From positions 1 to 50,061 of the IMG/VR virus record IMGVR_UViG_3300017963_003892: a stretch of 50,061 nt of DNA; one strand, given 5' to 3'. Both the position numbers and the translations under genes were made by a program. The notes below the pieces were generated by a model. The model did not search any database, was not told where the DNA came from, and worked only from the letters and a program-made list of their open reading frames with translations. How positions within the stretch are numbered: position 1 is the first letter of the stretch; each line of letters opens with the position of its first letter. This DNA comes from a virus. This document shows positions 1-50,061 of this stretch, piece by piece.

Positions 1-1
1 C

Positions 2-820
2 TGTCGAGGGCTATTTAATGTTAAGGTTGAGGTTCAGAATCAAACAAAACTCGATAAGACACTTAGCAGCATAAGGGCATGGGATGAAGAGGTGATCCCA
101 GATGATATCGATGATTATTTGGAATTTAATATGCTTGATTCGGTTAAAGACACCTACACTAATCTTGTAAAGTTGCTTGGATATGATACGAACACTGGCT
201 CCATAGAGGCTGCAAAGTCACTAACCATGAGACATAGGCTTAATTTCTTTCCTTATGAAATTATTAAAAGGAAACGATGGCATGTGAATGAAGTAGTAGA
301 ATGTGAGCTGTGTGATCTTGCTAACGAGTGCTTAAGCCCGATTGTTACATCAAAAGGAGTCTATAATGTCTTCATTAATGCCGAGGCGCCAGGAAGGGAT
401 GAGGATACAGAAAGAAAAAACCTTGTCGGCAGAGCAGGTCAATTACTATGGGATGAGATAGCAAGATATGGTTATACAAGAAGGCATTTTCATATCTCAA
501 ACACTAATCGCTGCTATCCAAAGAAAACAAAGACTCCAACAAAAGAACAAGTTGATACCTGCTTCCCTTGGACCATAAGGGAGCTGAAAGAAACAGAATG
601 TAGACTGGTTCTTGGGATAGGGAATAATACATTGTTTGCTATAACAGGAAGAGATAAGGGTATTATGAAGCTAAGTGGGGAGACGGAATGGATCGAGGAA
701 CTTGGTTTATGGGTCTGTTGGTGCATTCATCCCTCCGCTGTCCTCAGGCAGCAATCAAACCGTGAGTATTTCGAGAAAGGTATAAAGAACTTTATTGAAA
801 AGTTTGAATTATTGAGATGA
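2..820 (+). CDS. Uracil-DNA glycosylase, family 4-like (5' end outside window)
   Basis: This gene encodes a base-excision enzyme that removes uracil from DNA. The frame is open from base 2 with no stop. The upstream residues look protein-like, so the start probably lies before the window; a GTG at 92 is the first candidate start inside. Motifs fit the Fe-S UDG families: AEAPGRDED (water-activating motif), GRAGQLL, then HPSAVLR near the C-terminus. The cysteines in CELCDLANEC plus RCYPK and DTCFPW match the spacing of the 4Fe-4S ligands. The catalytic half is the last 150 residues or so. The N-terminal 80 or more residues are not recognised and may be an extra domain. It is followed by an ATGA overlap, so it is cotranscribed with replication genes. 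Confidence 0.8.
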   Translation, partial: CRGLFNVKVEVQNQTKLDKTLSSIRAWDEEVIPDDIDDYLEFNMLDSVKDTYTNLVKLLGYDTNTGSIEAAKSLTMRHRLNFFPYEIIKRKRWHVNEVVECELCDLANECLSPIVTSKGVYNVFINAEAPGRDEDTERKNLVGRAGQLLWDEIARYGYTRRHFHISNTNRCYPKKTKTPTKEQVDTCFPWTIRELKETECRLVLGIGNNTLFAITGRDKGIMKLSGETEWIEELGLWVCWCIHPSAVLRQQSNREYFEKGIKNFIEKFELLR

Positions 821-987
821 AAGAAATAGAATCGCCATTCACCCTTGAAATTAAATATCAGAAGATATTGGATGAAAAAGATAAGACAATAATTCAGTTA
901 AGATCAGAAATAGCTGAATATAGGAAAACGATAAAAGCTATAAAGGAGATCATCAGAGATGAAAAGACAAAGAGGGCTGATAAATAA
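817..987 (+). CDS. Small coiled-coil protein, unknown
   Basis: A 56-residue ORF whose ATG overlaps the glycosylase stop as ATGA, and which overlaps the start of the clamp-loader gene by 29 bases. The protein is charged and heptad-like (KYQKILDEKDKTIIQLRSEI) with a lysine-rich end. No function is recognised. Position and tight coupling argue that it is translated. It could assist the neighbouring replication proteins, but nothing in the sequence shows this. Confidence 0.55.
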   Translation: MKEIESPFTLEIKYQKILDEKDKTIIQLRSEIAEYRKTIKAIKEIIRDEKTKRADK

Positions 988-1993
988 TAAAGAAGAGGTA
1001 AAAGAAGAAGAAGTAACTCAACAGATTGACAAACCAATTAAGAAACCTGAAATAAAATTACCTCTCCATACCAAGCTCCGTCCTGCTAACTTTGATGATT
1101 TTCTTGGCAACACCACAACCATTAATAGTATTAAGTCAAAGCTCGCACAAGGCACCCTCCATCACTCGATACTCCTGCAAGGCCCCAGCGGTTGTGGTAA
1201 GACGACGATAGCAAGAATACTGAAATCAGCATTGAATTGTTCTGATTTTGACTTTGTTGAAATCAATATGGGTAATATTGGTGGAGTAGCTACGGCGAGA
1301 GAGATAATCCGTAATGTTAAACTTCGTCCTATGAAAGGACCTTGCCGTATATATCTCCTCGACGAGTGCCAGCAGAGTACCAAGGACTTCCAGAACGCCT
1401 TACTAAAACCACTTGAAGACACCCCCTCCTACGCCTACTTTATCCTCTGTACGACTGACCCTCAAAAACTACTCCTTACAATCCGCAATCGTTGTGCAAT
1501 ATACGAGGTCAATAAACTAAGCGATTGTAATATGACCGAGCTTATTGAGATGACGATGAGTAGGGAAGGGAAAGAAATAAACGATGATGTAGTGACAGAT
1601 ATAATGATTGCAGCGGATGGTTGCCCAAGGCAAGCAATGGTTATACTGGATCAAATCATCGATCTTGATCCAAGACGGCAGCGGCGTGCGATAAAGAATT
1701 TTATAGGCCAGGAGGCAGCTACCATCGAACTTTGCCAAGCACTTTTAAAAGGCGCCAATTGGGCAAATGTACAACAGATCCTAAGGGATCTCAATGATGA
1801 ACCAGAGAAAGTCCGCCGGGCCGTAATAGGCTATATGACGGCGGTGGCAGTTAATGAGCAGAGAGATATGAAGAAGATAGCAAGGGCGAAGACTGTATAT
1901 AATAATTTTAAAGATGCTTTCTATGATACAGGCAAAGCAGGGTTGGTATTCTCCTGCTGGTCCGCTGTGAAAGAGAATGATATTCCATTTTAG
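959..1993 (+). CDS. AAA+ clamp-loader ATPase (RFC small subunit / DnaX-like)
   Basis: This protein likely loads a sliding clamp at primer ends during phage replication. After a charged 40-residue leader come LRPANFDDFLGN (typical of RFC/DnaX), Walker A GPSGCGKTT near residue 80, Walker B LLDECQ (DECQ in place of the usual DEAx/DExH), sensor 1 LCTTD, and RNRC matching the SRC arginine-finger motif. A clamp-loader lid follows. At 344 residues it has the size of an RFC small subunit or T4 gp44, and is shorter than bacterial gamma/tau. No clamp gene or second subunit lies in the window. The neighbours (UDG, SSB, RecA-like) fit a replication block. Confidence 0.85.
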   Translation: MKRQRGLINNKEEVKEEEVTQQIDKPIKKPEIKLPLHTKLRPANFDDFLGNTTTINSIKSKLAQGTLHHSILLQGPSGCGKTTIARILKSALNCSDFDFVEINMGNIGGVATAREIIRNVKLRPMKGPCRIYLLDECQQSTKDFQNALLKPLEDTPSYAYFILCTTDPQKLLLTIRNRCAIYEVNKLSDCNMTELIEMTMSREGKEINDDVVTDIMIAADGCPRQAMVILDQIIDLDPRRQRRAIKNFIGQEAATIELCQALLKGANWANVQQILRDLNDEPEKVRRAVIGYMTAVAVNEQRDMKKIARAKTVYNNFKDAFYDTGKAGLVFSCWSAVKENDIPF

Positions 1994-2008
1994 TGACTTA
2001 ATAAAAAA

Positions 2009-2037
2009 TCTTTATATTTCCTTATAATATATAAAGG
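2009..2037 (+). promoter_or_regulatory. Hairpin overlapping a ribosome-binding site
   Basis: TCTTTATAT (2009-2017) pairs with ATATAAAGG (2029-2037), with one wobble pair and an 11-base loop. The right arm runs into the purine-rich Shine-Dalgarno stretch that ends at about 2043, ahead of the ATG at 2051. Opening and closing it could tune translation. The stem is AT-rich and weak, so this is tentative. Confidence 0.3.
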
Positions 2038-2050
2038 AAGGAGTAAATAA

Positions 2051-2557
2051 ATGACTGAATTTAATTATGATGAAGATACCGCCATTGACCCTGATCAATT
2101 ATTGGAAGAGTGGTTAGGATTACCGGCATCATTTTATGACTACTCAGCAGCTCTATCAGAGAAAGAAAAAGAGGTTAAGCAGTGCTGGGAGATGCTGAAA
2201 ACAATTAGGTCTGAGCTTATACTAAAGGCTAAGACTGAAGAAGGTCTTAATAATCCTAAAGCAACCGCTGGGGAGGTGGAGGCCTACTACCGAACCCAAC
2301 CAGAGTATATAAAAGCAAAGGATGACTTCATTAACATTGAATATGAAAGGGATATGATTCAGAACGCAGTCAATGCCTTTTATAGAAAAGAGAAGGCATT
2401 GGGGGCGATCACTAACCTACATAAAATGGAATGGTGGAGAGGGCCGAAAGAACCACTTGAACTCCCATCTGGTAAAAGAATTAAAAATCGTTTAAAGAAA
2501 CCAAAATCTTCCGTCGAAGGCCGTAGGGAGATGAACAAAAGAAGAAGAAGGAGATAG
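2051..2557 (+). CDS. Hypothetical replication-block protein
   Basis: A 168-residue protein with a strong ribosome-binding site (AAGGAAGGAG) eight bases before the ATG. It is mostly helical and charged, with a likely coiled coil at residues 30-115 (LSEKEKEVKQCWEMLK and following) and a very basic tail ending KRRRRR. I do not recognise a family. It sits between the clamp loader and the ssDNA-binding protein, with one base to the next start. The coiled-coil plus basic-tail form would suit a helicase-loader or DNA-binding accessory role, but that is a guess from context only. Confidence 0.7.
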   Translation: MTEFNYDEDTAIDPDQLLEEWLGLPASFYDYSAALSEKEKEVKQCWEMLKTIRSELILKAKTEEGLNNPKATAGEVEAYYRTQPEYIKAKDDFINIEYERDMIQNAVNAFYRKEKALGAITNLHKMEWWRGPKEPLELPSGKRIKNRLKKPKSSVEGRREMNKRRRRR

Positions 2558-2558
2558 T

Positions 2559-3791
2559 ATGGACCCAAGAGAGAAAATGAAACAAAGAAGCCGTAGGGCA
2601 AGAGAAAATCGTGATAAACGATTTGGCGGCAAAGCAAAGTACAGCGTCCTTGATCTTGATGCTATGTGCAGGGATTTCGGTTGGGATGAAGTTCCCTGGT
2701 ATCAAGTAACTGCTGGTGCCACAAAGAATGAAATTGATATCATCATGTTCATCATCACCCAGGAATGGTATGCGAAATTGAGAGCATACGATGGCACCCC
2801 AACTGGCCTTAATCCTGGCGATTGGGATTATAAATTTGAAATCCCTGTCCATCAGAGATGGGGAGGTAATAACTCAATCCCTCTTTTCTGCCGTAATGAG
2901 GGCATAGGAGGGAGGTGCCCAATCTGTGAAGATCGGCAGGCGGAATGGGATAAAGGCAAAGGTAAATCCGATAAAGCTGTGTTGCAAGCGCTTGGGGCAA
3001 GTTGGCGATGCTTTTATAACACCTATGATTATACCAATGAAAAGTATCGGCCTTGGGAAGTCGCCTACAAGAGCTTCGAGGAGATGATGCAGGAGGAGCT
3101 TGATATCATCGAAAAAGAAACAGGAGAAGACCTGATACCCTGGGATCTCTCAGATGGCAGGACAATCGAATTTAAAGGGAGAGTCAAACAGATTGGCGAA
3201 ACTGAATATAATGAACCTCAGATTCCCGCCTTCTTACCCCGTGATCCATATGAGGAGGAAATCCTCAAGGATATGATTTCATTTGATAAGTATCTCAAAA
3301 TTCCGTCATATGAAGAAGTTTGCAGAATCTACTACGGTGTTGACGATGAACCAATCGAGGTCAGTGAACAGAAAGAAGAAGAAAGTCAGCCTGCTGATAC
3401 CGAAACCAGAACGAGAAGAAGACCGACAAGGGAACGATCATCAGAACCCGAAACTGATACCCGCCGCAGAGGCAGACGATCTGCTGATACTGGTACAAAG
3501 GTAGCGGCAGAAACAGATCAAGCTCCAGATGATAGCCGCTGTTCATTTGGTCATAACTTTGGCCATGACTGCAATAAGAAACCTGAATGTTCAGATGAAT
3601 GCCCTGAGGATCAATTTGATGCCTGTATTGACGAGCAGGATAGGATCTTGAAAGGAGAAGCAGAACCTGAAGAAGAAACCAGAAGTCCAAGGGAACGGCA
3701 GCGAGCAAGAGGCGGCGACGAACAGCCAAAAACACGGGAGAGGAAAGCTGATCAAAAAAGTGATACAACCCGCCGCCGCCGTAAGAGATAA
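2559..3791 (+). CDS. Single-stranded DNA-binding protein, T4 gp32-like
   Basis: Likely coats ssDNA during replication and recombination. Residues 1-30 are basic (gp32-type cooperativity region). The core has aromatic and basic residues and a partial zinc site in IPLFCRNEGIGGRCPICE. The region from about 265 to 410 is low-complexity, alternating acidic and Arg-rich stretches. Within that tail lies a Cys/His cluster beginning CSFGHNFGHDC and continuing through PECSDEC to DACIDEQ, reminiscent of the Cys-rich tails of some phage gp32-like proteins. At 410 residues it exceeds T4 gp32 (about 300), because of the tail. The RecA-like and clamp-loader neighbours support the role. Confidence 0.7.
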   Translation: MDPREKMKQRSRRARENRDKRFGGKAKYSVLDLDAMCRDFGWDEVPWYQVTAGATKNEIDIIMFIITQEWYAKLRAYDGTPTGLNPGDWDYKFEIPVHQRWGGNNSIPLFCRNEGIGGRCPICEDRQAEWDKGKGKSDKAVLQALGASWRCFYNTYDYTNEKYRPWEVAYKSFEEMMQEELDIIEKETGEDLIPWDLSDGRTIEFKGRVKQIGETEYNEPQIPAFLPRDPYEEEILKDMISFDKYLKIPSYEEVCRIYYGVDDEPIEVSEQKEEESQPADTETRTRRRPTRERSSEPETDTRRRGRRSADTGTKVAAETDQAPDDSRCSFGHNFGHDCNKKPECSDECPEDQFDACIDEQDRILKGEAEPEEETRSPRERQRARGGDEQPKTRERKADQKSDTTRRRRKR

Positions 3792-3794
3792 GCG

Positions 3795-4061
3795 ATGCAG
3801 AATCCAAACCTAATACATACAAAGGAAGCAATGGAGATTGTCGAACAGCTATTTCGACCTATCACGCTCCCAACCATCATAAAATGGTGCCGTCAGTACC
3901 ATATAGGGCTTAAGATTGGTGGGAGGTGGTATGTCGATAAAGAACTGCTAACGACACTCCTGACAAAAGGAAATCAGAAATGGCGCAACGTAGGCGACGT
4001 AGGACGACCGAGCAAGTCTCAATTGCCGATCAGTTCAAACAAACCTCAGAAAAAAGAATAA
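3795..4061 (+). CDS. Small helix-turn-helix DNA-binding protein (excisionase/MerR-like)
   Basis: An 88-residue protein with a helix-turn-helix pattern: HTKEAMEIVEQLF, then LPTIIKWCRQYHI, then a wing GLKIGGRWYVDKELL. This is the layout of the HTH_17/excisionase fold. It may be a regulator or a DNA-architectural factor. Its last 82 bases overlap the RecA-like gene in another frame, an unusually long overlap for this window. The C-terminal 30 residues are polar and lack obvious structure, so only the first 60 or so need be functional. Confidence 0.65.
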   Translation: MQNPNLIHTKEAMEIVEQLFRPITLPTIIKWCRQYHIGLKIGGRWYVDKELLTTLLTKGNQKWRNVGDVGRPSKSQLPISSNKPQKKE

Positions 4062-5128
4062 TCGAACCGAGGAAGATTGACCCTGATAAGCTGATCCCCT
4101 CTGGATTGACATTGCTTAATTGTCATTGTTCTGGAACTCCCACAGGGGCTTATGGGTTGGGTAAAATCACCACTGTCCCTGGTGGGAGTAGTTCGGGAAA
4201 AACAATATTCTTGCTGACAACCTTTGCCGAATCCAATCTCCTTAGCCGTCTTGATGGCTATGACTTCATTTATGATGATGTTGAGGAGGCTCTTGAATTC
4301 GATCTCTCTTATCTATTTGGACCAGATACGGCAAGCAGAATAAAAGCCCCTAATTATGATGGCAACGAACCAGTTTATTCTGATACGATTCAAGACCTTG
4401 AATCAAATATATTAAGAAGGTGTAAGGATAAATCCTGCAAACCATTTTTATACGTCTGTGATAGCCTTGATGCACTAACATCAGAGGAAGAACTGGAAAG
4501 GGAATATAAGAATGCCCTAAAAAGAATTGTCTCAGATGAGCATCTTGAGGCGGTTAAACAGAGTTATCAAACGGAGAAGGCAAAAATAATTGGCCGCACC
4601 CTCCGTATGATTAAAAGAGAGCTGAAGAAAACAAACTCATCACTTATCTTGATTCAGCAGATAAGAGATAAGATAGGGGTAGCATACGGAAAGAAAACGA
4701 CCACAAGTGGAGGTCGAGCGCCTTTCTTCTATAGCTCTCACCAGATATGGTTATCCAAGATTAAGCCAATTAAGAACAAGGATATAAAAATCGGTACACA
4801 GGTTCATGTAGAGATAACAAAGAATAAGCTAAATGGGAAAGAAAGAGAAATCGATTATGCCAATATTTATTATGATTACGGAATAGATGATATTGAAAGC
4901 TGCGTAAGGTTTCTCTGTGAGGAATGGTGGCCGAATGCAAAAGACGAAAAAGGAAAGATCAAAAAGGGTACTTGGTATGCGGTAGAGTTAGGCTGGGAAG
5001 GCAGTAGAGCTTCCCTTATTGATAAAATCGAAAGCGAAGATGCCATAAAAGAAGTCAGAGAATTGGTTGGAAAAGCATGGCATCAAAAAGAAGAATCTGT
5101 AAGGCTGAATAGAAAGAGAAGATTTTAA
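3980..5128 (+). CDS. RecA/UvsX-like recombinase
   Basis: ATP-dependent strand-exchange protein. Walker A is PGGSSSGKT (residues 67-75). Walker B is FLYVCDSLDAL. A RecA-type switch and L2 region follows in SLILIQQIRDKIGVAYGKK, then TTTSGGRAPFFYSSHQIWL. Length (382 residues) matches phage UvsX and RecA proteins. The ATG at 3980 is preceded by AAAGGAAATCAG with good spacing. It lies with the SSB, resolvase and Mre11/Rad50-like genes, a complete recombination-dependent replication kit. The C-terminus is strongly basic (RLNRKRRF). Confidence 0.85.
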   Translation: MAQRRRRRTTEQVSIADQFKQTSEKRIIEPRKIDPDKLIPSGLTLLNCHCSGTPTGAYGLGKITTVPGGSSSGKTIFLLTTFAESNLLSRLDGYDFIYDDVEEALEFDLSYLFGPDTASRIKAPNYDGNEPVYSDTIQDLESNILRRCKDKSCKPFLYVCDSLDALTSEEELEREYKNALKRIVSDEHLEAVKQSYQTEKAKIIGRTLRMIKRELKKTNSSLILIQQIRDKIGVAYGKKTTTSGGRAPFFYSSHQIWLSKIKPIKNKDIKIGTQVHVEITKNKLNGKEREIDYANIYYDYGIDDIESCVRFLCEEWWPNAKDEKGKIKKGTWYAVELGWEGSRASLIDKIESEDAIKEVRELVGKAWHQKEESVRLNRKRRF

Positions 5129-5130
5129 GT

Positions 5131-5208
5131 TAATACTAAGGTATTACTTAGATAGAGATCGTTTAATCTCAGCTAAATGAGAGCTGTTAAAATTAAAATT
5201 TAAAGGTT
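5131..5208 (+). repeat. 78-bp intergenic element, copy A
   Basis: It begins two bases after the recA-like stop and ends eight bases before the resolvase start. It contains TAATAC(TAAG)GTATTA (inverted arms), GATCGTTTAAT, the hairpin CAGCT-AAATGAG-AGCTG, and an A/T-rich tail GTTAAAATTAAAATTTAAAG. Copy B (28534-28611, opposite strand) matches it at 75 of 78 positions. Copies C and D are more diverged. Position before a start codon suggests a promoter/operator or a leader RNA. Confidence 0.85.
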
Positions 5209-5216
5209 GTTAAAGG

Positions 5217-5741
5217 ATGAAACGAACAAGAAAGGCAGGGTTATTTAATGGATCAAAAAAACAGGAATCACATCATCGTTATATCGGAATCGACCCGGGA
5301 CAATCAGGAGCGATTGCTGTCATTGATGACCATCTTAATATTCATACTCTTAAAGATTGGTCAAATGATATCCTTATAGCAGAGGCGATGAGGAAGATTA
5401 ATAGAGAAACAATTAGTAAAGGACTCATTATTAACGCTGCCCTCGAATATGCCCATGCGATGCCAAAGCAGGGAGTATCAAGCATGTTTAAATTTGGCAC
5501 CAATTACGGCATTTGGATCGGGATGCTCGCTATCCTACAAATAAGCTTTACAGTCGTCACTCCTCAGAAGTGGCAAAAGGGTGTTATCAAAAAAGCAGAG
5601 ACAAAGGAGCCTGCTATTGTAGCAGCCCAAAGATTATTTCCATCTGCCGAGCTCTACGGGCCAAAGGGTGGCAAAAAGGATGGCAGAGCTGATGCTTTAT
5701 TAATAGCTTATTGGTGCAAGAGGAATTTTTCAAATGAGTAA
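5217..5741 (+). CDS. RuvC-like Holliday-junction resolvase
   Basis: Structure-specific endonuclease expected to cut four-way junctions from recombination or clear branches before packaging. It has an RNase H fold: IGIDPGQSGAIAV supplies the first acidic residue, ALEYAHAMPKQG the second, and DGRADALLIAYW the C-terminal acidic pair. TPQKWQKGV matches the phage RuvC/crossover-junction family. 174 residues is the usual length. The start at 5217 has AAAGG close upstream and lies just after repeat element A. Confidence 0.8.
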   Translation: MKRTRKAGLFNGSKKQESHHRYIGIDPGQSGAIAVIDDHLNIHTLKDWSNDILIAEAMRKINRETISKGLIINAALEYAHAMPKQGVSSMFKFGTNYGIWIGMLAILQISFTVVTPQKWQKGVIKKAETKEPAIVAAQRLFPSAELYGPKGGKKDGRADALLIAYWCKRNFSNE

Positions 5742-5985
5742 TGAAGACAATAAACAAGATCGAGTATTCAGACCATCCCATTATGCACAATGGAAGATAG
5801 AACCATTCACTTTTCTTATGCTTAATGAAGTCCCATTCGCAGAGGGTTGTATTTTAAAGTACATCATGCGTTGGAGAAAAAAGAATGGAATAGAAGATCT
5901 TCAGAAAGCAAAGCGCATCATCGATATGATGATTGAGATGGAAGAAAATAGAGATGATTATATCGCGAAGAAAACCTGCCTGTAA
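5734..5985 (+). CDS. DUF3310-family phage protein
   Basis: An 83-residue protein with the DUF3310 pattern: RPSHYAQWKIEPFTFL, then FAEGCILKYIMRW, then GIEDLQKAKRIIDMM. The family is common in phage early regions near nucleotide-metabolism genes, and its biochemical role is not established. The ATG overlaps the resolvase stop by eight bases, indicating translational coupling. Confidence 0.7.
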   Translation: MSNEDNKQDRVFRPSHYAQWKIEPFTFLMLNEVPFAEGCILKYIMRWRKKNGIEDLQKAKRIIDMMIEMEENRDDYIAKKTCL

Positions 5986-6006
5986 CGAATATTTGGAGCT
6001 ATTTAA

Positions 6007-6354
6007 TTGAAAATATATCTTGCAATACCCTATACAGGACAAGAATCGGAATCATTTGAATATGTAAATAAAATTGCTTGTAAGCTTATGAATCAAGGCT
6101 ATATCGTTTTCAGCCCGATTTCTCATACTCATCCAATAGCATGTTGTGGCAACTTACCAAAAGATTGGGAATTTTGGAAAAAACAAGATGAATGCTTTAT
6201 TGAATGGTGTGATCAATTATGGGTATGTGATTTTGGTGATTGGCAAACATCAAAAGGCGTTCGTGCTGAGATTGAGATAGCAAAAAGTCTAAAAAAGCCA
6301 GTAATTCATATTAAATCGATCAAGAAAAAATTTAAGATCTATGAAAAAAAGTAA
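6007..6354 (+). CDS. DUF1937/DUF4406-like, nucleoside deoxyribosyltransferase fold
   Basis: A 115-residue protein starting with TTG at 6007, preceded by GGAG at a nine-base spacing. KIYLAIPYTG, YIVFSPISHTHP, CDQLWVCDFGDWQTSKGV and AEIEIAKSLKKPV match the DUF1937/DUF4406 proteins, which resemble nucleoside 2-deoxyribosyltransferases. A role in nucleotide salvage or base modification is possible. The catalytic glutamate expected of true transferases would be the one in RAEIEIA. Substrate unknown. Confidence 0.65.
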   Translation: MKIYLAIPYTGQESESFEYVNKIACKLMNQGYIVFSPISHTHPIACCGNLPKDWEFWKKQDECFIEWCDQLWVCDFGDWQTSKGVRAEIEIAKSLKKPVIHIKSIKKKFKIYEKK

Positions 6355-6697
6355 ATGCAATAACTTTTCTAAATGTGGTAATTATCAGTCATATACAGCA
6401 TTAGGTCTATGCCCTAAATGTTATCGAGATAAAAAAGGATATGCTACAAAAGCATATCAGATAGCAAGAAGAATCAATAAAGAAGCAAGAATAAGAAAGG
6501 CAATGGAGAAAGAAAATATGAGTGAAGAAGAAATTGTAATGCCTTGGGGACAGCATAAGGGGCGGCGTTTGCATACTCTCTCCAGCCATTATCTAAAGTG
6601 GTTGGCTGAGAATTGTGAATGGGATGATAAAATAATGCTTGCTGCTGATGAAGAGTATCAGTGGAGAGAACGTAATAATGAACATAAGGATGATTAA
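6341..6697 (+). CDS. Zinc-ribbon protein with DUF3820-like C-terminus
   Basis: 118 residues. The N-terminus holds four metal-ligand-like cysteines (CNNFSKC, then CPKCYRD). The C-terminal half contains MPWGQHKGRRLHTLSSHYLK and WLAENCEW, which matches the short DUF3820 motif (PFGKYKG followed by Y..WL). The DUF3820 motif is widespread in phages and has no assigned reaction. The start overlaps the previous gene by 14 bases. Confidence 0.6.
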   Translation: MKKSKCNNFSKCGNYQSYTALGLCPKCYRDKKGYATKAYQIARRINKEARIRKAMEKENMSEEEIVMPWGQHKGRRLHTLSSHYLKWLAENCEWDDKIMLAADEEYQWRERNNEHKDD

Positions 6698-6734
6698 TAG
6701 ATGATTTAAAGTATATATGCTTAGGAACTATACT

Positions 6735-6908
6735 ATGAAAGTTATAATGACTAAAAAGATAAAAATAGAACTCGACGAGTGGGAAGCACTGTGGTTGAAG
6801 GACATGACGAGGTCACCCCCTCATTGCGATAAATGTGGAAAAGAGTCTACAGATGATAAATGCGTACGGGAAAGTTTATACCAAGCCCTAGAGGATGCAG
6901 GTGTGTAG
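6735..6908 (+). CDS. Small protein with C-x2-C motif, unknown
   Basis: 57 residues. I prefer the ATG at 6735, which has TAGGAA eight bases upstream; an in-frame ATG at 6717 has no ribosome-binding site. HCDKCGKESTDDKC suggests a small metal-binding knuckle. No family recognised. Confidence 0.45.
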   Translation: MKVIMTKKIKIELDEWEALWLKDMTRSPPHCDKCGKESTDDKCVRESLYQALEDAGV

Positions 6909-6926
6909 AGATGGAAGGAAACAAAG

Positions 6927-7103
6927 ATGAGAAAGAGATGTACAAAAGAGAATCCAAGCGATCACGAGCCTTGGAAATGGTATCATCCGGATGCGGTTTT
7001 TACTGGAAATTGTTTTGATGGTTATTACGTTTGGGAGGATAGTTGGGAAGAGTTTGAATGTCCACACTGTAAGGAGATTTTTAAAGAAACCATATCGAAA
7101 TAA
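6927..7103 (+). CDS. Small aromatic-rich protein with CPHC motif, unknown
   Basis: 58 residues, preceded by GGAAGGAAAC at suitable spacing. It is rich in Trp/Tyr/His (EPWKWYHPDAVF, GYYVWEDSWEEF) and carries FECPHCKE, a zinc-knuckle half-site, with a further Cys near the N-terminus. Family unknown. It is immediately followed by the tRNA-like fragment. Confidence 0.5.
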   Translation: MRKRCTKENPSDHEPWKWYHPDAVFTGNCFDGYYVWEDSWEEFECPHCKEIFKETISK

Positions 7104-7111
7104 TAAGTAAA

Positions 7112-7142
7112 TGCCGTGCAGGTTCAAATCCTGCCCTGTGCC
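7112..7142 (+). other. tRNA 3'-half-like fragment (T-arm plus acceptor strand)
   Basis: GCAGG-TTCAAAT-CCTGC (7118-7134) is a perfect tRNA T-stem and loop. It is followed by CCTGTGCC, which looks like the 3' acceptor strand. No matching 5' acceptor strand (GCACAGG or similar), D-arm or anticodon arm lies upstream, where the end of a small gene is found instead. It is therefore a fragment. Phage attachment sites often copy the 3' end of a host tRNA gene, so it may be an attachment-site core or a relic of one. Confidence 0.5.
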
Positions 7143-7163
7143 GCTTAAAAATTGGAGGAAAAA

Positions 7164-7412
7164 ATGGACTGTCCAGTAAATAAAAAACCAGTACCGATAA
7201 ATGTAGTTGACTATGAAGATTTATTCATTGGATTGGAAGGATTGGAAGAAACAAATATTGAAAAATTTGTTTCTTCTTGTTGCAGGTGTGCTTTATCAAT
7301 AGAACCATTAAGTAAGGTTTGTTGTGGATGTTGCGGTAAACCAATGAATGGAAACGGTACCCCAATACTATGGCAGCATAAACCAGATCAGATCCACTGT
7401 TTAAAATATTGA
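7164..7412 (+). CDS. Cys-rich small protein with prohead-protease-like tail
   Basis: 82 residues. The ATG at 7164 follows GGAGGAAAAA. A TTG at 7152 is possible but would overlap the ribosome-binding site. The middle holds paired cysteines (SSCCRCALS and VCCGCCGKP) like a zinc ribbon. The last 20 residues (GNGTPILWQHKPDQI) copy the active-site stretch of the prohead protease in this window (GNGIPMLWQHKSDQI). The DNA is 42/49 identical. The tail is probably captured sequence. Confidence 0.55.
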   Translation: MDCPVNKKPVPINVVDYEDLFIGLEGLEETNIEKFVSSCCRCALSIEPLSKVCCGCCGKPMNGNGTPILWQHKPDQIHCLKY

Positions 7413-7454
7413 CGCCACATGAAATGATGCAAAAAATAGAATAGGAGGTTTGGT

Positions 7455-7664
7455 ATGGGATGGTGTTCAGGGACACAGTTATTCGATTCGTTTTGTGAGA
7501 TAATGTTCGATCCTAAAAATACAGATTTCAATTCAATTTTAAAGGAATTCATTAACGCACTTGAGGATATGGACTGGGATTGCCACCAAGACAGCACTTA
7601 TTGGGATAAGCCAGTAGTCCAACAAGCGATGAGGGAATTGCATCCTGATTGGTTTGAAGATTAA
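7455..7664 (+). CDS. Small conserved-looking acidic protein
   Basis: 69 residues with a strong AGGAGG eight bases before the start. MGWCSGTQLFDSFCEIMF and DMDWDCHQDSTYW resemble a small phage protein of unknown function. The C-terminus MRELHPDWFED is acidic. No catalytic motif is evident. Confidence 0.6.
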   Translation: MGWCSGTQLFDSFCEIMFDPKNTDFNSILKEFINALEDMDWDCHQDSTYWDKPVVQQAMRELHPDWFED

Positions 7665-7713
7665 CAGGCCCTTCACATAAAAAAGATATGCTTACCCAAC
7701 TAAGGAAGAAGCT

Positions 7714-7842
7714 ATGCTTGGGTTTATAGCTCGAAAGCGAAGACAAGTAACTATACTCAAAAGAAAGTTAGATCAAGCTAAAGAAGCATTAAATATGGCT
7801 AATTCTAGTATTTCTATTCCTATGGAAAATGAAGAAAAATGA
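7714..7842 (+). CDS. Short basic helical ORF coupled to the Rad50-like gene
   Basis: 42 residues with AAGGAAG upstream of the ATG. Its stop overlaps the next start as ATGA. The N-terminal 28 residues are basic and helical (RKRRQVTILKRKLDQAKEAL); the tail is polar. It may only serve to couple translation of the Rad50-like N-half. Confidence 0.4.
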   Translation: MLGFIARKRRQVTILKRKLDQAKEALNMANSSISIPMENEEK

Positions 7843-8906
7843 TTAACTCTATCCAAGCAGGAAACTTTCAATCGCATAAGGATCTCTTCTTAAAACTCCA
7901 CCCAGGGGTTAATGCTATAATAGGACCATCTGACTCAGGTAAGACTGCCATCTTCCGCCTTCTTAATTGGATAATCAATAATAAGCCTGCAGGGGATGAG
8001 TTCCGTAGCTGGTGGGGAGGAGGCACCAGTGGATATATTGACTTAGAAGAGGGTTTTCTTATTGGGAGGATTAAGACTGATTCAGATAACCTTTATACCG
8101 TAACAAAAGCAGATGGTAGTGAGGATGAATATAGAGCATTTGGCCAGGGGGTACCAGAAGATATTCAGAAAATATTAAATATATCTGATATCAATTTTAG
8201 ATTCCAGCATGACTCTCCTTTTCTACTTGGGCAATCGGCAGGCACCAATGCTCGCTACTTTAATAATCTTGTCAATCTAGATCTAATTGATAAAGCCCTT
8301 TACAATATTAATCATCGACTGAAGGATGAGAAAAACAGATTACAAAATAAAGAAGATAGTAAGCTTGAACTTGAAAAGAAGCTGAAGGAATATGAGTGGC
8401 TGGATGATGCAGACACTAAACTTAAAGAAACAGAAGAACTTGATAGAAGATTACAGTATGCAAAGAAAGAATACAGAGAGCTTGATGAGCTTTCATCTAA
8501 TTTTAAAGCAATAAAAAAACGACTGAAAGACATCAATGAAGTACTGAAGTTTAAAGAAAAAATAGATGAATTGCTTATAATAGATAAAAAGATTGATCAG
8601 TTATGCGAGGAAGAAAGCAGATTAAAGGGATTAAAAGAAGAGCTGATCAAGGTGAAGTCGAAAATAAAAAGATGCAATAAGATAATCGCATATGAAAATA
8701 AAGTCATGGACCTTTTAGCAATAGAGCAAGAAATAAGAATTCAAGAAAATAAAAGAGACAGGTTGAGTAAAGTGTTTAAGGAGTATTCGGAATTGAAGTA
8801 TAAGCTGGAAATGGTTTCAAATAAACTTAATAAGACAGAGGATGAATTTAACCGTCTGATGCCAAATGTATGCCCTTTATGTGGGCAAGAGGTAAGAGAT
8901 GAATAA
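7839..8906 (+). CDS. SbcC/Rad50-like ATPase, N-terminal half ending at a zinc hook
   Basis: Expected to form half of an ABC-type DNA-repair ATPase. Walker A is GPSDSGKTAIF (residues 29-39), with the typical SMC/Rad50 start SIQAGNFQSHKDL. A Q-loop-like QHDSPFLLGQ comes near residue 125. Then a long coiled coil spans about 155-340. The protein ends with CPLCGQEV, a CxxC zinc-hook motif normally found at the centre of full-length Rad50. Signature and Walker B motifs are absent here but occur in the gene at 10612. At 355 residues it is exactly an N-lobe plus one coiled-coil arm. Confidence 0.8.
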   Translation: MINSIQAGNFQSHKDLFLKLHPGVNAIIGPSDSGKTAIFRLLNWIINNKPAGDEFRSWWGGGTSGYIDLEEGFLIGRIKTDSDNLYTVTKADGSEDEYRAFGQGVPEDIQKILNISDINFRFQHDSPFLLGQSAGTNARYFNNLVNLDLIDKALYNINHRLKDEKNRLQNKEDSKLELEKKLKEYEWLDDADTKLKETEELDRRLQYAKKEYRELDELSSNFKAIKKRLKDINEVLKFKEKIDELLIIDKKIDQLCEEESRLKGLKEELIKVKSKIKRCNKIIAYENKVMDLLAIEQEIRIQENKRDRLSKVFKEYSELKYKLEMVSNKLNKTEDEFNRLMPNVCPLCGQEVRDE

Positions 8907-9126
8907 AAAATGCCTAATACTATCTATAATCGGTGCGCCATTTGTTATTATAGCATTAGCGCTATTTGGTTTATTTATTGGCTATTTAATCATTCTGGTC
9001 GGTCAATATAGTGGAACGCTCCTCGGAATTCTTATTGGCATATTTATATTGTTTTCTTTAATTGTTATCGCATCAAACCTATACGAGCATTGTGTAAAGT
9101 ATCATAATGAGAAGAAGAAGAAATAA
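8899..9126 (+). CDS. Small protein with two membrane segments
   Basis: 75 residues. Two hydrophobic stretches (about 8-30 and 38-60) are separated by a short glycine-rich turn, with a Lys-rich C-terminus (NEKKKK) likely cytoplasmic. It overlaps both the Rad50-like N-half (8 bases) and the nuclease gene (20 bases), so it is translated with them. No family recognised. It could tether something to the membrane or simply be a passenger. Confidence 0.6.
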   Translation: MNKKCLILSIIGAPFVIIALALFGLFIGYLIILVGQYSGTLLGILIGIFILFSLIVIASNLYEHCVKYHNEKKKK

Positions 9127-10087
9127 AAAAATAAATCAAGTTGATGCTATCTTAACATCAGATTGGCATCTAAGGCCCGATACCCCTACCTCTCGCACAG
9201 ACGACTATCAGAAAGCAATGTGGAAAAAGGTAGAATTTATTATTGCTCTATCAAGGAAACATCAATGCCCTATTCTCCATGCTGGCGATATGTTCCACAA
9301 ACCGAATCAGCCATCGTGGTTGATTGAAGAATTCATGCGGCTGATTAATAAATCAATTGATAAATTTAATCTTAAAAATTATACCCAAATCGACTTACTG
9401 CTTGCTGGGCAAGGAATTATATGTGTTGCAGGGCAGCATGACCTTCCTGCTCATAATTTAAACAATTGGCATAAGTCAGCCCTTGGTGCAATGACAAGAG
9501 CAAGTTATACAATCCCGCTTGGAGCTACAATATATAATCACTGGTCTTCGAATGTTTTCAATGCAAAAGGTTTTTCGTTTGGCCAGGAGTTAGAGCATAA
9601 TCCTGATGAAGATTTTGATGTCGCCATTATCCATAAAATGGTTATTGAAGATAAACCAGAATGGCCAGGGCAAGTAGCCGATAGTGCTATATCTATCCTA
9701 AAGAAATACCCACTATTTAAATTGATTATAACAGGAGATAACCACCGCCCATTTACAGCGGAATATAAAGGGCAGCTTTTGGTTAACCCAGGAAGTATGA
9801 TGCGCATGACTGCTGCTCAGATCGTTCATAAGCCAAGGGTTTATCTTTGGAATGCAAAAGAGAATTCAGTAGAAGTGGTCTATTTGCCAATTGAAAAAGA
9901 TGTTCTCAATAGATCCCATATAGATAAAAGGCAAGAGATAGATGAAAGGATCGCTGAATATACTGAAAGATTAAAAATAAAATTTAAAGCTGGGATTAAC
10001 TTTAAAGAAAATCTTGAAAGCCACTTTCAGAATACAAGAACAAGAAGGCAAGTAAAAGAAAGGGTATGGGAGGCGTGTGATAATTAA
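9107..10087 (+). CDS. SbcD/Mre11-like metallophosphoesterase nuclease
   Basis: Nuclease partner of the Rad50-like ATPase. Metal-binding motifs appear in order: LTSDWHL (D-x-H), HAGDMFH (GD), AGQHDLP (GxHD, with Q in place of the usual N), IIHKM (His), TGDNHRPF (GDxHxP). 326 residues is similar to T4 gp47 and SbcD. The C-terminal 70 residues are helical and could dock on the ATPase coil. The Asn-to-Gln change at the GNHD motif is notable, since that Asn normally contacts a metal. Confidence 0.8.
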   Translation: MRRRRNKKINQVDAILTSDWHLRPDTPTSRTDDYQKAMWKKVEFIIALSRKHQCPILHAGDMFHKPNQPSWLIEEFMRLINKSIDKFNLKNYTQIDLLLAGQGIICVAGQHDLPAHNLNNWHKSALGAMTRASYTIPLGATIYNHWSSNVFNAKGFSFGQELEHNPDEDFDVAIIHKMVIEDKPEWPGQVADSAISILKKYPLFKLIITGDNHRPFTAEYKGQLLVNPGSMMRMTAAQIVHKPRVYLWNAKENSVEVVYLPIEKDVLNRSHIDKRQEIDERIAEYTERLKIKFKAGINFKENLESHFQNTRTRRQVKERVWEACDN

Positions 10088-10089
10088 AA

Positions 10090-10236
10090 ATGATATATCA
10101 ATTCATAATTAGATTCTCTTTAGCAGTCATTGTCCTATATTTTCTCCTATCACTTATGCTGCTATGGATCAAGTTTCATGTTTGGTTGTGGGAGCCGGTA
10201 TTACAAAACATTAGTAATATTATATCAAATCTATGA
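10090..10236 (+). CDS. Short single-span membrane ORF
   Basis: 48 residues starting two bases after the nuclease stop. Residues 5-27 form one hydrophobic helix rich in Leu/Phe/Ile, followed by IKFHVWLWEP. No family recognised. Ribosome-binding sequence is weak, so expression would rely on coupling. Confidence 0.45.
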   Translation: MIYQFIIRFSLAVIVLYFLLSLMLLWIKFHVWLWEPVLQNISNIISNL

Positions 10237-10244
10237 ATAAGAAA

Positions 10245-10338
10245 ACCTCGCACTATTTAAAAACAAAATCTGGACTAGTCAATCCAGTGGTAAGTGTCTA
10301 AACAATAGATCAGGGATGTGAAAAAAATAGTGCGAGGT
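10245..10338 (+). ncRNA. Long-range paired leader structure (candidate structured RNA)
   Basis: ACCTCGCACTATTT (10245-10258) pairs perfectly over 14 bp with AAATAGTGCGAGGT (10325-10338). The 66-base interior contains a 5-bp hairpin CTGGA/TCCAG (10270-10287) and an unpaired 3' section. It ends 21 bases before the ATG of the coiled-coil gene at 10360. A closing stem, inner hairpin and joining regions are the shape of a cis-regulatory RNA. No known riboswitch class is recognised. It lies inside the Rad50/Mre11 block, in one of the few gaps there. Confidence 0.6.
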
Positions 10339-10359
10339 CATTCAAAAAAGGAAGATGAA

Positions 10360-10608
10360 ATGTCTGAAAGCAAGCAAGCAAAAAATTTACTGAGGAAGAA
10401 AGAAATCATAGAAGAAAACAAGTCACTTAAAAGCCGACTGGAAGGGCAACTGGATCAGCTTGAAAGCAGGCTGTTAAGCGATTTTGGTTGTAAGGATGAG
10501 AAAGAGATTGATAAAAGACTTGATCAGATCGGCATATCCATTGATGATATGGATGAAGAGCTAACAAAACAAATAGAACAGCTCGAAAAAGAATTCGACT
10601 GGGAGTAA
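10360..10608 (+). CDS. Coiled-coil protein, possible middle piece of split Rad50
   Basis: 82 residues. ATG at 10360 has AAGGAAG upstream; an in-frame GTG at 10318 would start within the paired leader and is less likely. Almost the whole protein is heptad-like (SLKSRLEGQLDQLESRLL, then LTKQIEQLEKEFDWE), with a single Cys (FGCKDEK) mid-way. It is followed after three bases by the Rad50-like C-half, suggesting it supplies part of the returning coiled-coil arm or a linker. Confidence 0.6.
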   Translation: MSESKQAKNLLRKKEIIEENKSLKSRLEGQLDQLESRLLSDFGCKDEKEIDKRLDQIGISIDDMDEELTKQIEQLEKEFDWE

Positions 10609-10611
10609 CCC

Positions 10612-11220
10612 ATGCCACAACTAAAAGAATTCAGGGCGATACTATCTGAGAAGAAAGGGCAAAGAAAACAGATACAGTCTGATCTTGATCAGACCAAGAT
10701 CGATATAGAACTGCTAAAAGAAGATATCAGATTCACACAGATCGCGAGAGCTATCATTCAGAAGGTTGCCAGCGAGACCCAGAAGCAACTCGAATATCAC
10801 ATCAGCGAGCTGGTATCACTGGCAATGTCTGGCATCTTCCCTAACCCTTATGAATTCGAGGTTGAATTTAGGGAACATAGAGGGCGGACAGAATGCCAAA
10901 TGAACTTCAAAAGAAACGGTCAGAAAGTAGATCCTCTTATGGGTGGTGGAGGTGGTCCGCTTGATGTTGCCAGTTTTGCTCTCATCCCAACTGTATGGAG
11001 CCTGAAGCCTACCAGGAATTTCCTTGCCCTGGATGAACCTTTTAAATATCTTAGCCGCGACCTACAACCAAAAGCATCAGAGATGCTGAAAGAGATATCA
11101 AAAAGGCTTGGTTTACAGGTGCTGATGGTTACCCATTCGCCCGATCTGATAGAAGGTGCAGACAAAATATTTAAGACATCAATTAAAGATGGAATAACGG
11201 AGGTTTCAGAGGATGTATAA
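10612..11220 (+). CDS. SbcC/Rad50-like ATPase, C-terminal half
   Basis: Completes the ABC ATPase. It has an N-terminal coiled coil (residues 1-75), a signature-like loop MGGGGGPLDVASFAL (about 105-120), Walker B NFLALDEPF, a D-loop-like region, and a switch His in VTHSPDL. It lacks Walker A and the zinc hook, both present in the protein at 7839. At 202 residues it is the C-lobe plus a short arm. The split therefore falls at the coiled-coil apex, with the Mre11-like gene between the halves. Confidence 0.8.
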   Translation: MPQLKEFRAILSEKKGQRKQIQSDLDQTKIDIELLKEDIRFTQIARAIIQKVASETQKQLEYHISELVSLAMSGIFPNPYEFEVEFREHRGRTECQMNFKRNGQKVDPLMGGGGGPLDVASFALIPTVWSLKPTRNFLALDEPFKYLSRDLQPKASEMLKEISKRLGLQVLMVTHSPDLIEGADKIFKTSIKDGITEVSEDV

Positions 11221-11959
11221 CGGAAAAGAAATAACCACTATCATTCAAGCAAGACTTGGATCAACAAGACTGCCGAATAAAGTTCTACTACCTCTGGCTA
11301 ATAGGTCGGTTATAGAATGGGTATTTCATCGTTCATGTTATTCAAGGTATACTGATAGAACCATCGTTGCCATTCCTGATAATGAAGAAAACAGCCACCT
11401 CGCTGATTTTCTATACAATAAAAATATGAATTTCATCACTTGGAAAGGCGATGAGGATGATGTTATGTCAAGGGTCATCGCTGCTGCAAGCATCACCAAA
11501 ACTGACATCATCGTTGACATAACTGCTGATTGCCCGATGGTCGACCCGTGGCATATTGATTATATGATAAAGCTAAAAGAAGATAATCACATTGAATATA
11601 TATCTAACTGTGTGATGAGAACATGGCCTGATGGATTAGATATACAAATATATGATTTGAATACTCTACGAAGTGTTAAGAAGATATTCAAGCCAAAGAA
11701 TCATGTTGGTTGGAATATAGCACAACATCCAACATTCTTCAGTGTATTCAACCTATCGGCTCCCGATGAATACTACTGGCCTGAATTAGGACTCACCCTC
11801 GATACCGAGGATGATTATACCTTGCTATCACATATTTTCAAGATATTTAAAAAAGATATATATTTCAGAGTTGAAGATATTATTCGATATATCAAAAAAA
11901 ATCTCCCACTTGCTGACATAAACAAACATATCATAAGAAAGAAACCAGAAGAAGGATAA
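11213..11959 (+). CDS. CMP-sugar cytidylyltransferase (SpsF/NeuA-like)
   Basis: Likely activates a nonulosonic acid or related sugar with CTP. IIQARLGSTRLPNKVLLPL matches the nucleotide-binding start of SpsF-type transferases, and DITADCPMVDP is the second conserved block. 248 residues fits SpsF. A GGAGG precedes the ATG, which overlaps the Rad50-like stop by eight bases. It opens a six-enzyme sugar cluster. Some SpsF relatives act on other sugars, so the substrate is inferred from the NeuB-like neighbour. Confidence 0.75.
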   Translation: MYNGKEITTIIQARLGSTRLPNKVLLPLANRSVIEWVFHRSCYSRYTDRTIVAIPDNEENSHLADFLYNKNMNFITWKGDEDDVMSRVIAAASITKTDIIVDITADCPMVDPWHIDYMIKLKEDNHIEYISNCVMRTWPDGLDIQIYDLNTLRSVKKIFKPKNHVGWNIAQHPTFFSVFNLSAPDEYYWPELGLTLDTEDDYTLLSHIFKIFKKDIYFRVEDIIRYIKKNLPLADINKHIIRKKPEEG

Positions 11960-11965
11960 ACCAAA

Positions 11966-12952
11966 ATGCCAAAAGATAGATATTCAGCAGTGATTATAGG
12001 AGCAGGATCTATTGGGGCTTTAAAGCCTGACAAATATGACAGCCCTAATACCGAAAATATCCTTACCCATGCTCATGCTATCTATAATAATCCAGAAACT
12101 GAACTGATAGCTATTGTTGATAACGATATTGATAAAGCGAATAAGGCAGCAGATAAATGGAGTTGTAAACCTCTATATGATCTACAAGATGCGCCTTTTC
12201 TTTATGGATCAGATATATATGTTGTAGCTACTCCAACCCATACTCATAAAAGAATTCTTGAAAGTGTTCTTACACTCAAACCAAAGATAGTAATCGCTGA
12301 AAAGCCATTTACGAGAGGGTTTATTGAAGCAAAGATGGTATCGGATTTATATGAGAAAAATAATATTCCATTAGTGGTGAATTATTCAAGGCGATTTACT
12401 TTTGAATATGGACAAATTAAAGAAATGATTGACAGTGAAAAATGGGGCAAAGTATTGAATTGCAACTTTTACTATAACCGAGGATTAAAACATGAAGGAT
12501 GCCATGCTATCGACCTCTTTAATTATTTCTTTGGAGAGTTGATTGATGGAAACATAATACTTGATAATTCAATATGTGACTACTCACAATTTGATCCAAC
12601 ATATGCAGCATTCTTCACATATCAAAAATGCCCCTATATATTTATGTTTCCAGTCGATGGTAGGAAGATATCAATATTTGAGATGAATATCATGTTTGAA
12701 AAAGCCAGGGTTAGCTTCGTCGATCATGGTACAAAATTAAATATATATGAGCTAACAACTGAAGAGATATATGATAATACCAAGGTGCTTTCAAGCACTC
12801 CAACAAAAACAATCAACACACAACTTACCAAATCACTTTCATGTCTTATTGATAACACTGTTAATTATCTTGATGGAAATATGGACTTCTTATTATGCAC
12901 AGATAAAGATGCAATAGAAGTCCATGAAGTCTATTACGCAATAGGTCTTTAA
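11966..12952 (+). CDS. Gfo/Idh/MocA-family sugar oxidoreductase
   Basis: NAD(P)-dependent oxidoreductase. The Rossmann motif is IIGAGSIGALK near the N-terminus, and IAEKPFTR is the family's EKP signature with the substrate-contact lysine. YVVATPTHTHKRIL is the loop typical of the family. A C-terminal alpha/beta domain follows, giving 328 residues in all. It sits between the cytidylyltransferase and aminotransferase. Legionaminic-acid loci of the Ptm type are reported to carry a related oxidoreductase. The exact step is not clear from the sequence. Confidence 0.75.
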   Translation: MPKDRYSAVIIGAGSIGALKPDKYDSPNTENILTHAHAIYNNPETELIAIVDNDIDKANKAADKWSCKPLYDLQDAPFLYGSDIYVVATPTHTHKRILESVLTLKPKIVIAEKPFTRGFIEAKMVSDLYEKNNIPLVVNYSRRFTFEYGQIKEMIDSEKWGKVLNCNFYYNRGLKHEGCHAIDLFNYFFGELIDGNIILDNSICDYSQFDPTYAAFFTYQKCPYIFMFPVDGRKISIFEMNIMFEKARVSFVDHGTKLNIYELTTEEIYDNTKVLSSTPTKTINTQLTKSLSCLIDNTVNYLDGNMDFLLCTDKDAIEVHEVYYAIGL

Positions 12953-12968
12953 ATAAGGAGATTAAGAA

Positions 12969-14324
12969 ATGCCAAAACTTGCAATAAAAGGTGGTCTTAA
13001 AGTTAGAAATAACCCTTTCCCGAATATGTCAACAATAGGCCAAAGTGAGTTGAATGCAGCGAGAAGGGTTATATTGACAGGAAATTTATCAGGTTTCAGA
13101 GGCAATTCAGGCCCAGGGTTTCAAGGTGGTCCCGAAGTAAGAGCACTTGAAAAGGAATGGGAAAAGAAATTTGGAGTTAAACATGCTATCGCCGTCAACT
13201 CCTGTACATCGGGGTTGCATATTGCTTGCATAGCCATTGATTTAAAACCAGGTGATGAAGTAATTGTGACTCCATGGTCGATGTCATGTAGTGCGACAGC
13301 GCCTATGATATGTGGGGCTATTCCAATCTTCGCTGACATTGAAGAGGATTATTATTGCCTTGATCCTCAATCGATAAGGGATAGAATAAGTGCAAGAACC
13401 AAAGCAATTATAGTAGTTGACTTATTTGGGCAGCCACATGATTATTCAGAAATACGAAAAATAGCCGACGAATATAGTCTATCTATAATTGAGGATGCTG
13501 CACAAGCCATCGGATCATACTACGGTAAAAGAAGTACAGGAACGCTTGGAGATATCGGCGTTTATTCCTTCACTCAAGGGAAGCATATTACCTGCGGTGA
13601 AGGTGGTATGATCGTAACAAATGATGATAAATTAGCGATGTCTTGTATGTTGCTAAGAAATCATGCCGAGGCGGTTGAAAATGATTTGATTGGTTCAAAA
13701 CCAAATTATAAAAAATATACTCTCCCTACATTTGATCACAATCTATTTGGATTCAACATGAGAATGACAGAGATACAGGCCGCCATACTGAGAGAGCAAC
13801 TCAAGTATTTAGATGGCGTTGTAGAAAAGCATCAGAAATCAGAACAATTCATAAGTGATAATCTAAGCCATCTAGATTATATTATCAAGTTTCCTAAAGT
13901 CAGACCTTACTCAACACATTCTTATTATGTTCAAGCTTTAAAATGGAGAACTGAAAATAAACATACTGAAGGAATACACCGCGATCAATATATTGAAGCA
14001 GTCAGGGCGGAGTTATCGCATGAAGAAGGTAGAGCTATTGAAGGCGTCCCGATCAGCTACGGATACATAAAACCTCTTTACTTATTTCCTATATTCCAAA
14101 ACTACCAAGATAAGTTAGACATCTATAAAAATGAGTATGAAAAAATCAGAAGGAGGCGTATAAAGGAGAATTATACACAAGGCAGTTGCCCTGTAGCTGA
14201 AAGATTATGGAAGAATGAAATAATTATAAACAGGCTGGTTGGAATGAATCTAATGGTTAGTGATCTTAAGGATGTCGTTAATGCATTCATTAAGGTTTGG
14301 GAGAATAGGGATGAATTAAGGTAA
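12969..14324 (+). CDS. DegT/DnrJ/EryC1/StrS sugar aminotransferase (PLP)
   Basis: PLP-dependent transfer of an amino group to a keto-sugar, PseC/LegC-type if the pathway reading is right. VNSCTSGLHIAC (phosphate-binding turn), GDEVIVTPWSM, IEDAAQAIG (Asp that pairs with the pyridine nitrogen) and FTQGKHITCGEGG (Schiff-base lysine) are all present. 451 residues is longer than PseC/LegC (about 390). The extra length is mainly an insertion before the C-terminal domain (around KWRTENKHTEGIHR). Good AAGGAG ribosome-binding site. Confidence 0.85.
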   Translation: MPKLAIKGGLKVRNNPFPNMSTIGQSELNAARRVILTGNLSGFRGNSGPGFQGGPEVRALEKEWEKKFGVKHAIAVNSCTSGLHIACIAIDLKPGDEVIVTPWSMSCSATAPMICGAIPIFADIEEDYYCLDPQSIRDRISARTKAIIVVDLFGQPHDYSEIRKIADEYSLSIIEDAAQAIGSYYGKRSTGTLGDIGVYSFTQGKHITCGEGGMIVTNDDKLAMSCMLLRNHAEAVENDLIGSKPNYKKYTLPTFDHNLFGFNMRMTEIQAAILREQLKYLDGVVEKHQKSEQFISDNLSHLDYIIKFPKVRPYSTHSYYVQALKWRTENKHTEGIHRDQYIEAVRAELSHEEGRAIEGVPISYGYIKPLYLFPIFQNYQDKLDIYKNEYEKIRRRRIKENYTQGSCPVAERLWKNEIIINRLVGMNLMVSDLKDVVNAFIKVWENRDELR

Positions 14325-14329
14325 GGAAT

Positions 14330-14482
14330 ATGAAAACAAAAAATATAGATAAAATCATTCTTGTAGTTATCGGGTTTAATATAGCCGTTAATATACATCA
14401 AGGAAATTGGCAGGCGGCGCTTGGATGGTTTATCGCCTCTCTTACTATTATTAGATTGCTTTTCTTTTATAAAGAGAAATAA
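14330..14482 (+). CDS. Small membrane-associated ORF
   Basis: 50 residues with AAGGAAT just before the ATG and a stop 22 bases before the NeuB-like gene. Two hydrophobic stretches (9-20 and 29-46) end in FFYKEK. Not recognised. It may be a genuine small membrane protein in the sugar operon. Confidence 0.4.
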   Translation: MKTKNIDKIILVVIGFNIAVNIHQGNWQAALGWFIASLTIIRLLFFYKEK

Positions 14483-14504
14483 AAAATTAATAAGGATCAG
14501 TAAA

Positions 14505-15365
14505 ATGATACCATTTATAGCAGATATTGGAAGCAACCATAATCAAAGTCTCACAAGGGCTAAAAATCTTATTTTAGCTGCAAAAGAGAGTGGTTGTTGG
14601 GGAGTTAAGTTTCAGCTTTTTAAAGCCGAACAGCTATGGAGAGATAAGACAGTAGCAGGAAGGATGAAGCATTGGGAATTGCCAGAAGAGTTCATTCCTG
14701 AGCTTTCAAGTTTTTGTAAAGCGCTTGATATAGCCTTCGGCTGCACACCTTTCTACTTAAAAGCTGTCGATATACTCAAAGATCATGTTGACTTTTTAAA
14801 GGTTGGTTCATACGAATTACTCTGGCTTGATTTAATCAGGAAGTGTGCAAAAACTGATAAGAAGCTTATCCTATCGACTGGCATGGGATCATTTGTTGAG
14901 ATACTTAATGCAATGTCAGCCGCCATTGTGCATTGTAAATCAGGATGTAATGATGATGATAACGTCTTAGGTTCTATATCAGTCCTGCATTGTAATTCGA
15001 CCTATCCTGCCAACCTTGAAGATTGCAATATGGCACAGATAGAAGTGCTTAGAAATCAATTTCGGAGATCAGTTGGATGGAGTGATCATACCACTGAGCC
15101 AGGGGTAATTTATTCTGCCATTTCATATGGTGCCTCAATAATTGAATTTCATTTGGATTTAGAAGATAAGCAAGGGGTCGAATCTAGAAGCGGCCATTGC
15201 TGGAAACCAAGTAAAATTGAATGTGTTATAAATAATATAAGCAACTGGTTGAAGACTGAATATTTCAGTAAAACCAGTTTAACACAAAAAATAGAGGAGC
15301 TAAGAAAGTCAAGAACTGACCCAACTGATGGAATGAGGCCATTGAAGAATGTCAAATCTACATAA
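14505..15365 (+). CDS. NeuB/PseI/LegI-like nonulosonic acid synthase
   Basis: Condenses a hexose with phosphoenolpyruvate to give a nine-carbon acid. IADIGSNHNQ, WGVKFQLFKAEQLW, FGCTPFYLKAVDIL, LKVGSYEL, LSTGMGSF, LHCNSTYPA and GWSDHTTEPG follow the NeuB TIM-barrel order. The ATG at 14505 starts exactly at the conserved N-terminus with AAGGATC upstream. At 286 residues it is shorter than NeuB (about 350) and appears to lack the C-terminal antifreeze-like SAF domain, which closes the neighbouring active site in the dimer. Activity is therefore uncertain. Confidence 0.8.
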   Translation: MIPFIADIGSNHNQSLTRAKNLILAAKESGCWGVKFQLFKAEQLWRDKTVAGRMKHWELPEEFIPELSSFCKALDIAFGCTPFYLKAVDILKDHVDFLKVGSYELLWLDLIRKCAKTDKKLILSTGMGSFVEILNAMSAAIVHCKSGCNDDDNVLGSISVLHCNSTYPANLEDCNMAQIEVLRNQFRRSVGWSDHTTEPGVIYSAISYGASIIEFHLDLEDKQGVESRSGHCWKPSKIECVINNISNWLKTEYFSKTSLTQKIEELRKSRTDPTDGMRPLKNVKST

Positions 15366-16332
15366 TGCCGAAATATTAATAACAGGCGGGACAGGTAGCC
15401 TTGGGCTAACCCTTGTAAAAACCCTTGTAAAATATCATTCAGAAATAAAAGGGATACGAGTCTTTTCAAGAGACGAACTGAAGCAATGGCTGATGAAGCA
15501 GGAGATCAACGTATGGTGTATCAAAAATAAGCTCTATGTGCCGATCTCTTATTTGGTGGGTGATGTAAGAGATATCAAAAGGCTTAAGATTGCGATGAGA
15601 GGGGTCACCCATGTCATCCATGCTGCTGCCATGAAGCAAGTCCCTGCCTGTGAAGAAAACCCTCTTGAAGCGATTAAGACAAATATAGGCGGTGCAGAGA
15701 ACATATTAGAAGCCGCTCTTTCATGTGACTCAATCGAGAAGGTTTTAGGCATAAGTACTGATAAGGCAATATACCCTATAAATCTCTACGGGGTTACGAA
15801 AGCCGCGATGGAAAAGTTATTCATCCAAGGCAACGTTTACAGTAAAGGACATGAGAGAAAACCAAGATTCAGTTGCTGCCGATATGGGAACGTTATAGGA
15901 AGCAGAGGAAGTGTGATTCCTTTATTTAAAAGTCAATATGATAGAAATCAAGAGATAACCGTTACCGATTTGAAAATGACAAGGTTTTGGATTACCCGGC
16001 CAGCCGCTGCTCGCTTTGTAATAAATAGATTGATGTATATGGAGGGTGGTGAGATATTCGTCCCTAAAATGCCAAGTTGTAGGGTTGTCGATCTTGCCAG
16101 AATGCTTATCCCTGATGTCCCTATAAAATATGTAGGGATAAGGAAAGGAGAGAAGATTCATGAATGGCTGATAACAACTGAGGAGAGCAGCGATTTATTA
16201 GAGTTAGGTAAAAGCTATGTAATCTCTTCAAGATATCAAAACAAGCATAAGAAGTTCGCTTATAACAGCCTTAGTAATGAACGGATTTTGAAAAAAGATG
16301 AATTCCATAAAATGTTAATAGAAGAAGTATAG
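15349..16332 (+). CDS. PseB/CapD-like UDP-sugar 4,6-dehydratase (SDR)
   Basis: First step of pseudaminic- or legionaminic-type pathways: UDP-GlcNAc dehydration. ILITGGTGSLG is the NAD(P) loop. HAAAMKQVPACEENPLEA is near-diagnostic of the PseB/FlaA1 family. STDKA and YGVTK (catalytic Tyr-x3-Lys) complete the active site. 327 residues is the expected length. It overlaps the NeuB-like gene by 17 bases, so the two are coupled. Confidence 0.85.
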   Translation: MSNLHNAEILITGGTGSLGLTLVKTLVKYHSEIKGIRVFSRDELKQWLMKQEINVWCIKNKLYVPISYLVGDVRDIKRLKIAMRGVTHVIHAAAMKQVPACEENPLEAIKTNIGGAENILEAALSCDSIEKVLGISTDKAIYPINLYGVTKAAMEKLFIQGNVYSKGHERKPRFSCCRYGNVIGSRGSVIPLFKSQYDRNQEITVTDLKMTRFWITRPAAARFVINRLMYMEGGEIFVPKMPSCRVVDLARMLIPDVPIKYVGIRKGEKIHEWLITTEESSDLLELGKSYVISSRYQNKHKKFAYNSLSNERILKKDEFHKMLIEEV

Positions 16333-16341
16333 GAGAAAAAA

Positions 16342-16599
16342 ATGAAAGTATTTATGTTGATTTTAGCAAGTTTAATTTTTGTATCAGTATCCAATGCAGG
16401 TGAAATATGGGATGCATTTATATCTCAGAAACCCGCACCAATGCGTCACTGCTATGGTTGTCAAGAAGATAGACGGGTGCAACAGGTCGAATCACAGTTT
16501 CAAAACAAAAATAATCGATTTGATTCTGGTGAGACTGATTCCGATGGATATGAAGGAAGTGATCCAATAGACCCCGAAGGAACTGAACCAAGGTTTTAA
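16342..16599 (+). CDS. Small secreted protein with signal peptide
   Basis: 85 residues with AGGAG upstream. MKVFMLILASLIFVSVSNA reads as a signal peptide with likely cleavage before GEIWDAF. There is no lipobox cysteine at that site. The mature part has CYGCQED and an acidic, Asp/Glu/Gly-rich tail (DSDGYEGSDPIDPEG). It would act in the periplasm or outside the cell. No family recognised. Confidence 0.6.
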   Translation: MKVFMLILASLIFVSVSNAGEIWDAFISQKPAPMRHCYGCQEDRRVQQVESQFQNKNNRFDSGETDSDGYEGSDPIDPEGTEPRF

Positions 16600-16602
16600 T
16601 AA

Positions 16603-17169
16603 ATGAATAAAATATATGAAACAGATGATCTCATATTCGTTCCTTTCTTCAATATCAATCTAAAAAATAGCAATTACTATGCTTGGATGCATGATCAGGA
16701 AGTCACCAGATATAACTCACATGGCCTCTTCCCTTATACAAAGAAAGAGGAGGATGAATGGCGTCAGGCGATTATAGATAATAAAATCATCGCCTGGGCA
16801 ATAGTGAAGAAAATAGGCCCAAAAGAATTAGCCGGGCATCCTGTTAAGAGGACAGAGATGATCCATATAGGTAATGTCAGTCTTCAGAGTTTCAACTGGA
16901 TTAATCGAAGTGCTGAAATCGCCATCGTAATTGGCGAGAAGCAATACTGGGGTAAGGGATATGCGACTAAAGCATTCGATATAATGATAAGTCATGGATT
17001 CATGAAATTGAATCTTCACAGGATATGGTCTGGAACGGCTTCTATTAATAACGGGATGATTAGGGTATTTGAAAAAGTAGGAATGCAATACGAAGGAACC
17101 TTTAGGGATGGAACTTTTCTTAATGGCCGTTATGTTGATGTTGTCTGCTATGCAGCGATTCAGGTGTAG
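16603..17169 (+). CDS. GNAT N-acetyltransferase (PseH/RimJ-like)
   Basis: Acetyl-CoA-dependent acetyltransferase, a good candidate for the PseH/LegH N-acetylation step. IAIVIGEKQYWGKGYATKAF is the acetyl-CoA-binding motif A region (Q/RxxGxG/A), with LNLHRIWSGTASINNGMI and FEKVGMQYEGTFRDG typical of the RimJ/PseH subgroup. 188 residues is standard. It closes the sugar cluster before a GC-rich gap. Confidence 0.75.
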   Translation: MNKIYETDDLIFVPFFNINLKNSNYYAWMHDQEVTRYNSHGLFPYTKKEEDEWRQAIIDNKIIAWAIVKKIGPKELAGHPVKRTEMIHIGNVSLQSFNWINRSAEIAIVIGEKQYWGKGYATKAFDIMISHGFMKLNLHRIWSGTASINNGMIRVFEKVGMQYEGTFRDGTFLNGRYVDVVCYAAIQV

Positions 17170-17221
17170 GTGGCTGGTTTCCTACCTCCTTTCCCAGCCG
17201 CCTCAAGGAGGGAGAGGGCGG
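17166..17221 (+). other. GC-rich structured gap with competing hairpins
   Basis: The gap after the acetyltransferase is far more GC-rich than its surroundings. GTGGCTGG (17170-17177) pairs with CCAGCCGC (17194-17201). GTAGG/CCTAC (17166-17185) is an alternative pairing on the same left side, and CCGCC/GGCGG (17198-17221) competes on the right. Mutually exclusive stems are what an attenuator or small RNA shows. No T-run follows, so it is not a standard terminator. The remainder to 17282 shows nothing else. Confidence 0.4.
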
Positions 17222-17282
17222 TTGCTCTGGGGTAGGAGTAACGCCATCTCTCTTCCTAATATTAAATGAGGAATAAAGGGAA

Positions 17283-17480
17283 ATGAGCTATTTAAAAGAT
17301 TACTCCTGGCATCACCATCATTTTTGGGTGCTAAAATCGCATTACAAGCATAGCACCGTGGCTGACATCGGCACACCCTTGGATATCCATCAGACATATT
17401 ATCATGTAGAAAAATGTACTATATGTTCTGCTGAAAGAATAGTTCCAATTGTACGATATTTCCGAAATGAAATTGTGTAA
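17283..17480 (+). CDS. Small His/Tyr-rich protein with C-x2-C motif
   Basis: 65 residues. WHHHHFWVLKSHYKH near the N-terminus and VEKCTICSAERIVP near the C-terminus suggest metal binding. AAAGGGAA precedes the ATG. Family not recognised. Confidence 0.5.
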   Translation: MSYLKDYSWHHHHFWVLKSHYKHSTVADIGTPLDIHQTYYHVEKCTICSAERIVPIVRYFRNEIV

Positions 17481-17494
17481 GAAAGAAATATAAA

Positions 17495-17692
17495 ATGCAA
17501 ACGGGTTGTTACGTCCTTCATTTATACTGCGATAAAAGAGAAAATAGAAGATGCAAAGGTGATGAATTCCCTTACGTATATACAGCAGAATATGGGTCTA
17601 CTTGCCGGGAGCAAGCTAGAAAAGATGGATGGAAGTTAGGCAAAAAAGACATATGTCCGATATGTAATAATAAGTTGTGGTTTCGCAATTAG
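17495..17692 (+). CDS. Small zinc-ribbon-like protein
   Basis: 65 residues. Pattern: LYCDKRENRRCKGDEFP, STCREQARKDGWKLG and DICPICNNKLWF. This is the layout of small phage zinc-ribbon proteins in which a GW..G stretch precedes a CPxC knuckle. Role unknown. About 77 bases without a gene follow; I see nothing in them. Confidence 0.55.
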   Translation: MQTGCYVLHLYCDKRENRRCKGDEFPYVYTAEYGSTCREQARKDGWKLGKKDICPICNNKLWFRN

Positions 17693-17769
17693 TATACGAT
17701 CCTACAACCATCTTTAAACCGTAAACACCAGAAGTAGCTCCACGATAGTATAAGGAAAGAATTAAAAAA

Positions 17770-18138
17770 ATGTTTGATTATCATCTAATGGATCGTGTTT
17801 TAAGAAGAAAAAGTAATTTTGTCTGTGAATTTAACAAAGTTGCCAGAGAAGCCTACCAGATAAATAAAGAAAACGGCTGGTGGGATTGGGAAAGAAATGA
17901 TGGCGAGCTCATTGCCCTTATGCATTCGGAGTTATCTGAGGCTTTAGAAGGTCTAAGGAAAAAATTACCATCAGATAAGATAGATGGCTTTTTGGCAGTA
18001 GAGGAAGAGCTGGCCGATACTATCATCCGTATTATGGATATGGCTATGGCAAGAGGATATAGCATCGCTGGCGCTATAGAGGCAAAACTCGAATATAATA
18101 AGACAAGAGGATATAAACATGGAGGGAAGGAGTTCTGA
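17770..18138 (+). CDS. MazG-like nucleotide pyrophosphohydrolase
   Basis: Hydrolyses (d)NTPs or alarmone-type nucleotides. The all-alpha NTP-PPase signature is visible: LIALMHSELSEALEGLR supplies the first acidic helix (ExxE) and VEEELADTIIRIMDMA the second (ExxD) that hold Mg. 122 residues is typical of phage MazG-like proteins. Such proteins may clean the nucleotide pool or alter host stress signalling. The stop overlaps the next start by one base. Confidence 0.75.
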   Translation: MFDYHLMDRVLRRKSNFVCEFNKVAREAYQINKENGWWDWERNDGELIALMHSELSEALEGLRKKLPSDKIDGFLAVEEELADTIIRIMDMAMARGYSIAGAIEAKLEYNKTRGYKHGGKEF

Positions 18139-18350
18139 TGGATTCACGTAAGTTAATAGAACTATTTGATGATAAGCATCGCGAGAGAATTGATGATTAC
18201 AGAAGAGGTTTATTAAACCATTCAAAAAAACCTGTTTCAGATAAAATCCATGTAGCCGTCCTTGCCTTAATCGAAGTCATCGCCCCATATCTGAAAGAAG
18301 ATGCTGAAATTGAAAAAATAATGAAACAATTGATCAATAGGGGGTATTAA
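18138..18350 (+). CDS. Hypothetical small helical protein
   Basis: 70 residues, coupled to the MazG-like gene (TGATG). Charged N-terminus (LFDDKHRERIDDYRRG) and an amphipathic C-terminal half with a hydrophobic stretch HVAVLALIEVIAPYL. No family recognised. Confidence 0.55.
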   Translation: MDSRKLIELFDDKHRERIDDYRRGLLNHSKKPVSDKIHVAVLALIEVIAPYLKEDAEIEKIMKQLINRGY

Positions 18351-18355
18351 TTAAT

Positions 18356-18724
18356 ATGGAATTAGAAACATTAAAATATGGGATTGAAGAGCTAGAAAAA
18401 CTCATCAGCGGATTACAGCCCGTCGGTAAACATATCTGGGATGTAATGGTAAGACAAGCGATAATAAATTCTATATTAAGTTGGGCATTCTTATTAGCGT
18501 TTTCAATAGTAATATATAAATTAATCACTTTTCTAAACAAACATTGGGAACCAACTGAAGGGTATAGTATAACCGAAAATGATCATGAGGCATTTTGGAT
18601 ATCCTTATTGTTTATTGTTTCTATATTTGTAATTGTCGCATTAGTCAACTTCTTAATTCATGGCTTTGATATACTAAACCCTGAATATAGAGCTATCATG
18701 GGATTAATAGGCAGAAATGAATAA
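18356..18724 (+). CDS. Membrane protein, two spans, unknown
   Basis: 122 residues. A soluble amphipathic N-terminus (1-38) is followed by hydrophobic spans at about 42-63 and 82-105, with a short tail. The five-gene neighbourhood of small proteins gives no function. A holin is conceivable from size and topology, but no lysin is nearby and the evidence is weak. Confidence 0.55.
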   Translation: MELETLKYGIEELEKLISGLQPVGKHIWDVMVRQAIINSILSWAFLLAFSIVIYKLITFLNKHWEPTEGYSITENDHEAFWISLLFIVSIFVIVALVNFLIHGFDILNPEYRAIMGLIGRNE

Positions 18725-18911
18725 ATCATCAAACCAAAATCAAATATTAAACGAGATAGAAGCCATCCGTTCCTCGAATAATTCTAACTGGATGAGGATT
18801 ATAAGAATCGCTCTCAAGCATGATAAAGAAGAAACTATAAAACTTCTTAAGAACATAGTTGAAATGGACGGAAGAATAAAGTCAGAAATGGAGAAACTAA
18901 TTAATGAATAG
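18717..18911 (+). CDS. Hypothetical small helical protein
   Basis: 64 residues overlapping both neighbours by eight bases. Charged and helical (ILNEIEAIRSSNNSNW, DKEETIKLLKNIVEM). Coupled to the Maf-like gene. No family recognised. Confidence 0.5.
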   Translation: MNKSSNQNQILNEIEAIRSSNNSNWMRIIRIALKHDKEETIKLLKNIVEMDGRIKSEMEKLINE

Positions 18912-21816
18912 GAAAAGGCTTAGTGTAAATCTAAAATCAATTATGGATATAAACCCATCCTTGTATAGCTGGATAGATAAGCAGGAAGAGGTTGATTGGG
19001 TTAGAGAAATCAAAAGTGATGATGGCCTCCCAAATCTTCTTATTTCAATTGGAAACAAGACAATCGCTGCATATAAAATGAGGGGTGCGAAGATAGAGGC
19101 TTTTCGTGCGGCGAAGAAAATGAAACTTTATAAGGAGAATGTCAGCATATTAATAGGTTTCGGCCTTGGGTATATGGCAAGGGCGATGCTTGATAAAATG
19201 GAGAAAGGGCATCATGTCATAGTCATTGAACCAGTCGGTCATGTGCTGAGACTTGGGCTATCTAATTTTGACTTCTCAAAAGAGATAAGAAATTTTGAAT
19301 TAATCATCGTCGAACCAAACCCAAAAGAAATAGCAGCCGCCTTTGGTATACTTGATAATAGTTACATCGTTAATGATTGGTTGGTAACAATCAATAAGTA
19401 TACCAAGCTGAGGCCAGATGAATATGGCGAATCAATGAAGTTAGTTCTCGATATCCTGAATCAGATCATGTGTTCCATTGGTACGATAGCTGGAGGGGCA
19501 GGAGCGAAGATAGCTGATAATGATATTGCTTGTCTTCCTTATGTTATCCGTCATAGAGGAGTAGCTGAACTGAAAGATATATTCAAGGATAAACCAGCAA
19601 TACTTGTCAGCACCGGGCCAAGCCTTGCTAAAAATATTCATCAATTAATCGATATCAGCAAAGAAAATAAAGCCGTAATAATTGCAGTTGGACAAGCCCT
19701 CAGAATTCTACTCGCCTACGATATTAAACCTGACTTCATCTGCACGGTTGATTTTGGTGAGGTCAACATGGGGCATTTTACAGGTCTTATGAATTCAGAT
19801 GTCCCACTCGTTACAATCAATAGAGCCTATGCTCCTTTACTGAAATCATGGCAAGGGCCAAAGTTCATCGTCTCTACTCCGGTGCCAGGGTTTGAGAAAA
19901 CCGCCGCTGGCATACTAACTAATAAAGGCAGTCTTGAGGCAGGTGGTAGTGTTGCACATCTCTGCTTTACATTTGCACAATCACTTGGTTGTGATCCAAT
20001 AACGTTAATTGGTCAGGATTTGGCTCTATCAAATACATCTCATATTCCCTTGGCTGATGCCTCCGGCAAAATTCAAATATCGGAGAACGGACAGATAGGT
20101 TGGAAGGTAAGCGATCATCGCTGCCATCTTCACAATGAAAAAGATGAAGTTTATGGTATGGGGCCAGTCCATCAAGTCCCAGGTTACTATGGTAAGCCTG
20201 TGATAACAAACCTGGGGCTCGCTTCATTTATAACGAGCTTTGAAGCGATGGCAAGCAAGTGCGAGGCAAAAGTAATCAATGCAACCGAGGGCGGAGCAGA
20301 TATCCGCAATACTGAAAAGATGATGCTCAAAGAAGTCATAAATCAATACTGCAAAGAAAAGATCGACAAAACAGAATTAGAAAAGTTGAAAACTCTTGCT
20401 GATGATGGTGATGATCTTATTGAAAAAGTCATCCCCTTACTTGAAAAGGATATTGATAATCTCAATGAGGTGATAAGTCAAGGTAGAAAAGGGCTGGCAA
20501 GCGCAAGAGGATTAGCGACACTTATGAGTCGTAATAATTATAAAGCTCTTCTTAACAAAAAAAATAAGGTATTCCTAAACAAACTATTAAAAGAAAGTAA
20601 GAGTGAGTCAGAAGTCGATAGAATAAATATGAATATAATATTCTTTGAGAAATTAGTTAATCAGTTAAGAAAATCAAAATTAAAGAATATAGTCCTTCTA
20701 ACTCAGAAAAATTTCGTGCATTCAGAAAATACGAGGATAGCAGCGACAAAGAATCCTCTTGTCAACGTCGCCATATATGGAGCGAGTAGAAGAATATGGC
20801 AAAGGAAGCTTAAGGTTAATGAAAAGTTCGAGCACTTTTTAACCAATAGAAAAGATGCAATGACAAGGCTTGAAAGGAATAAATTAATCTTAAATGCCGC
20901 CGTCAGTGCTGCAAAAGAACTAAAGCCTACATATAAGAAAACCCTAAAGCTGCTTAAGAAATATAATAAGAAAAAAGATGATAGTTTGCTGGTTGATAGA
21001 ACACCCGAACTAATGGACCTCAGTGATGCAGATAGTTATTTTGATGCTGATAACTGGGCACATCCATTGGTTGACGCGAAGAGATGTATTGATAAAATGC
21101 TGTTACTATCCAATGCCAAGCCATCAATATGTAACAAACCATTTGATGAAGTGAAGGCAATCTATAAAAAAGCTCTCACTATGAGAGAAGAAGCGATAGA
21201 GAAAGCAAAAAAAGAAGAGTATGATAATTGGGAAGAAAGAAAGAAAATTCTTGAATATAATCGCCTGATAAAAGAAAGTAGAGAAGCTGGTAAGAATGAT
21301 CAAGACTTTAGCAAAGCAGTTGAGATCCTTGAGGAGGCGAAAGAATTATTTCCAGATAATCCTGAAGCTAAGTGGGGCTTAGCCACTGCCCTACATCATT
21401 CGGGTCGATTTGATGAATCATTATCTATGTATCGAGAACTGATAAAGGAATCGCCTGATAATAACAGATACAAATTTGAGATGGGCCAGGTGCTACTTAA
21501 GACGGGGCAAACAAAGGAGGGATTAGATACATTGAAAGAGGCGATGGAATCAACCAGCGAATTCGATGGTGCCCTGGCAAATATTGGACAGATATATGAA
21601 CACGCTGGAATGAATAAAGATGCCCTTAGAGCTTATAATCTTTACCTGAAAAAGTTCCCAGCGGACTATGAAGTCTTGAATATGAAAGCAGTATGCCTTT
21701 CGAAGTTGAAGAGATATGGGCAGGCCATTAAAGTATTAAAAGCCTGTCTGAAAATAAAGCCGGATTTTAAGCAGGCAAAAGAAAACTTGCAAGTATTAAA
21801 GCGGCGTGGAATATAG
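18904..21816 (+). CDS. Maf/DUF115 glycosyltransferase-like protein with C-terminal TPRs
   Basis: 970 residues. Maf proteins (DUF115, MptE-like fold) transfer nonulosonic acids onto serine or threonine of flagellin. The DUF115 core is at about 220-450: PAILVSTGPSLAKNI, AVIIAVGQALRILLAYDIK, then PDFICTVDF, SLEAGGSVAHLCFTFAQSLG and LIGQDLAL. Residues 50-215 form an N-terminal Rossmann-like part (VSILIGFGLGYMARAM). A helical linker spans about 450-780, and TPR-type helices (PEAKWGLATALHHSGRFDES and relatives) fill about 800-970. TPRs usually bind protein, perhaps the acceptor. It follows the sugar cluster on the same strand. Confidence 0.75.
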   Translation: MNRKRLSVNLKSIMDINPSLYSWIDKQEEVDWVREIKSDDGLPNLLISIGNKTIAAYKMRGAKIEAFRAAKKMKLYKENVSILIGFGLGYMARAMLDKMEKGHHVIVIEPVGHVLRLGLSNFDFSKEIRNFELIIVEPNPKEIAAAFGILDNSYIVNDWLVTINKYTKLRPDEYGESMKLVLDILNQIMCSIGTIAGGAGAKIADNDIACLPYVIRHRGVAELKDIFKDKPAILVSTGPSLAKNIHQLIDISKENKAVIIAVGQALRILLAYDIKPDFICTVDFGEVNMGHFTGLMNSDVPLVTINRAYAPLLKSWQGPKFIVSTPVPGFEKTAAGILTNKGSLEAGGSVAHLCFTFAQSLGCDPITLIGQDLALSNTSHIPLADASGKIQISENGQIGWKVSDHRCHLHNEKDEVYGMGPVHQVPGYYGKPVITNLGLASFITSFEAMASKCEAKVINATEGGADIRNTEKMMLKEVINQYCKEKIDKTELEKLKTLADDGDDLIEKVIPLLEKDIDNLNEVISQGRKGLASARGLATLMSRNNYKALLNKKNKVFLNKLLKESKSESEVDRINMNIIFFEKLVNQLRKSKLKNIVLLTQKNFVHSENTRIAATKNPLVNVAIYGASRRIWQRKLKVNEKFEHFLTNRKDAMTRLERNKLILNAAVSAAKELKPTYKKTLKLLKKYNKKKDDSLLVDRTPELMDLSDADSYFDADNWAHPLVDAKRCIDKMLLLSNAKPSICNKPFDEVKAIYKKALTMREEAIEKAKKEEYDNWEERKKILEYNRLIKESREAGKNDQDFSKAVEILEEAKELFPDNPEAKWGLATALHHSGRFDESLSMYRELIKESPDNNRYKFEMGQVLLKTGQTKEGLDTLKEAMESTSEFDGALANIGQIYEHAGMNKDALRAYNLYLKKFPADYEVLNMKAVCLSKLKRYGQAIKVLKACLKIKPDFKQAKENLQVLKRRGI

Positions 21817-21878
21817 CTTAAAACGCTGTCATTTAGCCGAGATTAGGTTTTCTTTTTAAATTAATACCTAAGTATATT
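21817..21878 (-). repeat. Intergenic element, diverged copy D
   Basis: Read on the minus strand it contains ACTTAGGTATTAATTTAAAAAG, split here by a few changes, and the conserved core AATCTCGGCTAAATGA, with the left inverted arm weakened. It begins right after the Maf-like stop but points back into that gene, unlike copies A-C, which all point toward a start codon. It may be a relic, or a signal for antisense transcription from the convergence zone. Confidence 0.65.
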
Positions 21879-21933
21879 CTTAATAAAAAAATCGCGTGAT
21901 CGCTTATAATATAATAAAAAAGTCACTCGATAT

Positions 21934-22208
21934 AAGAAACCCACAAAGTGGAAGCGAGCCATGGGTTTTAAGAAACCCACCATCATCAAGCGAGCCACCA
22001 GCCGCAAGAAATCCAAGAAGTAAAAGCGAGCCATGAGGTCGAAGAAACCCAGAACCGTAAAGCGAGCCAATCCAAAAAAGAAAACCAGAAAAGTTAAGCG
22101 AGCCAACGGTTTAAAGAAACCCATATCCGCCAAGCGAGCCATGATGCGTAAGAAACCCACAGGTAAAAAGCGAGTCAAAAAGCCGAAGAAACCCAAGAAA
22201 GCTAAGCG
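21934..22208. repeat. 18-bp periodic array, left part
   Basis: Two 10-base cores alternate: AAGAAACCCA (eight copies) and AAGCGAGCCA (seven copies plus a truncated AAGCG). Each is followed by exactly eight variable bases, so the compound period is 36 bp with no slippage. Cores differ at only a few positions, while the 8-mers are nearly all different. Multiples of three keep one frame: KKP-xxx-KRA-xxx on the plus strand. Confidence 0.95.
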
Positions 22209-22212
22209 TTAA
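22033..22212 (+). CDS. Possible hyperbasic histone-H1-like peptide within the array
   Basis: 59 residues read through the left array from ATG 22033 to the TAA at 22210: KKP-xxx-KRA-xxx repeats ending KKPTGKKRVKKPKKPKKAKR. Lysine/arginine/proline/alanine repeats of this kind occur in bacterial H1-like DNA-compacting proteins. A 20-residue partner lies at 21961-22023 (ends RKKSKK). There is no good ribosome-binding site, and stop codons recur in the array. If the inserted segment is removed, the frame continues about 33 residues into the right array to another KKPRK stop. This could be a real basic protein, a broken one, or coincidence of the repeat. Confidence 0.35.
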   Translation: MRSKKPRTVKRANPKKKTRKVKRANGLKKPISAKRAMMRKKPTGKKRVKKPKKPKKAKR

Positions 22213-23168
22213 CTAACTACAAAAAAGGAATGTAACCAATGAAAAAAGAAATCAAAAGAATGGCAAGAAAAAGAACAGATGAGGTATTCCCTGAAAACGA
22301 TTCACTATTTGATACTCATAGGTTAATACCGAAAAGAAAAAATGGCACATACACGGATGAAAATACGGTAATCAAAATGCCGATTGATCATCAAATTGAG
22401 CATGGGACATTTAAGCAGAGAGAAAGTGAATTTGAAAAATTAAAAAGCCTATTTGATGATAGACAAAGTTTAATGAAGTCACGGATGAAAATAGATAATG
22501 CACTACTGGCATATAAAAGGGGAACAGATGTTCCTACGATTGAAATGATAAAATTTTATGAAGAGAAAATCAAAGAATTTGTGAAGTTTGAAAATAAGAG
22601 AAAAGGGGAAATCGAAAAGCAGCTAGAAAAAATAAACCATCCTGTCGCAAACGCCATGAGGGAGGTCGATCAGGTTGGTCCGGTTATCGCAGCAGGTTGT
22701 ATTATTTATTTAGACATTAAAAAAGCACGCCATCCGAGTAGTTTTTGGAAATATTGTGGATTGGATAAACCATTTTTTAGTAGGTATGAAAAAGGCAAGT
22801 CCAGCGGGGGCAATAAAAAATTAAGAACTGTTTTATATAATATGGCAAAATGTCAGGAAATGTGTTTAACGGCACCTTATAGACCAGTATACGATAATAA
22901 AAAACAAAAACTTGCGCAAAGTGAAAAAATCTGCGAGCAGACAAGAGGTACGGATGGGAAGATTAAAAAAAATGTAAAGTGGAAAGATGTAAAGCCATGT
23001 CATCGTCGAGGTGCAGCATTACGAGAAGTTATGAAACATTTCTTAGCGGATTTACACTATGTATGGTGCTGTATTGAGGGGATTGAGCCTTCGAAGCCAT
23101 ATGCCGAAGCACAACTTGGAAAACATAAAACTATTATGCCAGAAGAAAGAGGGTGGATTTTTTAATTA
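22209..23168 (+). mobile_element. 960-bp segment inserted in the array (IS110-like)
   Basis: The segment is flanked by direct repeats AAGCG (22204-22208 and 23169-23173). Deleting it and one copy of AAGCG restores the array in perfect phase and alternation. It carries one gene, with about 30 bases before and 3 bases after it. The ends (TTAACTAACTAC and TTTTTTAATTA) show no clear terminal inverted repeats. IS110 elements usually lack inverted repeats, but also usually make no target duplication. Confidence 0.6.
22239..23165 (+). CDS. Transposase_20 (IS110/IS116 C-domain) protein lacking the DEDD domain
   Basis: 308 residues with AAAGGAATG before the start. Residues about 140-190 form the helix-hairpin-helix part of Transposase_20 (QVGPVIAAGCIIYLDI, then FWKYCGLDKP). 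GKSSGGNKKLRTVLYNMAKC carries the serine expected to be the IS110 nucleophile. The C-terminus (RGAALREVMKHFLADLHYVW, PYAEAQLGKHK) matches IS110 relatives. The N-terminal RuvC-like DEDD domain is absent, replaced by a charged coiled coil (60-130). It is likely either a non-standard recombinase or a co-opted DNA-binding protein. Confidence 0.75.
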   Translation: MKKEIKRMARKRTDEVFPENDSLFDTHRLIPKRKNGTYTDENTVIKMPIDHQIEHGTFKQRESEFEKLKSLFDDRQSLMKSRMKIDNALLAYKRGTDVPTIEMIKFYEEKIKEFVKFENKRKGEIEKQLEKINHPVANAMREVDQVGPVIAAGCIIYLDIKKARHPSSFWKYCGLDKPFFSRYEKGKSSGGNKKLRTVLYNMAKCQEMCLTAPYRPVYDNKKQKLAQSEKICEQTRGTDGKIKKNVKWKDVKPCHRRGAALREVMKHFLADLHYVWCCIEGIEPSKPYAEAQLGKHKTIMPEERGWIF

Positions 23169-23394
23169 AAGCGAGCCATCCTATCTAAGAAATCCAAAAG
23201 CATAAAGCGAGCCACCAGCATCAAGAAACCCATGATGCAGAAGCGAGCCATTGACCGCAAGAAACCCAGGAAGTAAAAGCGAGCCATGTTTATCAAGAAA
23301 CCCAGTATCGAGAAGCGAGCCATCTGATTGAAGAAACCCATTAAGTTTAAGCGAGCCAGCGCTGTTAAGAAACCCAGAAGGTAAAAGCGAGTTA
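23169..23394. repeat. 18-bp periodic array, right part
   Basis: Thirteen half-units continue the alternation: seven AAGCGAGCCA and six AAGAAACCCA cores at exact 18-bp spacing. The last is degenerate (AAGCGAGTTA) and shares GAGTTATCAA (23389-23398) with the coding end of the adjacent fibre gene (23417-23426). Some 8-mers resemble left-array ones (TGATGCAG/TGATGCGT; GGAAGTAA/AGAAGTAA), pointing to old block duplication. Confidence 0.95.
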
Positions 23395-23403
23395 TCAAAT
23401 ATT

Positions 23404-23892
23404 TTAAGCACCACCTGAGTTATCAACACTCGCATCAACAAAACCAATTAAACGCCAATTGGTTCCACCGTCACAGACCCATTGTGTTACATCTCCCGAA
23501 GCGGTAGTAATATCAACCGAGCTACCATAGAGATTAGTACCTGTCGTATCAAAGACAATCGCCGCCTTTGATATGACAGTTATTATCTTCCCATCCTCTC
23601 CATCATCAAAGTCTGTAATTGTAAGCCCTGAGGTCCCAGTTCTGAAAACATTATAACCTGCAACACTTGGGGTTGCATCTGTAGCTCCAAAGGTGGCCAC
23701 ACCAGGCTTTAAAGCACTCAGCAGTTGATCCTGGCTGTCGGTGGCAGCAGTCTTCAGTGTTATCCCGGCATCCTCTATTACATTGGCTATTTCCTCTTGA
23801 ATAGCATTAAGCCAATTCTGCTCTATCGTTGTCCCAGGTGGACCGTCCGTAAACGAATTTGATGAGTGATTCTCACCTTCTGTTCTATGCAT
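23404..23892 (-). CDS. Tail fibre/appendage protein with shared N-terminal anchor
   Basis: 162 residues. The first 60 (MHRTEG, GPPGTTIEQNWLNAIQEEI, then DQLLSAL) match the start of the tailspike upstream, so both likely plug into the same baseplate site. The C-terminal 100 residues are beta-rich with Thr/Ser/Gly/Asp and contain DVTQWVCDGGTNWRLIGF, an ending seen in phage fibre and glycan-binding tips. It is the last gene of the structural block and abuts the 18-bp array. Confidence 0.7.
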   Translation of the reverse strand: MHRTEGENHSSNSFTDGPPGTTIEQNWLNAIQEEIANVIEDAGITLKTAATDSQDQLLSALKPGVATFGATDATPSVAGYNVFRTGTSGLTITDFDDGEDGKIITVISKAAIVFDTTGTNLYGSSVDITTASGDVTQWVCDGGTNWRLIGFVDASVDNSGGA

Positions 23893-23894
23893 TT

Positions 23895-26015
23895 TTAACC
23901 CTCAAGATTGCTATTTGTATCATCATAATTATTGGAAGCAGCCTGCAGCACAACCCCTGTATTAGACATACTTTCACAGGTATTGCCTATCGCTGAAGTA
24001 TAACTACAATAGGAACCGTTGATGCCATAGGTGCCATTTTTTAACGTATTTCCGACAAGGCTGAAAAAGCTCAACCCACCTGCATCAATTGATTGCAGCA
24101 GGATATTATCTGAAAGATCATCATCCCTTTCACACATATTTCCTGACACCGTACCATGCTTTATCGTTACACCAGTCAAGCAATAGATCCATATACATCT
24201 TGTATTTGCCGCTGATACTCCCTTTATAGTATTATTATCAACTTTAACCATACTCATATTCGCCCTTGGTGCATAGACGAATATCCCATGAGTACCAGGA
24301 TCTTCAATATAATTACCAGTTATCTGAATCCCTTCAAACGGTGTATCATTATTATATATGGTTTCTTGTGATACATAGATAGCCGCATTCCCAGCCGTAC
24401 CACATCTGATAACTTTATTATCTTTTATATGAGAAAAAGATGGAAGATCGCCATTATAGACAATAGGCCTATGATCTATACCTTCCAATTCAGTCCCAAT
24501 TACAGTATTGCCAGTTATGGTTGCATTGACGCCACTATACCTTATCCCTCTTTGTATAGTTCCATCACTATTGCCTGACTGAATAAAGTTATCAGTGATG
24601 CTTATATGATCCGCCATTGCATGAGTTTCCATTCCATAATCTCTACAGGCACGAATTGTATTCTTATGAAATGTAATAAACCTACTCGGCATCAAGCTAG
24701 ATCCAGCATCAGTTCCAGTCCTATAATATTCAACATGATTATGGGCTACCAATCCATTTGCACAGCCGCCGACTTGAATCCCATAACCATTAGCTGCCGG
24801 GGAATTACCAGTGAAGGTATTGCTTTCAATCTTAAAATTAATTGTTCGATAGAGACCAATTCCATTTGTTTCAAAATCGTTAAATACACAATCTTTTATT
24901 CTAACATTCTTCGCCCATTGGGTTATAATACCATATTGGCTACCACCACTACCCGAACCAGTCGCCGTCACACCTCTGATGAATATATTTTCTTTCAGAG
25001 ACATAACATCTATCTTAGCACTATCAACGGTATAGTAGGCATAGAGCAAAGTATCGCCAAGATCGACACTCGCTGCGTTGACGTTTCTAATATAAACCCA
25101 CTCGCCATTATAGGTACTATTCTGCTGATCCCATATCTCATCATCTCTAACAACTGTCCAATCTCCAGCGGTGAAGAAGCCCGCCGCCCCTGCGACTGGA
25201 ATATTATCAGCTCCAGCTAAGACATTTGATGTTAGTGCCTGTGCAGCACCTTGTGATCCTAAGACATGAAATAGATAATCACCATTTGGTGCATTGGAGA
25301 AATCTATCGTCCCGCCATACCCTTCAAATGTAATATTATTATTAAGGGTAAGGGTGGCATCAGCTCTAAAGTCTCTATGATTAGCATCTAAAATTCCACC
25401 ACCAACCATCGATGTGAGAGCATTATTAATGGCGGTCTCACTGTCGGTTGCTGCTGATGGGTCAGCACCAAACCATTCAGGGAATAGCCTCCCTTTATTA
25501 GTAAAGGTAATGCTATCAGCGATAGTGCTGCCGAATACTTGCTGATTCGTTGGAGCTAAAATCTGAGCAGGATTATCAAATGTAAGCGTTCCAGTTCCTC
25601 CGAATACAGCTCCCCTTTGAGGTTTAATCGAAACATTACTTGGAACCACTGCAGCAGTATTGACAGTGTAGGTTGTACCAGCCCCTGAGTTGACCAATAC
25701 AATAGTCGCCTTATCAACACCTGCCTCATCTATGCAATCCTTCAGTGTTTTCAAGCTACCTGTTGCAACTACCCCTTGATCTCCTTCAGATGCATCGGCA
25801 TACAAATACTTACCAACCAGGACCGATGATATAAGCTGATCTCTTGATTCGGTTGCTTCAGTCTTAAGAGCCTGACCGGAATTCAATATGAGAGATACAA
25901 TTTCTTCTTGGATTGCATTCAACCACTCATGAGTTACAACGGTCCCAGGTGGGCCTGTTTGAAATAGCTTTACACCATCGACCTCATTATAATCTGCGCC
26001 TTCAATTCTATGCAT
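23895..26015 (-). CDS. Tailspike with right-handed beta-helix (pectate-lyase-like)
   Basis: 706 residues. The N-terminal anchor (MHRIEG, GPPGTVVTHEWLNAIQEEI) is shared with the next gene. FPEWFGADPSAATDSETAIN near residue 190 is a classic entry into phage beta-helix spikes. From about 210 to 690, short repeats such as FKIESNTFTGN, HISITDNFIQSG, ATITGNTVIG and IQITGNYIEDPG form parallel beta-helix rungs. Such spikes bind and often cleave surface polysaccharide. No catalytic pair can be assigned by eye. Confidence 0.85.
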   Translation of the reverse strand: MHRIEGADYNEVDGVKLFQTGPPGTVVTHEWLNAIQEEIVSLILNSGQALKTEATESRDQLISSVLVGKYLYADASEGDQGVVATGSLKTLKDCIDEAGVDKATIVLVNSGAGTTYTVNTAAVVPSNVSIKPQRGAVFGGTGTLTFDNPAQILAPTNQQVFGSTIADSITFTNKGRLFPEWFGADPSAATDSETAINNALTSMVGGGILDANHRDFRADATLTLNNNITFEGYGGTIDFSNAPNGDYLFHVLGSQGAAQALTSNVLAGADNIPVAGAAGFFTAGDWTVVRDDEIWDQQNSTYNGEWVYIRNVNAASVDLGDTLLYAYYTVDSAKIDVMSLKENIFIRGVTATGSGSGGSQYGIITQWAKNVRIKDCVFNDFETNGIGLYRTINFKIESNTFTGNSPAANGYGIQVGGCANGLVAHNHVEYYRTGTDAGSSLMPSRFITFHKNTIRACRDYGMETHAMADHISITDNFIQSGNSDGTIQRGIRYSGVNATITGNTVIGTELEGIDHRPIVYNGDLPSFSHIKDNKVIRCGTAGNAAIYVSQETIYNNDTPFEGIQITGNYIEDPGTHGIFVYAPRANMSMVKVDNNTIKGVSAANTRCIWIYCLTGVTIKHGTVSGNMCERDDDLSDNILLQSIDAGGLSFFSLVGNTLKNGTYGINGSYCSYTSAIGNTCESMSNTGVVLQAASNNYDDTNSNLEG

Positions 26016-26030
26016 AATAAATTATCCTTC

Positions 26031-26633
26031 TTATACACCAGTGACTGCCCAGTTACCGGTACCATCAAATCTCCATTTATAAACGCTATCAGCTGTAACT
26101 GTGCTACCTTCAACATAGCCAATAATGCCAAGGGTGCTATCACTAGTCCCAGGAGTCGTATCAATGCTCCCTGAATTAACCGTCGCGGCCGACTGTAAAA
26201 AGACCGGCTTTCCAACATACCCACTCAATCTTGAAAGCCCGCTGTCGTATATTAGGCCTTTTCTCAATACGATTATGCTGGTATTATTTGATGCGTAACT
26301 ATCTGCCGCGATTCCTCTTGCCGGGTTTGCAGCAGAGTTTGACAGATCTGCCGGAAACCAGCATCCTGACTGAGCATCATAGGCAAGCGGCATCCCAAAG
26401 CTTGCACTATAATCGGAATGCAGGACTTGACTATAATCATGCCAGCCTCTTGTAGTCTTATCAGTCGTGATATTTCCAACCGTAGGGCCACGCCAAAAAT
26501 CACCGGAATTAACGAACTCACTCTGCATCACTGTTACAACAAAATCTCTTAGATCTTGAGCACTGATCTGACCTGTCACATTATCTGCGAATAAGGCCAG
26601 AATCGCTGCCCTTGTTCTCTGGGTATCTGCCAT
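26031..26633 (-). CDS. Tail fibre protein
   Basis: 200 residues. MADTQRTRAAILALFADNVT and GQISAQDLRDFVVTVMQS is a widespread phage tail-fibre N-terminus. The remainder is beta-rich with a C-terminal WRFDGTGNWAVTGV resembling the tip of the small appendage protein at 23404. It lies directly after the gp48-like gene, as fibre genes do in Mu-like phages. Confidence 0.75.
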   Translation of the reverse strand: MADTQRTRAAILALFADNVTGQISAQDLRDFVVTVMQSEFVNSGDFWRGPTVGNITTDKTTRGWHDYSQVLHSDYSASFGMPLAYDAQSGCWFPADLSNSAANPARGIAADSYASNNTSIIVLRKGLIYDSGLSRLSGYVGKPVFLQSAATVNSGSIDTTPGTSDSTLGIIGYVEGSTVTADSVYKWRFDGTGNWAVTGV

Positions 26634-26658
26634 CTTTAAACTCCTCTCTCTTCTTTAT

Positions 26659-27429
26659 TTAGATTTGTTTATCAAAGCTGCTATCAAAAGCAGTAAAATC
26701 AAAAGCTCCGCCACCATAATAGACATAAAAAGCAGTCGAGAATGCCTTAGTAAATGCACCATTATAATAGGCTGCATCACTATAGATACTATCGAAAGCG
26801 CTACTAAATGAACGATCAAAAGCATATAAATAATAGTTATATATTATCCTTGTGTGAGCCGGTTTCAGTCTATCAAGGATGCATCTTATAATACTACTAC
26901 CAGCTATCCTAAGCAGCCTATCACCGGCCACGCTAACATCAGCTCTAAAATAGATCCAGTCATCAGGAGCTATATTGATTGAAACTTGCCAATAAAATAT
27001 ATTATTCTGGTCACCACATGCTTCTCCGCTCACGCCATTTCCAGACCAGAATGGTTTAAACTCAGTTATATCAATCGTGCCCCATCCAAGCTCTTCAACT
27101 AAATCAAGATAGTACTGCTTATTCAAACCGCCAATCTCAATAAGTTTGCCATGCGCCATATTACGACGCTCTTGAATCGTCATTCCTTCTTCAAAGCATT
27201 CATCGGGCAAACCGAGATCGTTCTCATGATCTGTTAAAAGCTCAAGTGTCGCCCTTGTATCTCTTTCTACTCTCAGATCATAGGTACGAACATCTATCCT
27301 TGACAGCTCCTCTGATTCAGAATGGAGAAGTTGATCGAGAATAGAGCCTTCATCTCTATTCCATGCCTTCCCTTTCGGTAGCAGACCTAATAGGAGATTT
27401 TTGTAATCAGACGAGCTTCTTTTTTTCAT
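26659..27429 (-). CDS. Mu gp48-like baseplate/tail protein (YmfQ/DUF2313)
   Basis: Baseplate component linking the baseplate ring to fibres. LLLGLLPKGKAWNRDEGSIL with following DLRVERDTRATLELL and LTDHENDLGLPDEC is the DUF2313/YmfQ N-terminal pattern. The C-terminal part repeats a short aromatic motif (FDRSFSSAFDSIY, FTKAFSTAFYVYY, FDFTAFDSSFD), an unusual low-complexity ending. Position after gp47 matches phage Mu. Confidence 0.8.
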   Translation of the reverse strand: MKKRSSSDYKNLLLGLLPKGKAWNRDEGSILDQLLHSESEELSRIDVRTYDLRVERDTRATLELLTDHENDLGLPDECFEEGMTIQERRNMAHGKLIEIGGLNKQYYLDLVEELGWGTIDITEFKPFWSGNGVSGEACGDQNNIFYWQVSINIAPDDWIYFRADVSVAGDRLLRIAGSSIIRCILDRLKPAHTRIIYNYYLYAFDRSFSSAFDSIYSDAAYYNGAFTKAFSTAFYVYYGGGAFDFTAFDSSFDKQI

Positions 27430-27432
27430 CGA

Positions 27433-28527
27433 TTAATAATCATTAAAGGTTATCGCCCCAAGAGTATATATCTGATTCTCAGGCACTGTGATATCAGCCG
27501 CAGGAGTAGTAAGGCTGTGATACTGTTCACCACTTGCAAGGCTGATGGCTTCACTCAATTTTGATATTCTAATGGTCTCCCCTGGCCCACCATTTCTTAG
27601 GAAGAAATCAGTTAACTCAGCCGTAACTGCGTTTTGAACTGTGACTGTATTTGGATAAATATTAATCTCAAAATTCTGAGTAATCTCGGTGATCTCGAAA
27701 ACAAATAAACCAGGCTCGGCAGTTATCGGACAACCTATCGTCAAGCCAGTAGCAGGGTCTTCATGCTCTACCAAATAAGCACGCACAAGCGCCCTCGTGG
27801 CTGCTGATGGAATATAAGGAGTACTATCATCCATCACAAAAGTAACCCCTATAGTGCCTATGCCTTGATACTCAGGAAAAGTCCAAACCCTTGTGACACC
27901 AGGATACTCAAGTGCCCATGCCTCATAATCGTACTCGCAACCGCCATGTGGAGGGTTGCGCTTTCTTAAAAGTACTCTATCTCTTAATTCAGCATCAGTC
28001 TCTTCATCAGCCCCACCTGTTATACCACCGCTTGCCACAGTCGCCTCAGTATCAATACCAACAATAGGAGATACGAAGATAAGAGTACCTCCAGAATCTT
28101 CATTGCCATCTTCGCCAGCGGTTGAAGCGGTTACGGTTAATGTTGCTGTACCACCAGCAACTGTCACATCCTCATCAACCGTATATCTCTGTCCTGTCGA
28201 TGATTGCAGCTCAGTTCCCGCTGGAATAACTGTACCAGTTGTCCCAGTGGCATCTACTTCACCGGTTGCCGCCACTGCTGCCGTTCTTGATAAACCATAT
28301 TCGTCAGCTATTGCTTCAAGTCCCTCAGCATCAGCATGGGCGGCGAATAATTGCTCTGATTGATAGTCGAGGTATTCATATAGAAGATGTACCGCGCCAG
28401 AATAAACCCTTGCCATAACTCTTAGAACAGATCTTCTCAGGAGAGAGGTTGCATCCTCAATCCTTGTTTCGAAATCTGATTCAATCCTATCGACAATCTC
28501 TTGTAATGTGGGCCTTTCAAAGGGCAT
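27433..28527 (-). CDS. Baseplate J-like protein (Mu gp47 / T4 gp6 family)
   Basis: Baseplate wedge protein. The start RPTLQEIVDRIESDFETRI and the middle region VIPAGTELQSSTGQRYTV, GGADEETDAELRDRVLLRKR and GGCEYDYEAWALEYPGVTRV are hallmarks of the Baseplate_J family. 364 residues is the Mu gp47 size. The start at 28527 lies seven bases beyond repeat element B, so this gene may have its own promoter or leader. Confidence 0.9.
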   Translation of the reverse strand: MPFERPTLQEIVDRIESDFETRIEDATSLLRRSVLRVMARVYSGAVHLLYEYLDYQSEQLFAAHADAEGLEAIADEYGLSRTAAVAATGEVDATGTTGTVIPAGTELQSSTGQRYTVDEDVTVAGGTATLTVTASTAGEDGNEDSGGTLIFVSPIVGIDTEATVASGGITGGADEETDAELRDRVLLRKRNPPHGGCEYDYEAWALEYPGVTRVWTFPEYQGIGTIGVTFVMDDSTPYIPSAATRALVRAYLVEHEDPATGLTIGCPITAEPGLFVFEITEITQNFEINIYPNTVTVQNAVTAELTDFFLRNGGPGETIRISKLSEAISLASGEQYHSLTTPAADITVPENQIYTLGAITFNDY

Positions 28528-28533
28528 AATATG

Positions 28534-28611
28534 AACCTTTAAATTTTAATTTTAACAGCTCTCATTTAGCCTATATTAAACGATCTCTATCTAAGTAATA
28601 CCTTAGTATTA
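28534..28611 (-). repeat. 78-bp intergenic element, copy B
   Basis: On the minus strand this matches copy A at 75 of 78 positions. It lies between the gp46-like stop (28615) and the gp47-like start (28527), oriented toward the latter. The three differences cluster at the left arm of the hairpin (ATAGGCT here, CTCAGCT in A), weakening pairing in this copy. Confidence 0.85.
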
Positions 28612-28614
28612 CCC

Positions 28615-29100
28615 CTAGTTTAAGAACTGAGCAGTCCATTGATCAGTAAAATTAAATGTTTCCTCTTCACCATCTGACTTATAGATCTTAACACTGAAAG
28701 CTAACACATCAGAACCAACTACTCCCTGTCGTTCAACTTCAACCTCAACCTTGACTGCAACTCCATCATTTATCAACCATTGCAGTGATTCCTCAATATA
28801 CAGTTTAGCCCTTGCCAGAGTTTCAGGGGTAGTTTTTGAACGCTCCAAAAGCCAAAGTTTTGAACCAATTTGATCCTGTCCCATGCTGGTAGATTCTGTC
28901 GTCAAATCACCCCACCAACCTCTTCGATCTGGATTTTGTGAATCAGGAAGATCGTCCTCACTGCTTGCTCTACGGTCTGAAAAAATACTGATTATTATTG
29001 CGGTCTCTAAACCAGCATCACCAGTCAGATCACCTTCTGCATAGAGAAGATCACCTTCAAGAAGTTGCTCATCCCAGCTTATCTGAATATCTTTTGGCAT
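28615..29100 (-). CDS. Mu gp46-like baseplate protein
   Basis: 161 residues. DIQISWDEQLLEGDLLYAEG, GLETAIIISIFSDRRAS, RRGWWGD and GSKLWLLERSKTTPETL are the sequence landmarks of the phage GP46 family, a gp25-like baseplate wedge component. It lies between gp45- and gp47-like genes as in Mu. Confidence 0.9.
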   Translation of the reverse strand: MPKDIQISWDEQLLEGDLLYAEGDLTGDAGLETAIIISIFSDRRASSEDDLPDSQNPDRRGWWGDLTTESTSMGQDQIGSKLWLLERSKTTPETLARAKLYIEESLQWLINDGVAVKVEVEVERQGVVGSDVLAFSVKIYKSDGEEETFNFTDQWTAQFLN

Positions 29101-29103
29101 AAT

Positions 29104-29802
29104 TCAGATCCCTCTAACCTTATCAGTACAATGAGAACCAGTTGACATTGTAGAAGTAGGTACGCCTGTATTGCTCGGGCCACTGTCGACCCCGCTATGA
29201 ACATGGTTATTAAATAATGTAACAAATCTATCATCAACAAATCGTCTCAGGGCAGCTATAGATGTACTGCCAAGAAGGATGTTTGATCCTGCCGTTACCA
29301 TAAAATCAGTTCCGCAATCAGTTATCTTATCGCCACCAACTGAAATATCACTATCTCCTCCTATATCAACATCCTCATCACCAGATACATCGACATCCAG
29401 GTCAGCACATTTTATATTTAATATCCTGCTTCTTTTCAAATGGACTCTAAAAGGAGTCGTATGATCCTCCTCAGTATAAAGAACGACTTCGCCTTGGGTT
29501 AAATAATCTGGCCTGTAACGGCGATCATGCACCACTATTACTATCCCATGATCACGATTGCCATTAATGAACCCGGCCAACGCCTCGGCGTTCTCCCAAG
29601 GGTAGGTAGAGAAGCCATATTCCTCAAATCTTTCTAAATCAGTTACTATCTCATCAGCCAATAATTTTAGCTGGAGCTTTTGTGTTGTTTCACTATCATT
29701 AATGGCTGCAACAATAGCCCTGCCAATCAGTAGAAAAATTTTCCTCTGAATTGGTGCTAAAAATCTTTTTATATCTTGTAATCCAACCAAAATTACTCCC
29801 AA
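29104..29802 (-). CDS. Mu gp45-like baseplate spike protein
   Basis: Membrane-piercing central spike of the baseplate. The N-terminal half resembles the gp45 OB-fold region (LAGFINGNRDHGIVIVVHDR). It is followed by a beta-helical stretch of short Asp/Gly repeats (DVDVSGDEDVDIGGDSDISV). The C-terminal FNNHVHSGVDSG provides an HxH that could bind the tip metal ion known from such spikes. 232 residues. It overlaps the gp44-like gene by ten bases. Confidence 0.85.
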   Translation of the reverse strand: MGVILVGLQDIKRFLAPIQRKIFLLIGRAIVAAINDSETTQKLQLKLLADEIVTDLERFEEYGFSTYPWENAEALAGFINGNRDHGIVIVVHDRRYRPDYLTQGEVVLYTEEDHTTPFRVHLKRSRILNIKCADLDVDVSGDEDVDIGGDSDISVGGDKITDCGTDFMVTAGSNILLGSTSIAALRRFVDDRFVTLFNNHVHSGVDSGPSNTGVPTSTMSTGSHCTDKVRGI

Positions 29803-30947
29803 TCATATTCGCCAAGATTTTCAACCGTGACAGAATCAGGTCCATATAACCTCTTCGGTCCTTCGTAATCAAAACTGCTCTTTTTATCAGCCTCTATCGA
29901 CGCATCCAACAATTCATAGGTAGTGGGATCAACGACGGTAAGGGTCACCTTCCTTCCTTCATCAGATGACAACCTGTAATCAATATCGCTTATTAGATAC
30001 TCGCTATCTATTCCAAAATAACTATCCCTAATCCTAACCTTTCCATTCAAAGGCCATGGTTTACCATTGCTTTGTAACCAGCCTTGTAATTCATATCGAT
30101 AGGCTCGCGATTTACCAAAACGAAGTCTTGATTCCCACCTGGCTCTATTCTCACATTCCTTATTGGTAGTCATTGATTCACTTAGCAGAACCAATGGACG
30201 ATGGCGGAGAATTATATTATCCTCGGCCGTCCCTTTCGACTGAACTATTGAAGCCAGATCCTTATCATCATTTCCCTTCCCTTGTCCTTTAACAATATAT
30301 TGATCGTATCTTTCAAGATTAGATAGAACAGCCTCACCTGAAAGGACATTCCAACCTATCTCAATATCATCACTTGCTCGCTCTGCACCACCCGCCCTTG
30401 TTAAAGTAAGATGACCATCTCCATAACTGACAGGCAATATGGCTTTCTTAAGACATACTTTTACAATCAGATCAATAACCCTATCGCCTTCATTGCTTTT
30501 AAAGGTTGGAACAACATATGCAGCATCGCTTTCAACGTCTTCATCAACGTTGACTATAATATCAAAGTGATCGCAAAGTGACTGAACGATGGAAAGGATT
30601 GTCTGCTTTATCCACTCATTTTTATAACCATCATAATAATGGCAGCAGTCAATCAAATCACCCGTTGCATCTCTACCGGCGAAATTCAATGAATGTGATA
30701 TCGCATCATATCTGACATTCATCTCATCAATATATCCTTTGGCAATCAAAGCTTGATTAACCTCTATACTGCAAGGTTGGCCCAGCTTTATCGGCCAACG
30801 ATTTGCATCGCCCGGATACTTATCAGATATAAGAAAACCAAATGTAGTCGTCAAATTATTAAGGCTCTTAACAACCTCAATCTCTTTCCAACCTTCATAT
30901 CTAAGGCCTTCAACAACCAGTACTATTTCACTATCTCTATTAGGCAT
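29793..30947 (-). CDS. Mu gp44-like baseplate hub protein
   Basis: 384 residues, equivalent to T4 gp27-type or P2 gpD-type hubs. EIVLVVEGLRYEGWKEIEVV, ANRWPIKLGQPCSIEV, KGYIDEMN and LICLTVVDP-like end (VTLTVVDPTTYELL) fit the family. ALEEA-type active residues are not expected. Gene order (gp43, gp44, gp45) supports the call. Confidence 0.8.
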   Translation of the reverse strand: MPNRDSEIVLVVEGLRYEGWKEIEVVKSLNNLTTTFGFLISDKYPGDANRWPIKLGQPCSIEVNQALIAKGYIDEMNVRYDAISHSLNFAGRDATGDLIDCCHYYDGYKNEWIKQTILSIVQSLCDHFDIIVNVDEDVESDAAYVVPTFKSNEGDRVIDLIVKVCLKKAILPVSYGDGHLTLTRAGGAERASDDIEIGWNVLSGEAVLSNLERYDQYIVKGQGKGNDDKDLASIVQSKGTAEDNIILRHRPLVLLSESMTTNKECENRARWESRLRFGKSRAYRYELQGWLQSNGKPWPLNGKVRIRDSYFGIDSEYLISDIDYRLSSDEGRKVTLTVVDPTTYELLDASIEADKKSSFDYEGPKRLYGPDSVTVENLGEYDWE

Positions 30948-32394
30948 TCAATATATCTATCGTCTCATTACCTGGGAGAAATCCTGGATGATCCACTTTT
31001 GATATTTGATTTCTCTTATATATTTCTGAACCACGATCAAGATCACCATACTTATCATATGCTACTGAGAGTGCGTTTTCGCCATATGAGGAAACATAGT
31101 AATCGAGGGCCTGAGCTAAAGTAGCGCCAATCTCAATCATTGACTTAACAAAATCTCTTCTTAACTGCTCAAGAGCATGATAGCTACTATTATCTCCAAT
31201 CCTTACACCATAATCTTTATAAGGTTCACTCGCCGCCTCATTACCAAGCTTCAACAATTGGCTATCCATTGCATCTGTTATCTTCTCCATGATAGCCTTT
31301 AGATCCCTGTAACCTTTATAATCTATTCTAATAGCTATTCTGGTCGCGATGGATATAGCTTGATTACGTGCAAGATTAATAAGGAATATTCTATTAGCAG
31401 CCTGGCGAGCTCTGGTTGGAGTCGTAACAGTGATAGGAACTAATGTTCCGCCATAGGGGCTGGTTGAAGTTGTCTGCCCACTATCATCACCAAAAGCATT
31501 GCCTGCGATATGCATAAGGGCCTCAACCGCGGAGCTGCCAAGAGCAAGAGGCACAACCTTTGAATCAGGATTAATTCCAGTCGCCCTGATCACATCACTA
31601 CACTCACCATATATCTTTCCTATAACCCTGCTGCCTTCAAGATTAACTATTCTGATGAACGAACGGACGGCGGTTACGATGGAGCTACCAACTCGGCAGG
31701 GATAAAGGAGGTTATCAAGTATCTCATCATCCTGTTCATCAACAATTGCCTTCGCCTCATTCACGCCTGCATCAAGAGTATCCTGAATTGAATTTAAAGT
31801 TGATTTGACCATCTTGAAGAGTGATTTTGTATCATTCTCCATACTATCTTTAACCCAATTTGGCTGGTCATCAACTGTATAATCACTCCCAAATGAATCC
31901 AAAAAGTAGTTATCAGCATAATCCGCTGCCTCATCCATATTATCTTGAGGCGCGACTTGAGGCCTTGGGTATAGATTCTCCCCTGCGATAACAAAAGACA
32001 TAGTGAATCGAACCATGCCACCTTCACTGAAGTCTTCTCTTATCGATGACTTACCTACTACATTGACATTTTGAGTGCCAAGAAAGGGATGAATAAGTAG
32101 CCCTGGGCCTTTTTCTTTCAGGGCTTTTATAAGATTATTTCTTTCAACAAAATAATTGTAGAGATTCTCTTTCCTCTGAACTATGTAGCCCTCAATGGTG
32201 AACCCATCAGCATCCAGACCCATATCCTCAACATATGGCATCTCCCTCAGTGGATATTGGTGCACGACATTCCTGCGGCCAATTGAATATTCATGGCCTG
32301 TGACAAAGAATTTAATACCTCTGAAGCTGGCATCAAATAACTGAGTTCTCCATCCGCTTAAAGGTATACTATTAAAGAATTGTTTGAGTGCCAT
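30940..32394 (-). CDS. Mu gp43-like DNA circularisation/tail protein N
   Basis: 484 residues. LSGWRTQLFDASFRGIKFFV, then YPLREMPYVEDMG, then GFTIEGYIV matches the DNA circularisation protein N-terminal domain. In Mu-like phages this acts in the tail/baseplate and the name comes from an older assay. The C-terminal 300 residues are helical. It overlaps both neighbours (eight bases with gp44-like, one base with tape measure). Confidence 0.85.
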   Translation of the reverse strand: MALKQFFNSIPLSGWRTQLFDASFRGIKFFVTGHEYSIGRRNVVHQYPLREMPYVEDMGLDADGFTIEGYIVQRKENLYNYFVERNNLIKALKEKGPGLLIHPFLGTQNVNVVGKSSIREDFSEGGMVRFTMSFVIAGENLYPRPQVAPQDNMDEAADYADNYFLDSFGSDYTVDDQPNWVKDSMENDTKSLFKMVKSTLNSIQDTLDAGVNEAKAIVDEQDDEILDNLLYPCRVGSSIVTAVRSFIRIVNLEGSRVIGKIYGECSDVIRATGINPDSKVVPLALGSSAVEALMHIAGNAFGDDSGQTTSTSPYGGTLVPITVTTPTRARQAANRIFLINLARNQAISIATRIAIRIDYKGYRDLKAIMEKITDAMDSQLLKLGNEAASEPYKDYGVRIGDNSSYHALEQLRRDFVKSMIEIGATLAQALDYYVSSYGENALSVAYDKYGDLDRGSEIYKRNQISKVDHPGFLPGNETIDILNA

Positions 32395-34061
32395 TATGCT
32401 CCAGCCCCTGCTAGTACTGTTCTTCCAATATAACCTTCACTCACAACCTTTACTTTCGAATCACCTTTTTTATTCTGAACTTTTTCAATCGTCGCTGTTG
32501 ATCCTTCCTCCGCCATCACCTTAATTGCTACTTCGGTTTGGTTTAAGCCGCCAGCAGCACCTCGCCCAAATGCCCCCATATCTCTCCCGCCGACAACAGG
32601 TGAACCAAAGCCAAGAAATCTTCCAACCTTGCCTGCTGCCCCACTCACAAATCCACCTATATTTTTAAACATATCTTTTAAATCATCCCAATAAGCAATC
32701 AATCCAATTACAACGGCAGTCAAGGCAGCTATTCCAGCAGCTATGGCCCCTATGGTTGCAATAACTGGTGCACCTAAACCAGCGATGGCTCCAATTGCAG
32801 TAGCAAGAAAACCAAACAATATGATCAGAGGTGGCAATATCGCAGCTAATCCTGCAATGACAGTTATCAAAGTTTTAACCCAAGGAGGAGCCTCGGCAAA
32901 CTTCCTGAGCAGTTTCGTTATAAGTTTTAGAATTGATTGAACCCATCCACCAAATTCACCTTCAACAAAAGAAATTTGAACAGCTTCCCAAGCTGCTGCT
33001 AACTCAGCAAGTGTACCAGGCATACCCTTCATAGCAGCATCAGCAACCCTTGCCGCCGTCCCTGTTTTCTCCATCCTTTTGATAAGATCAGCAAGAGCCA
33101 CAGCGCCTTGCCCTACCAAGTTACCAATCGCCTCGCCAGCTCGTGGACCAAGTAGAGCAATCATATCCATTGTATCGATTCCTGCTTTTTCTAATTCCGC
33201 AATAATCTCAACGATACTTTTTAATTCTCTTCTGCCATCTTTGAAATTCCATATCTGGGGATCACCCAATTTCTTGAGCCCTTTTACGATTTTATTGGTT
33301 GGCGCACCTAACTTTACAAGTGAATTTCTTAACCCTGCACCAGCTCTTGATGCCTGGACACCTGCATTACCCAGAAGCCCAAAAGCACCCGCCGCCTCCT
33401 CGATACTTAACTTTGTATCAACTAAAATTCGACCAGCATATGAAAACGACTGCCCGATCTGCTCAACACTTACATTTGATGATGTGGCGGCATTAGCAAG
33501 GACATCAGTTGCTCTTGACAATTCATCAGTAGCAAGGTTTTGAGATTTCATTATATTGGTAACAATATCGGCGGAAGTCGCTAGCTCTAATTGACCAGCG
33601 GCAGCAAGTTTTAAAACTTGCTCAATACCACCTATTATTTCTTCAAACTCCATGCCAGACATAGCCATGAAGTGCATACCTTCTGCTACCTGCTTAGCGG
33701 TAAAGACCGTCGTTGCACCAAGTTCTTTTGCCTTATTAGTTAAATCTTCAAAATTCTTTCCTTGTATATTAAGTATAGCGCCAACCACATTCATTGACTT
33801 CTGAAAAGCAGCAGCAGTTCTTACCGCCAAACCACCGAATAGAGCAAGAGGAGCAGTAAGACGAAATGACATCATACCACCAACTTGCCGCATCTTTCTA
33901 CCAGCCACATCCATTGATCGACTAAGGCGCTTTAATCTTGTATCAGTTTTCTCAATAGGGCCAGCAAGATTATCAAAAGCACGGCCAACACGACGAATTG
34001 GGCCAGTAGCTTTATCAATCGCTCTAAATACTACACTCAGATCATAGGTTTTTGCGACCAT
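32394..34061 (-). CDS. Tail tape measure protein
   Basis: 555 residues. Sets tail length and is ejected with DNA. Residues 80-330 match the TP901-type tape-measure core (ELGATTVFTAKQVAEGMHFM, AGRILVDTKLSIEEAAGAFG, LGPRAGEAIGNLVG). Several hydrophobic helices lie at about 395-470 (TLITVIAGLAAILPPLIIL). At 555 residues a fairly short tail is predicted. The start lies inside the frameshifted chaperone extension, as is usual. Confidence 0.9.
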   Translation of the reverse strand: MVAKTYDLSVVFRAIDKATGPIRRVGRAFDNLAGPIEKTDTRLKRLSRSMDVAGRKMRQVGGMMSFRLTAPLALFGGLAVRTAAAFQKSMNVVGAILNIQGKNFEDLTNKAKELGATTVFTAKQVAEGMHFMAMSGMEFEEIIGGIEQVLKLAAAGQLELATSADIVTNIMKSQNLATDELSRATDVLANAATSSNVSVEQIGQSFSYAGRILVDTKLSIEEAAGAFGLLGNAGVQASRAGAGLRNSLVKLGAPTNKIVKGLKKLGDPQIWNFKDGRRELKSIVEIIAELEKAGIDTMDMIALLGPRAGEAIGNLVGQGAVALADLIKRMEKTGTAARVADAAMKGMPGTLAELAAAWEAVQISFVEGEFGGWVQSILKLITKLLRKFAEAPPWVKTLITVIAGLAAILPPLIILFGFLATAIGAIAGLGAPVIATIGAIAAGIAALTAVVIGLIAYWDDLKDMFKNIGGFVSGAAGKVGRFLGFGSPVVGGRDMGAFGRGAAGGLNQTEVAIKVMAEEGSTATIEKVQNKKGDSKVKVVSEGYIGRTVLAGAGA

Positions 34062-34502
34062 ATTCTCGCTCTATTTCTTTTGTGATTTCTTTCGCCCCTT
34101 CAACCCAAAAAAGAAGTTCGTCCATATCCATCTCCCATAATTCAGATGGTTGGAAATGATAAAAATGAGCTATCGACCAGACGACTCGGGGCCAGTCTCC
34201 TGGTACTGTTCGAAAAAATCAGCTATAACCTCGGATATGTTCGGTAGGTCTTCGAGATCAATTTCATCTGCCTGCTGCTCTGTCAAATTAGAAAGGGCGG
34301 CGACAATAGGGATCATCTCAGTAGCAGTCAGCCTAATTTCTTCACCTTGTGATGCAGCGGTCATCACATGCTTAGGCATAGCTCGGAGATGCTTTGCTTT
34401 CAGCCTTCCAAAAACAAGCTCGGTAATTTTGAGTCCATCTGGTTTATCCACATTCAAAGGAATAGGATACTTTAATTTAACTATTACTTTTTCTTTTGAC
34501 AT
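34042..34502 (-). CDS. Frameshifted (-1) tail assembly chaperone, long form
   Basis: A slip at TTTTTTC (34218-34212) moves ribosomes into the -1 frame, which is open to a TGA at 34042-34044. The new tail reads RTVPGDWPRVVWSIAHFYHF, then SELWEMDMDELLFWVEGAK and a charged end, giving about 153 residues. WxxDELLFWVEGA-type endings are familiar from Mu-like G/GT chaperone pairs. The long form normally recruits tape measure and tube subunits. It overlaps the tape-measure start. Confidence 0.8.
34170..34502 (-). CDS. Tail assembly chaperone, short form (Mu gp41-like)
   Basis: 110 residues. KVIVKLKYPIPLNVD, LVFGRLKAKHLRAMP and LTATEMIPIVAALSNLTEQQ then DEIDLEDL fit the Mu gp41/phage TAC family. It lies between tail tube and tape measure, the universal position. 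The in-frame stop is 34170; most ribosomes should end there. Confidence 0.85.
   Translation of the reverse strand: MSKEKVIVKLKYPIPLNVDKPDGLKITELVFGRLKAKHLRAMPKHVMTAASQGEEIRLTATEMIPIVAALSNLTEQQADEIDLEDLPNISEVIADFFEQYQETGPESSGR
34212..34218 (-). promoter_or_regulatory. -1 ribosomal slippery heptamer TTTTTTC
   Basis: Read on the minus strand as T TTT TTC in the zero frame (codons for Asp-Phe-Phe), a canonical X_XXY_YYZ site. The -1 frame opens into a 50-codon chaperone extension, while the zero frame stops 15 codons later. Confidence 0.8.
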
Positions 34503-34530
34503 TTTTTACTCTCCCATTTTTATTTATTAA

Positions 34531-34920
34531 TTATTCTTCTACATGCTCTGTCCAATACGGGCCTTGAAACATAACGGAAGTTTCACCATCACCTGCCGTC
34601 AATGAAAAGTTTCTCAAGCAAGTAGCACCTTCCATAATATAGACTTTGCCGCCACCTGCGGCTCTAAAGATAACAGTCCCATCTTCTCTGATTTTTGCAA
34701 GATCACTCAGTTTAACATCACTTCTATCTGTGATCGTAACCTCGCATTGTGCCATAATTGGACGCTCAACAAATCCATGTGGGCCGGAGTCACCCTGAAT
34801 TGCCTCAAGCTCAAAGTTTGGTTCACCGGAAATACCGATGCCACTTGCCACCGCACCAGCTTTATTCAGCAAAGACTCACCATTAACTAAAACCTCAACT
34901 CTTCCTGTTATTCTTGCCAT
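34531..34920 (-). CDS. Tail tube protein (Mu gpM-like)
   Basis: 129 residues. Forms the inner tail tube. ITGRVEVLVNGESLLNKAGA, GPHGFVERPIMAQCEVTITD and TGRTYTL-like beta strands (GGGKVYIMEGATCLRNFSL) match Mu gpM-type tube proteins. Strong AAGGAG ribosome-binding site. It is preceded by repeat element C and a hairpin, unlike most genes in the block. Confidence 0.85.
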   Translation of the reverse strand: MARITGRVEVLVNGESLLNKAGAVASGIGISGEPNFELEAIQGDSGPHGFVERPIMAQCEVTITDRSDVKLSDLAKIREDGTVIFRAAGGGKVYIMEGATCLRNFSLTAGDGETSVMFQGPYWTEHVEE

Positions 34921-34949
34921 CTTTTTATTCTCCTTGTTGCAAAATTAAA

Positions 34950-34990
34950 AAGGTCTACCGTTACAATTCTCATTGTAAGCAGTAGACCTT
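34950..34990 (-). terminator. Hairpin with T-rich tail between sheath and tube genes
   Basis: AAGGTCTAC pairs with GTAGACCTT (outer 9 bp) and TTACAA with TTGTAA (inner 6 bp), separated by a small internal loop. On the minus strand it is followed by TTTTAATTTT. It could terminate or attenuate transcription coming from the sheath gene, or act as a leader hairpin if element C is a promoter, since the tube start is only about 30 bases further on. Confidence 0.65.
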
Positions 34991-35010
34991 CTTCGCGTTG
35001 TCTCACTCTG

Positions 35011-35085
35011 CTTTAAAAATCGATTTTAACGGCTCTCATTTAGCCGAGATTAAACGATCTTTTTGAATTAATACTAAGATATTAC
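35011..35085 (-). repeat. Intergenic element, copy C
   Basis: It starts immediately after the sheath stop and points toward the tube gene. It shares AGATCGTTTAATCTC, GCTAAATGAGAGC and GTTAAAAT with copy A. The hairpin is CGGCT-AAATGAG-AGCCG; compared with copy A (CAGCT/AGCTG) both partners of one base pair have changed, keeping the stem intact. Confidence 0.8.
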
Positions 35086-36591
35086 CTATAGAATAAATTG
35101 CACGACACCAGCCAATACCCTAAACTGGTTAATCAAGTCGGCCGGCAGCAATACGTTAACTCTATTTCTATCTGCAATATCTCTCTCGACAACTATATTC
35201 TCAATGAAGTTATCAAGATTTTCAATCAAGCCCTGATCCCTCAATAGAGCGAATAATGCAATAGTCTCTTCTTTGACTGTTCTGGGGGTCGCCACCTTGC
35301 TGCCAGGTTGAACAGGGAAGGAATCATCAGCTAATTTAAACCTTGGAATAATGAACCGATTTGTCATCCTGGTCTTATACTGATATCTGATTTCACTCAG
35401 AGTAGCTAAGGTCTGAATATCAAGATAGCTTGGGTCAGGAAGACCAAGTGCATTTGATTGATAAGTAGTAATGCATCGCTCGATCAGGACGTTGCCTGAA
35501 GCATCAGTCACCCAGGTTGCAATACCATCATAAAGCAGGGTATCTCTCTCTGCCCTTGTAAATCTATTTTCTGATGGAGGAGCGAGAATTCCCTTAAGCT
35601 TCAAGTAATGGAGAGGCCTGGCAGGATCGTTATTTAGGTTCCACGCTGCGACTGCCCCTAAAGCCGCAGCCCACTCTTCGGGACACGTGGGAGAGTCGTT
35701 AAACCCGATTATCGTATTATGAGGGCTGTTGCGTGCATTGCCAAGGGTCGTCAATCCTGCCAGACTGTTCCTTGCCGCCGTAAATCCATGACCTTGCAGA
35801 TCTTCGAGTGGTTCAAATCTATCTTCCAGCTCATTCTCTATCTCAACCAAGTTGGCTGTCTGTGTGAACGGCTGAATGATATAATGAAACTGATCATTAT
35901 CAATCACTGCCCACACATCTCCAAGATCGGGGTCGGTGGCTCCGCCTGCAAAAGAAGTATAATAGCTTAGAATCGGATTACCAGAGAAACAGCTTGGGGT
36001 TGATTCTCCGGCATAGTAATTATGCCTCACATTGATATAATTACCAACCGTGCCGCTGTTGACTGCACTCAATCCAAGATCACCTTGACTTACCGTAGCA
36101 ACCACAGGAAGGTTAGAATAGCTGACATTAATCATTGATGCAAGGGCGGAGGCCATCGCTTGCCCGGACATCCCTGAAGTAAAAGTGATCTCAAGTTTGG
36201 TACCATTTATCATCAGATACCAGGGAGTAGCGGCGGAGATAATATCAGAATAGATTGCATCTGAAAACTGTATCTCGGCTGATGCTGCGGTGCCAGCCAC
36301 CCCGCTTCCAATTGCCATTGCATAGAGCTCAGTATTCGGATTGTTATCTTTAAATACATTACACATACGAGCTAGATTGGAACCTGGGCCAAAATAGCCA
36401 TCAGCGAGATCATCCCTTGATATCGCCATCAGGGTATCGTAAGCGGCCGTTCCTGCGGCGATCTTTTGGCCTATGATCAAAACCTTATGAGGGTTCTGAA
36501 TAAGCCCCTGCAATGCCCTCGAATTGTCAATTTCGATGTATGCGCCAGGCGTCCGCAGGGAGTCTGGGATATTATTGAATGATATTGCCAT
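35086..36591 (-). CDS. Contractile tail sheath protein (Mu gpL-like)
   Basis: 501 residues. RTPGAYIEIDNSRALQGL, KVLIIGQKIAAGTA and GIATWVTDASGNVLIERCIT, then YQSNALGLPDPSYLDIQTL are typical of Mu-type sheath proteins. It establishes a myovirus. The C-terminal conserved domain ends FRVLAGVVQFIL. Confidence 0.95.
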   Translation of the reverse strand: MAISFNNIPDSLRTPGAYIEIDNSRALQGLIQNPHKVLIIGQKIAAGTAAYDTLMAISRDDLADGYFGPGSNLARMCNVFKDNNPNTELYAMAIGSGVAGTAASAEIQFSDAIYSDIISAATPWYLMINGTKLEITFTSGMSGQAMASALASMINVSYSNLPVVATVSQGDLGLSAVNSGTVGNYINVRHNYYAGESTPSCFSGNPILSYYTSFAGGATDPDLGDVWAVIDNDQFHYIIQPFTQTANLVEIENELEDRFEPLEDLQGHGFTAARNSLAGLTTLGNARNSPHNTIIGFNDSPTCPEEWAAALGAVAAWNLNNDPARPLHYLKLKGILAPPSENRFTRAERDTLLYDGIATWVTDASGNVLIERCITTYQSNALGLPDPSYLDIQTLATLSEIRYQYKTRMTNRFIIPRFKLADDSFPVQPGSKVATPRTVKEETIALFALLRDQGLIENLDNFIENIVVERDIADRNRVNVLLPADLINQFRVLAGVVQFIL

Positions 36592-36594
36592 TGG

Positions 36595-36810
36595 TTAATC
36601 CTCCACTTTTTTTCTTTTACTGGCGATTGATTTCTGAGATGGTGGCTCGCCAATCTTAACACCGCCATCCTTGATTCTCCTCCGCCAATATCTTCCTTCT
36701 CTTCCAATCAGAGGTTTTAATTCTCCTTCTTTTAAGAGAGGGTTCTTTGTCAGCGGATCTCTGACAAGCAATCCTTCATCAGGAATTAGGTATGCAACTT
36801 TTACTTTCAT
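36595..36810 (-). CDS. DUF2635 protein (Mu gp38-like)
   Basis: 71 residues from the ATG at 36810 (AAAGG just upstream). Longer in-frame starts would run into the upstream gene. MKVKVAYLIPDEGLLVRDPL and GREGRYWRRRIKDGGV give the short DUF2635 signature (VRDP followed by YWxRRxxDGDV). The C-terminus is basic. Located directly upstream of the sheath gene as in Mu; role unknown. Confidence 0.8.
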   Translation of the reverse strand: MKVKVAYLIPDEGLLVRDPLTKNPLLKEGELKPLIGREGRYWRRRIKDGGVKIGEPPSQKSIASKRKKVED

Positions 36811-36826
36811 ATCCTTTAGCCCTTTG

Positions 36827-37462
36827 TCATTGTGTATATGTATCGAATATTGGAGAGAACCCTTTACCAAATTCACCAGCATTTGGATTCTCGGTAAAAT
36901 CAATCAATTGTTCCATATCAGGAGCAAAGGCATTTACAGGTAGATTGCCAACTGGAAGGTTAGCGCTCGGCGATAAGACATACTGGGCAAAGATCGTATT
37001 AAACCAATCCAAATCCTCAGTATTATCTGCAATACTTTCACCAAGTCTCATCGTAAATTCAAATTCAAATTGATACCAAAGCCAAGCCCTGTTTATTTCT
37101 ATCACCCTCCCACCACGGTAATAAATTAGGCTCTCTGCTTGGTCCATCTTCCAGCCAAGTATAGCGTTAAATAATTCCTGCCTAAATGAGTACAAGGAAT
37201 CATAAGCGGTAAGCCCTGTCTTATCTTTCTGAGAGGCGTCATTTTTAATGGCAGCGATGATAGCAAACCGCTCTGTCACAACCTGATTAATATGGTTATC
37301 GTATTCATTCGGCGAGCAAGTCTCTCCCAATTGTATTACGAAAGCAACCTCTTCCCTTAGAGTGCCATCAAGAGCCATAGCCAGCTCAGCAGCACCAGCA
37401 ATCTTATTGCTGAATCTTGTATCTGCCAATCTAAGTTTAAGGACTACTGGGGCAATTTGCAT
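36827..37462 (-). CDS. Mu gp37-like protein, putative tail terminator
   Basis: 211 residues. IQLGETCSPNEYDNHINQVV, then ERFAIIAAIKNDAS, then FNAILGWKMDQAESLIYYRG and WYQFEFEFTMRLG resemble the gp37/DUF1834 tail proteins that cap the tail below the neck. Position between the HK97-gp10-like gene and DUF2635 supports the call. Confidence 0.7.
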   Translation of the reverse strand: MQIAPVVLKLRLADTRFSNKIAGAAELAMALDGTLREEVAFVIQLGETCSPNEYDNHINQVVTERFAIIAAIKNDASQKDKTGLTAYDSLYSFRQELFNAILGWKMDQAESLIYYRGGRVIEINRAWLWYQFEFEFTMRLGESIADNTEDLDWFNTIFAQYVLSPSANLPVGNLPVNAFAPDMEQLIDFTENPNAGEFGKGFSPIFDTYTQ

Positions 37463-37464
37463 AA

Positions 37465-37938
37465 TTATAAATTTCTATCAAAGGGCTCAGTTACTGCATT
37501 AAATCCAACTATTCCTATCCGCTTTATAATATCATCCTGGTGCTCCTCAACCGCAGGCTGCAACCAGGGTCGCGGCTTCATTCTCTTCGTCCCTGTCTCA
37601 AGATATTTACCGTATGGTGCGCCACCATATGTACCAATCTCAACCTGCATATATTCAGTGTCATACATTATACTTCTGGCTAATTCGCCGGTGTCTATAG
37701 CAGGTGGATTATAAGGGAGGGAAGGACGATGGCGAACTTTCGTCTTACCACTCGTATAATAATAGGATGCCCGTTTGGTATTTCTCATGGATCTAAGAAT
37801 TGTATTCCTAATGTCATTAGCTCCAATAGTTAATGTCTTTGTTATAGCATCAGGAAATTCATCAACTTGCTTTGCTAAATCTCTCCCTATCTTTGCAAGC
37901 TTCTTATTCAGACCTCTAAGCGCCTTGGAATCAATCAT
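37465..37938 (-). CDS. HK97 gp10-like tail completion protein
   Basis: 157 residues. The pattern PPAIDTGELARSIMYD, YGKYLETGTKRMKPRPWLQP and the helical N-terminus is characteristic of the HK97 gp10 family, which joins head and tail. It overlaps the preceding gene by four bases. Confidence 0.8.
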   Translation of the reverse strand: MIDSKALRGLNKKLAKIGRDLAKQVDEFPDAITKTLTIGANDIRNTILRSMRNTKRASYYYTSGKTKVRHRPSLPYNPPAIDTGELARSIMYDTEYMQVEIGTYGGAPYGKYLETGTKRMKPRPWLQPAVEEHQDDIIKRIGIVGFNAVTEPFDRNL

Positions 37939-38384
37939 AGTGAAAACCCTGTACCACGCTGTTCAATCTCCTCCGCTGATATCTCAAAATACTCCCTTTG
38001 CTCTTTATGATCAACAATATCATGAATACGGAAAAGACGACCTTTCACCGTTGTACTCTGCTGCATGAATAAAAAGTAATTAGATTTGATCATTATTAGA
38101 TCTTCCATCGAATCAAATCCATCACCAAATGAATTCTTAAATTGTTTTCCAAGAGAGGCAATTGCCATCCGCCTTACAATAAACTTATGAGTTGTACCTA
38201 TCTCTGTCTGAACTCCTCTTACGTATTGGGCATACATTGACTCGCCAGCGGTTACTGGTTTTACACCCATCCAGACAGTTAAAAGGGTATTAAAGCTGAA
38301 ATCAAACCCACCATCATCATTCGCTTCCTGAACTGGCATACCAACTTGAACTCGCCATTTTAATTTTGGTATCAACCAGGTCAT
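37935..38384 (-). CDS. Head closure / head-tail joining protein
   Basis: 149 residues. KWRVQVGMPVQEANDDGGFD, LTVWMGVKPVTAGESMYAQY, THKFIVRRM and GRLFRIHDIVDHKEQREYFE give the short beta-barrel pattern of SPP1 gp16/HK97 gp7-type head closure proteins. It sits between connector and completion protein. Confidence 0.7.
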   Translation of the reverse strand: MTWLIPKLKWRVQVGMPVQEANDDGGFDFSFNTLLTVWMGVKPVTAGESMYAQYVRGVQTEIGTTHKFIVRRMAIASLGKQFKNSFGDGFDSMEDLIMIKSNYFLFMQQSTTVKGRLFRIHDIVDHKEQREYFEISAEEIEQRGTGFSL

Positions 38385-38387
38385 ACA

Positions 38388-39011
38388 TCAGTATCTCAAC
38401 ACTCTAAAGAGATCAAGAGCTTTTCTTGCTTCAGGTGGTGGATTGCTGGTATCAATCTGTCTATTCTCATAGACAGAAGCGACCCATAACTTCAGCCCCA
38501 TCCTTATAGGGCTTGGGACCTTTTGATCAAATGTCCCATATCCTGCATAATACTCAATTAAATAACCACCATGATAACGGGTGGTATTGGTAGGAGCAGT
38601 GACACCGTTTTTTATAACAAGCTTACCTGGGACTGATTCAGTAATAGCATAATAGTTGTTTGAGCTATATTCAGTCTCAGTATCATCTTCATCAAGAGTT
38701 GCAACTTTGATAATTGACAACAATGGAGGACGCGGAAGATTAATAACCTCATCTGGCCAAAAGTCCATTACCAGTCTGATTTTCTGCTTAATAAAAGCTC
38801 GACCAAGATAACTTTCAGCACTCTTCCTGACAACCTCTATAAAATCCTCGATAAGGCTATCTTCATCATTACCATCTATTCTTGCAAACTCTTTGACATC
38901 AGCAACAGAGATAGGCTCTATGGAAGGCTCCTCAACAACCTTCCATAGCCTATTGCCATCATCAGGTTCGGGAGCTTTTAAAATGCTCCCACTCTTCAGC
39001 AAATCACCCAT
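38388..39011 (-). CDS. Head-tail connector (HK97 gp6 / gp15-like)
   Basis: 207 residues. EPISVADVKEFARIDGNDED, IEVVRKSAESYLGRAFIKQK, INLPRPPLLSIIKV and the ending VASVYENRQ are standard for the phage connector family that docks beneath the portal. The first 30 residues are an acidic extension. Confidence 0.85.
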   Translation of the reverse strand: MGDLLKSGSILKAPEPDDGNRLWKVVEEPSIEPISVADVKEFARIDGNDEDSLIEDFIEVVRKSAESYLGRAFIKQKIRLVMDFWPDEVINLPRPPLLSIIKVATLDEDDTETEYSSNNYYAITESVPGKLVIKNGVTAPTNTTRYHGGYLIEYYAGYGTFDQKVPSPIRMGLKLWVASVYENRQIDTSNPPPEARKALDLFRVLRY

Positions 39012-39434
39012 TTACTTCCTCTTTTTCTTCAGTTCTTTCTTAATGCGGGTGATTTCCTCATCCGAAAGTCCTGAAGCAGGTGCCCTGGCATAGATGCCAA
39101 TCTTCTTTGCAGTTTCGATGATATCTTTTGACGATACATCCAGTTCCTCTGCCAATTGATATACACGAACAACAAAGGTCTTCTCATCCTCATCTTTATC
39201 AACTACTGGCTTTGGTACTGAGGCATTCTCTGGAGCTACATCAACCGCAGCATTCTGTGGGGCGGCTGATACCGCCTTCCTTTTCCTTACCTCGACATGT
39301 TCAGCAGCCTTAATATTGATGAAGACATCTGCGAGTTTATCAGGGAGGTCGTATTCATAACCTCCCTGATAGATACAAACACGCATACCGTCTGGGGAGC
39401 CTTCTATCGAATAATTCATTTTGACTTTTTTCAA
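39012..39434 (-). CDS. Virion-region protein with IF2_N-like domain
   Basis: 140 residues. Residues about 85-138 (FVVRVYQLAEELDVSSKDII, then ETAKKIGIYARAPASGLSDE) match the IF2_N module of bacterial translation initiation factor 2 (VRVYELAKEL... followed by a SLSEEE-type helix). The N-terminal 45 residues form a separate beta segment (GMRVCIYQGGYEYDLPDK), joined by an Ala/Val/Pro linker. It is adjacent to the connector gene, so it may be a virion or head-assembly protein. Function unknown. Confidence 0.7.
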   Translation of the reverse strand: MKKVKMNYSIEGSPDGMRVCIYQGGYEYDLPDKLADVFINIKAAEHVEVRKRKAVSAAPQNAAVDVAPENASVPKPVVDKDEDEKTFVVRVYQLAEELDVSSKDIIETAKKIGIYARAPASGLSDEEITRIKKELKKKRK

Positions 39435-39447
39435 AACGCCTCCTTGA

Positions 39448-39957
39448 TTATTCGTCTATATCGCCAAATTCACCAACGATGGCCCAAACATTATCAAGAG
39501 GAGCCACAAGATGGATACCACAATCAGAGGCGACTGACGCATGCATCTCAAATCCACTAATCGCCGTCCCATCAGAGCCAAGCAGAATACAACCAGAACA
39601 AGATACATCTATCTGAGTACTGGCTTCTGTAAATGTCCCTAACGAGTCGCCTCTAAGAAAGATCCAGACATCTCGACCTGCCGAGCAGGATGTCAACCAA
39701 AATGACGCACTCACAACTGTTGAGTTTGCGTATATGGTTACCATCTTAACATTCTTTGGAAGGTTCTTTGTTGGTAAAACAGTGGCGGCTGCGGCAGGGG
39801 TAATTTCAACGGCTGTCTGATTACTGACAAGTAACTGCCTTGCATCTAAGCCAGTAACATCAGCGCCTGCGAATTCTAATACACCAGCCGATTGAACGAC
39901 AAGTGCATTACCACCCCTCTCGTTATAAACTAAAGTCTGATACGTTTCATCAGGCAT
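39448..39957 (-). CDS. Beta-rich virion-type protein, possible capsid decoration or fibre
   Basis: 169 residues with AGGAGG upstream. It is beta-rich, with alternating Val/Ala/Thr, and has several cysteines (LTSCSAGRD, DVSCSGCILLG, SDCGIHL). GGNALVVQSAGVLEFAGADV looks like a capsid-bound adhesin or decoration start. Located two genes after the capsid, where decoration proteins lie. No family identified. Confidence 0.55.
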   Translation of the reverse strand: MPDETYQTLVYNERGGNALVVQSAGVLEFAGADVTGLDARQLLVSNQTAVEITPAAAATVLPTKNLPKNVKMVTIYANSTVVSASFWLTSCSAGRDVWIFLRGDSLGTFTEASTQIDVSCSGCILLGSDGTAISGFEMHASVASDCGIHLVAPLDNVWAIVGEFGDIDE

Positions 39958-39981
39958 TTTATAAATCCTCCTAGCTTTTTA

Positions 39982-40024
39982 TAGGCTTAATGGAGAGCAT
40001 AATATATCAGCCCTCCATAGCCTA
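39982..40024 (-). promoter_or_regulatory. Long hairpin before the 39957 gene
   Basis: On the minus strand ATGGAGGGC pairs with GCTCTCCAT (9 bp, one G-T) around an 11-base loop. The flanks TAGGCT/AGCCTA extend it by 6 bp across a 2-base bulge. It is not followed by a T-run. It lies just upstream of the AGGAGG of the next gene, so processing or translational control is more likely than termination. Confidence 0.6.
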
Positions 40025-40037
40025 CTTCTTTGGCTCA

Positions 40038-40616
40038 TTAAACAAGAACGCTTGCTGGCCAGTTGGCAGGTAAGCCAAGTACTGCAAGAGCATTCAGAGG
40101 CACATACGATATATTCGTCGATGCACTGATGACAATCCTGACGTATCTTTCCATCCCCTTGTAGCCAATGACATGAGGATAACTATCGGTTACCATCTGC
40201 GCCTGGCTCGTTACCGAGATAGCAATATTGAGGATTTCACCGGAAGCCCCACCTGTCAAGGCGGGAATGCTCAGCGGAAAGCTCGCTCTTGTCAAAGCAT
40301 CCAGGGCCAACCAGCTTGCCATTGTATAGACTGAATACAAGCGCGGCAAATCAATACCAAACACATCACTTGCAACACAGTCTTGCCATGCATCGATACC
40401 AGCCGCTGACTGACTTGCCTTCTCGATATATACATCCATCGGGTCCACGAAACTGGCAAGAGATATGATACTATGCTGAATAACGATAGCACATGTCTCA
40501 TATCCTTGAGTGTCGATTGTGGCGCTGGTAACAGCCGCAACACTGGGATCTGCATAATGTGGTTCGATAATTTCAAAGAACTTGAAATTACTTCTACCGT
40601 CTCTACGTCCACCCAT
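40038..40616 (-). CDS. Virion-type protein of unknown role
   Basis: 192 residues, immediately downstream of the capsid gene. It has a beta-rich composition with paired hydrophobic strands (ATIDTQGYETCAIVIQHSII, MERYVRIVISAST, YVPLNALAVLGLPANWP). The pattern 'sequence of strands ending in a residual plus Gly-Leu-Pro' is seen in some capsid-stabilising proteins. I cannot assign a family. Confidence 0.55.
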   Translation of the reverse strand: MGGRRDGRSNFKFFEIIEPHYADPSVAAVTSATIDTQGYETCAIVIQHSIISLASFVDPMDVYIEKASQSAAGIDAWQDCVASDVFGIDLPRLYSVYTMASWLALDALTRASFPLSIPALTGGASGEILNIAISVTSQAQMVTDSYPHVIGYKGMERYVRIVISASTNISYVPLNALAVLGLPANWPASVLV

Positions 40617-40656
40617 GATTTATTCCTCCTTGGTGTGGTTTATTTTTTATTCAATA

Positions 40657-40687
40657 ATGAGAAGCATCATTTAAAAATGCTTCTCAT
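40657..40687 (-). promoter_or_regulatory. Perfect 11-bp hairpin after the capsid gene
   Basis: ATGAGAAGCAT and ATGCTTCTCAT pair perfectly around a 9-base A/T loop, 16 bases after the capsid stop. The downstream minus-strand sequence (TATTGAATAAAAAATAAA) is A-rich, not T-rich. It could protect the 3' end of an abundant capsid message or act as a weak terminator. Confidence 0.6.
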
Positions 40688-40702
40688 CAAAGTTTTAATC
40701 TA

Positions 40703-42151
40703 TTAGACTGAGATTATACCAAGTTTAATTGCCTGAAAGTTAACGACATCGCCGCCAACTCTCTTCCTGGTATAAAACTCAACAAAGGGCTTCGCGGTAT
40801 AAGGATCTCTTTGAACCGTGACACCCATACGATCAACGATAACATAAGCCTCTCGCCAATCAGCAAGAGCTACTGAAAGAGCACTTGCAGCGACGGTCGG
40901 CATTGTCGTTGACATTCTCACGGGTAGACCCAGAATGGTACTTCCTGCGGGGTCATCGGCCAATCCTGGTTTCCAAATATACTGCCCGTTGCCGTCTTTC
41001 AGATACATGGCATCGGCAACGGTCAATCTATTCATCAGCCAGGTTCCTCTGGTCAGAAAGTCTTCAATCAAGCTATACTTGACCGCGATGAAACCATCGG
41101 CAGTTAAAGCGGTTGCATTTTGCATCGCCACCTGCTCAACCTGACCATAATTGACACCATCGCCATAAGACTCAAAACCTCTCGGTTGATTGACGCCATC
41201 GCCGGTTACAAAAGCAGCCCCTTCCCCTCGCAAGAATCTCGTAGAAACTTTATCAGCCAACCAATTTTCGACGTTGATCCCACTATCTTCCAGTAGGGTC
41301 ATCGTTGCCCTCGGTTTAGCATAAAGGGTGTGAACTGGAATTCTCTTTTTAAACCATTGGGGAGTAGCGGTTTCACTGGTTGTCTCAGTTTCACCTTCCC
41401 AACCGTAACCTGCTTGATCCCAGTCAACCATCCATTCCAATGCTCCGGTTGTGATTGTTTCAAGAGAAGCAAGTTGACGGATTGGATCGGACTCAAACAA
41501 CCTGGTGATAATACGGTTGCTGGTTGCAGGGGTGACGGTATAGCCACCATCTGGATCGATGCCAACTGAAAGGGCTTTCATGTCTTCGGGACTGAGAAAT
41601 TTCTCATCCTTGCGGAAGAAGGTTTCAAAAGCCTCCTTATATGCAGAATAAGCATCAACATCAACCTCCATAGATTTCGCCCGGTTCCACGTGGCACCTT
41701 TGCCGCTTTTATCACGGACTGCCATCGCATGGATCATAAAAGACTTGGCCTCATTATAGAAGGTAGCGGAAGCTTTTTCTTCATCTCTCTGCTCAGCACC
41801 TTTCCTTCTCTTAATGGTGGTCTCGAAGGCATCCAGTCGCTCATTGAATTTCTCAACATCAGACTTCATCTGAGCTTCAGCTTGATCAAAAGCAGCCTGT
41901 CTTGTGGTGATATCCTCTGTAAGCTTCGTCAGCTTTTCTTTTGTCAGAGCATCGGCTTCGGTAATATCCTTCCCTTTTACCTGCAAACCGTCAATGATCT
42001 TCTTCAGCTCTTCATGACCTTTGCGCAATTCGTCATAGCTATTCTTATGATTCTCACCGAGCTTTTTAATCTCATCTTGAACAGCCTTTACGACTTCTGG
42101 CTCCGGTGTTTGCTGACTGCGTCCATCAGATTCTTTGACTTCGTAAGCCAT
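40703..42151 (-). CDS. Major capsid protein, HK97 fold, with N-terminal scaffold domain
   Basis: 482 residues. Residues 1-125 are a long coiled coil (VVKAVQDEIKKLGENHKNSY and following), the delta/scaffold domain removed by the protease. The HK97-type core starts near 190: SVGIDPDGGYTVTPATSNRI, then FESDPIRQLASLETI, LYAKPRATMTLLEDSGINVE, then FVTGDGVNQPRGF and a C-terminal P-loop region (DRMGVTVQRDPYT, FYTRKRVGGDVVNFQAIKLG). A protease gene lies directly upstream, as in HK97. Confidence 0.95.
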   Translation of the reverse strand: MAYEVKESDGRSQQTPEPEVVKAVQDEIKKLGENHKNSYDELRKGHEELKKIIDGLQVKGKDITEADALTKEKLTKLTEDITTRQAAFDQAEAQMKSDVEKFNERLDAFETTIKRRKGAEQRDEEKASATFYNEAKSFMIHAMAVRDKSGKGATWNRAKSMEVDVDAYSAYKEAFETFFRKDEKFLSPEDMKALSVGIDPDGGYTVTPATSNRIITRLFESDPIRQLASLETITTGALEWMVDWDQAGYGWEGETETTSETATPQWFKKRIPVHTLYAKPRATMTLLEDSGINVENWLADKVSTRFLRGEGAAFVTGDGVNQPRGFESYGDGVNYGQVEQVAMQNATALTADGFIAVKYSLIEDFLTRGTWLMNRLTVADAMYLKDGNGQYIWKPGLADDPAGSTILGLPVRMSTTMPTVAASALSVALADWREAYVIVDRMGVTVQRDPYTAKPFVEFYTRKRVGGDVVNFQAIKLGIISV

Positions 42152-42174
42152 ATCAAATTCTCCTTTGTAAAGTA

Positions 42175-42963
42175 TTAACTATTGACTTGTTTCAAAGTTT
42201 TTAGAATCTCAAGCATCCCACTTGAATCTTCCTCATCTAAGTGGCTACTTTGATAGCCTGCATTTGCCTGATTTAGAATACGCAGCACCTCTGATAAGCC
42301 AGTAGCACCGCTCATCCTTCCCTCATCTGCCTCCCGCAGATAGGGTTTGTAGAGTTTAACCAGAAATTGAGCGAAGCTTCGTGAACAACCAGCATCCCGC
42401 AGGCTTCTTTCAAGCTCTCTCTCGGTTCCAGCTTCTTCAAATAGTTTCGGGTTTAATGTTTTCACTGTTTCAATTCTTGCATTTATATTAGCTGGGAATG
42501 TTACGATACTTAATTCCCATAAATCAATTTCTTTTAATAGTCGCGTACCTTTTTCTTTGCCGGGCTCGTGATCAACTACATCATAACCAATCGATAGACC
42601 AAAGCCAAATGACTTTGATTCAAACCCAAGCTTCATCGTCTCATAGACATCCTTCCCAAGTGATGTCCGCATAGCCAGTTTACCGACAGATCGCAGCCCT
42701 CTTGAATCTTCAGCCAGCTCAGTCCATACGCCTGGGATCTGATCTGACTTATGTTGCCATAGCATTGGGATTCCGTTGCCATTCCTGCCACCCTTTGCAA
42801 GCGATTTGACATAAGCGCCCTTTGCGACAATATCACCATGAGCATCAGGAAGGCCACCAAATGTCGAACCATATCCTCGAAATATACCATCTTCCTCGAT
42901 TTCCTTTACTTCGAATGGAAATGCGAGAAAGCTTTTATTCTGCCGGCTATCTTTTTTATTCAT
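42175..42963 (-). CDS. HK97-type prohead protease
   Basis: 262 residues from ATG 42963 (GGAG eight bases upstream); an ATG at 43002 with AAGGA is a longer alternative. DGIFRGYGSTFGGLPDAHGD, MLWQHKSDQIPGVW (catalytic His), KSFGFGLSIGYDV (catalytic Ser) and LWELSIVTFPANINA match the peptidase family of HK97 gp4. It matures the capsid. A 49-bp stretch around the catalytic His is copied in the small gene at 7164. Confidence 0.9.
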   Translation of the reverse strand: MNKKDSRQNKSFLAFPFEVKEIEEDGIFRGYGSTFGGLPDAHGDIVAKGAYVKSLAKGGRNGNGIPMLWQHKSDQIPGVWTELAEDSRGLRSVGKLAMRTSLGKDVYETMKLGFESKSFGFGLSIGYDVVDHEPGKEKGTRLLKEIDLWELSIVTFPANINARIETVKTLNPKLFEEAGTERELERSLRDAGCSRSFAQFLVKLYKPYLREADEGRMSGATGLSEVLRILNQANAGYQSSHLDEEDSSGMLEILKTLKQVNS

Positions 42964-43053
42964 ATTTGATTCTCCATCACGATTGCCTCTCCCATAAAAC
43001 AATATCCTTATATAAAATTATAATTTATTTTTTCCAGAAAAAAAAGTAAAAAA

Positions 43054-43185
43054 TTATTCTCTATCTCCCTCAGGATCTTCTGAGTCATCATCTTCTAAAG
43101 TAAATTGGATTATTTTCCCATCCTTATCAACAAATTCAATGGAATCTATCCAATTATTGAACTCATCCTCATTATCTAATATCAT
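43054..43185 (-). CDS. Small acidic protein, unknown
   Basis: 43 residues, ATGA overlap with the MuF-topoisomerase stop. Strongly acidic (MILDNEDEFNNWIDSI, LEDDDSEDPEGDRE). The composition resembles DNA mimics or small chaperones, but no family is recognised. Coupling to the topoisomerase fusion is of interest: an acidic partner might hold that enzyme inactive before ejection. Confidence 0.5.
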   Translation of the reverse strand: MILDNEDEFNNWIDSIEFVDKDGKIIQFTLEDDDSEDPEGDRE

Positions 43186-44990
43186 TTTAAACCGCCTATA
43201 AAATCCCACACCATTGGATCAATGTAAGAATTACGTGCCATTGTTGGTGTATTATGAAGAAATCCACTTACTCTTTCAGAGACCTCTTTAATTATTCTTT
43301 TCTTCATTCTTTTATCTATTTTCTGTCCAGCATACTTTTTTAATTCATCATAAGCAATCCTTGTGCCATGATACGTTCTAAAATCTTTAATCGTATATTT
43401 CTTACCATCTGCTAATTCTTTCAAATATTTATTCAGCTTACTTGCCGTTATATCAGGAAATAATTTTTCCCCAGGTTTAGTATTTATTTTTCTTTCTTTG
43501 AGCCATTTTGATAATATATTATCTTTCAATCTATAACTCACAGGGATACCTTCTTTCGCAATAAAATTTAATTTAATTAAGTCGCCTTTTATTTCAATAT
43601 GCTCATGTCGTAGAGTAGTTAGTCCATATGCTTTTTTCTTAGCTCTAAAATCTCTAGATGATCCTGCTCGAATAGCTGTCTTATTTTCAAGTTCTAATAA
43701 ATAAGCCCTACCATCACCAGCTTTCATACCCTCTTTAATTTTATCTCTAATACCAACAAGATCATTTTTAAAAGATTTAATACGATTAAATTTTTTCCTT
43801 GCAGCCTCTTCAATATGTTCCGCTGAATATCTATATTGCCACCTGCCTGCTTTATCCAAACCTATGGCTTGTATCTTAGATTTTAAATCAGTTGATACTA
43901 CTACATTTCGCCATGCGGGAGGCAAGCGCATTTTATTTAATCTTTCAAACTCTTCAGTAGATACTTCCTTCCCTTTTAAAAACCATTTTCCTTCATCATT
44001 CCTTACATAATCTTCACATGATTGTGGAACCTTCTTAAACTCAATTATAAATACTCCCTTCCATTCTACTAAACAATTATCCATCTTCCCAATTATATTC
44101 ATCGGTGCATTAGAAGAAGTAATAGGCGGCTCATAAGGCTTAACAGGCTGAGTACTTCTTACGGTATGATAAAGCACAACACAACGGCAATTTACAATAT
44201 TCCCAGGGCTACCAGAGGGATCACCGGGATAATCCAAAGCCTCTCCAGTCCTTGTAAACTTAGCATCCATCGCAACCCGCTCACCATCTGCCGCCCTGTG
44301 CGCTATTCTTGTTCTATCATCAAGAGCTGACATCCACTCCTTTTCCATCTCTATTCTTGTGCTTCTAACGGCTGCTTGAACTGATTTAACACCAGCGGTG
44401 TGAGTCTCTGTCCTTGCTATCCTAAGAGCTCTAACAGGATTCGTAACCCTACTATTACTCCTAATCTCTTTCGCTATCTCTTTATGGGATATCCCCTCTC
44501 CCATCCCTTTTTGAATAATACCGATAATATTCTTTTTTGTTGTCTTATGAAGACGGCGGATCTTTGAATGCTCTGCTTGATACACCATCCACCGATCCAT
44601 CTCTCCCCAGAATTCATCCTTTGGGGTTTTAGTGGCGGAAGGCGAAACATCAGCTTCATTAAACCATAAACTTCTCCCTTTTTCTTCTGCAAGTCTATTA
44701 AATGTTGACTTCAGGGATATATCCACCGCATCATATACCTTTTTAAGGAATACTTTCGCCACCCGTCGATAGTGATTTTTAAGAGTCTCTACCATCCTTC
44801 TATACTCACTATCAACCGCGAGATCGATACCAGTTAGTAAACCCTGCTCAACAAACTTTGCTGCATTAAGATACTGACGACCAAGGATAGGCCTAAGCTC
44901 TCTTGCATAGGTATTCTCAAGTGGCTGCATTATTCGAGTCATTTCAAACAGGAAAGCCCTGCGAGCTCTTCTATTTGTAATATTAATCAT
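43182..44990 (-). CDS. MuF head morphogenesis protein fused to DNA topoisomerase IB
   Basis: 602 residues in one uninterrupted frame. Residues 1-280 are the MuF/SPP1-gp7 minor head protein: ARTETHTAGVKSVQ, WMSALDDRTRIAHRAADGE, YPGDPSGSPGNIVNCRC. Residues about 310-602 are a topoisomerase IB: LPPAWRNVVVS, QAIGLDKAGRWQYRY, IRAGSS (Arg441), SYGLTTL-like YGLTTLRHEHIEI, FIAKEG (Lys479), IKDFRTYHGT (Arg538), NTPTMARNSYIDP (Asn580, Tyr589). The catalytic set Arg-Lys-Arg-Asn-Tyr and its Asn-to-Tyr spacing follow the bacterial enzymes. Type IB enzymes relax supercoils through a 3'-phosphotyrosine. The portal gene overlaps upstream by four bases. Confidence 0.85.
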   Translation of the reverse strand: MINITNRRARRAFLFEMTRIMQPLENTYARELRPILGRQYLNAAKFVEQGLLTGIDLAVDSEYRRMVETLKNHYRRVAKVFLKKVYDAVDISLKSTFNRLAEEKGRSLWFNEADVSPSATKTPKDEFWGEMDRWMVYQAEHSKIRRLHKTTKKNIIGIIQKGMGEGISHKEIAKEIRSNSRVTNPVRALRIARTETHTAGVKSVQAAVRSTRIEMEKEWMSALDDRTRIAHRAADGERVAMDAKFTRTGEALDYPGDPSGSPGNIVNCRCVVLYHTVRSTQPVKPYEPPITSSNAPMNIIGKMDNCLVEWKGVFIIEFKKVPQSCEDYVRNDEGKWFLKGKEVSTEEFERLNKMRLPPAWRNVVVSTDLKSKIQAIGLDKAGRWQYRYSAEHIEEAARKKFNRIKSFKNDLVGIRDKIKEGMKAGDGRAYLLELENKTAIRAGSSRDFRAKKKAYGLTTLRHEHIEIKGDLIKLNFIAKEGIPVSYRLKDNILSKWLKERKINTKPGEKLFPDITASKLNKYLKELADGKKYTIKDFRTYHGTRIAYDELKKYAGQKIDKRMKKRIIKEVSERVSGFLHNTPTMARNSYIDPMVWDFIGGLK

Positions 44991-46660
44991 TCTTCACCAG
45001 CCGCCTCAAATGTGCCGCCTCTACTATTACAATGGGATCTTGCTGACGCAGCCGTCCATGAGCCCTTTTTATATCTTAAAGCCTGTACCGACGCCTTACC
45101 ATCTTTTATTCCGAATATGTAATCTACACATTTATTATCACTTCTTCTATAACAGTTAACTCTATTAAAACTATCAAATTGATCAGGGGGTTTTAAACGA
45201 CAAGCATGCTCATTCGGATATGGTTTGCCTTCATCTGGCATAGCATCTGGTGGTAATTCTTTAACATCAAACGATTCATCCTTTTTATTACCACCATATG
45301 TAAAGCCAAGCATATCATCTATTTCATCATCAGAATATCCCTGCTCAATCAGATTCATTCTAATATTGTCTTCTTCTTCAACTTCCTCTTCTTCACTTTC
45401 TTCATCCTCAGCAACTCCAAGAGGGATCATCGTGGCTGGAACCAGGATGACATCACCAGGCTTATCTGTTGGCTCATACTGCTCTAATCCAACCATCTCG
45501 CGCTTTTCATTTATAGTCAGAAAGTCACTCCCTTGTGCTCTCTCCCACAGCTTATCCCTCTTATATGAAAGTGCTGGGACGTTATCGAGGATATAATCTG
45601 CAAATACATTCTCTTCTTTTTGGAAAAGCCAATTATTCAGCTCACCTTTAAAATAATTCAAATAAAAGAATATAGTAGTTTCCCAAAAATCAGCCCTCGC
45701 TTCGCGATAGTTAGCATAGGTACTATCACCAGGGATACCAAGAAGCTGAGGTGGTACTCCATAACCAAGCGCGATCCTTCTTGCCAATTCCCTACCACCC
45801 TCTGTGAAATCGAGATCTTTTGGTGCCCAGGCGTACGGTTCAGCCTTTGTCCCGGATTCACCAGTTATAATAATATTCTTCCCAGCATTCTTCGCACCCG
45901 TATGCTGTTCACGAAGGTGACGTTCGAGGGCATCAAATCCCTCCTCCCCGAGTGCACCAACAAGGGTAAACACCATCCCAGGACGGCCCTCATTATCAAG
46001 TATTGATTTGTTCCATTCAGTAGCTTGATTTGATGAATCTATCTCTCTGGCGGTGGGCTCTGTCACCGATGCTCCCCACCAATCATCAGTCGGGTGGAAT
46101 GATTTTAATTGCAATACATCACATTGACCTGTAATGTCATCAACCTCCCAATTAGTTTCATTCGAGCCAACCCGATAGGTAAAGCCGGATAGCTTTCCTT
46201 CAGATGTATTTATCTTCATCCTATCAGGTCTTAATACATAGAGTTCCTTTGGGATACCTTTATTTTTTCCTGACGATGGGGATACTCTCTCAATAAATGA
46301 ATTACCACAAATCAACAAATATGAGGTCAACGATAGCATCAGAAATTCAAAACTATCACTTGGATTTGCTCTATGGAATAGATCATTTACAGGATGTTCT
46401 AAGAAATATTCTCTGTTATCATCATCGATATTCTTGAATACTTTCCAAGGGACGGAACAGACTGATTTAGCTATCTTATCTATACACTTGAAAGCGATGA
46501 CATTCTTGAGATAGGATTCCTTTGCAAAGTTTTCATAATCGTTAGGTGTCCATACTGCCCCACCCATACCAACAGAAACCATCCCGGCTGTTCTGCTTTC
46601 TTTCCTCTCGCCTCTTTTAAACCAATTAAAAAATCTCATTTTTCTATGACCCCTCATCAT
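44987..46660 (-). CDS. Portal protein
   Basis: 557 residues. HK97/SPP1-type portal: VWTPNDYENFAKESYLKNVI, SVCSVPWKVFKN, HPVNDLFHRANPSDSFEFL, GNSFIERV, LRRIALGYGVPPQLLGI-like region (ARRIALGYGVPPQLLGIPGD) and TINEKREMVGLEQYEP. An acidic stretch follows (EDEESEEEEVEEEDN). The last 80 residues form an extra module (NEHACRLKPPDQFDSFNRVN to WTAASARSHCNSRGGTFEAA) that occurs in several phage head proteins; its role is unclear. Confidence 0.9.
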   Translation of the reverse strand: MMRGHRKMRFFNWFKRGERKESRTAGMVSVGMGGAVWTPNDYENFAKESYLKNVIAFKCIDKIAKSVCSVPWKVFKNIDDDNREYFLEHPVNDLFHRANPSDSFEFLMLSLTSYLLICGNSFIERVSPSSGKNKGIPKELYVLRPDRMKINTSEGKLSGFTYRVGSNETNWEVDDITGQCDVLQLKSFHPTDDWWGASVTEPTAREIDSSNQATEWNKSILDNEGRPGMVFTLVGALGEEGFDALERHLREQHTGAKNAGKNIIITGESGTKAEPYAWAPKDLDFTEGGRELARRIALGYGVPPQLLGIPGDSTYANYREARADFWETTIFFYLNYFKGELNNWLFQKEENVFADYILDNVPALSYKRDKLWERAQGSDFLTINEKREMVGLEQYEPTDKPGDVILVPATMIPLGVAEDEESEEEEVEEEDNIRMNLIEQGYSDDEIDDMLGFTYGGNKKDESFDVKELPPDAMPDEGKPYPNEHACRLKPPDQFDSFNRVNCYRRSDNKCVDYIFGIKDGKASVQALRYKKGSWTAASARSHCNSRGGTFEAAGEE

Positions 46661-46934
46661 ATATCATCAGGGAATAGGGTTCGCCTGGCGCAGTCCTTGA
46701 ATCATTAAATGTAACATGAGCCCAAAAGGTCCACATACCCGATGTTCCAAGAGTTTGTCCTGCTGAAAAATCCTTATAAACGATCCCATTTAGTTCATCA
46801 CTAACTGTGGCGGCCCATGAACCCTCGACCCCATTTGGATCTTTATATTTTATCACAACCGACTGGGCACCCGAAAGTGTTTGCCCAATATGTGCGATTA
46901 TTCTCAAATAATCCTGGTTTTTATATACTTTCAT
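46644..46934 (-). CDS. Small beta-rich protein upstream of portal
   Basis: 96 residues. It overlaps the portal start by 17 bases. YLRIIAHIGQTLSGAQSVVI then KYKDPNGVEGSWAATV, ending MWTFWAHVTFNDSRTAPGEP, looks like an immunoglobulin- or fibronectin-like beta sandwich. Proteins of this type occur in phage structural blocks without an assigned function. Confidence 0.6.
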   Translation of the reverse strand: MKVYKNQDYLRIIAHIGQTLSGAQSVVIKYKDPNGVEGSWAATVSDELNGIVYKDFSAGQTLGTSGMWTFWAHVTFNDSRTAPGEPYSLMIYDEGS

Positions 46935-46944
46935 AATCCATTCT

Positions 46945-49062
46945 CTATTTTAACGGTGAACTAAACTCTATATATCTTAAAGTAGTGACTTCAGCACTAC
47001 TGCTGCTTGAACTACTACTACTTGATTCCGATGATGAGCTTGAACTTGACGACTCAGACGATGAGCTGCTTGATTCAGACGAACTTGATGAACTGCTACT
47101 TGATGATTCAGAAGACGATGACGATGATGATGAACTTGAACTTGATGACTCAGACGAACTTGATGAACTACTGCTGCTTGATTCAGACGATGAACTTGAC
47201 GAACTTGAGGATTCAGATGAGCTTGAACTGCTGCTAGAAGATTCTGAAGACGACGATGATGATTCAGACGAGCTTGAACTACTGCTTGATGATTCTGACG
47301 ACGAGCTTGACGACCGAGAAGAGGAGCTTGACGACCGAGAAGAGGAGCTTGATGATTCAGACGATGATGATGAATGAGAAGAACTAAGACTTGATGAACT
47401 CGATGATTCAGATGAAGATGAAGACGATTCAGATGAAGATGAAGACGATTCAGATGAAGATGAGGATGATTCTGATGACGATGACGAACTACTGCTGCTT
47501 GACATTGATGAAGATGAACTTGAACTACTACTACTTGATTCTGATGATGATGATGATCCAGACGATTCAGATGAACTTGATGATTCAGAAGATGATGAAC
47601 TCGAACTTGATGATTCAGAAGATGATGAACTCGAACTTGATGATTCAGAAGAGGATGAAGAACTTGATGAACTTGATGATTCAGAAGATGATGAACTCGA
47701 ACTTGATGATTCAGAGGAACTTGAAGAACTTGAGCTTGATGATTCTGATGAACTACTACTCGATGATTCTGAAGAACTTGAGCTGCTACTCGATGATTCA
47801 GATGACGATGATGAACTGCTTGATTCTGACGATGATGATAAGCTACTACTTGACGATTTAGATGAAGAAGATGAACTTGATGATGAGGATGAGCTTGTAC
47901 TTGATGAACTCGATGATTCAGAGGATGAACTCGATGATTCTGATGATGAGCTTGATGATTCCGAAGATGAGCTACTGCTACTACTCGATCCAGATGATTC
48001 CGATGAACTACTGCTTGAAGATTGTGACGATGAACTTGATGACAGAGACGAAGATGACGATGAAACAGAGCTCGATGACTCAGATGAGCTTGAGGAATCA
48101 GAAGAACTTGAAACACCAGATGATGAGCTTGACTCAGACGAAGAAGATGAACTACTGCTACTTGACTCAGAAGATGACGATGAACTGGATGACTCTGATG
48201 AACTCGATGAGCTACTACTACTTGATTCTGATGATGACGATGAACTACTACTTGATGATTCAGACGATGAGCTTGAAGATGAACTACTTGACTCTGATGA
48301 TGAGCTTGAAGATGAACTGCTTGATTCTGATGAGGATGATGACATCTTTGATGATGCCGAAGACGAACTTGAACTACTGCTACTTGACTGAGAAGAGGAG
48401 CTTGAAGAAAGAGAAGATGAACTTGATGACTCTGATGAACTCGATGAGCTACTACTACTTGATTCCGATGAACTTGACGATTCCGATGAAGATGATGAGC
48501 TACTGCTTGATGATTCAGATGATGATGATGAACTCGAACTGGATGATTCAGATGAGGAAGACAAACTGCTACTGGACGATTCAGATGAAGAGCTTGAAGA
48601 CGAACTTGAAGATTCAGACGAACTTGATGAACTACTGCTGCTTGATTCAGACGAACTTGAAGAACTACTGCTTGATGATTCCGAAGATGAAGATGAGCTC
48701 GAACTTGATGATTCCGATGAACTTGATGAACTACTACTGGACGATTCTGATGATGATGATGATTCAGAAGATGAGCTACTGTTGGATGATTCGGATGAGC
48801 TTGAGCTGCTACTGCTACTTGATTCTGAAGATGACGAAGAACTGCTTGATTCAGACGAACTTGATGATTCTGACAGCGATGATGAGCTTGAAGATTCAGA
48901 CGATGAGCTTGATGATTCTGACGATGAACTTGATGACTGAGAAGACGAGCTTGACGACCGAGATGAAGAGCTTGAAGCTCTTTCCAATAATAGAGCATCA
49001 CTATTTGTCTCTAATAGTAAAGAGCCGCTTTCATCCTCTAATAAAAGTTCATCAAGTGCCAT
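46945..49062 (-). CDS. Giant polyserine/glutamate repeat protein 1
   Basis: 705 residues. A short N-terminal module (MALDELLLEDESGSLLLETN, then SDALLLE), similar to N-termini of small phage structural proteins, is followed by about 650 residues of serine runs (usually 5-10) punctuated mostly by single Glu, rarely Gln, Arg, Leu, Gly, Lys, Met, His, Thr or Val. The C-terminus is AEVTTLRYIEFSSPLK. The serines use all six codons in mixed order. Such a chain would be extended and is an ideal O-glycosylation or phosphorylation substrate. It belongs to the structural block; role unknown. Confidence 0.8.
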   Translation of the reverse strand: MALDELLLEDESGSLLLETNSDALLLERASSSSSRSSSSSSQSSSSSSESSSSSSESSSSSSLSESSSSSESSSSSSSSESSSSSSSSSSESSNSSSSSESSSSSESSSSSSSSSSESSSSSSSSSSESSSSSSSSSSESSSSSSSSSSESSSSSSSSSSESSSSSLSSSSESSSSSSSSSSESSSSSSSSSSESSSSSESSSSSSSSSSESSSSSSLSSSSSSQSSSSSSSSSSASSKMSSSSSESSSSSSSSSSESSSSSSSSSSESSSSSSSSSSESSSSSSSSSSESSSSSSSSESSSSSSSSSSESSSSSGVSSSSDSSSSSESSSSVSSSSSSLSSSSSSQSSSSSSSESSGSSSSSSSSSESSSSSSESSSSSSESSSSSSTSSSSSSSSSSSSKSSSSSLSSSSESSSSSSSSESSSSSSSSSESSSSSSSESSSSSSSSSSESSSSSSSSSESSSSSSSSSSSESSSSSSSSSESSSSSSSSSESSSSSESSGSSSSSESSSSSSSSSSSMSSSSSSSSSSESSSSSSESSSSSSESSSSSSESSSSSSLSSSHSSSSSESSSSSSRSSSSSSRSSSSSSESSSSSSSSSESSSSSSESSSSSSSSSESSSSSSSSSESSSSSSSSSSESSSSSSSSSSSSSESSSSSSSSSSESSSSSSESSSSSSSSESSSSSSSSSSAEVTTLRYIEFSSPLK

Positions 49063-49065
49063 CTA

Positions 49066-50061
49066 TTAAAACTCCACAATATATTTAAAGGTAGAAGGAA
49101 ATTCAATTATCTCCCAATCATCAAAAACTGCTGTCAGACTGCTTGAGCTTGAACTTGCTGAGCTTGAACTGCTACTGCTTGATTCAGACGACTCAGATGA
49201 AGATGATGATGAACTACTTGATGATTCAGATGAAGAAGAAGAACTGCTGCTACTACTGGATTCAGAGGATGAACTTGAACTTGAACTTGATGACTCCGAC
49301 GATGAAGATGATGATGATGAACTACTGCTTGATGATTCAGATGATGAAGATGAAGACGAGCTGCTTGATTCTGACGAAGATGATGATGAACTACTTGATG
49401 ATTCAGATGAACTTGACGAGCTTGAACTACTCGATTCAGATGATGATGAAGATGAACTACTGCTTGATTCTGACGAAGATGATGATAAACTACTGCTTGA
49501 TTCAGAGGAAGATGAAGATGAACTACTGCTTGAACCGCTTGATTCAGATGAAGAACTCGAACTTGAACTGGATGACTCAGATGAAGATGATGAACTGGAT
49601 GATTCCGATGACGAACTAGATGATAAAACAGATGATCTAGATGAAGATGAACTACTGCTTGAACCGCTTGATTCGGATGAAGAACTCGAACTTGAACTGG
49701 ATGATTCAGATGAAGATGATGAACTGGATGATTCCGATGACGAACTAGATGATAAAACAGATGATCTAGATGATGATGAACTTGAACTTGAACCGCTTGA
49801 TTCGGATGAAGAACTCGAACTTGAACTGCTTGATTCAGATGAAGATGATGAACTTGAACTAGATGACTCTGATGAAGATGAAGATGAGCTACTACTCGAT
49901 GATTCTGATGAGCTTGATGAACTCGAACTGGATGATTCAGATGAAGATGATGAACTACTACTTGACGATTCAGATGAAGATGAAGATGAAGAGCTACTCG
50001 ACGATTCAGACGAAGATGATGAACTACTACTGCTGCTTGATTCAGAAGATGATGACGATTC
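49066..50061 (-). CDS. Giant polyserine/glutamate repeat protein 2 (5' end outside window)
   Basis: The minus frame is open from the window edge to TAA 49066-49068, at least 331 residues. Composition is as in protein 1, with occasional Gly, Arg, Val and Leu. The C-terminal module differs: LTAVFDDWEIIEFPSTFKYI then VEF. Its stop lies three bases before the start of protein 1, so the two form a tandem pair that probably arose by duplication. The start and N-terminal module lie beyond 50061. Confidence 0.75.
   Translation of the reverse strand, partial: ESSSSSESSSSSSSSSSSESSSSSSSSSSSESSSSSSSSSSESSSSSSSSSSESSSSSSSSSSSESSSSSSSSSSESSSSSSSSSSESSGSSSSSSSSRSSVLSSSSSSESSSSSSSSESSSSSSSSSSESSGSSSSSSSSRSSVLSSSSSSESSSSSSSSESSSSSSSSSSESSGSSSSSSSSSSESSSSLSSSSSESSSSSSSSSSESSSSSSSSSSESSSSSSSSSSESSSSSSSSSSESSSSSSSSSSSSSESSSSSSSSSSESSSSSSSSSSSESSSSSSSSSSESSESSSSSSSSASSSSSSLTAVFDDWEIIEFPSTFKYIVEF
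49514..49845 (-). repeat. 129-bp tandem repeat inside polyserine gene 2
   Basis: Units at 49514-49642 and 49643-49771 are nearly identical, and a partial third starts at 49772. Landmark GAACCGCTTGATTC recurs at 49532, 49661 and 49790. The unit is 43 codons, so repeat number can change without breaking the frame. Confidence 0.85.

Follow-up and report, generated by a model that had tools for sequence, protein, structure and literature searches.

A nonulosonic-type sugar cassette with a Maf-type O-glycosyltransferase is core to a lineage of Mu-tailed phages

We found that a phage record of 50,061 bases encodes a nonulosonic-type sugar pathway together with a Maf-type O-glycosyltransferase, and that this cassette is core to the phage lineage and no chance cluster. 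That the pathway and the Maf form one functional unit is well supported. We read the cassette as a phage version of the glycosylation islands that serve bacterial flagella, the most likely acceptor being a virion protein found throughout the lineage and not specifically a poly-Ser protein; to this reading we give slightly better than even confidence. The window, by which we mean the whole stretch of DNA that was analysed, is the full IMG/VR record, a linear virus sequence. It is probably a fragment, and its right end falls inside a poly-Ser ORF. The cassette genes, with the small conserved gene next to the Maf, are as follows.

11213..11959, + strand: CMP-sugar (SpsF/KdsB-type) cytidylyltransferase (PF02348, 80 bits)
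11966..12952, + strand: Gfo/Idh/MocA-type oxidoreductase (PF01408)
12969..14324, + strand: DegT/PseC/LegC-like sugar aminotransferase (PF01041, 277 bits)
14421..15365, + strand: NeuB-family nonulosonate synthase without SAF domain (PF03102, 165 bits)
15349..16332, + strand: PseB-like UDP-GlcNAc 4,6-dehydratase (PF02719, 310 bits)
16603..17169, + strand: GNAT N-acetyltransferase, weakly PseH-like (PF13302, 85 bits)
18717..18911, + strand: conserved 64-aa protein, overlapping the Maf start by 8 nt
18904..21816, + strand: Maf-type O-glycosyltransferase, 970 aa (PF01973, 146 bits, cut-off 34.6)

ORF reading together with Pfam, NCBIfam and PHROGs located the six sugar genes and the 970-aa Maf at the positions given in the initial annotation. 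Its description of a run of sugar genes followed by the Maf is right for the gene set but needs a correction for contiguity, as the interval between GNAT and Maf also holds a 600-nt gap and the genes of a MazG-like, a membrane and the conserved 64-aa protein. The cytidylyltransferase gene lies 3' of an SbcC-like gene, whose end it overlaps by 8 nt, and it is the first cassette gene in 26 of 27 records. It is separated by 6 nt from the Gfo/Idh gene, which in turn is followed after 16 nt by the DegT gene; the NeuB and PseB genes overlap, and for NeuB an ATG near 14505 is the likelier start. The cassette occupies the strand of the replication genes, opposite to the structural genes. The 64-aa protein gave no Pfam match, and members of its family (62–66 aa) occur in 17 records, mostly beside the Maf or at the cassette start. 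Searched with Rfam, neither the window nor three loci whose Maf is split gave an intron or any other RNA.

The viral collection was scanned with alignments of NeuB and Maf, and the matching records were retrieved whole and annotated with custom profiles. The alignment-based Maf scans of viral contigs furnished 23 loci, while a single-sequence Maf scan, with patterns that were too specific, gave no match. Cytidylyltransferase and Maf are both held by 27 records (the window and 26 others), always on one strand. The order cytidylyltransferase, Gfo/Idh, DegT, NeuB, PseB, GNAT, Maf is found in 21 of the 27, counting those in which a BNR gene is inserted, NeuB is shorter or the Maf is in two ORFs; three records have one extra GNAT and another three (G016, G023 and G032) are rearranged. 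Because the set includes near duplicates (G004/G005 and G013/G015), the number of distinct phages is somewhat lower than the record count. All 27 records belong to one lineage of Mu-tailed myophages, with a tail sheath related to the sheaths of phage Mu and Mu-like phages (35–39% identity).

To avoid selecting records by their Maf, we used the tail sheath alone as bait. All six new records of at least 39 kb that were recovered in this way hold Maf and Gfo/Idh, and we therefore regard the cassette as core. In a set of 36 records, proteins of the cassette are as frequent as portal, capsid and sheath, and the sugar cluster and the Maf, which had been linked from the outset, occur jointly in all long records of the lineage. 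Fragments shorter than 30 kb that show no Maf (G026–G028, G030, G034–G036, G039 and G040) were left out of the loss counts, because most of those read whole stop near the baseplate. Two of these, G035 and G036, run 7–9 kb beyond baseplate J without a Maf and could be rearranged like G016. An integrase is present in only 1 of 24 records, which is evidence against lysogenic conversion, and the phages have their own replication genes; as far as gene content can tell, this speaks for a mostly lytic life cycle. Six records (G003, G004, G005, G011, G019 and G033) carry a BNR/sialidase-like protein between NeuB and PseB, and PF13088 was above cut-off in both of those tested.

The Maf protein is built from an N-terminal domain, an MptE-like/Maf_flag10 catalytic domain, a helical domain and C-terminal TPRs at residues about 790–965, and PF01973 was also matched in 24 of 25 related records. 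Its AlphaFold model (pLDDT 89) aligns with residues 1–683 to the Magnetospirillum Maf 5mu5 (Z 24.7, rmsd 6.5, 528 of 632 residues), and residues 776–970 of the model match TPR proteins, among them MamA and the TPRs of O-GlcNAc transferase. We did not assign the protein as PseD, since it reached 100.7 bits with the NCBIfam model NF050051, below the cut-off of 670. The bacterial enzyme FlmG binds flagellin by its TPR part (PMC7591256), and Maf-1 is described, in the account of Unay 2024 cited in PMC13317340, as using its C-terminal TPRs for acceptor choice. By analogy, the TPRs of the phage Maf probably bind the acceptor as well. There is also a bacterial Maf that requires a partner protein, GlfM (PMC13317340), a part that the small conserved protein beside the phage cassette might conceivably play.

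Among 84,980 species genomes scanned, only one match to the Maf was clearly cellular, a protein of 984 aa with 26% identity. Its gene lies directly after those of flagellin and FliS, both of which were named from reading the translations rather than from a profile match. On the same contig lie PseB-like and DegT-like genes, a phage-like NeuB gene and a CTP-transferase-like gene, together with a PseG-like gene that was identified by reading its sequence. Two other species-genome matches are phage contigs binned into WWE3 and Desulforudis genomes. Bacterial counterpart genes were sought in three genomes. A tblastn search of 50,697 INPHARED phage records gave no match with the Maf and only two distant matches with NeuB, and the papers that our literature search covered describe no phage-encoded Maf.

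The model of the NeuB-family synthase (AlphaFold, pLDDT 91) resembles NeuB, PseI and SpsE structures with Z 28–33, compared to Z 22–24 for DAHP and KDO8P synthases, and by sequence the best PDB match of its profile is SpsE. The SDHT and E-x-H motifs are conserved in 15 sequences. Pfam found no SAF (antifreeze-like) domain in the NeuB of the window, whose chain ends with DPxDGMRP, and the Leptospira chain 6ncs (285 residues) aligns with the model over almost its full length. The enzyme measures only about 213 aa in four records, where PF03102 is above cut-off and both motifs are retained, while one record has a canonical NeuB with the SAF domain. The NeuB step is thus retained even though the enzyme varies.

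Gene content, gene order, conservation and predicted folds were computed; reactions, sugar and acceptor we infer. The PseB-like dehydratase, for which the nearest solved structure is 2gn4, a UDP-GlcNAc C6 dehydratase, would act together with DegT and GNAT on a nucleotide-activated amino sugar, which is probably UDP-GlcNAc, to yield an N-acylated deoxy amino sugar. Removal of UDP would fall to a host enzyme or to another route, as the phages encode no PseG-like hydrolase. The NeuB-family synthase would then join the freed sugar with PEP to give a nine-carbon (nonulosonic-type) acid, which the cytidylyltransferase would load as the CMP sugar. Finally, the Maf would hold the protein substrate by its C-terminal TPRs and move the sugar onto Ser or Thr.

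The product is not assignable to pseudaminic or legionaminic acid, because the PseG UDP-sugar hydrolase (TIGR03590) was found in none of 26 records and the curated NCBIfam cut-offs were missed by PseB (TIGR03589, 360 bits, cut-off 407.75), PseC (TIGR03588, 210 bits, cut-off 423–424), PseH (28 bits, cut-off 93) and PseI (139 bits, cut-off 340). Both results would also suit a different chemistry, in which the product of Gfo/Idh, DegT and the shortened NeuB is a different 3-deoxy-ulosonic or amino sugar that the Maf or other transferases move to a polysaccharide or lipid. Indeed, Gfo/Idh, whose nearest solved structures are inositol dehydrogenases and uncharacterised enzymes, lies outside the Pse and Sps pathways and is nevertheless present in all 27 cassettes that hold both ends, the cytidylyltransferase and the Maf, and the PDB relatives of DegT include several inosose or 8-amino-KDO transaminases. 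We still consider such a product improbable, because the NeuB model is clearly closer to sialic-acid synthases than to KDO8P or DAHP synthases, the PseB-like dehydratase and the GNAT suit a nonulosonic route, and the cassette ends with a TPR-bearing Maf.

The initial annotation had paired the Maf with Ser/Glu proteins as acceptors, and ORF reading found the two ORFs on the opposite strand in the expected places.

46945..49062, − strand: poly-Ser/Glu protein, 705 aa (583 Ser, 63 Glu), upstream of the portal gene
49066..50061, − strand: second poly-Ser/Glu ORF, 331 aa (272 Ser), truncated by the record end

Both ORFs mix TCN and AGY serine codons (416 and 167, respectively, in the 705-aa protein), and since these are not interchangeable by one silent step, it is serine itself that seems to be selected. 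This extreme serine content would fit a role as the main acceptor of the sugar, as would the relative G011, in which four proteins of the structural block contain long linkers rich in SPSISPS. The N-terminus of the poly-Ser protein gave no match in phages. Relatives that keep the sugar cluster and have no Ser-rich protein had been named in advance as the finding that would refute the pairing, and they are the rule: of the 19 relatives that have a Maf along with genes for portal, capsid, sheath and baseplate J, 17 have no Ser-rich ORF, counted as an ORF of at least 100 aa in which Ser exceeds 34% over any stretch of 80 residues, and the Maf is equally conserved in these relatives. The Ser-rich ORF of G023 (144 aa) lies in the early region and may be no real gene. 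Furthermore, the Clostridium Maf that has been studied recognises Ser and Thr by their local structural setting in its own flagellin, and other flagellins are not recognised (PMC11339370). What stands of the earlier proposal is therefore the link between the sugar cluster and a Maf-type O-glycosyltransferase; the Ser-rich protein as its partner does not, and a main role for it as acceptor now looks very doubtful.

The main rival reading, on balance unlikely, is that the host is modified: the Maf would glycosylate a surface protein of the host, such as freshly synthesised flagellin, and thereby mask a receptor from other phages or alter motility during infection. All Maf enzymes characterised so far act, to our knowledge, on flagellin, and a flagellin gene was absent from the 25 phage records tested, so that host flagellin could be the target. 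The flagellin and FliS genes that adjoin the closest cellular Maf found agree with this, and so does early or middle expression, which is likely because the cassette shares its strand with the replication genes. However, with no integrase in 23 of 24 records, there is scant indication that these phages reside in the host long enough for altered flagellin to matter. Moreover, genes for host modification are usually accessory, and the present cassette is found in all long records of a single virion lineage.

Since the presence of the cassette tracks the lineage of the virion, we favour a conserved virion protein as the acceptor. Candidates of this kind are the sheath, tube, capsid and baseplate hub proteins, a 200-aa protein of the tail region (26031..26633) and the proteins of 39448..39957 and 40038..40616, which adjoin the capsid gene. 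Maf and sheath divergence are correlated (Mantel r 0.32, p 0.003), a modest value that singles out no one acceptor, and in the distance-matrix comparison the baseplate hub gene ranked highest (r 0.58 against Maf and 0.74 against DegT), with all values being modest. One may go a step further and suppose, tentatively and with somewhat less than even confidence, that an entire contractile-tailed lineage has made a flagellin glycosylation island indispensable to its life cycle and uses the TPR-guided Maf to O-glycosylate the virion with a nonulosonic (sialic-acid-like) sugar, with a BNR/sialidase-like protein in the cassette of about one fifth of its members. If this is true, members with the latter protein would have both a sugar coat and an enzyme that might strip it off.

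Few cases of phage virion glycosylation are known to us, and a self-supplied nonulosonic-type sugar with its own Maf, core to an uncultured lineage, would, if confirmed, be a new phage route to the sugar-coating of proteins. Such a coat may bear on the escape of phages from recognition or on host choice. The shortened NeuB-family synthases (about 213 to 290 aa) and the TPR-bearing transferases could be used as tools, and the cassette poses an acceptor question that is testable.

Comparison with known systems places the phage cassette close to several of them. MptE-like (DUF115) proteins of uncultured phages in BFVD share the Maf catalytic domain; these matches cover only part of the phage Maf, and among the matches listed there is no whole-length Maf with TPRs. 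In mycobacteriophages, virion proteins are glycosylated (Freeman 2023, cited in PMC10568470 and PMC12619734), and according to these citing papers it is their own capsid or tail proteins that bear the glycans, whereas the present phage is predicted to combine a flagellin-type Maf with its own nonulosonic-type supply. The sps legionaminic pathway of Bacillus subtilis (SpsM, C, D, G, E and F; PMC7439481) is UDP-linked and uses, as does the phage, a PseB-type enzyme, a DegT, a GNAT, an SpsE-type NeuB and an SpsF-type enzyme; the phage does without SpsG and adds Gfo/Idh and the Maf. The flagellin islands with Maf of Campylobacter, Aeromonas and Clostridium (PMC13317340, PMC11339370) share with the phage the nonulosonic genes and a Maf, with the same folds. 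Some of their Mafs carry C-terminal TPRs like the phage protein, and the nearest cellular relative that we found belongs to such an island. The phage cassette differs from these islands in having neither flagellin nor PseG, in its extra Gfo/Idh, and in a gene order that is fixed across a virus lineage.

Directly 3' of Maf, the Maf-type O-glycosyltransferase gene, the window carries a TIGR-Tas system, which we recognized by the profile NF052498 and the repeat pattern:

21936-22195: repeat array
22239-23165: Tas endonuclease gene
23171-23394: repeat array

The Tas assignment is a profile match (125 bits against a cut-off of 100). A Tas-like ORF with a weaker match was also seen in the related record G016, there upstream of the sugar cassette.

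At its start, Maf is overlapped by a further gene:

18717-18911, (+): conserved 64-aa protein with the motif R-x-x-N-N-x-x-W-M

In the related records G011, G014, G019 and G033 (loci L012, L015, L020), Maf is divided into two ORFs, with a near-identical break point around residue 450 in all split cases. An HNH-like ORF lies between the two halves in G019, and the Rfam search of three split-Maf loci gave no intron.

Six related records contain a BNR/sialidase-like protein of ~365 aa within the sugar cassette, and the smallest NeuB-family proteins in the set (~213 aa) retain the SDHT and E-x-H motifs:

L100:8541-9644, L054:7732-8859, also records G003, G005, G019, G033: BNR/sialidase-like gene
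L042:8200-8841, L052:8503-9159, L071:10976-11614, L070:4305-4949: ~213-aa NeuB-family genes

In the window, we also detected a fusion as a single ORF:

43182-44990, (-): Mu gpF-like minor head protein (PF04233) joined to a topoisomerase IB core (PF01028)

The fused catalytic core is of the eukaryotic type, and the topoisomerase part is absent from every relative examined. Four structural-block proteins of G011 (L055/L056, 37610-47361) have very long SPSISPS-type linkers.

Phage contigs of the lineage (L102, L103) were binned into WWE3 and Desulforudis metagenome assemblies, which we read as a possible hint to the host.

On either side of the Tas gene, GCGAGCCA alternates with GAAACCCA at an 18-nt period with short variable spacers, and these arrays agree with the dual-repeat arrays described for TIGR-Tas systems (PMC12045711).

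What the first reader, a model, noticed from the sequence alone, without database searches (positions are those of the whole stretch)
43182..44990. Topoisomerase IB fused to a MuF minor head protein
Seen: one ORF joins a recognisable MuF domain (residues 1-280) to a full-length topoisomerase IB with all five catalytic positions (Arg441, Lys479, Arg538, Asn580, Tyr589). Known: MuF proteins bind near the portal inside the head and, in temperate phages, are often fused to C-terminal toxins. Inference: the enzyme is packaged with the genome. It could relax DNA in the capsid, or be ejected with it to manage supercoiling, cut host DNA or circularise the genome. By hand count, two sample lines of the enzyme half (43501-43620) are about 29% GC, against about 52% in two lines of the MuF half (44221-44340), suggesting recent capture.
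Basis: partly seen in the sequence, partly recalled or inferred. Interest (0 to 1): 0.88.

Follow-up and report, generated by a model that had tools for sequence, protein, structure and literature searches.

The report
Phage head protein carrying a topoisomerase
Some uncultivated phages tether a DNA-untwisting enzyme (topoisomerase IB) to the protein ring through which DNA enters and leaves the head, almost always with a tiny acidic partner gene beside it, which suggests that the enzyme travels inside the virus particle and acts on DNA as it is packaged or injected.

Summary
Window 43182-44990(-) is one intact 602-aa ORF: a MuF minor-head domain (aa 159-272) joined to a complete bacterial/poxvirus-type topoisomerase IB, with R441, K479, R538, N580 and Y589 in the known active-site positions. 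It is not an assembly join: IMG/VR gave 26 further distinct TopIB genes of the same clade, most fused to portal-vertex proteins, including a portal-MuF-TopIB triple fusion. A sister phage clade consists largely of portal-TopIB fusions.

New here: a ~45-aa acidic ORF (window 43054-43185) follows TopIB in 26 of 26 testable loci. Scanning 2.9 million viral contigs with that ORF alone returned only TopIB loci, one of them new. The sister clade has its own acidic ORF; 0 of 8 cellular TopIBs do. The junction carries a conserved PM..IG[RK]...C motif, which ends the minor-head protein where the genes are unfused.

Best reading: a virion-internal topoisomerase held at the portal, restrained by the acidic partner during assembly, acting on phage DNA at ejection. 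Virion location and activity are inferred, not shown. The temperate-phage toxin reading and genome circularisation lack support. The low-GC patch is real and covers TopIB plus partner. No held paper describes this: a new variant of MuF/portal effector fusions.

The parts
43182..44990 (-). muf-topIB fusion gene, 602 aa
   Evidence: single ORF; Pfam; related fusions
44175..44516 (-). MuF domain, aa 159-272 (minor head protein; the N-terminal helices aa 7-164 also match phrog_2468 head morphogenesis)
   Evidence: Phage_Mu_F E 7e-16; phrog_2468 E 4e-48, aa 9-279
44073..44105 (-). junction motif PMNIIGKMDNC (aa 296-306), family form PM..IG[RK]...C; in unfused relatives a version of it ends the minor head protein
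   Evidence: degenerate DNA pattern finds only TopIB loci plus one chance frame
43854..43973 (-). TopIB N-terminal (DNA clamp) domain, aa 340-379
   Evidence: Top1B_N_bact E 4e-10
43233..43811 (-). TopIB catalytic core, aa 394-586
   Evidence: Topoisom_I E 3e-28; 2f4q and 2h7f by sequence and fold
43668..43670 (-). codon of catalytic Arg441
43554..43556 (-). codon of catalytic Lys479
43377..43379 (-). codon of catalytic Arg538
43251..43253 (-). codon of active-site Asn580
43224..43226 (-). codon of nucleophile Tyr589
43054..43185 (-). 43-aa acidic partner ORF (net charge -14), ATGA overlap with the TopIB stop codon
   Evidence: homologue next to TopIB in 26/26 testable loci; blind search returns only TopIB loci
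44987..46660 (-). portal protein, 557 aa, directly upstream; its stop overlaps the fusion's start codon
   Evidence: Phage_portal E 7e-61
42175..42963 (-). prohead protease (S78), downstream; could process the fusion (inference)
   Evidence: Peptidase_S78 E 4e-26
40703..42151 (-). major capsid protein
   Evidence: Phage_capsid E 6e-71

Best explanation
A virion-internal topoisomerase IB. The MuF half binds next to the portal, so the TopIB half is built into the head on a flexible tether. A small acidic protein made in step (ATGA overlap) binds the TopIB clamp and keeps it off DNA while heads assemble. After packaging, the enzyme acts on the phage's own DNA as it leaves or just after it enters the cell, removing torsion before phage or host gyrase can, much as poxviruses carry TopIB in the virion. 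SHOWN by sequence: the fusion; the intact active site and fold; attachment to portal-vertex proteins in many architectures and in two phage clades; the dedicated acidic ORF. INFERRED: presence in the virion, catalytic activity, release from the head, timing at ejection, and the inhibitor role of the acidic protein.
For: Active site and fold intact. TopIB is joined to MuF, to portal-MuF (L005), to Phage_min_cap2 (L034), to portal alone in the sister clade (L038, L039, L042; L080, L086, L087, L095), or lies 3 nt after a minor head protein (L019, L024). Several relatives carry zincin-like and ART effector segments in the same polypeptide (ART by Pfam in L013 and L026; HExxH segments read by eye in L007, L013, L018, L023, L031, L032, L034, with a weak ATLF match in L023), the kind of protein thought to be injected (PMC5512222). 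MuF phages without TopIB have portal-MuF-protease-capsid and no acidic ORF, so TopIB and ORF come and go together. Acidic ORF: 26/26 loci, reciprocal search specific, sister-clade analogue. Purifying selection in one close pair. Vaccinia TopIB is listed among known virion enzymes (PMC1540416).
Against: No proteomics and no assay. Portal-TopIB fusions cannot leave the head unless cleaved, which fits in-place action as well. Several relatives have TopIB as a separate ORF, which need not be packaged. No complex of TopIB with the acidic protein could be predicted here; the inhibitor role rests on charge, size and gene order. Only one window phage carries this exact pairing.
Confidence: 0.5

Rival explanations
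1. In-place swivelase: TopIB stays tethered to the portal ring and relieves twist in DNA passing through the portal during packaging (motor rotation against crowded DNA) or while the spool unwinds on ejection; it is not delivered to the cell.
For: Portal-TopIB and portal-MuF-TopIB fusions put the enzyme on a part that remains in the capsid. Long low-complexity linkers in L039, L042 and L087 look like tethers. Type IB enzymes need no ATP or metal (own knowledge).
Against: Fusion with ART and zincin segments in the same chain (L013, L026, L028, L031) points to delivery into the cell. Most phages package and eject without such an enzyme.
Confidence: 0.22
2. MuF polymorphic toxin: TopIB is a C-terminal toxin delivered by the phage, and the acidic ORF is its immunity protein.
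For: MuF proteins with C-terminal toxins followed by a small ORF are a described class; 89% of MuF toxin genes have one (PMC5576092). ART and zincin segments occur in relatives.
Against: That class is reported in temperate phages; no tyrosine integrase in 15 records and no resolvase over cut-off in 9. The window has a T4-like recombination/replication set. In L002, L028 and L034 TopIB is internal, not C-terminal. Linear-phase virulent phages gain little from an immunity gene. No toxicity evidence.
Confidence: 0.12
3. Ordinary replication or transcription topoisomerase of the phage that happens to be encoded, and sometimes translated, together with head genes.
For: Jumbo phages carry stand-alone TopIB proteins outside head clusters (PMC7824862). 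Four clade members are unfused.
Against: Unfused members still sit directly beside portal/minor-head genes. The two phage clades repeatedly join TopIB to portal-vertex proteins, and the late position is wrong for a replication enzyme.
Confidence: 0.08
4. Artefact: frameshift or misassembly joined two genes.
For: Only one contig carries this exact sequence.
Against: Same join in many independent contigs and samples, including the same MuF type in L007, L018 and L028; low dN/dS across the join in L003/L008.
Confidence: 0.01

Closest known systems
Bacterial / poxvirus topoisomerase IB (D. radiodurans TopIB 2f4q, 3m4a; variola TopIB 2h7f)
   Same: N-terminal clamp domain, catalytic core, Arg-Lys-Arg-Asn/His-Tyr active site, fold
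   Different: Phage-only clade (100/99 support; 97), tethered to a head protein, with a dedicated acidic ORF; cellular and poxviral enzymes are free-standing
MuF minor head proteins and MuF polymorphic toxins (Jamet et al. 2017, PMC5576092)
   Same: N-terminal MuF, enzymatic C-terminal part, small ORF behind it, head operon position
   Different: The paper's text does not mention topoisomerase; no integrase found; the acidic ORF is specific to TopIB; TopIB may also be internal or a separate gene
Polyvalent proteins of phages and conjugative elements (Iyer et al. 2017, PMC5512222)
   Same: Multi-domain chains with MuF or portal plus effector domains such as zincin and ART, likely packaged and injected
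   Different: The main text names no TopIB domain (one reference-list hit for 'topoisomerase'); supplementary files could not be searched
Stand-alone TopIB of jumbo and other phages (Motura, RHph_N46, PhiXhv-12, BS162P1)
   Same: TopIB encoded by a tailed phage
   Different: Free proteins outside the head operon as annotated, 24-33% identical, on long branches apart from this clade
Vaccinia H6R TopIB as a virion enzyme
   Same: TopIB carried in the virion (listed as a known virion enzyme in PMC1540416)
   Different: Not fused to a portal or capsid protein; eukaryotic virus; analogy of working only

Membership tests
Topoisomerase IB (Pfam PF01028 with PF21338) | catalytic core and bacterial-type N-terminal domain over curated cut-offs | tested here: met
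   99 bits vs 23.7; 39.6 bits vs 27
Topoisomerase IB (Pfam PF01028 with PF21338) | active-site Arg, Lys, Arg, Asn/His, Tyr | tested here: met
   R441 K479 R538 N580 Y589 align with 2f4q; conserved across the clade
Topoisomerase IB (Pfam PF01028 with PF21338) | relaxes supercoiled DNA | not testable with these tools
   needs an enzyme assay
MuF minor head protein | Phage_Mu_F domain, gene directly after portal and before protease/capsid | tested here: met
   59.3 bits vs 29.6; gene order
MuF minor head protein | present in the virion near the portal | not testable with these tools
   needs virion proteomics or cryo-EM
MuF polymorphic toxin | small ORF directly downstream | tested here: met
   43054-43185; 26/26 loci
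MuF polymorphic toxin | encoded by temperate phage or prophage | tested here: inconclusive
   no PF00589 in 15 records, no PF00239 over cut-off in 9; no prophage member among 84,980 genomes with the patterns used; several records are fragments
MuF polymorphic toxin | C-terminal part is toxic and the ORF neutralises it | not testable with these tools
   needs expression tests
Phage polyvalent protein | several unrelated effector domains in one chain with a packaging domain | tested here: inconclusive
   met by relatives L013 and L026 (ART and TopIB by Pfam) and in appearance by L007, L018, L031 (HExxH segment, TopIB); the window protein has MuF and one enzyme only
Acidic partner as a known phage family | match to a PHROG family | tested here: not met
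   12 members scanned, each family hit by one member at best, best E 0.04

The most novel reading that the evidence does not exclude
A portal-vertex swivelase: phages of two clades independently tether type IB topoisomerase to the DNA channel of the head, where it controls DNA torsion during packaging and ejection, switched off during assembly by a dedicated acidic peptide. It would be a topological component of the packaging/ejection machine not described before.
Probability: 0.22. Interest if true: 0.92.

Novelty: new variant of a known kind. Interest (0 to 1): 0.74.

Why it matters
Whether phage DNA accumulates or sheds twist in the head and on the way out, and whether phages bring their own enzyme to set DNA topology before any gene is expressed, are open questions. 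A catalytically intact swivelase fixed to the portal, with a point-mutable tyrosine and a putative built-in inhibitor of 43 residues, makes them testable. The acidic protein would also be a small, natural, genetically encoded inhibitor of type IB topoisomerase, a class with few protein inhibitors, if the inference holds. It adds a DNA-topology enzyme to the list of enzymes attached to MuF and portal proteins.

Tried and rejected
Misassembly or frameshift: rejected (independent fusions, purifying selection). The acidic ORF as a general MuF or head-operon gene: rejected as far as tested (absent beside the nearest TopIB-less MuF genes, L075/L076; no hit in 50,697 phage records; blind scans of IMG/VR return only TopIB loci; no PHROG family). 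The PM..IG motif as a general pre-toxin linker shared with other MuF effectors: not found (the eighth hit, L072, is a chance frame). Prophage members in sequenced genomes: none with the patterns used, only cellular TopIB near 30% identity. Recent transfer of TopIB between MuF types: not shown for the window's type (AU p 0.43) or type B (0.17), borderline for type D (0.045). Homology of the sister clade's acidic ORFs with the main type: significant only for L037 (E 2e-4 over 121 frames), borderline for L043 (0.03), not for the rest; they are treated as an analogous second family. An in-cis acidic tail in L042 was seen but is not shown to be homologous. Literature: no paper holding MuF + topoisomerase IB + phage or topoisomerase IB + portal protein; the one listed hit for MuF + topoisomerase is about frameshift prediction, going by title and abstract. 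Only open-licence papers are held, so absence there is weak evidence.

Full report
WHAT IS THERE. The fusion gene is a single ORF of 602 aa at 43182-44990 on the minus strand. It starts inside the stop of the portal gene (44987-46660) and is followed by a prohead protease (42175-42963) and the major capsid protein (40703-42151). Pfam places Phage_Mu_F at aa 159-272, Top1B_N_bact at 340-379 and the Topoisom_I core at 394-586, all over their curated cut-offs. phrog_2468 (head morphogenesis) covers aa 9-279. By sequence the nearest solved structure is D. radiodurans TopIB 2f4q. By fold the best matches are 2f4q, variola TopIB-DNA complexes (2h7f, TM 0.68 over the target) and human Top1. R441, K479, R538, N580 and Y589 occupy the catalytic positions and are conserved over the clade, with one exception (N to Y in L034).

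NOT A ONE-OFF. IMG/VR scans with the protein and with an alignment of the TopIB part returned about 30 loci of the same clade; I used 27 distinct genes including the window's and one found later. They form one group with 100/99 support, apart from cellular TopIB and from a second phage group (again 97 with more rows). None turned up in 84,980 bacterial and archaeal genomes with the two patterns used. The close pair L003/L008 gives dN/dS of 0.06 on the N-terminal part, 0.09 on TopIB and 0.09 on the acidic ORF, the last from seven differences only.

HOW TOPIB IS ATTACHED. Besides MuF-TopIB (window, L003, L011, L014, L015, L029, L035, L036, L066) there are: a portal-MuF-TopIB triple fusion (L005, 1066 aa, seen in several contigs); MuF-[HExxH segment]-TopIB (L007, L018, L032); a 2224-aa chain with MuF, HExxH segment, ART and TopIB (L013); a chain with ART domains then TopIB (L026, 5' end cut); TopIB in the middle with a further C-terminal region (L002, L028, L034); and Phage_min_cap2-TopIB (L034). 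ART in L013 and L026 is a Pfam call; most HExxH segments were read by eye, with one weak Pfam match (L023). In L012, L019 and L024 TopIB is its own ORF beside a portal and a minor head protein, starting 3 nt after it in L019 and L024; L009 is also a separate ORF, but its contig begins just upstream. The tree needs 14 changes of my architecture labels within the clade. The second phage group, searched with L042, consists largely of portal_3-TopIB fusions (L038, L039, L042, L080, L086, L087, L095 and others) or of TopIB next to MuF or portal (L079, L083, L085, L098). The common denominator is the portal vertex.

THE JUNCTION. Between MuF and TopIB lies a conserved PM..IG[RK]...C motif (PMNIIGKMDNC at aa 296-306 here). 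In the unfused loci a version of it (for example LMSSANKFKGC or PMRIVGRMLGC) is the C-terminus of the minor head protein. A degenerate DNA pattern for PM..IGRF..C over all of IMG/VR hit eight stretches: seven are TopIB loci of this clade and the eighth is a chance frame. It may be a docking or processing site; that is inference. AF2 gives low confidence for aa 216-319, which may mean a flexible tether or merely a thin alignment for that part.

THE ACIDIC PARTNER. A 43-aa ORF with net charge -14 (43054-43185) overlaps the TopIB stop by ATGA. Homologues (F..WL.SI.FVD..G...LP..L..D.S.DPEGDRE) lie beside TopIB in 26 of 26 loci where the contig reaches far enough, usually overlapping or abutting the stop, and behind an intervening ORF or gap in L002, L012 and L034. 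The decisive test was the reverse search: alignments of the small protein alone, scanned over 2.9 million viral contigs, returned 12 contigs, every one with TopIB directly upstream, and one of them (L066) was new and had not been found through TopIB. The bias is that the patterns came from TopIB-linked copies, so very divergent stand-alone copies could be missed. MuF phages without TopIB lack it (P12026 and ctUhy936: portal-MuF-protease-capsid). In the sister group most TopIB genes are also followed by a short acidic ORF, of a second conserved type (HFG..DWRK..D.DPDDE...DVIxMLGFDP), while none of eight cellular TopIB genes is. Homology of the two types is shown only for L037. AF2 of the window's small protein gives a helix (6-15), a short hairpin and an extended acidic tail, mean pLDDT 83, pTM 0.38.

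HOW IT PROBABLY WORKS. MuF proteins are structural head components of portal-terminase phages, and MuF fusions are thought to deliver enzymes (PMC5512222, PMC5576092). Attachment of TopIB to MuF, to minor capsid proteins and to the portal itself makes incorporation into the head the simplest reading. Fusion with ART and protease-like segments in relatives favours delivery into the cell; portal fusions favour action in place or cleavage before release. I commit to action on the phage's own DNA at ejection or just after, with the acidic protein as an assembly-phase inhibitor, at 0.5, and keep the in-place swivelase as the main rival at 0.22. Vaccinia TopIB, listed as a virion enzyme (PMC1540416), is a precedent for a packaged TopIB.

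Packaging: strengthened. Recent capture: TopIB plus acidic ORF is the lowest-GC ~1 kb of the window (31-32% against 43% in MuF and 43% in the protease), which fits exchange of the pair as a cassette, but most relatives show no such step and the trees do not reject shared descent for the window's MuF type. Temperate toxin: no integrase found, and the window carries a T4-like replication and recombination set. Circularisation and cutting of host DNA: no evidence.

NOVELTY AND LIMITS. No held paper joins MuF or portal protein with topoisomerase IB; the polyvalent-protein and MuF-toxin papers do not name the domain in their text. Supplementary tables and subscription papers were not searchable, so earlier mention is possible. 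Nothing here proves activity or virion location. Membership: it is a topoisomerase IB and a MuF protein by tested features; membership in MuF polymorphic toxins is not established. I file it as a new variant of a known kind.

Noticed in passing
window 11213-16332 and 18904-21816: Sugar-nucleotide/glycan genes (CMP-sugar cytidylyltransferase, GFO/IDH oxidoreductase, DegT aminotransferase, epimerase) followed by a 970-aa MptE-like (Maf-type glycosyltransferase?) protein with TPRs: a phage-borne surface-glycan or flagellin-glycosylation cluster.
   Followed up: no
window 959-10087: T4-like set: clamp-loader AAA protein, gp32-like SSB, RecA/UvsX-like protein, SMC-type ATPase and metallophosphoesterase (gp46/47-like), suggesting recombination-dependent replication.
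   Followed up: partly
window 22239-23165: Transposase-like ORF (phrog_4285) between the glycan cluster and the tail genes.
   Followed up: no
window 46945-49088: A 705-aa minus-strand ORF lies opposite a tidy run of plus-strand ORFs; GC skew turns positive at about 47 kb, so the plus-strand ORFs are probably the genes. Neither the 705-aa nor the 408-aa ORF matches Pfam or PHROGs; no terminase was recognised beside the portal.
   Followed up: partly
L033:1518-4217 and L043:840-3542: Intein-like inserts inside MuF, directly before its conserved NCRC (weak LAGLIDADG match in L033, weak intein-splicing match in L043).
   Followed up: partly
L078-L095, directly after TopIB: A second small acidic ORF family (HFG..DWRK..D.DPDDE...DVIxMLGFDP) behind sister-clade TopIB genes.
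   Followed up: partly
L008:5476-7470: In-frame tandem duplication of 11 residues (LNRYLKKLADE) inside the TopIB core relative to L003.
   Followed up: no
L002:8167-8364 and L013:7005-7205: A small Cys-containing ORF (C..C......P...IP..I) lies next to the acidic ORF, before it in L002 and after it in L013.
   Followed up: no
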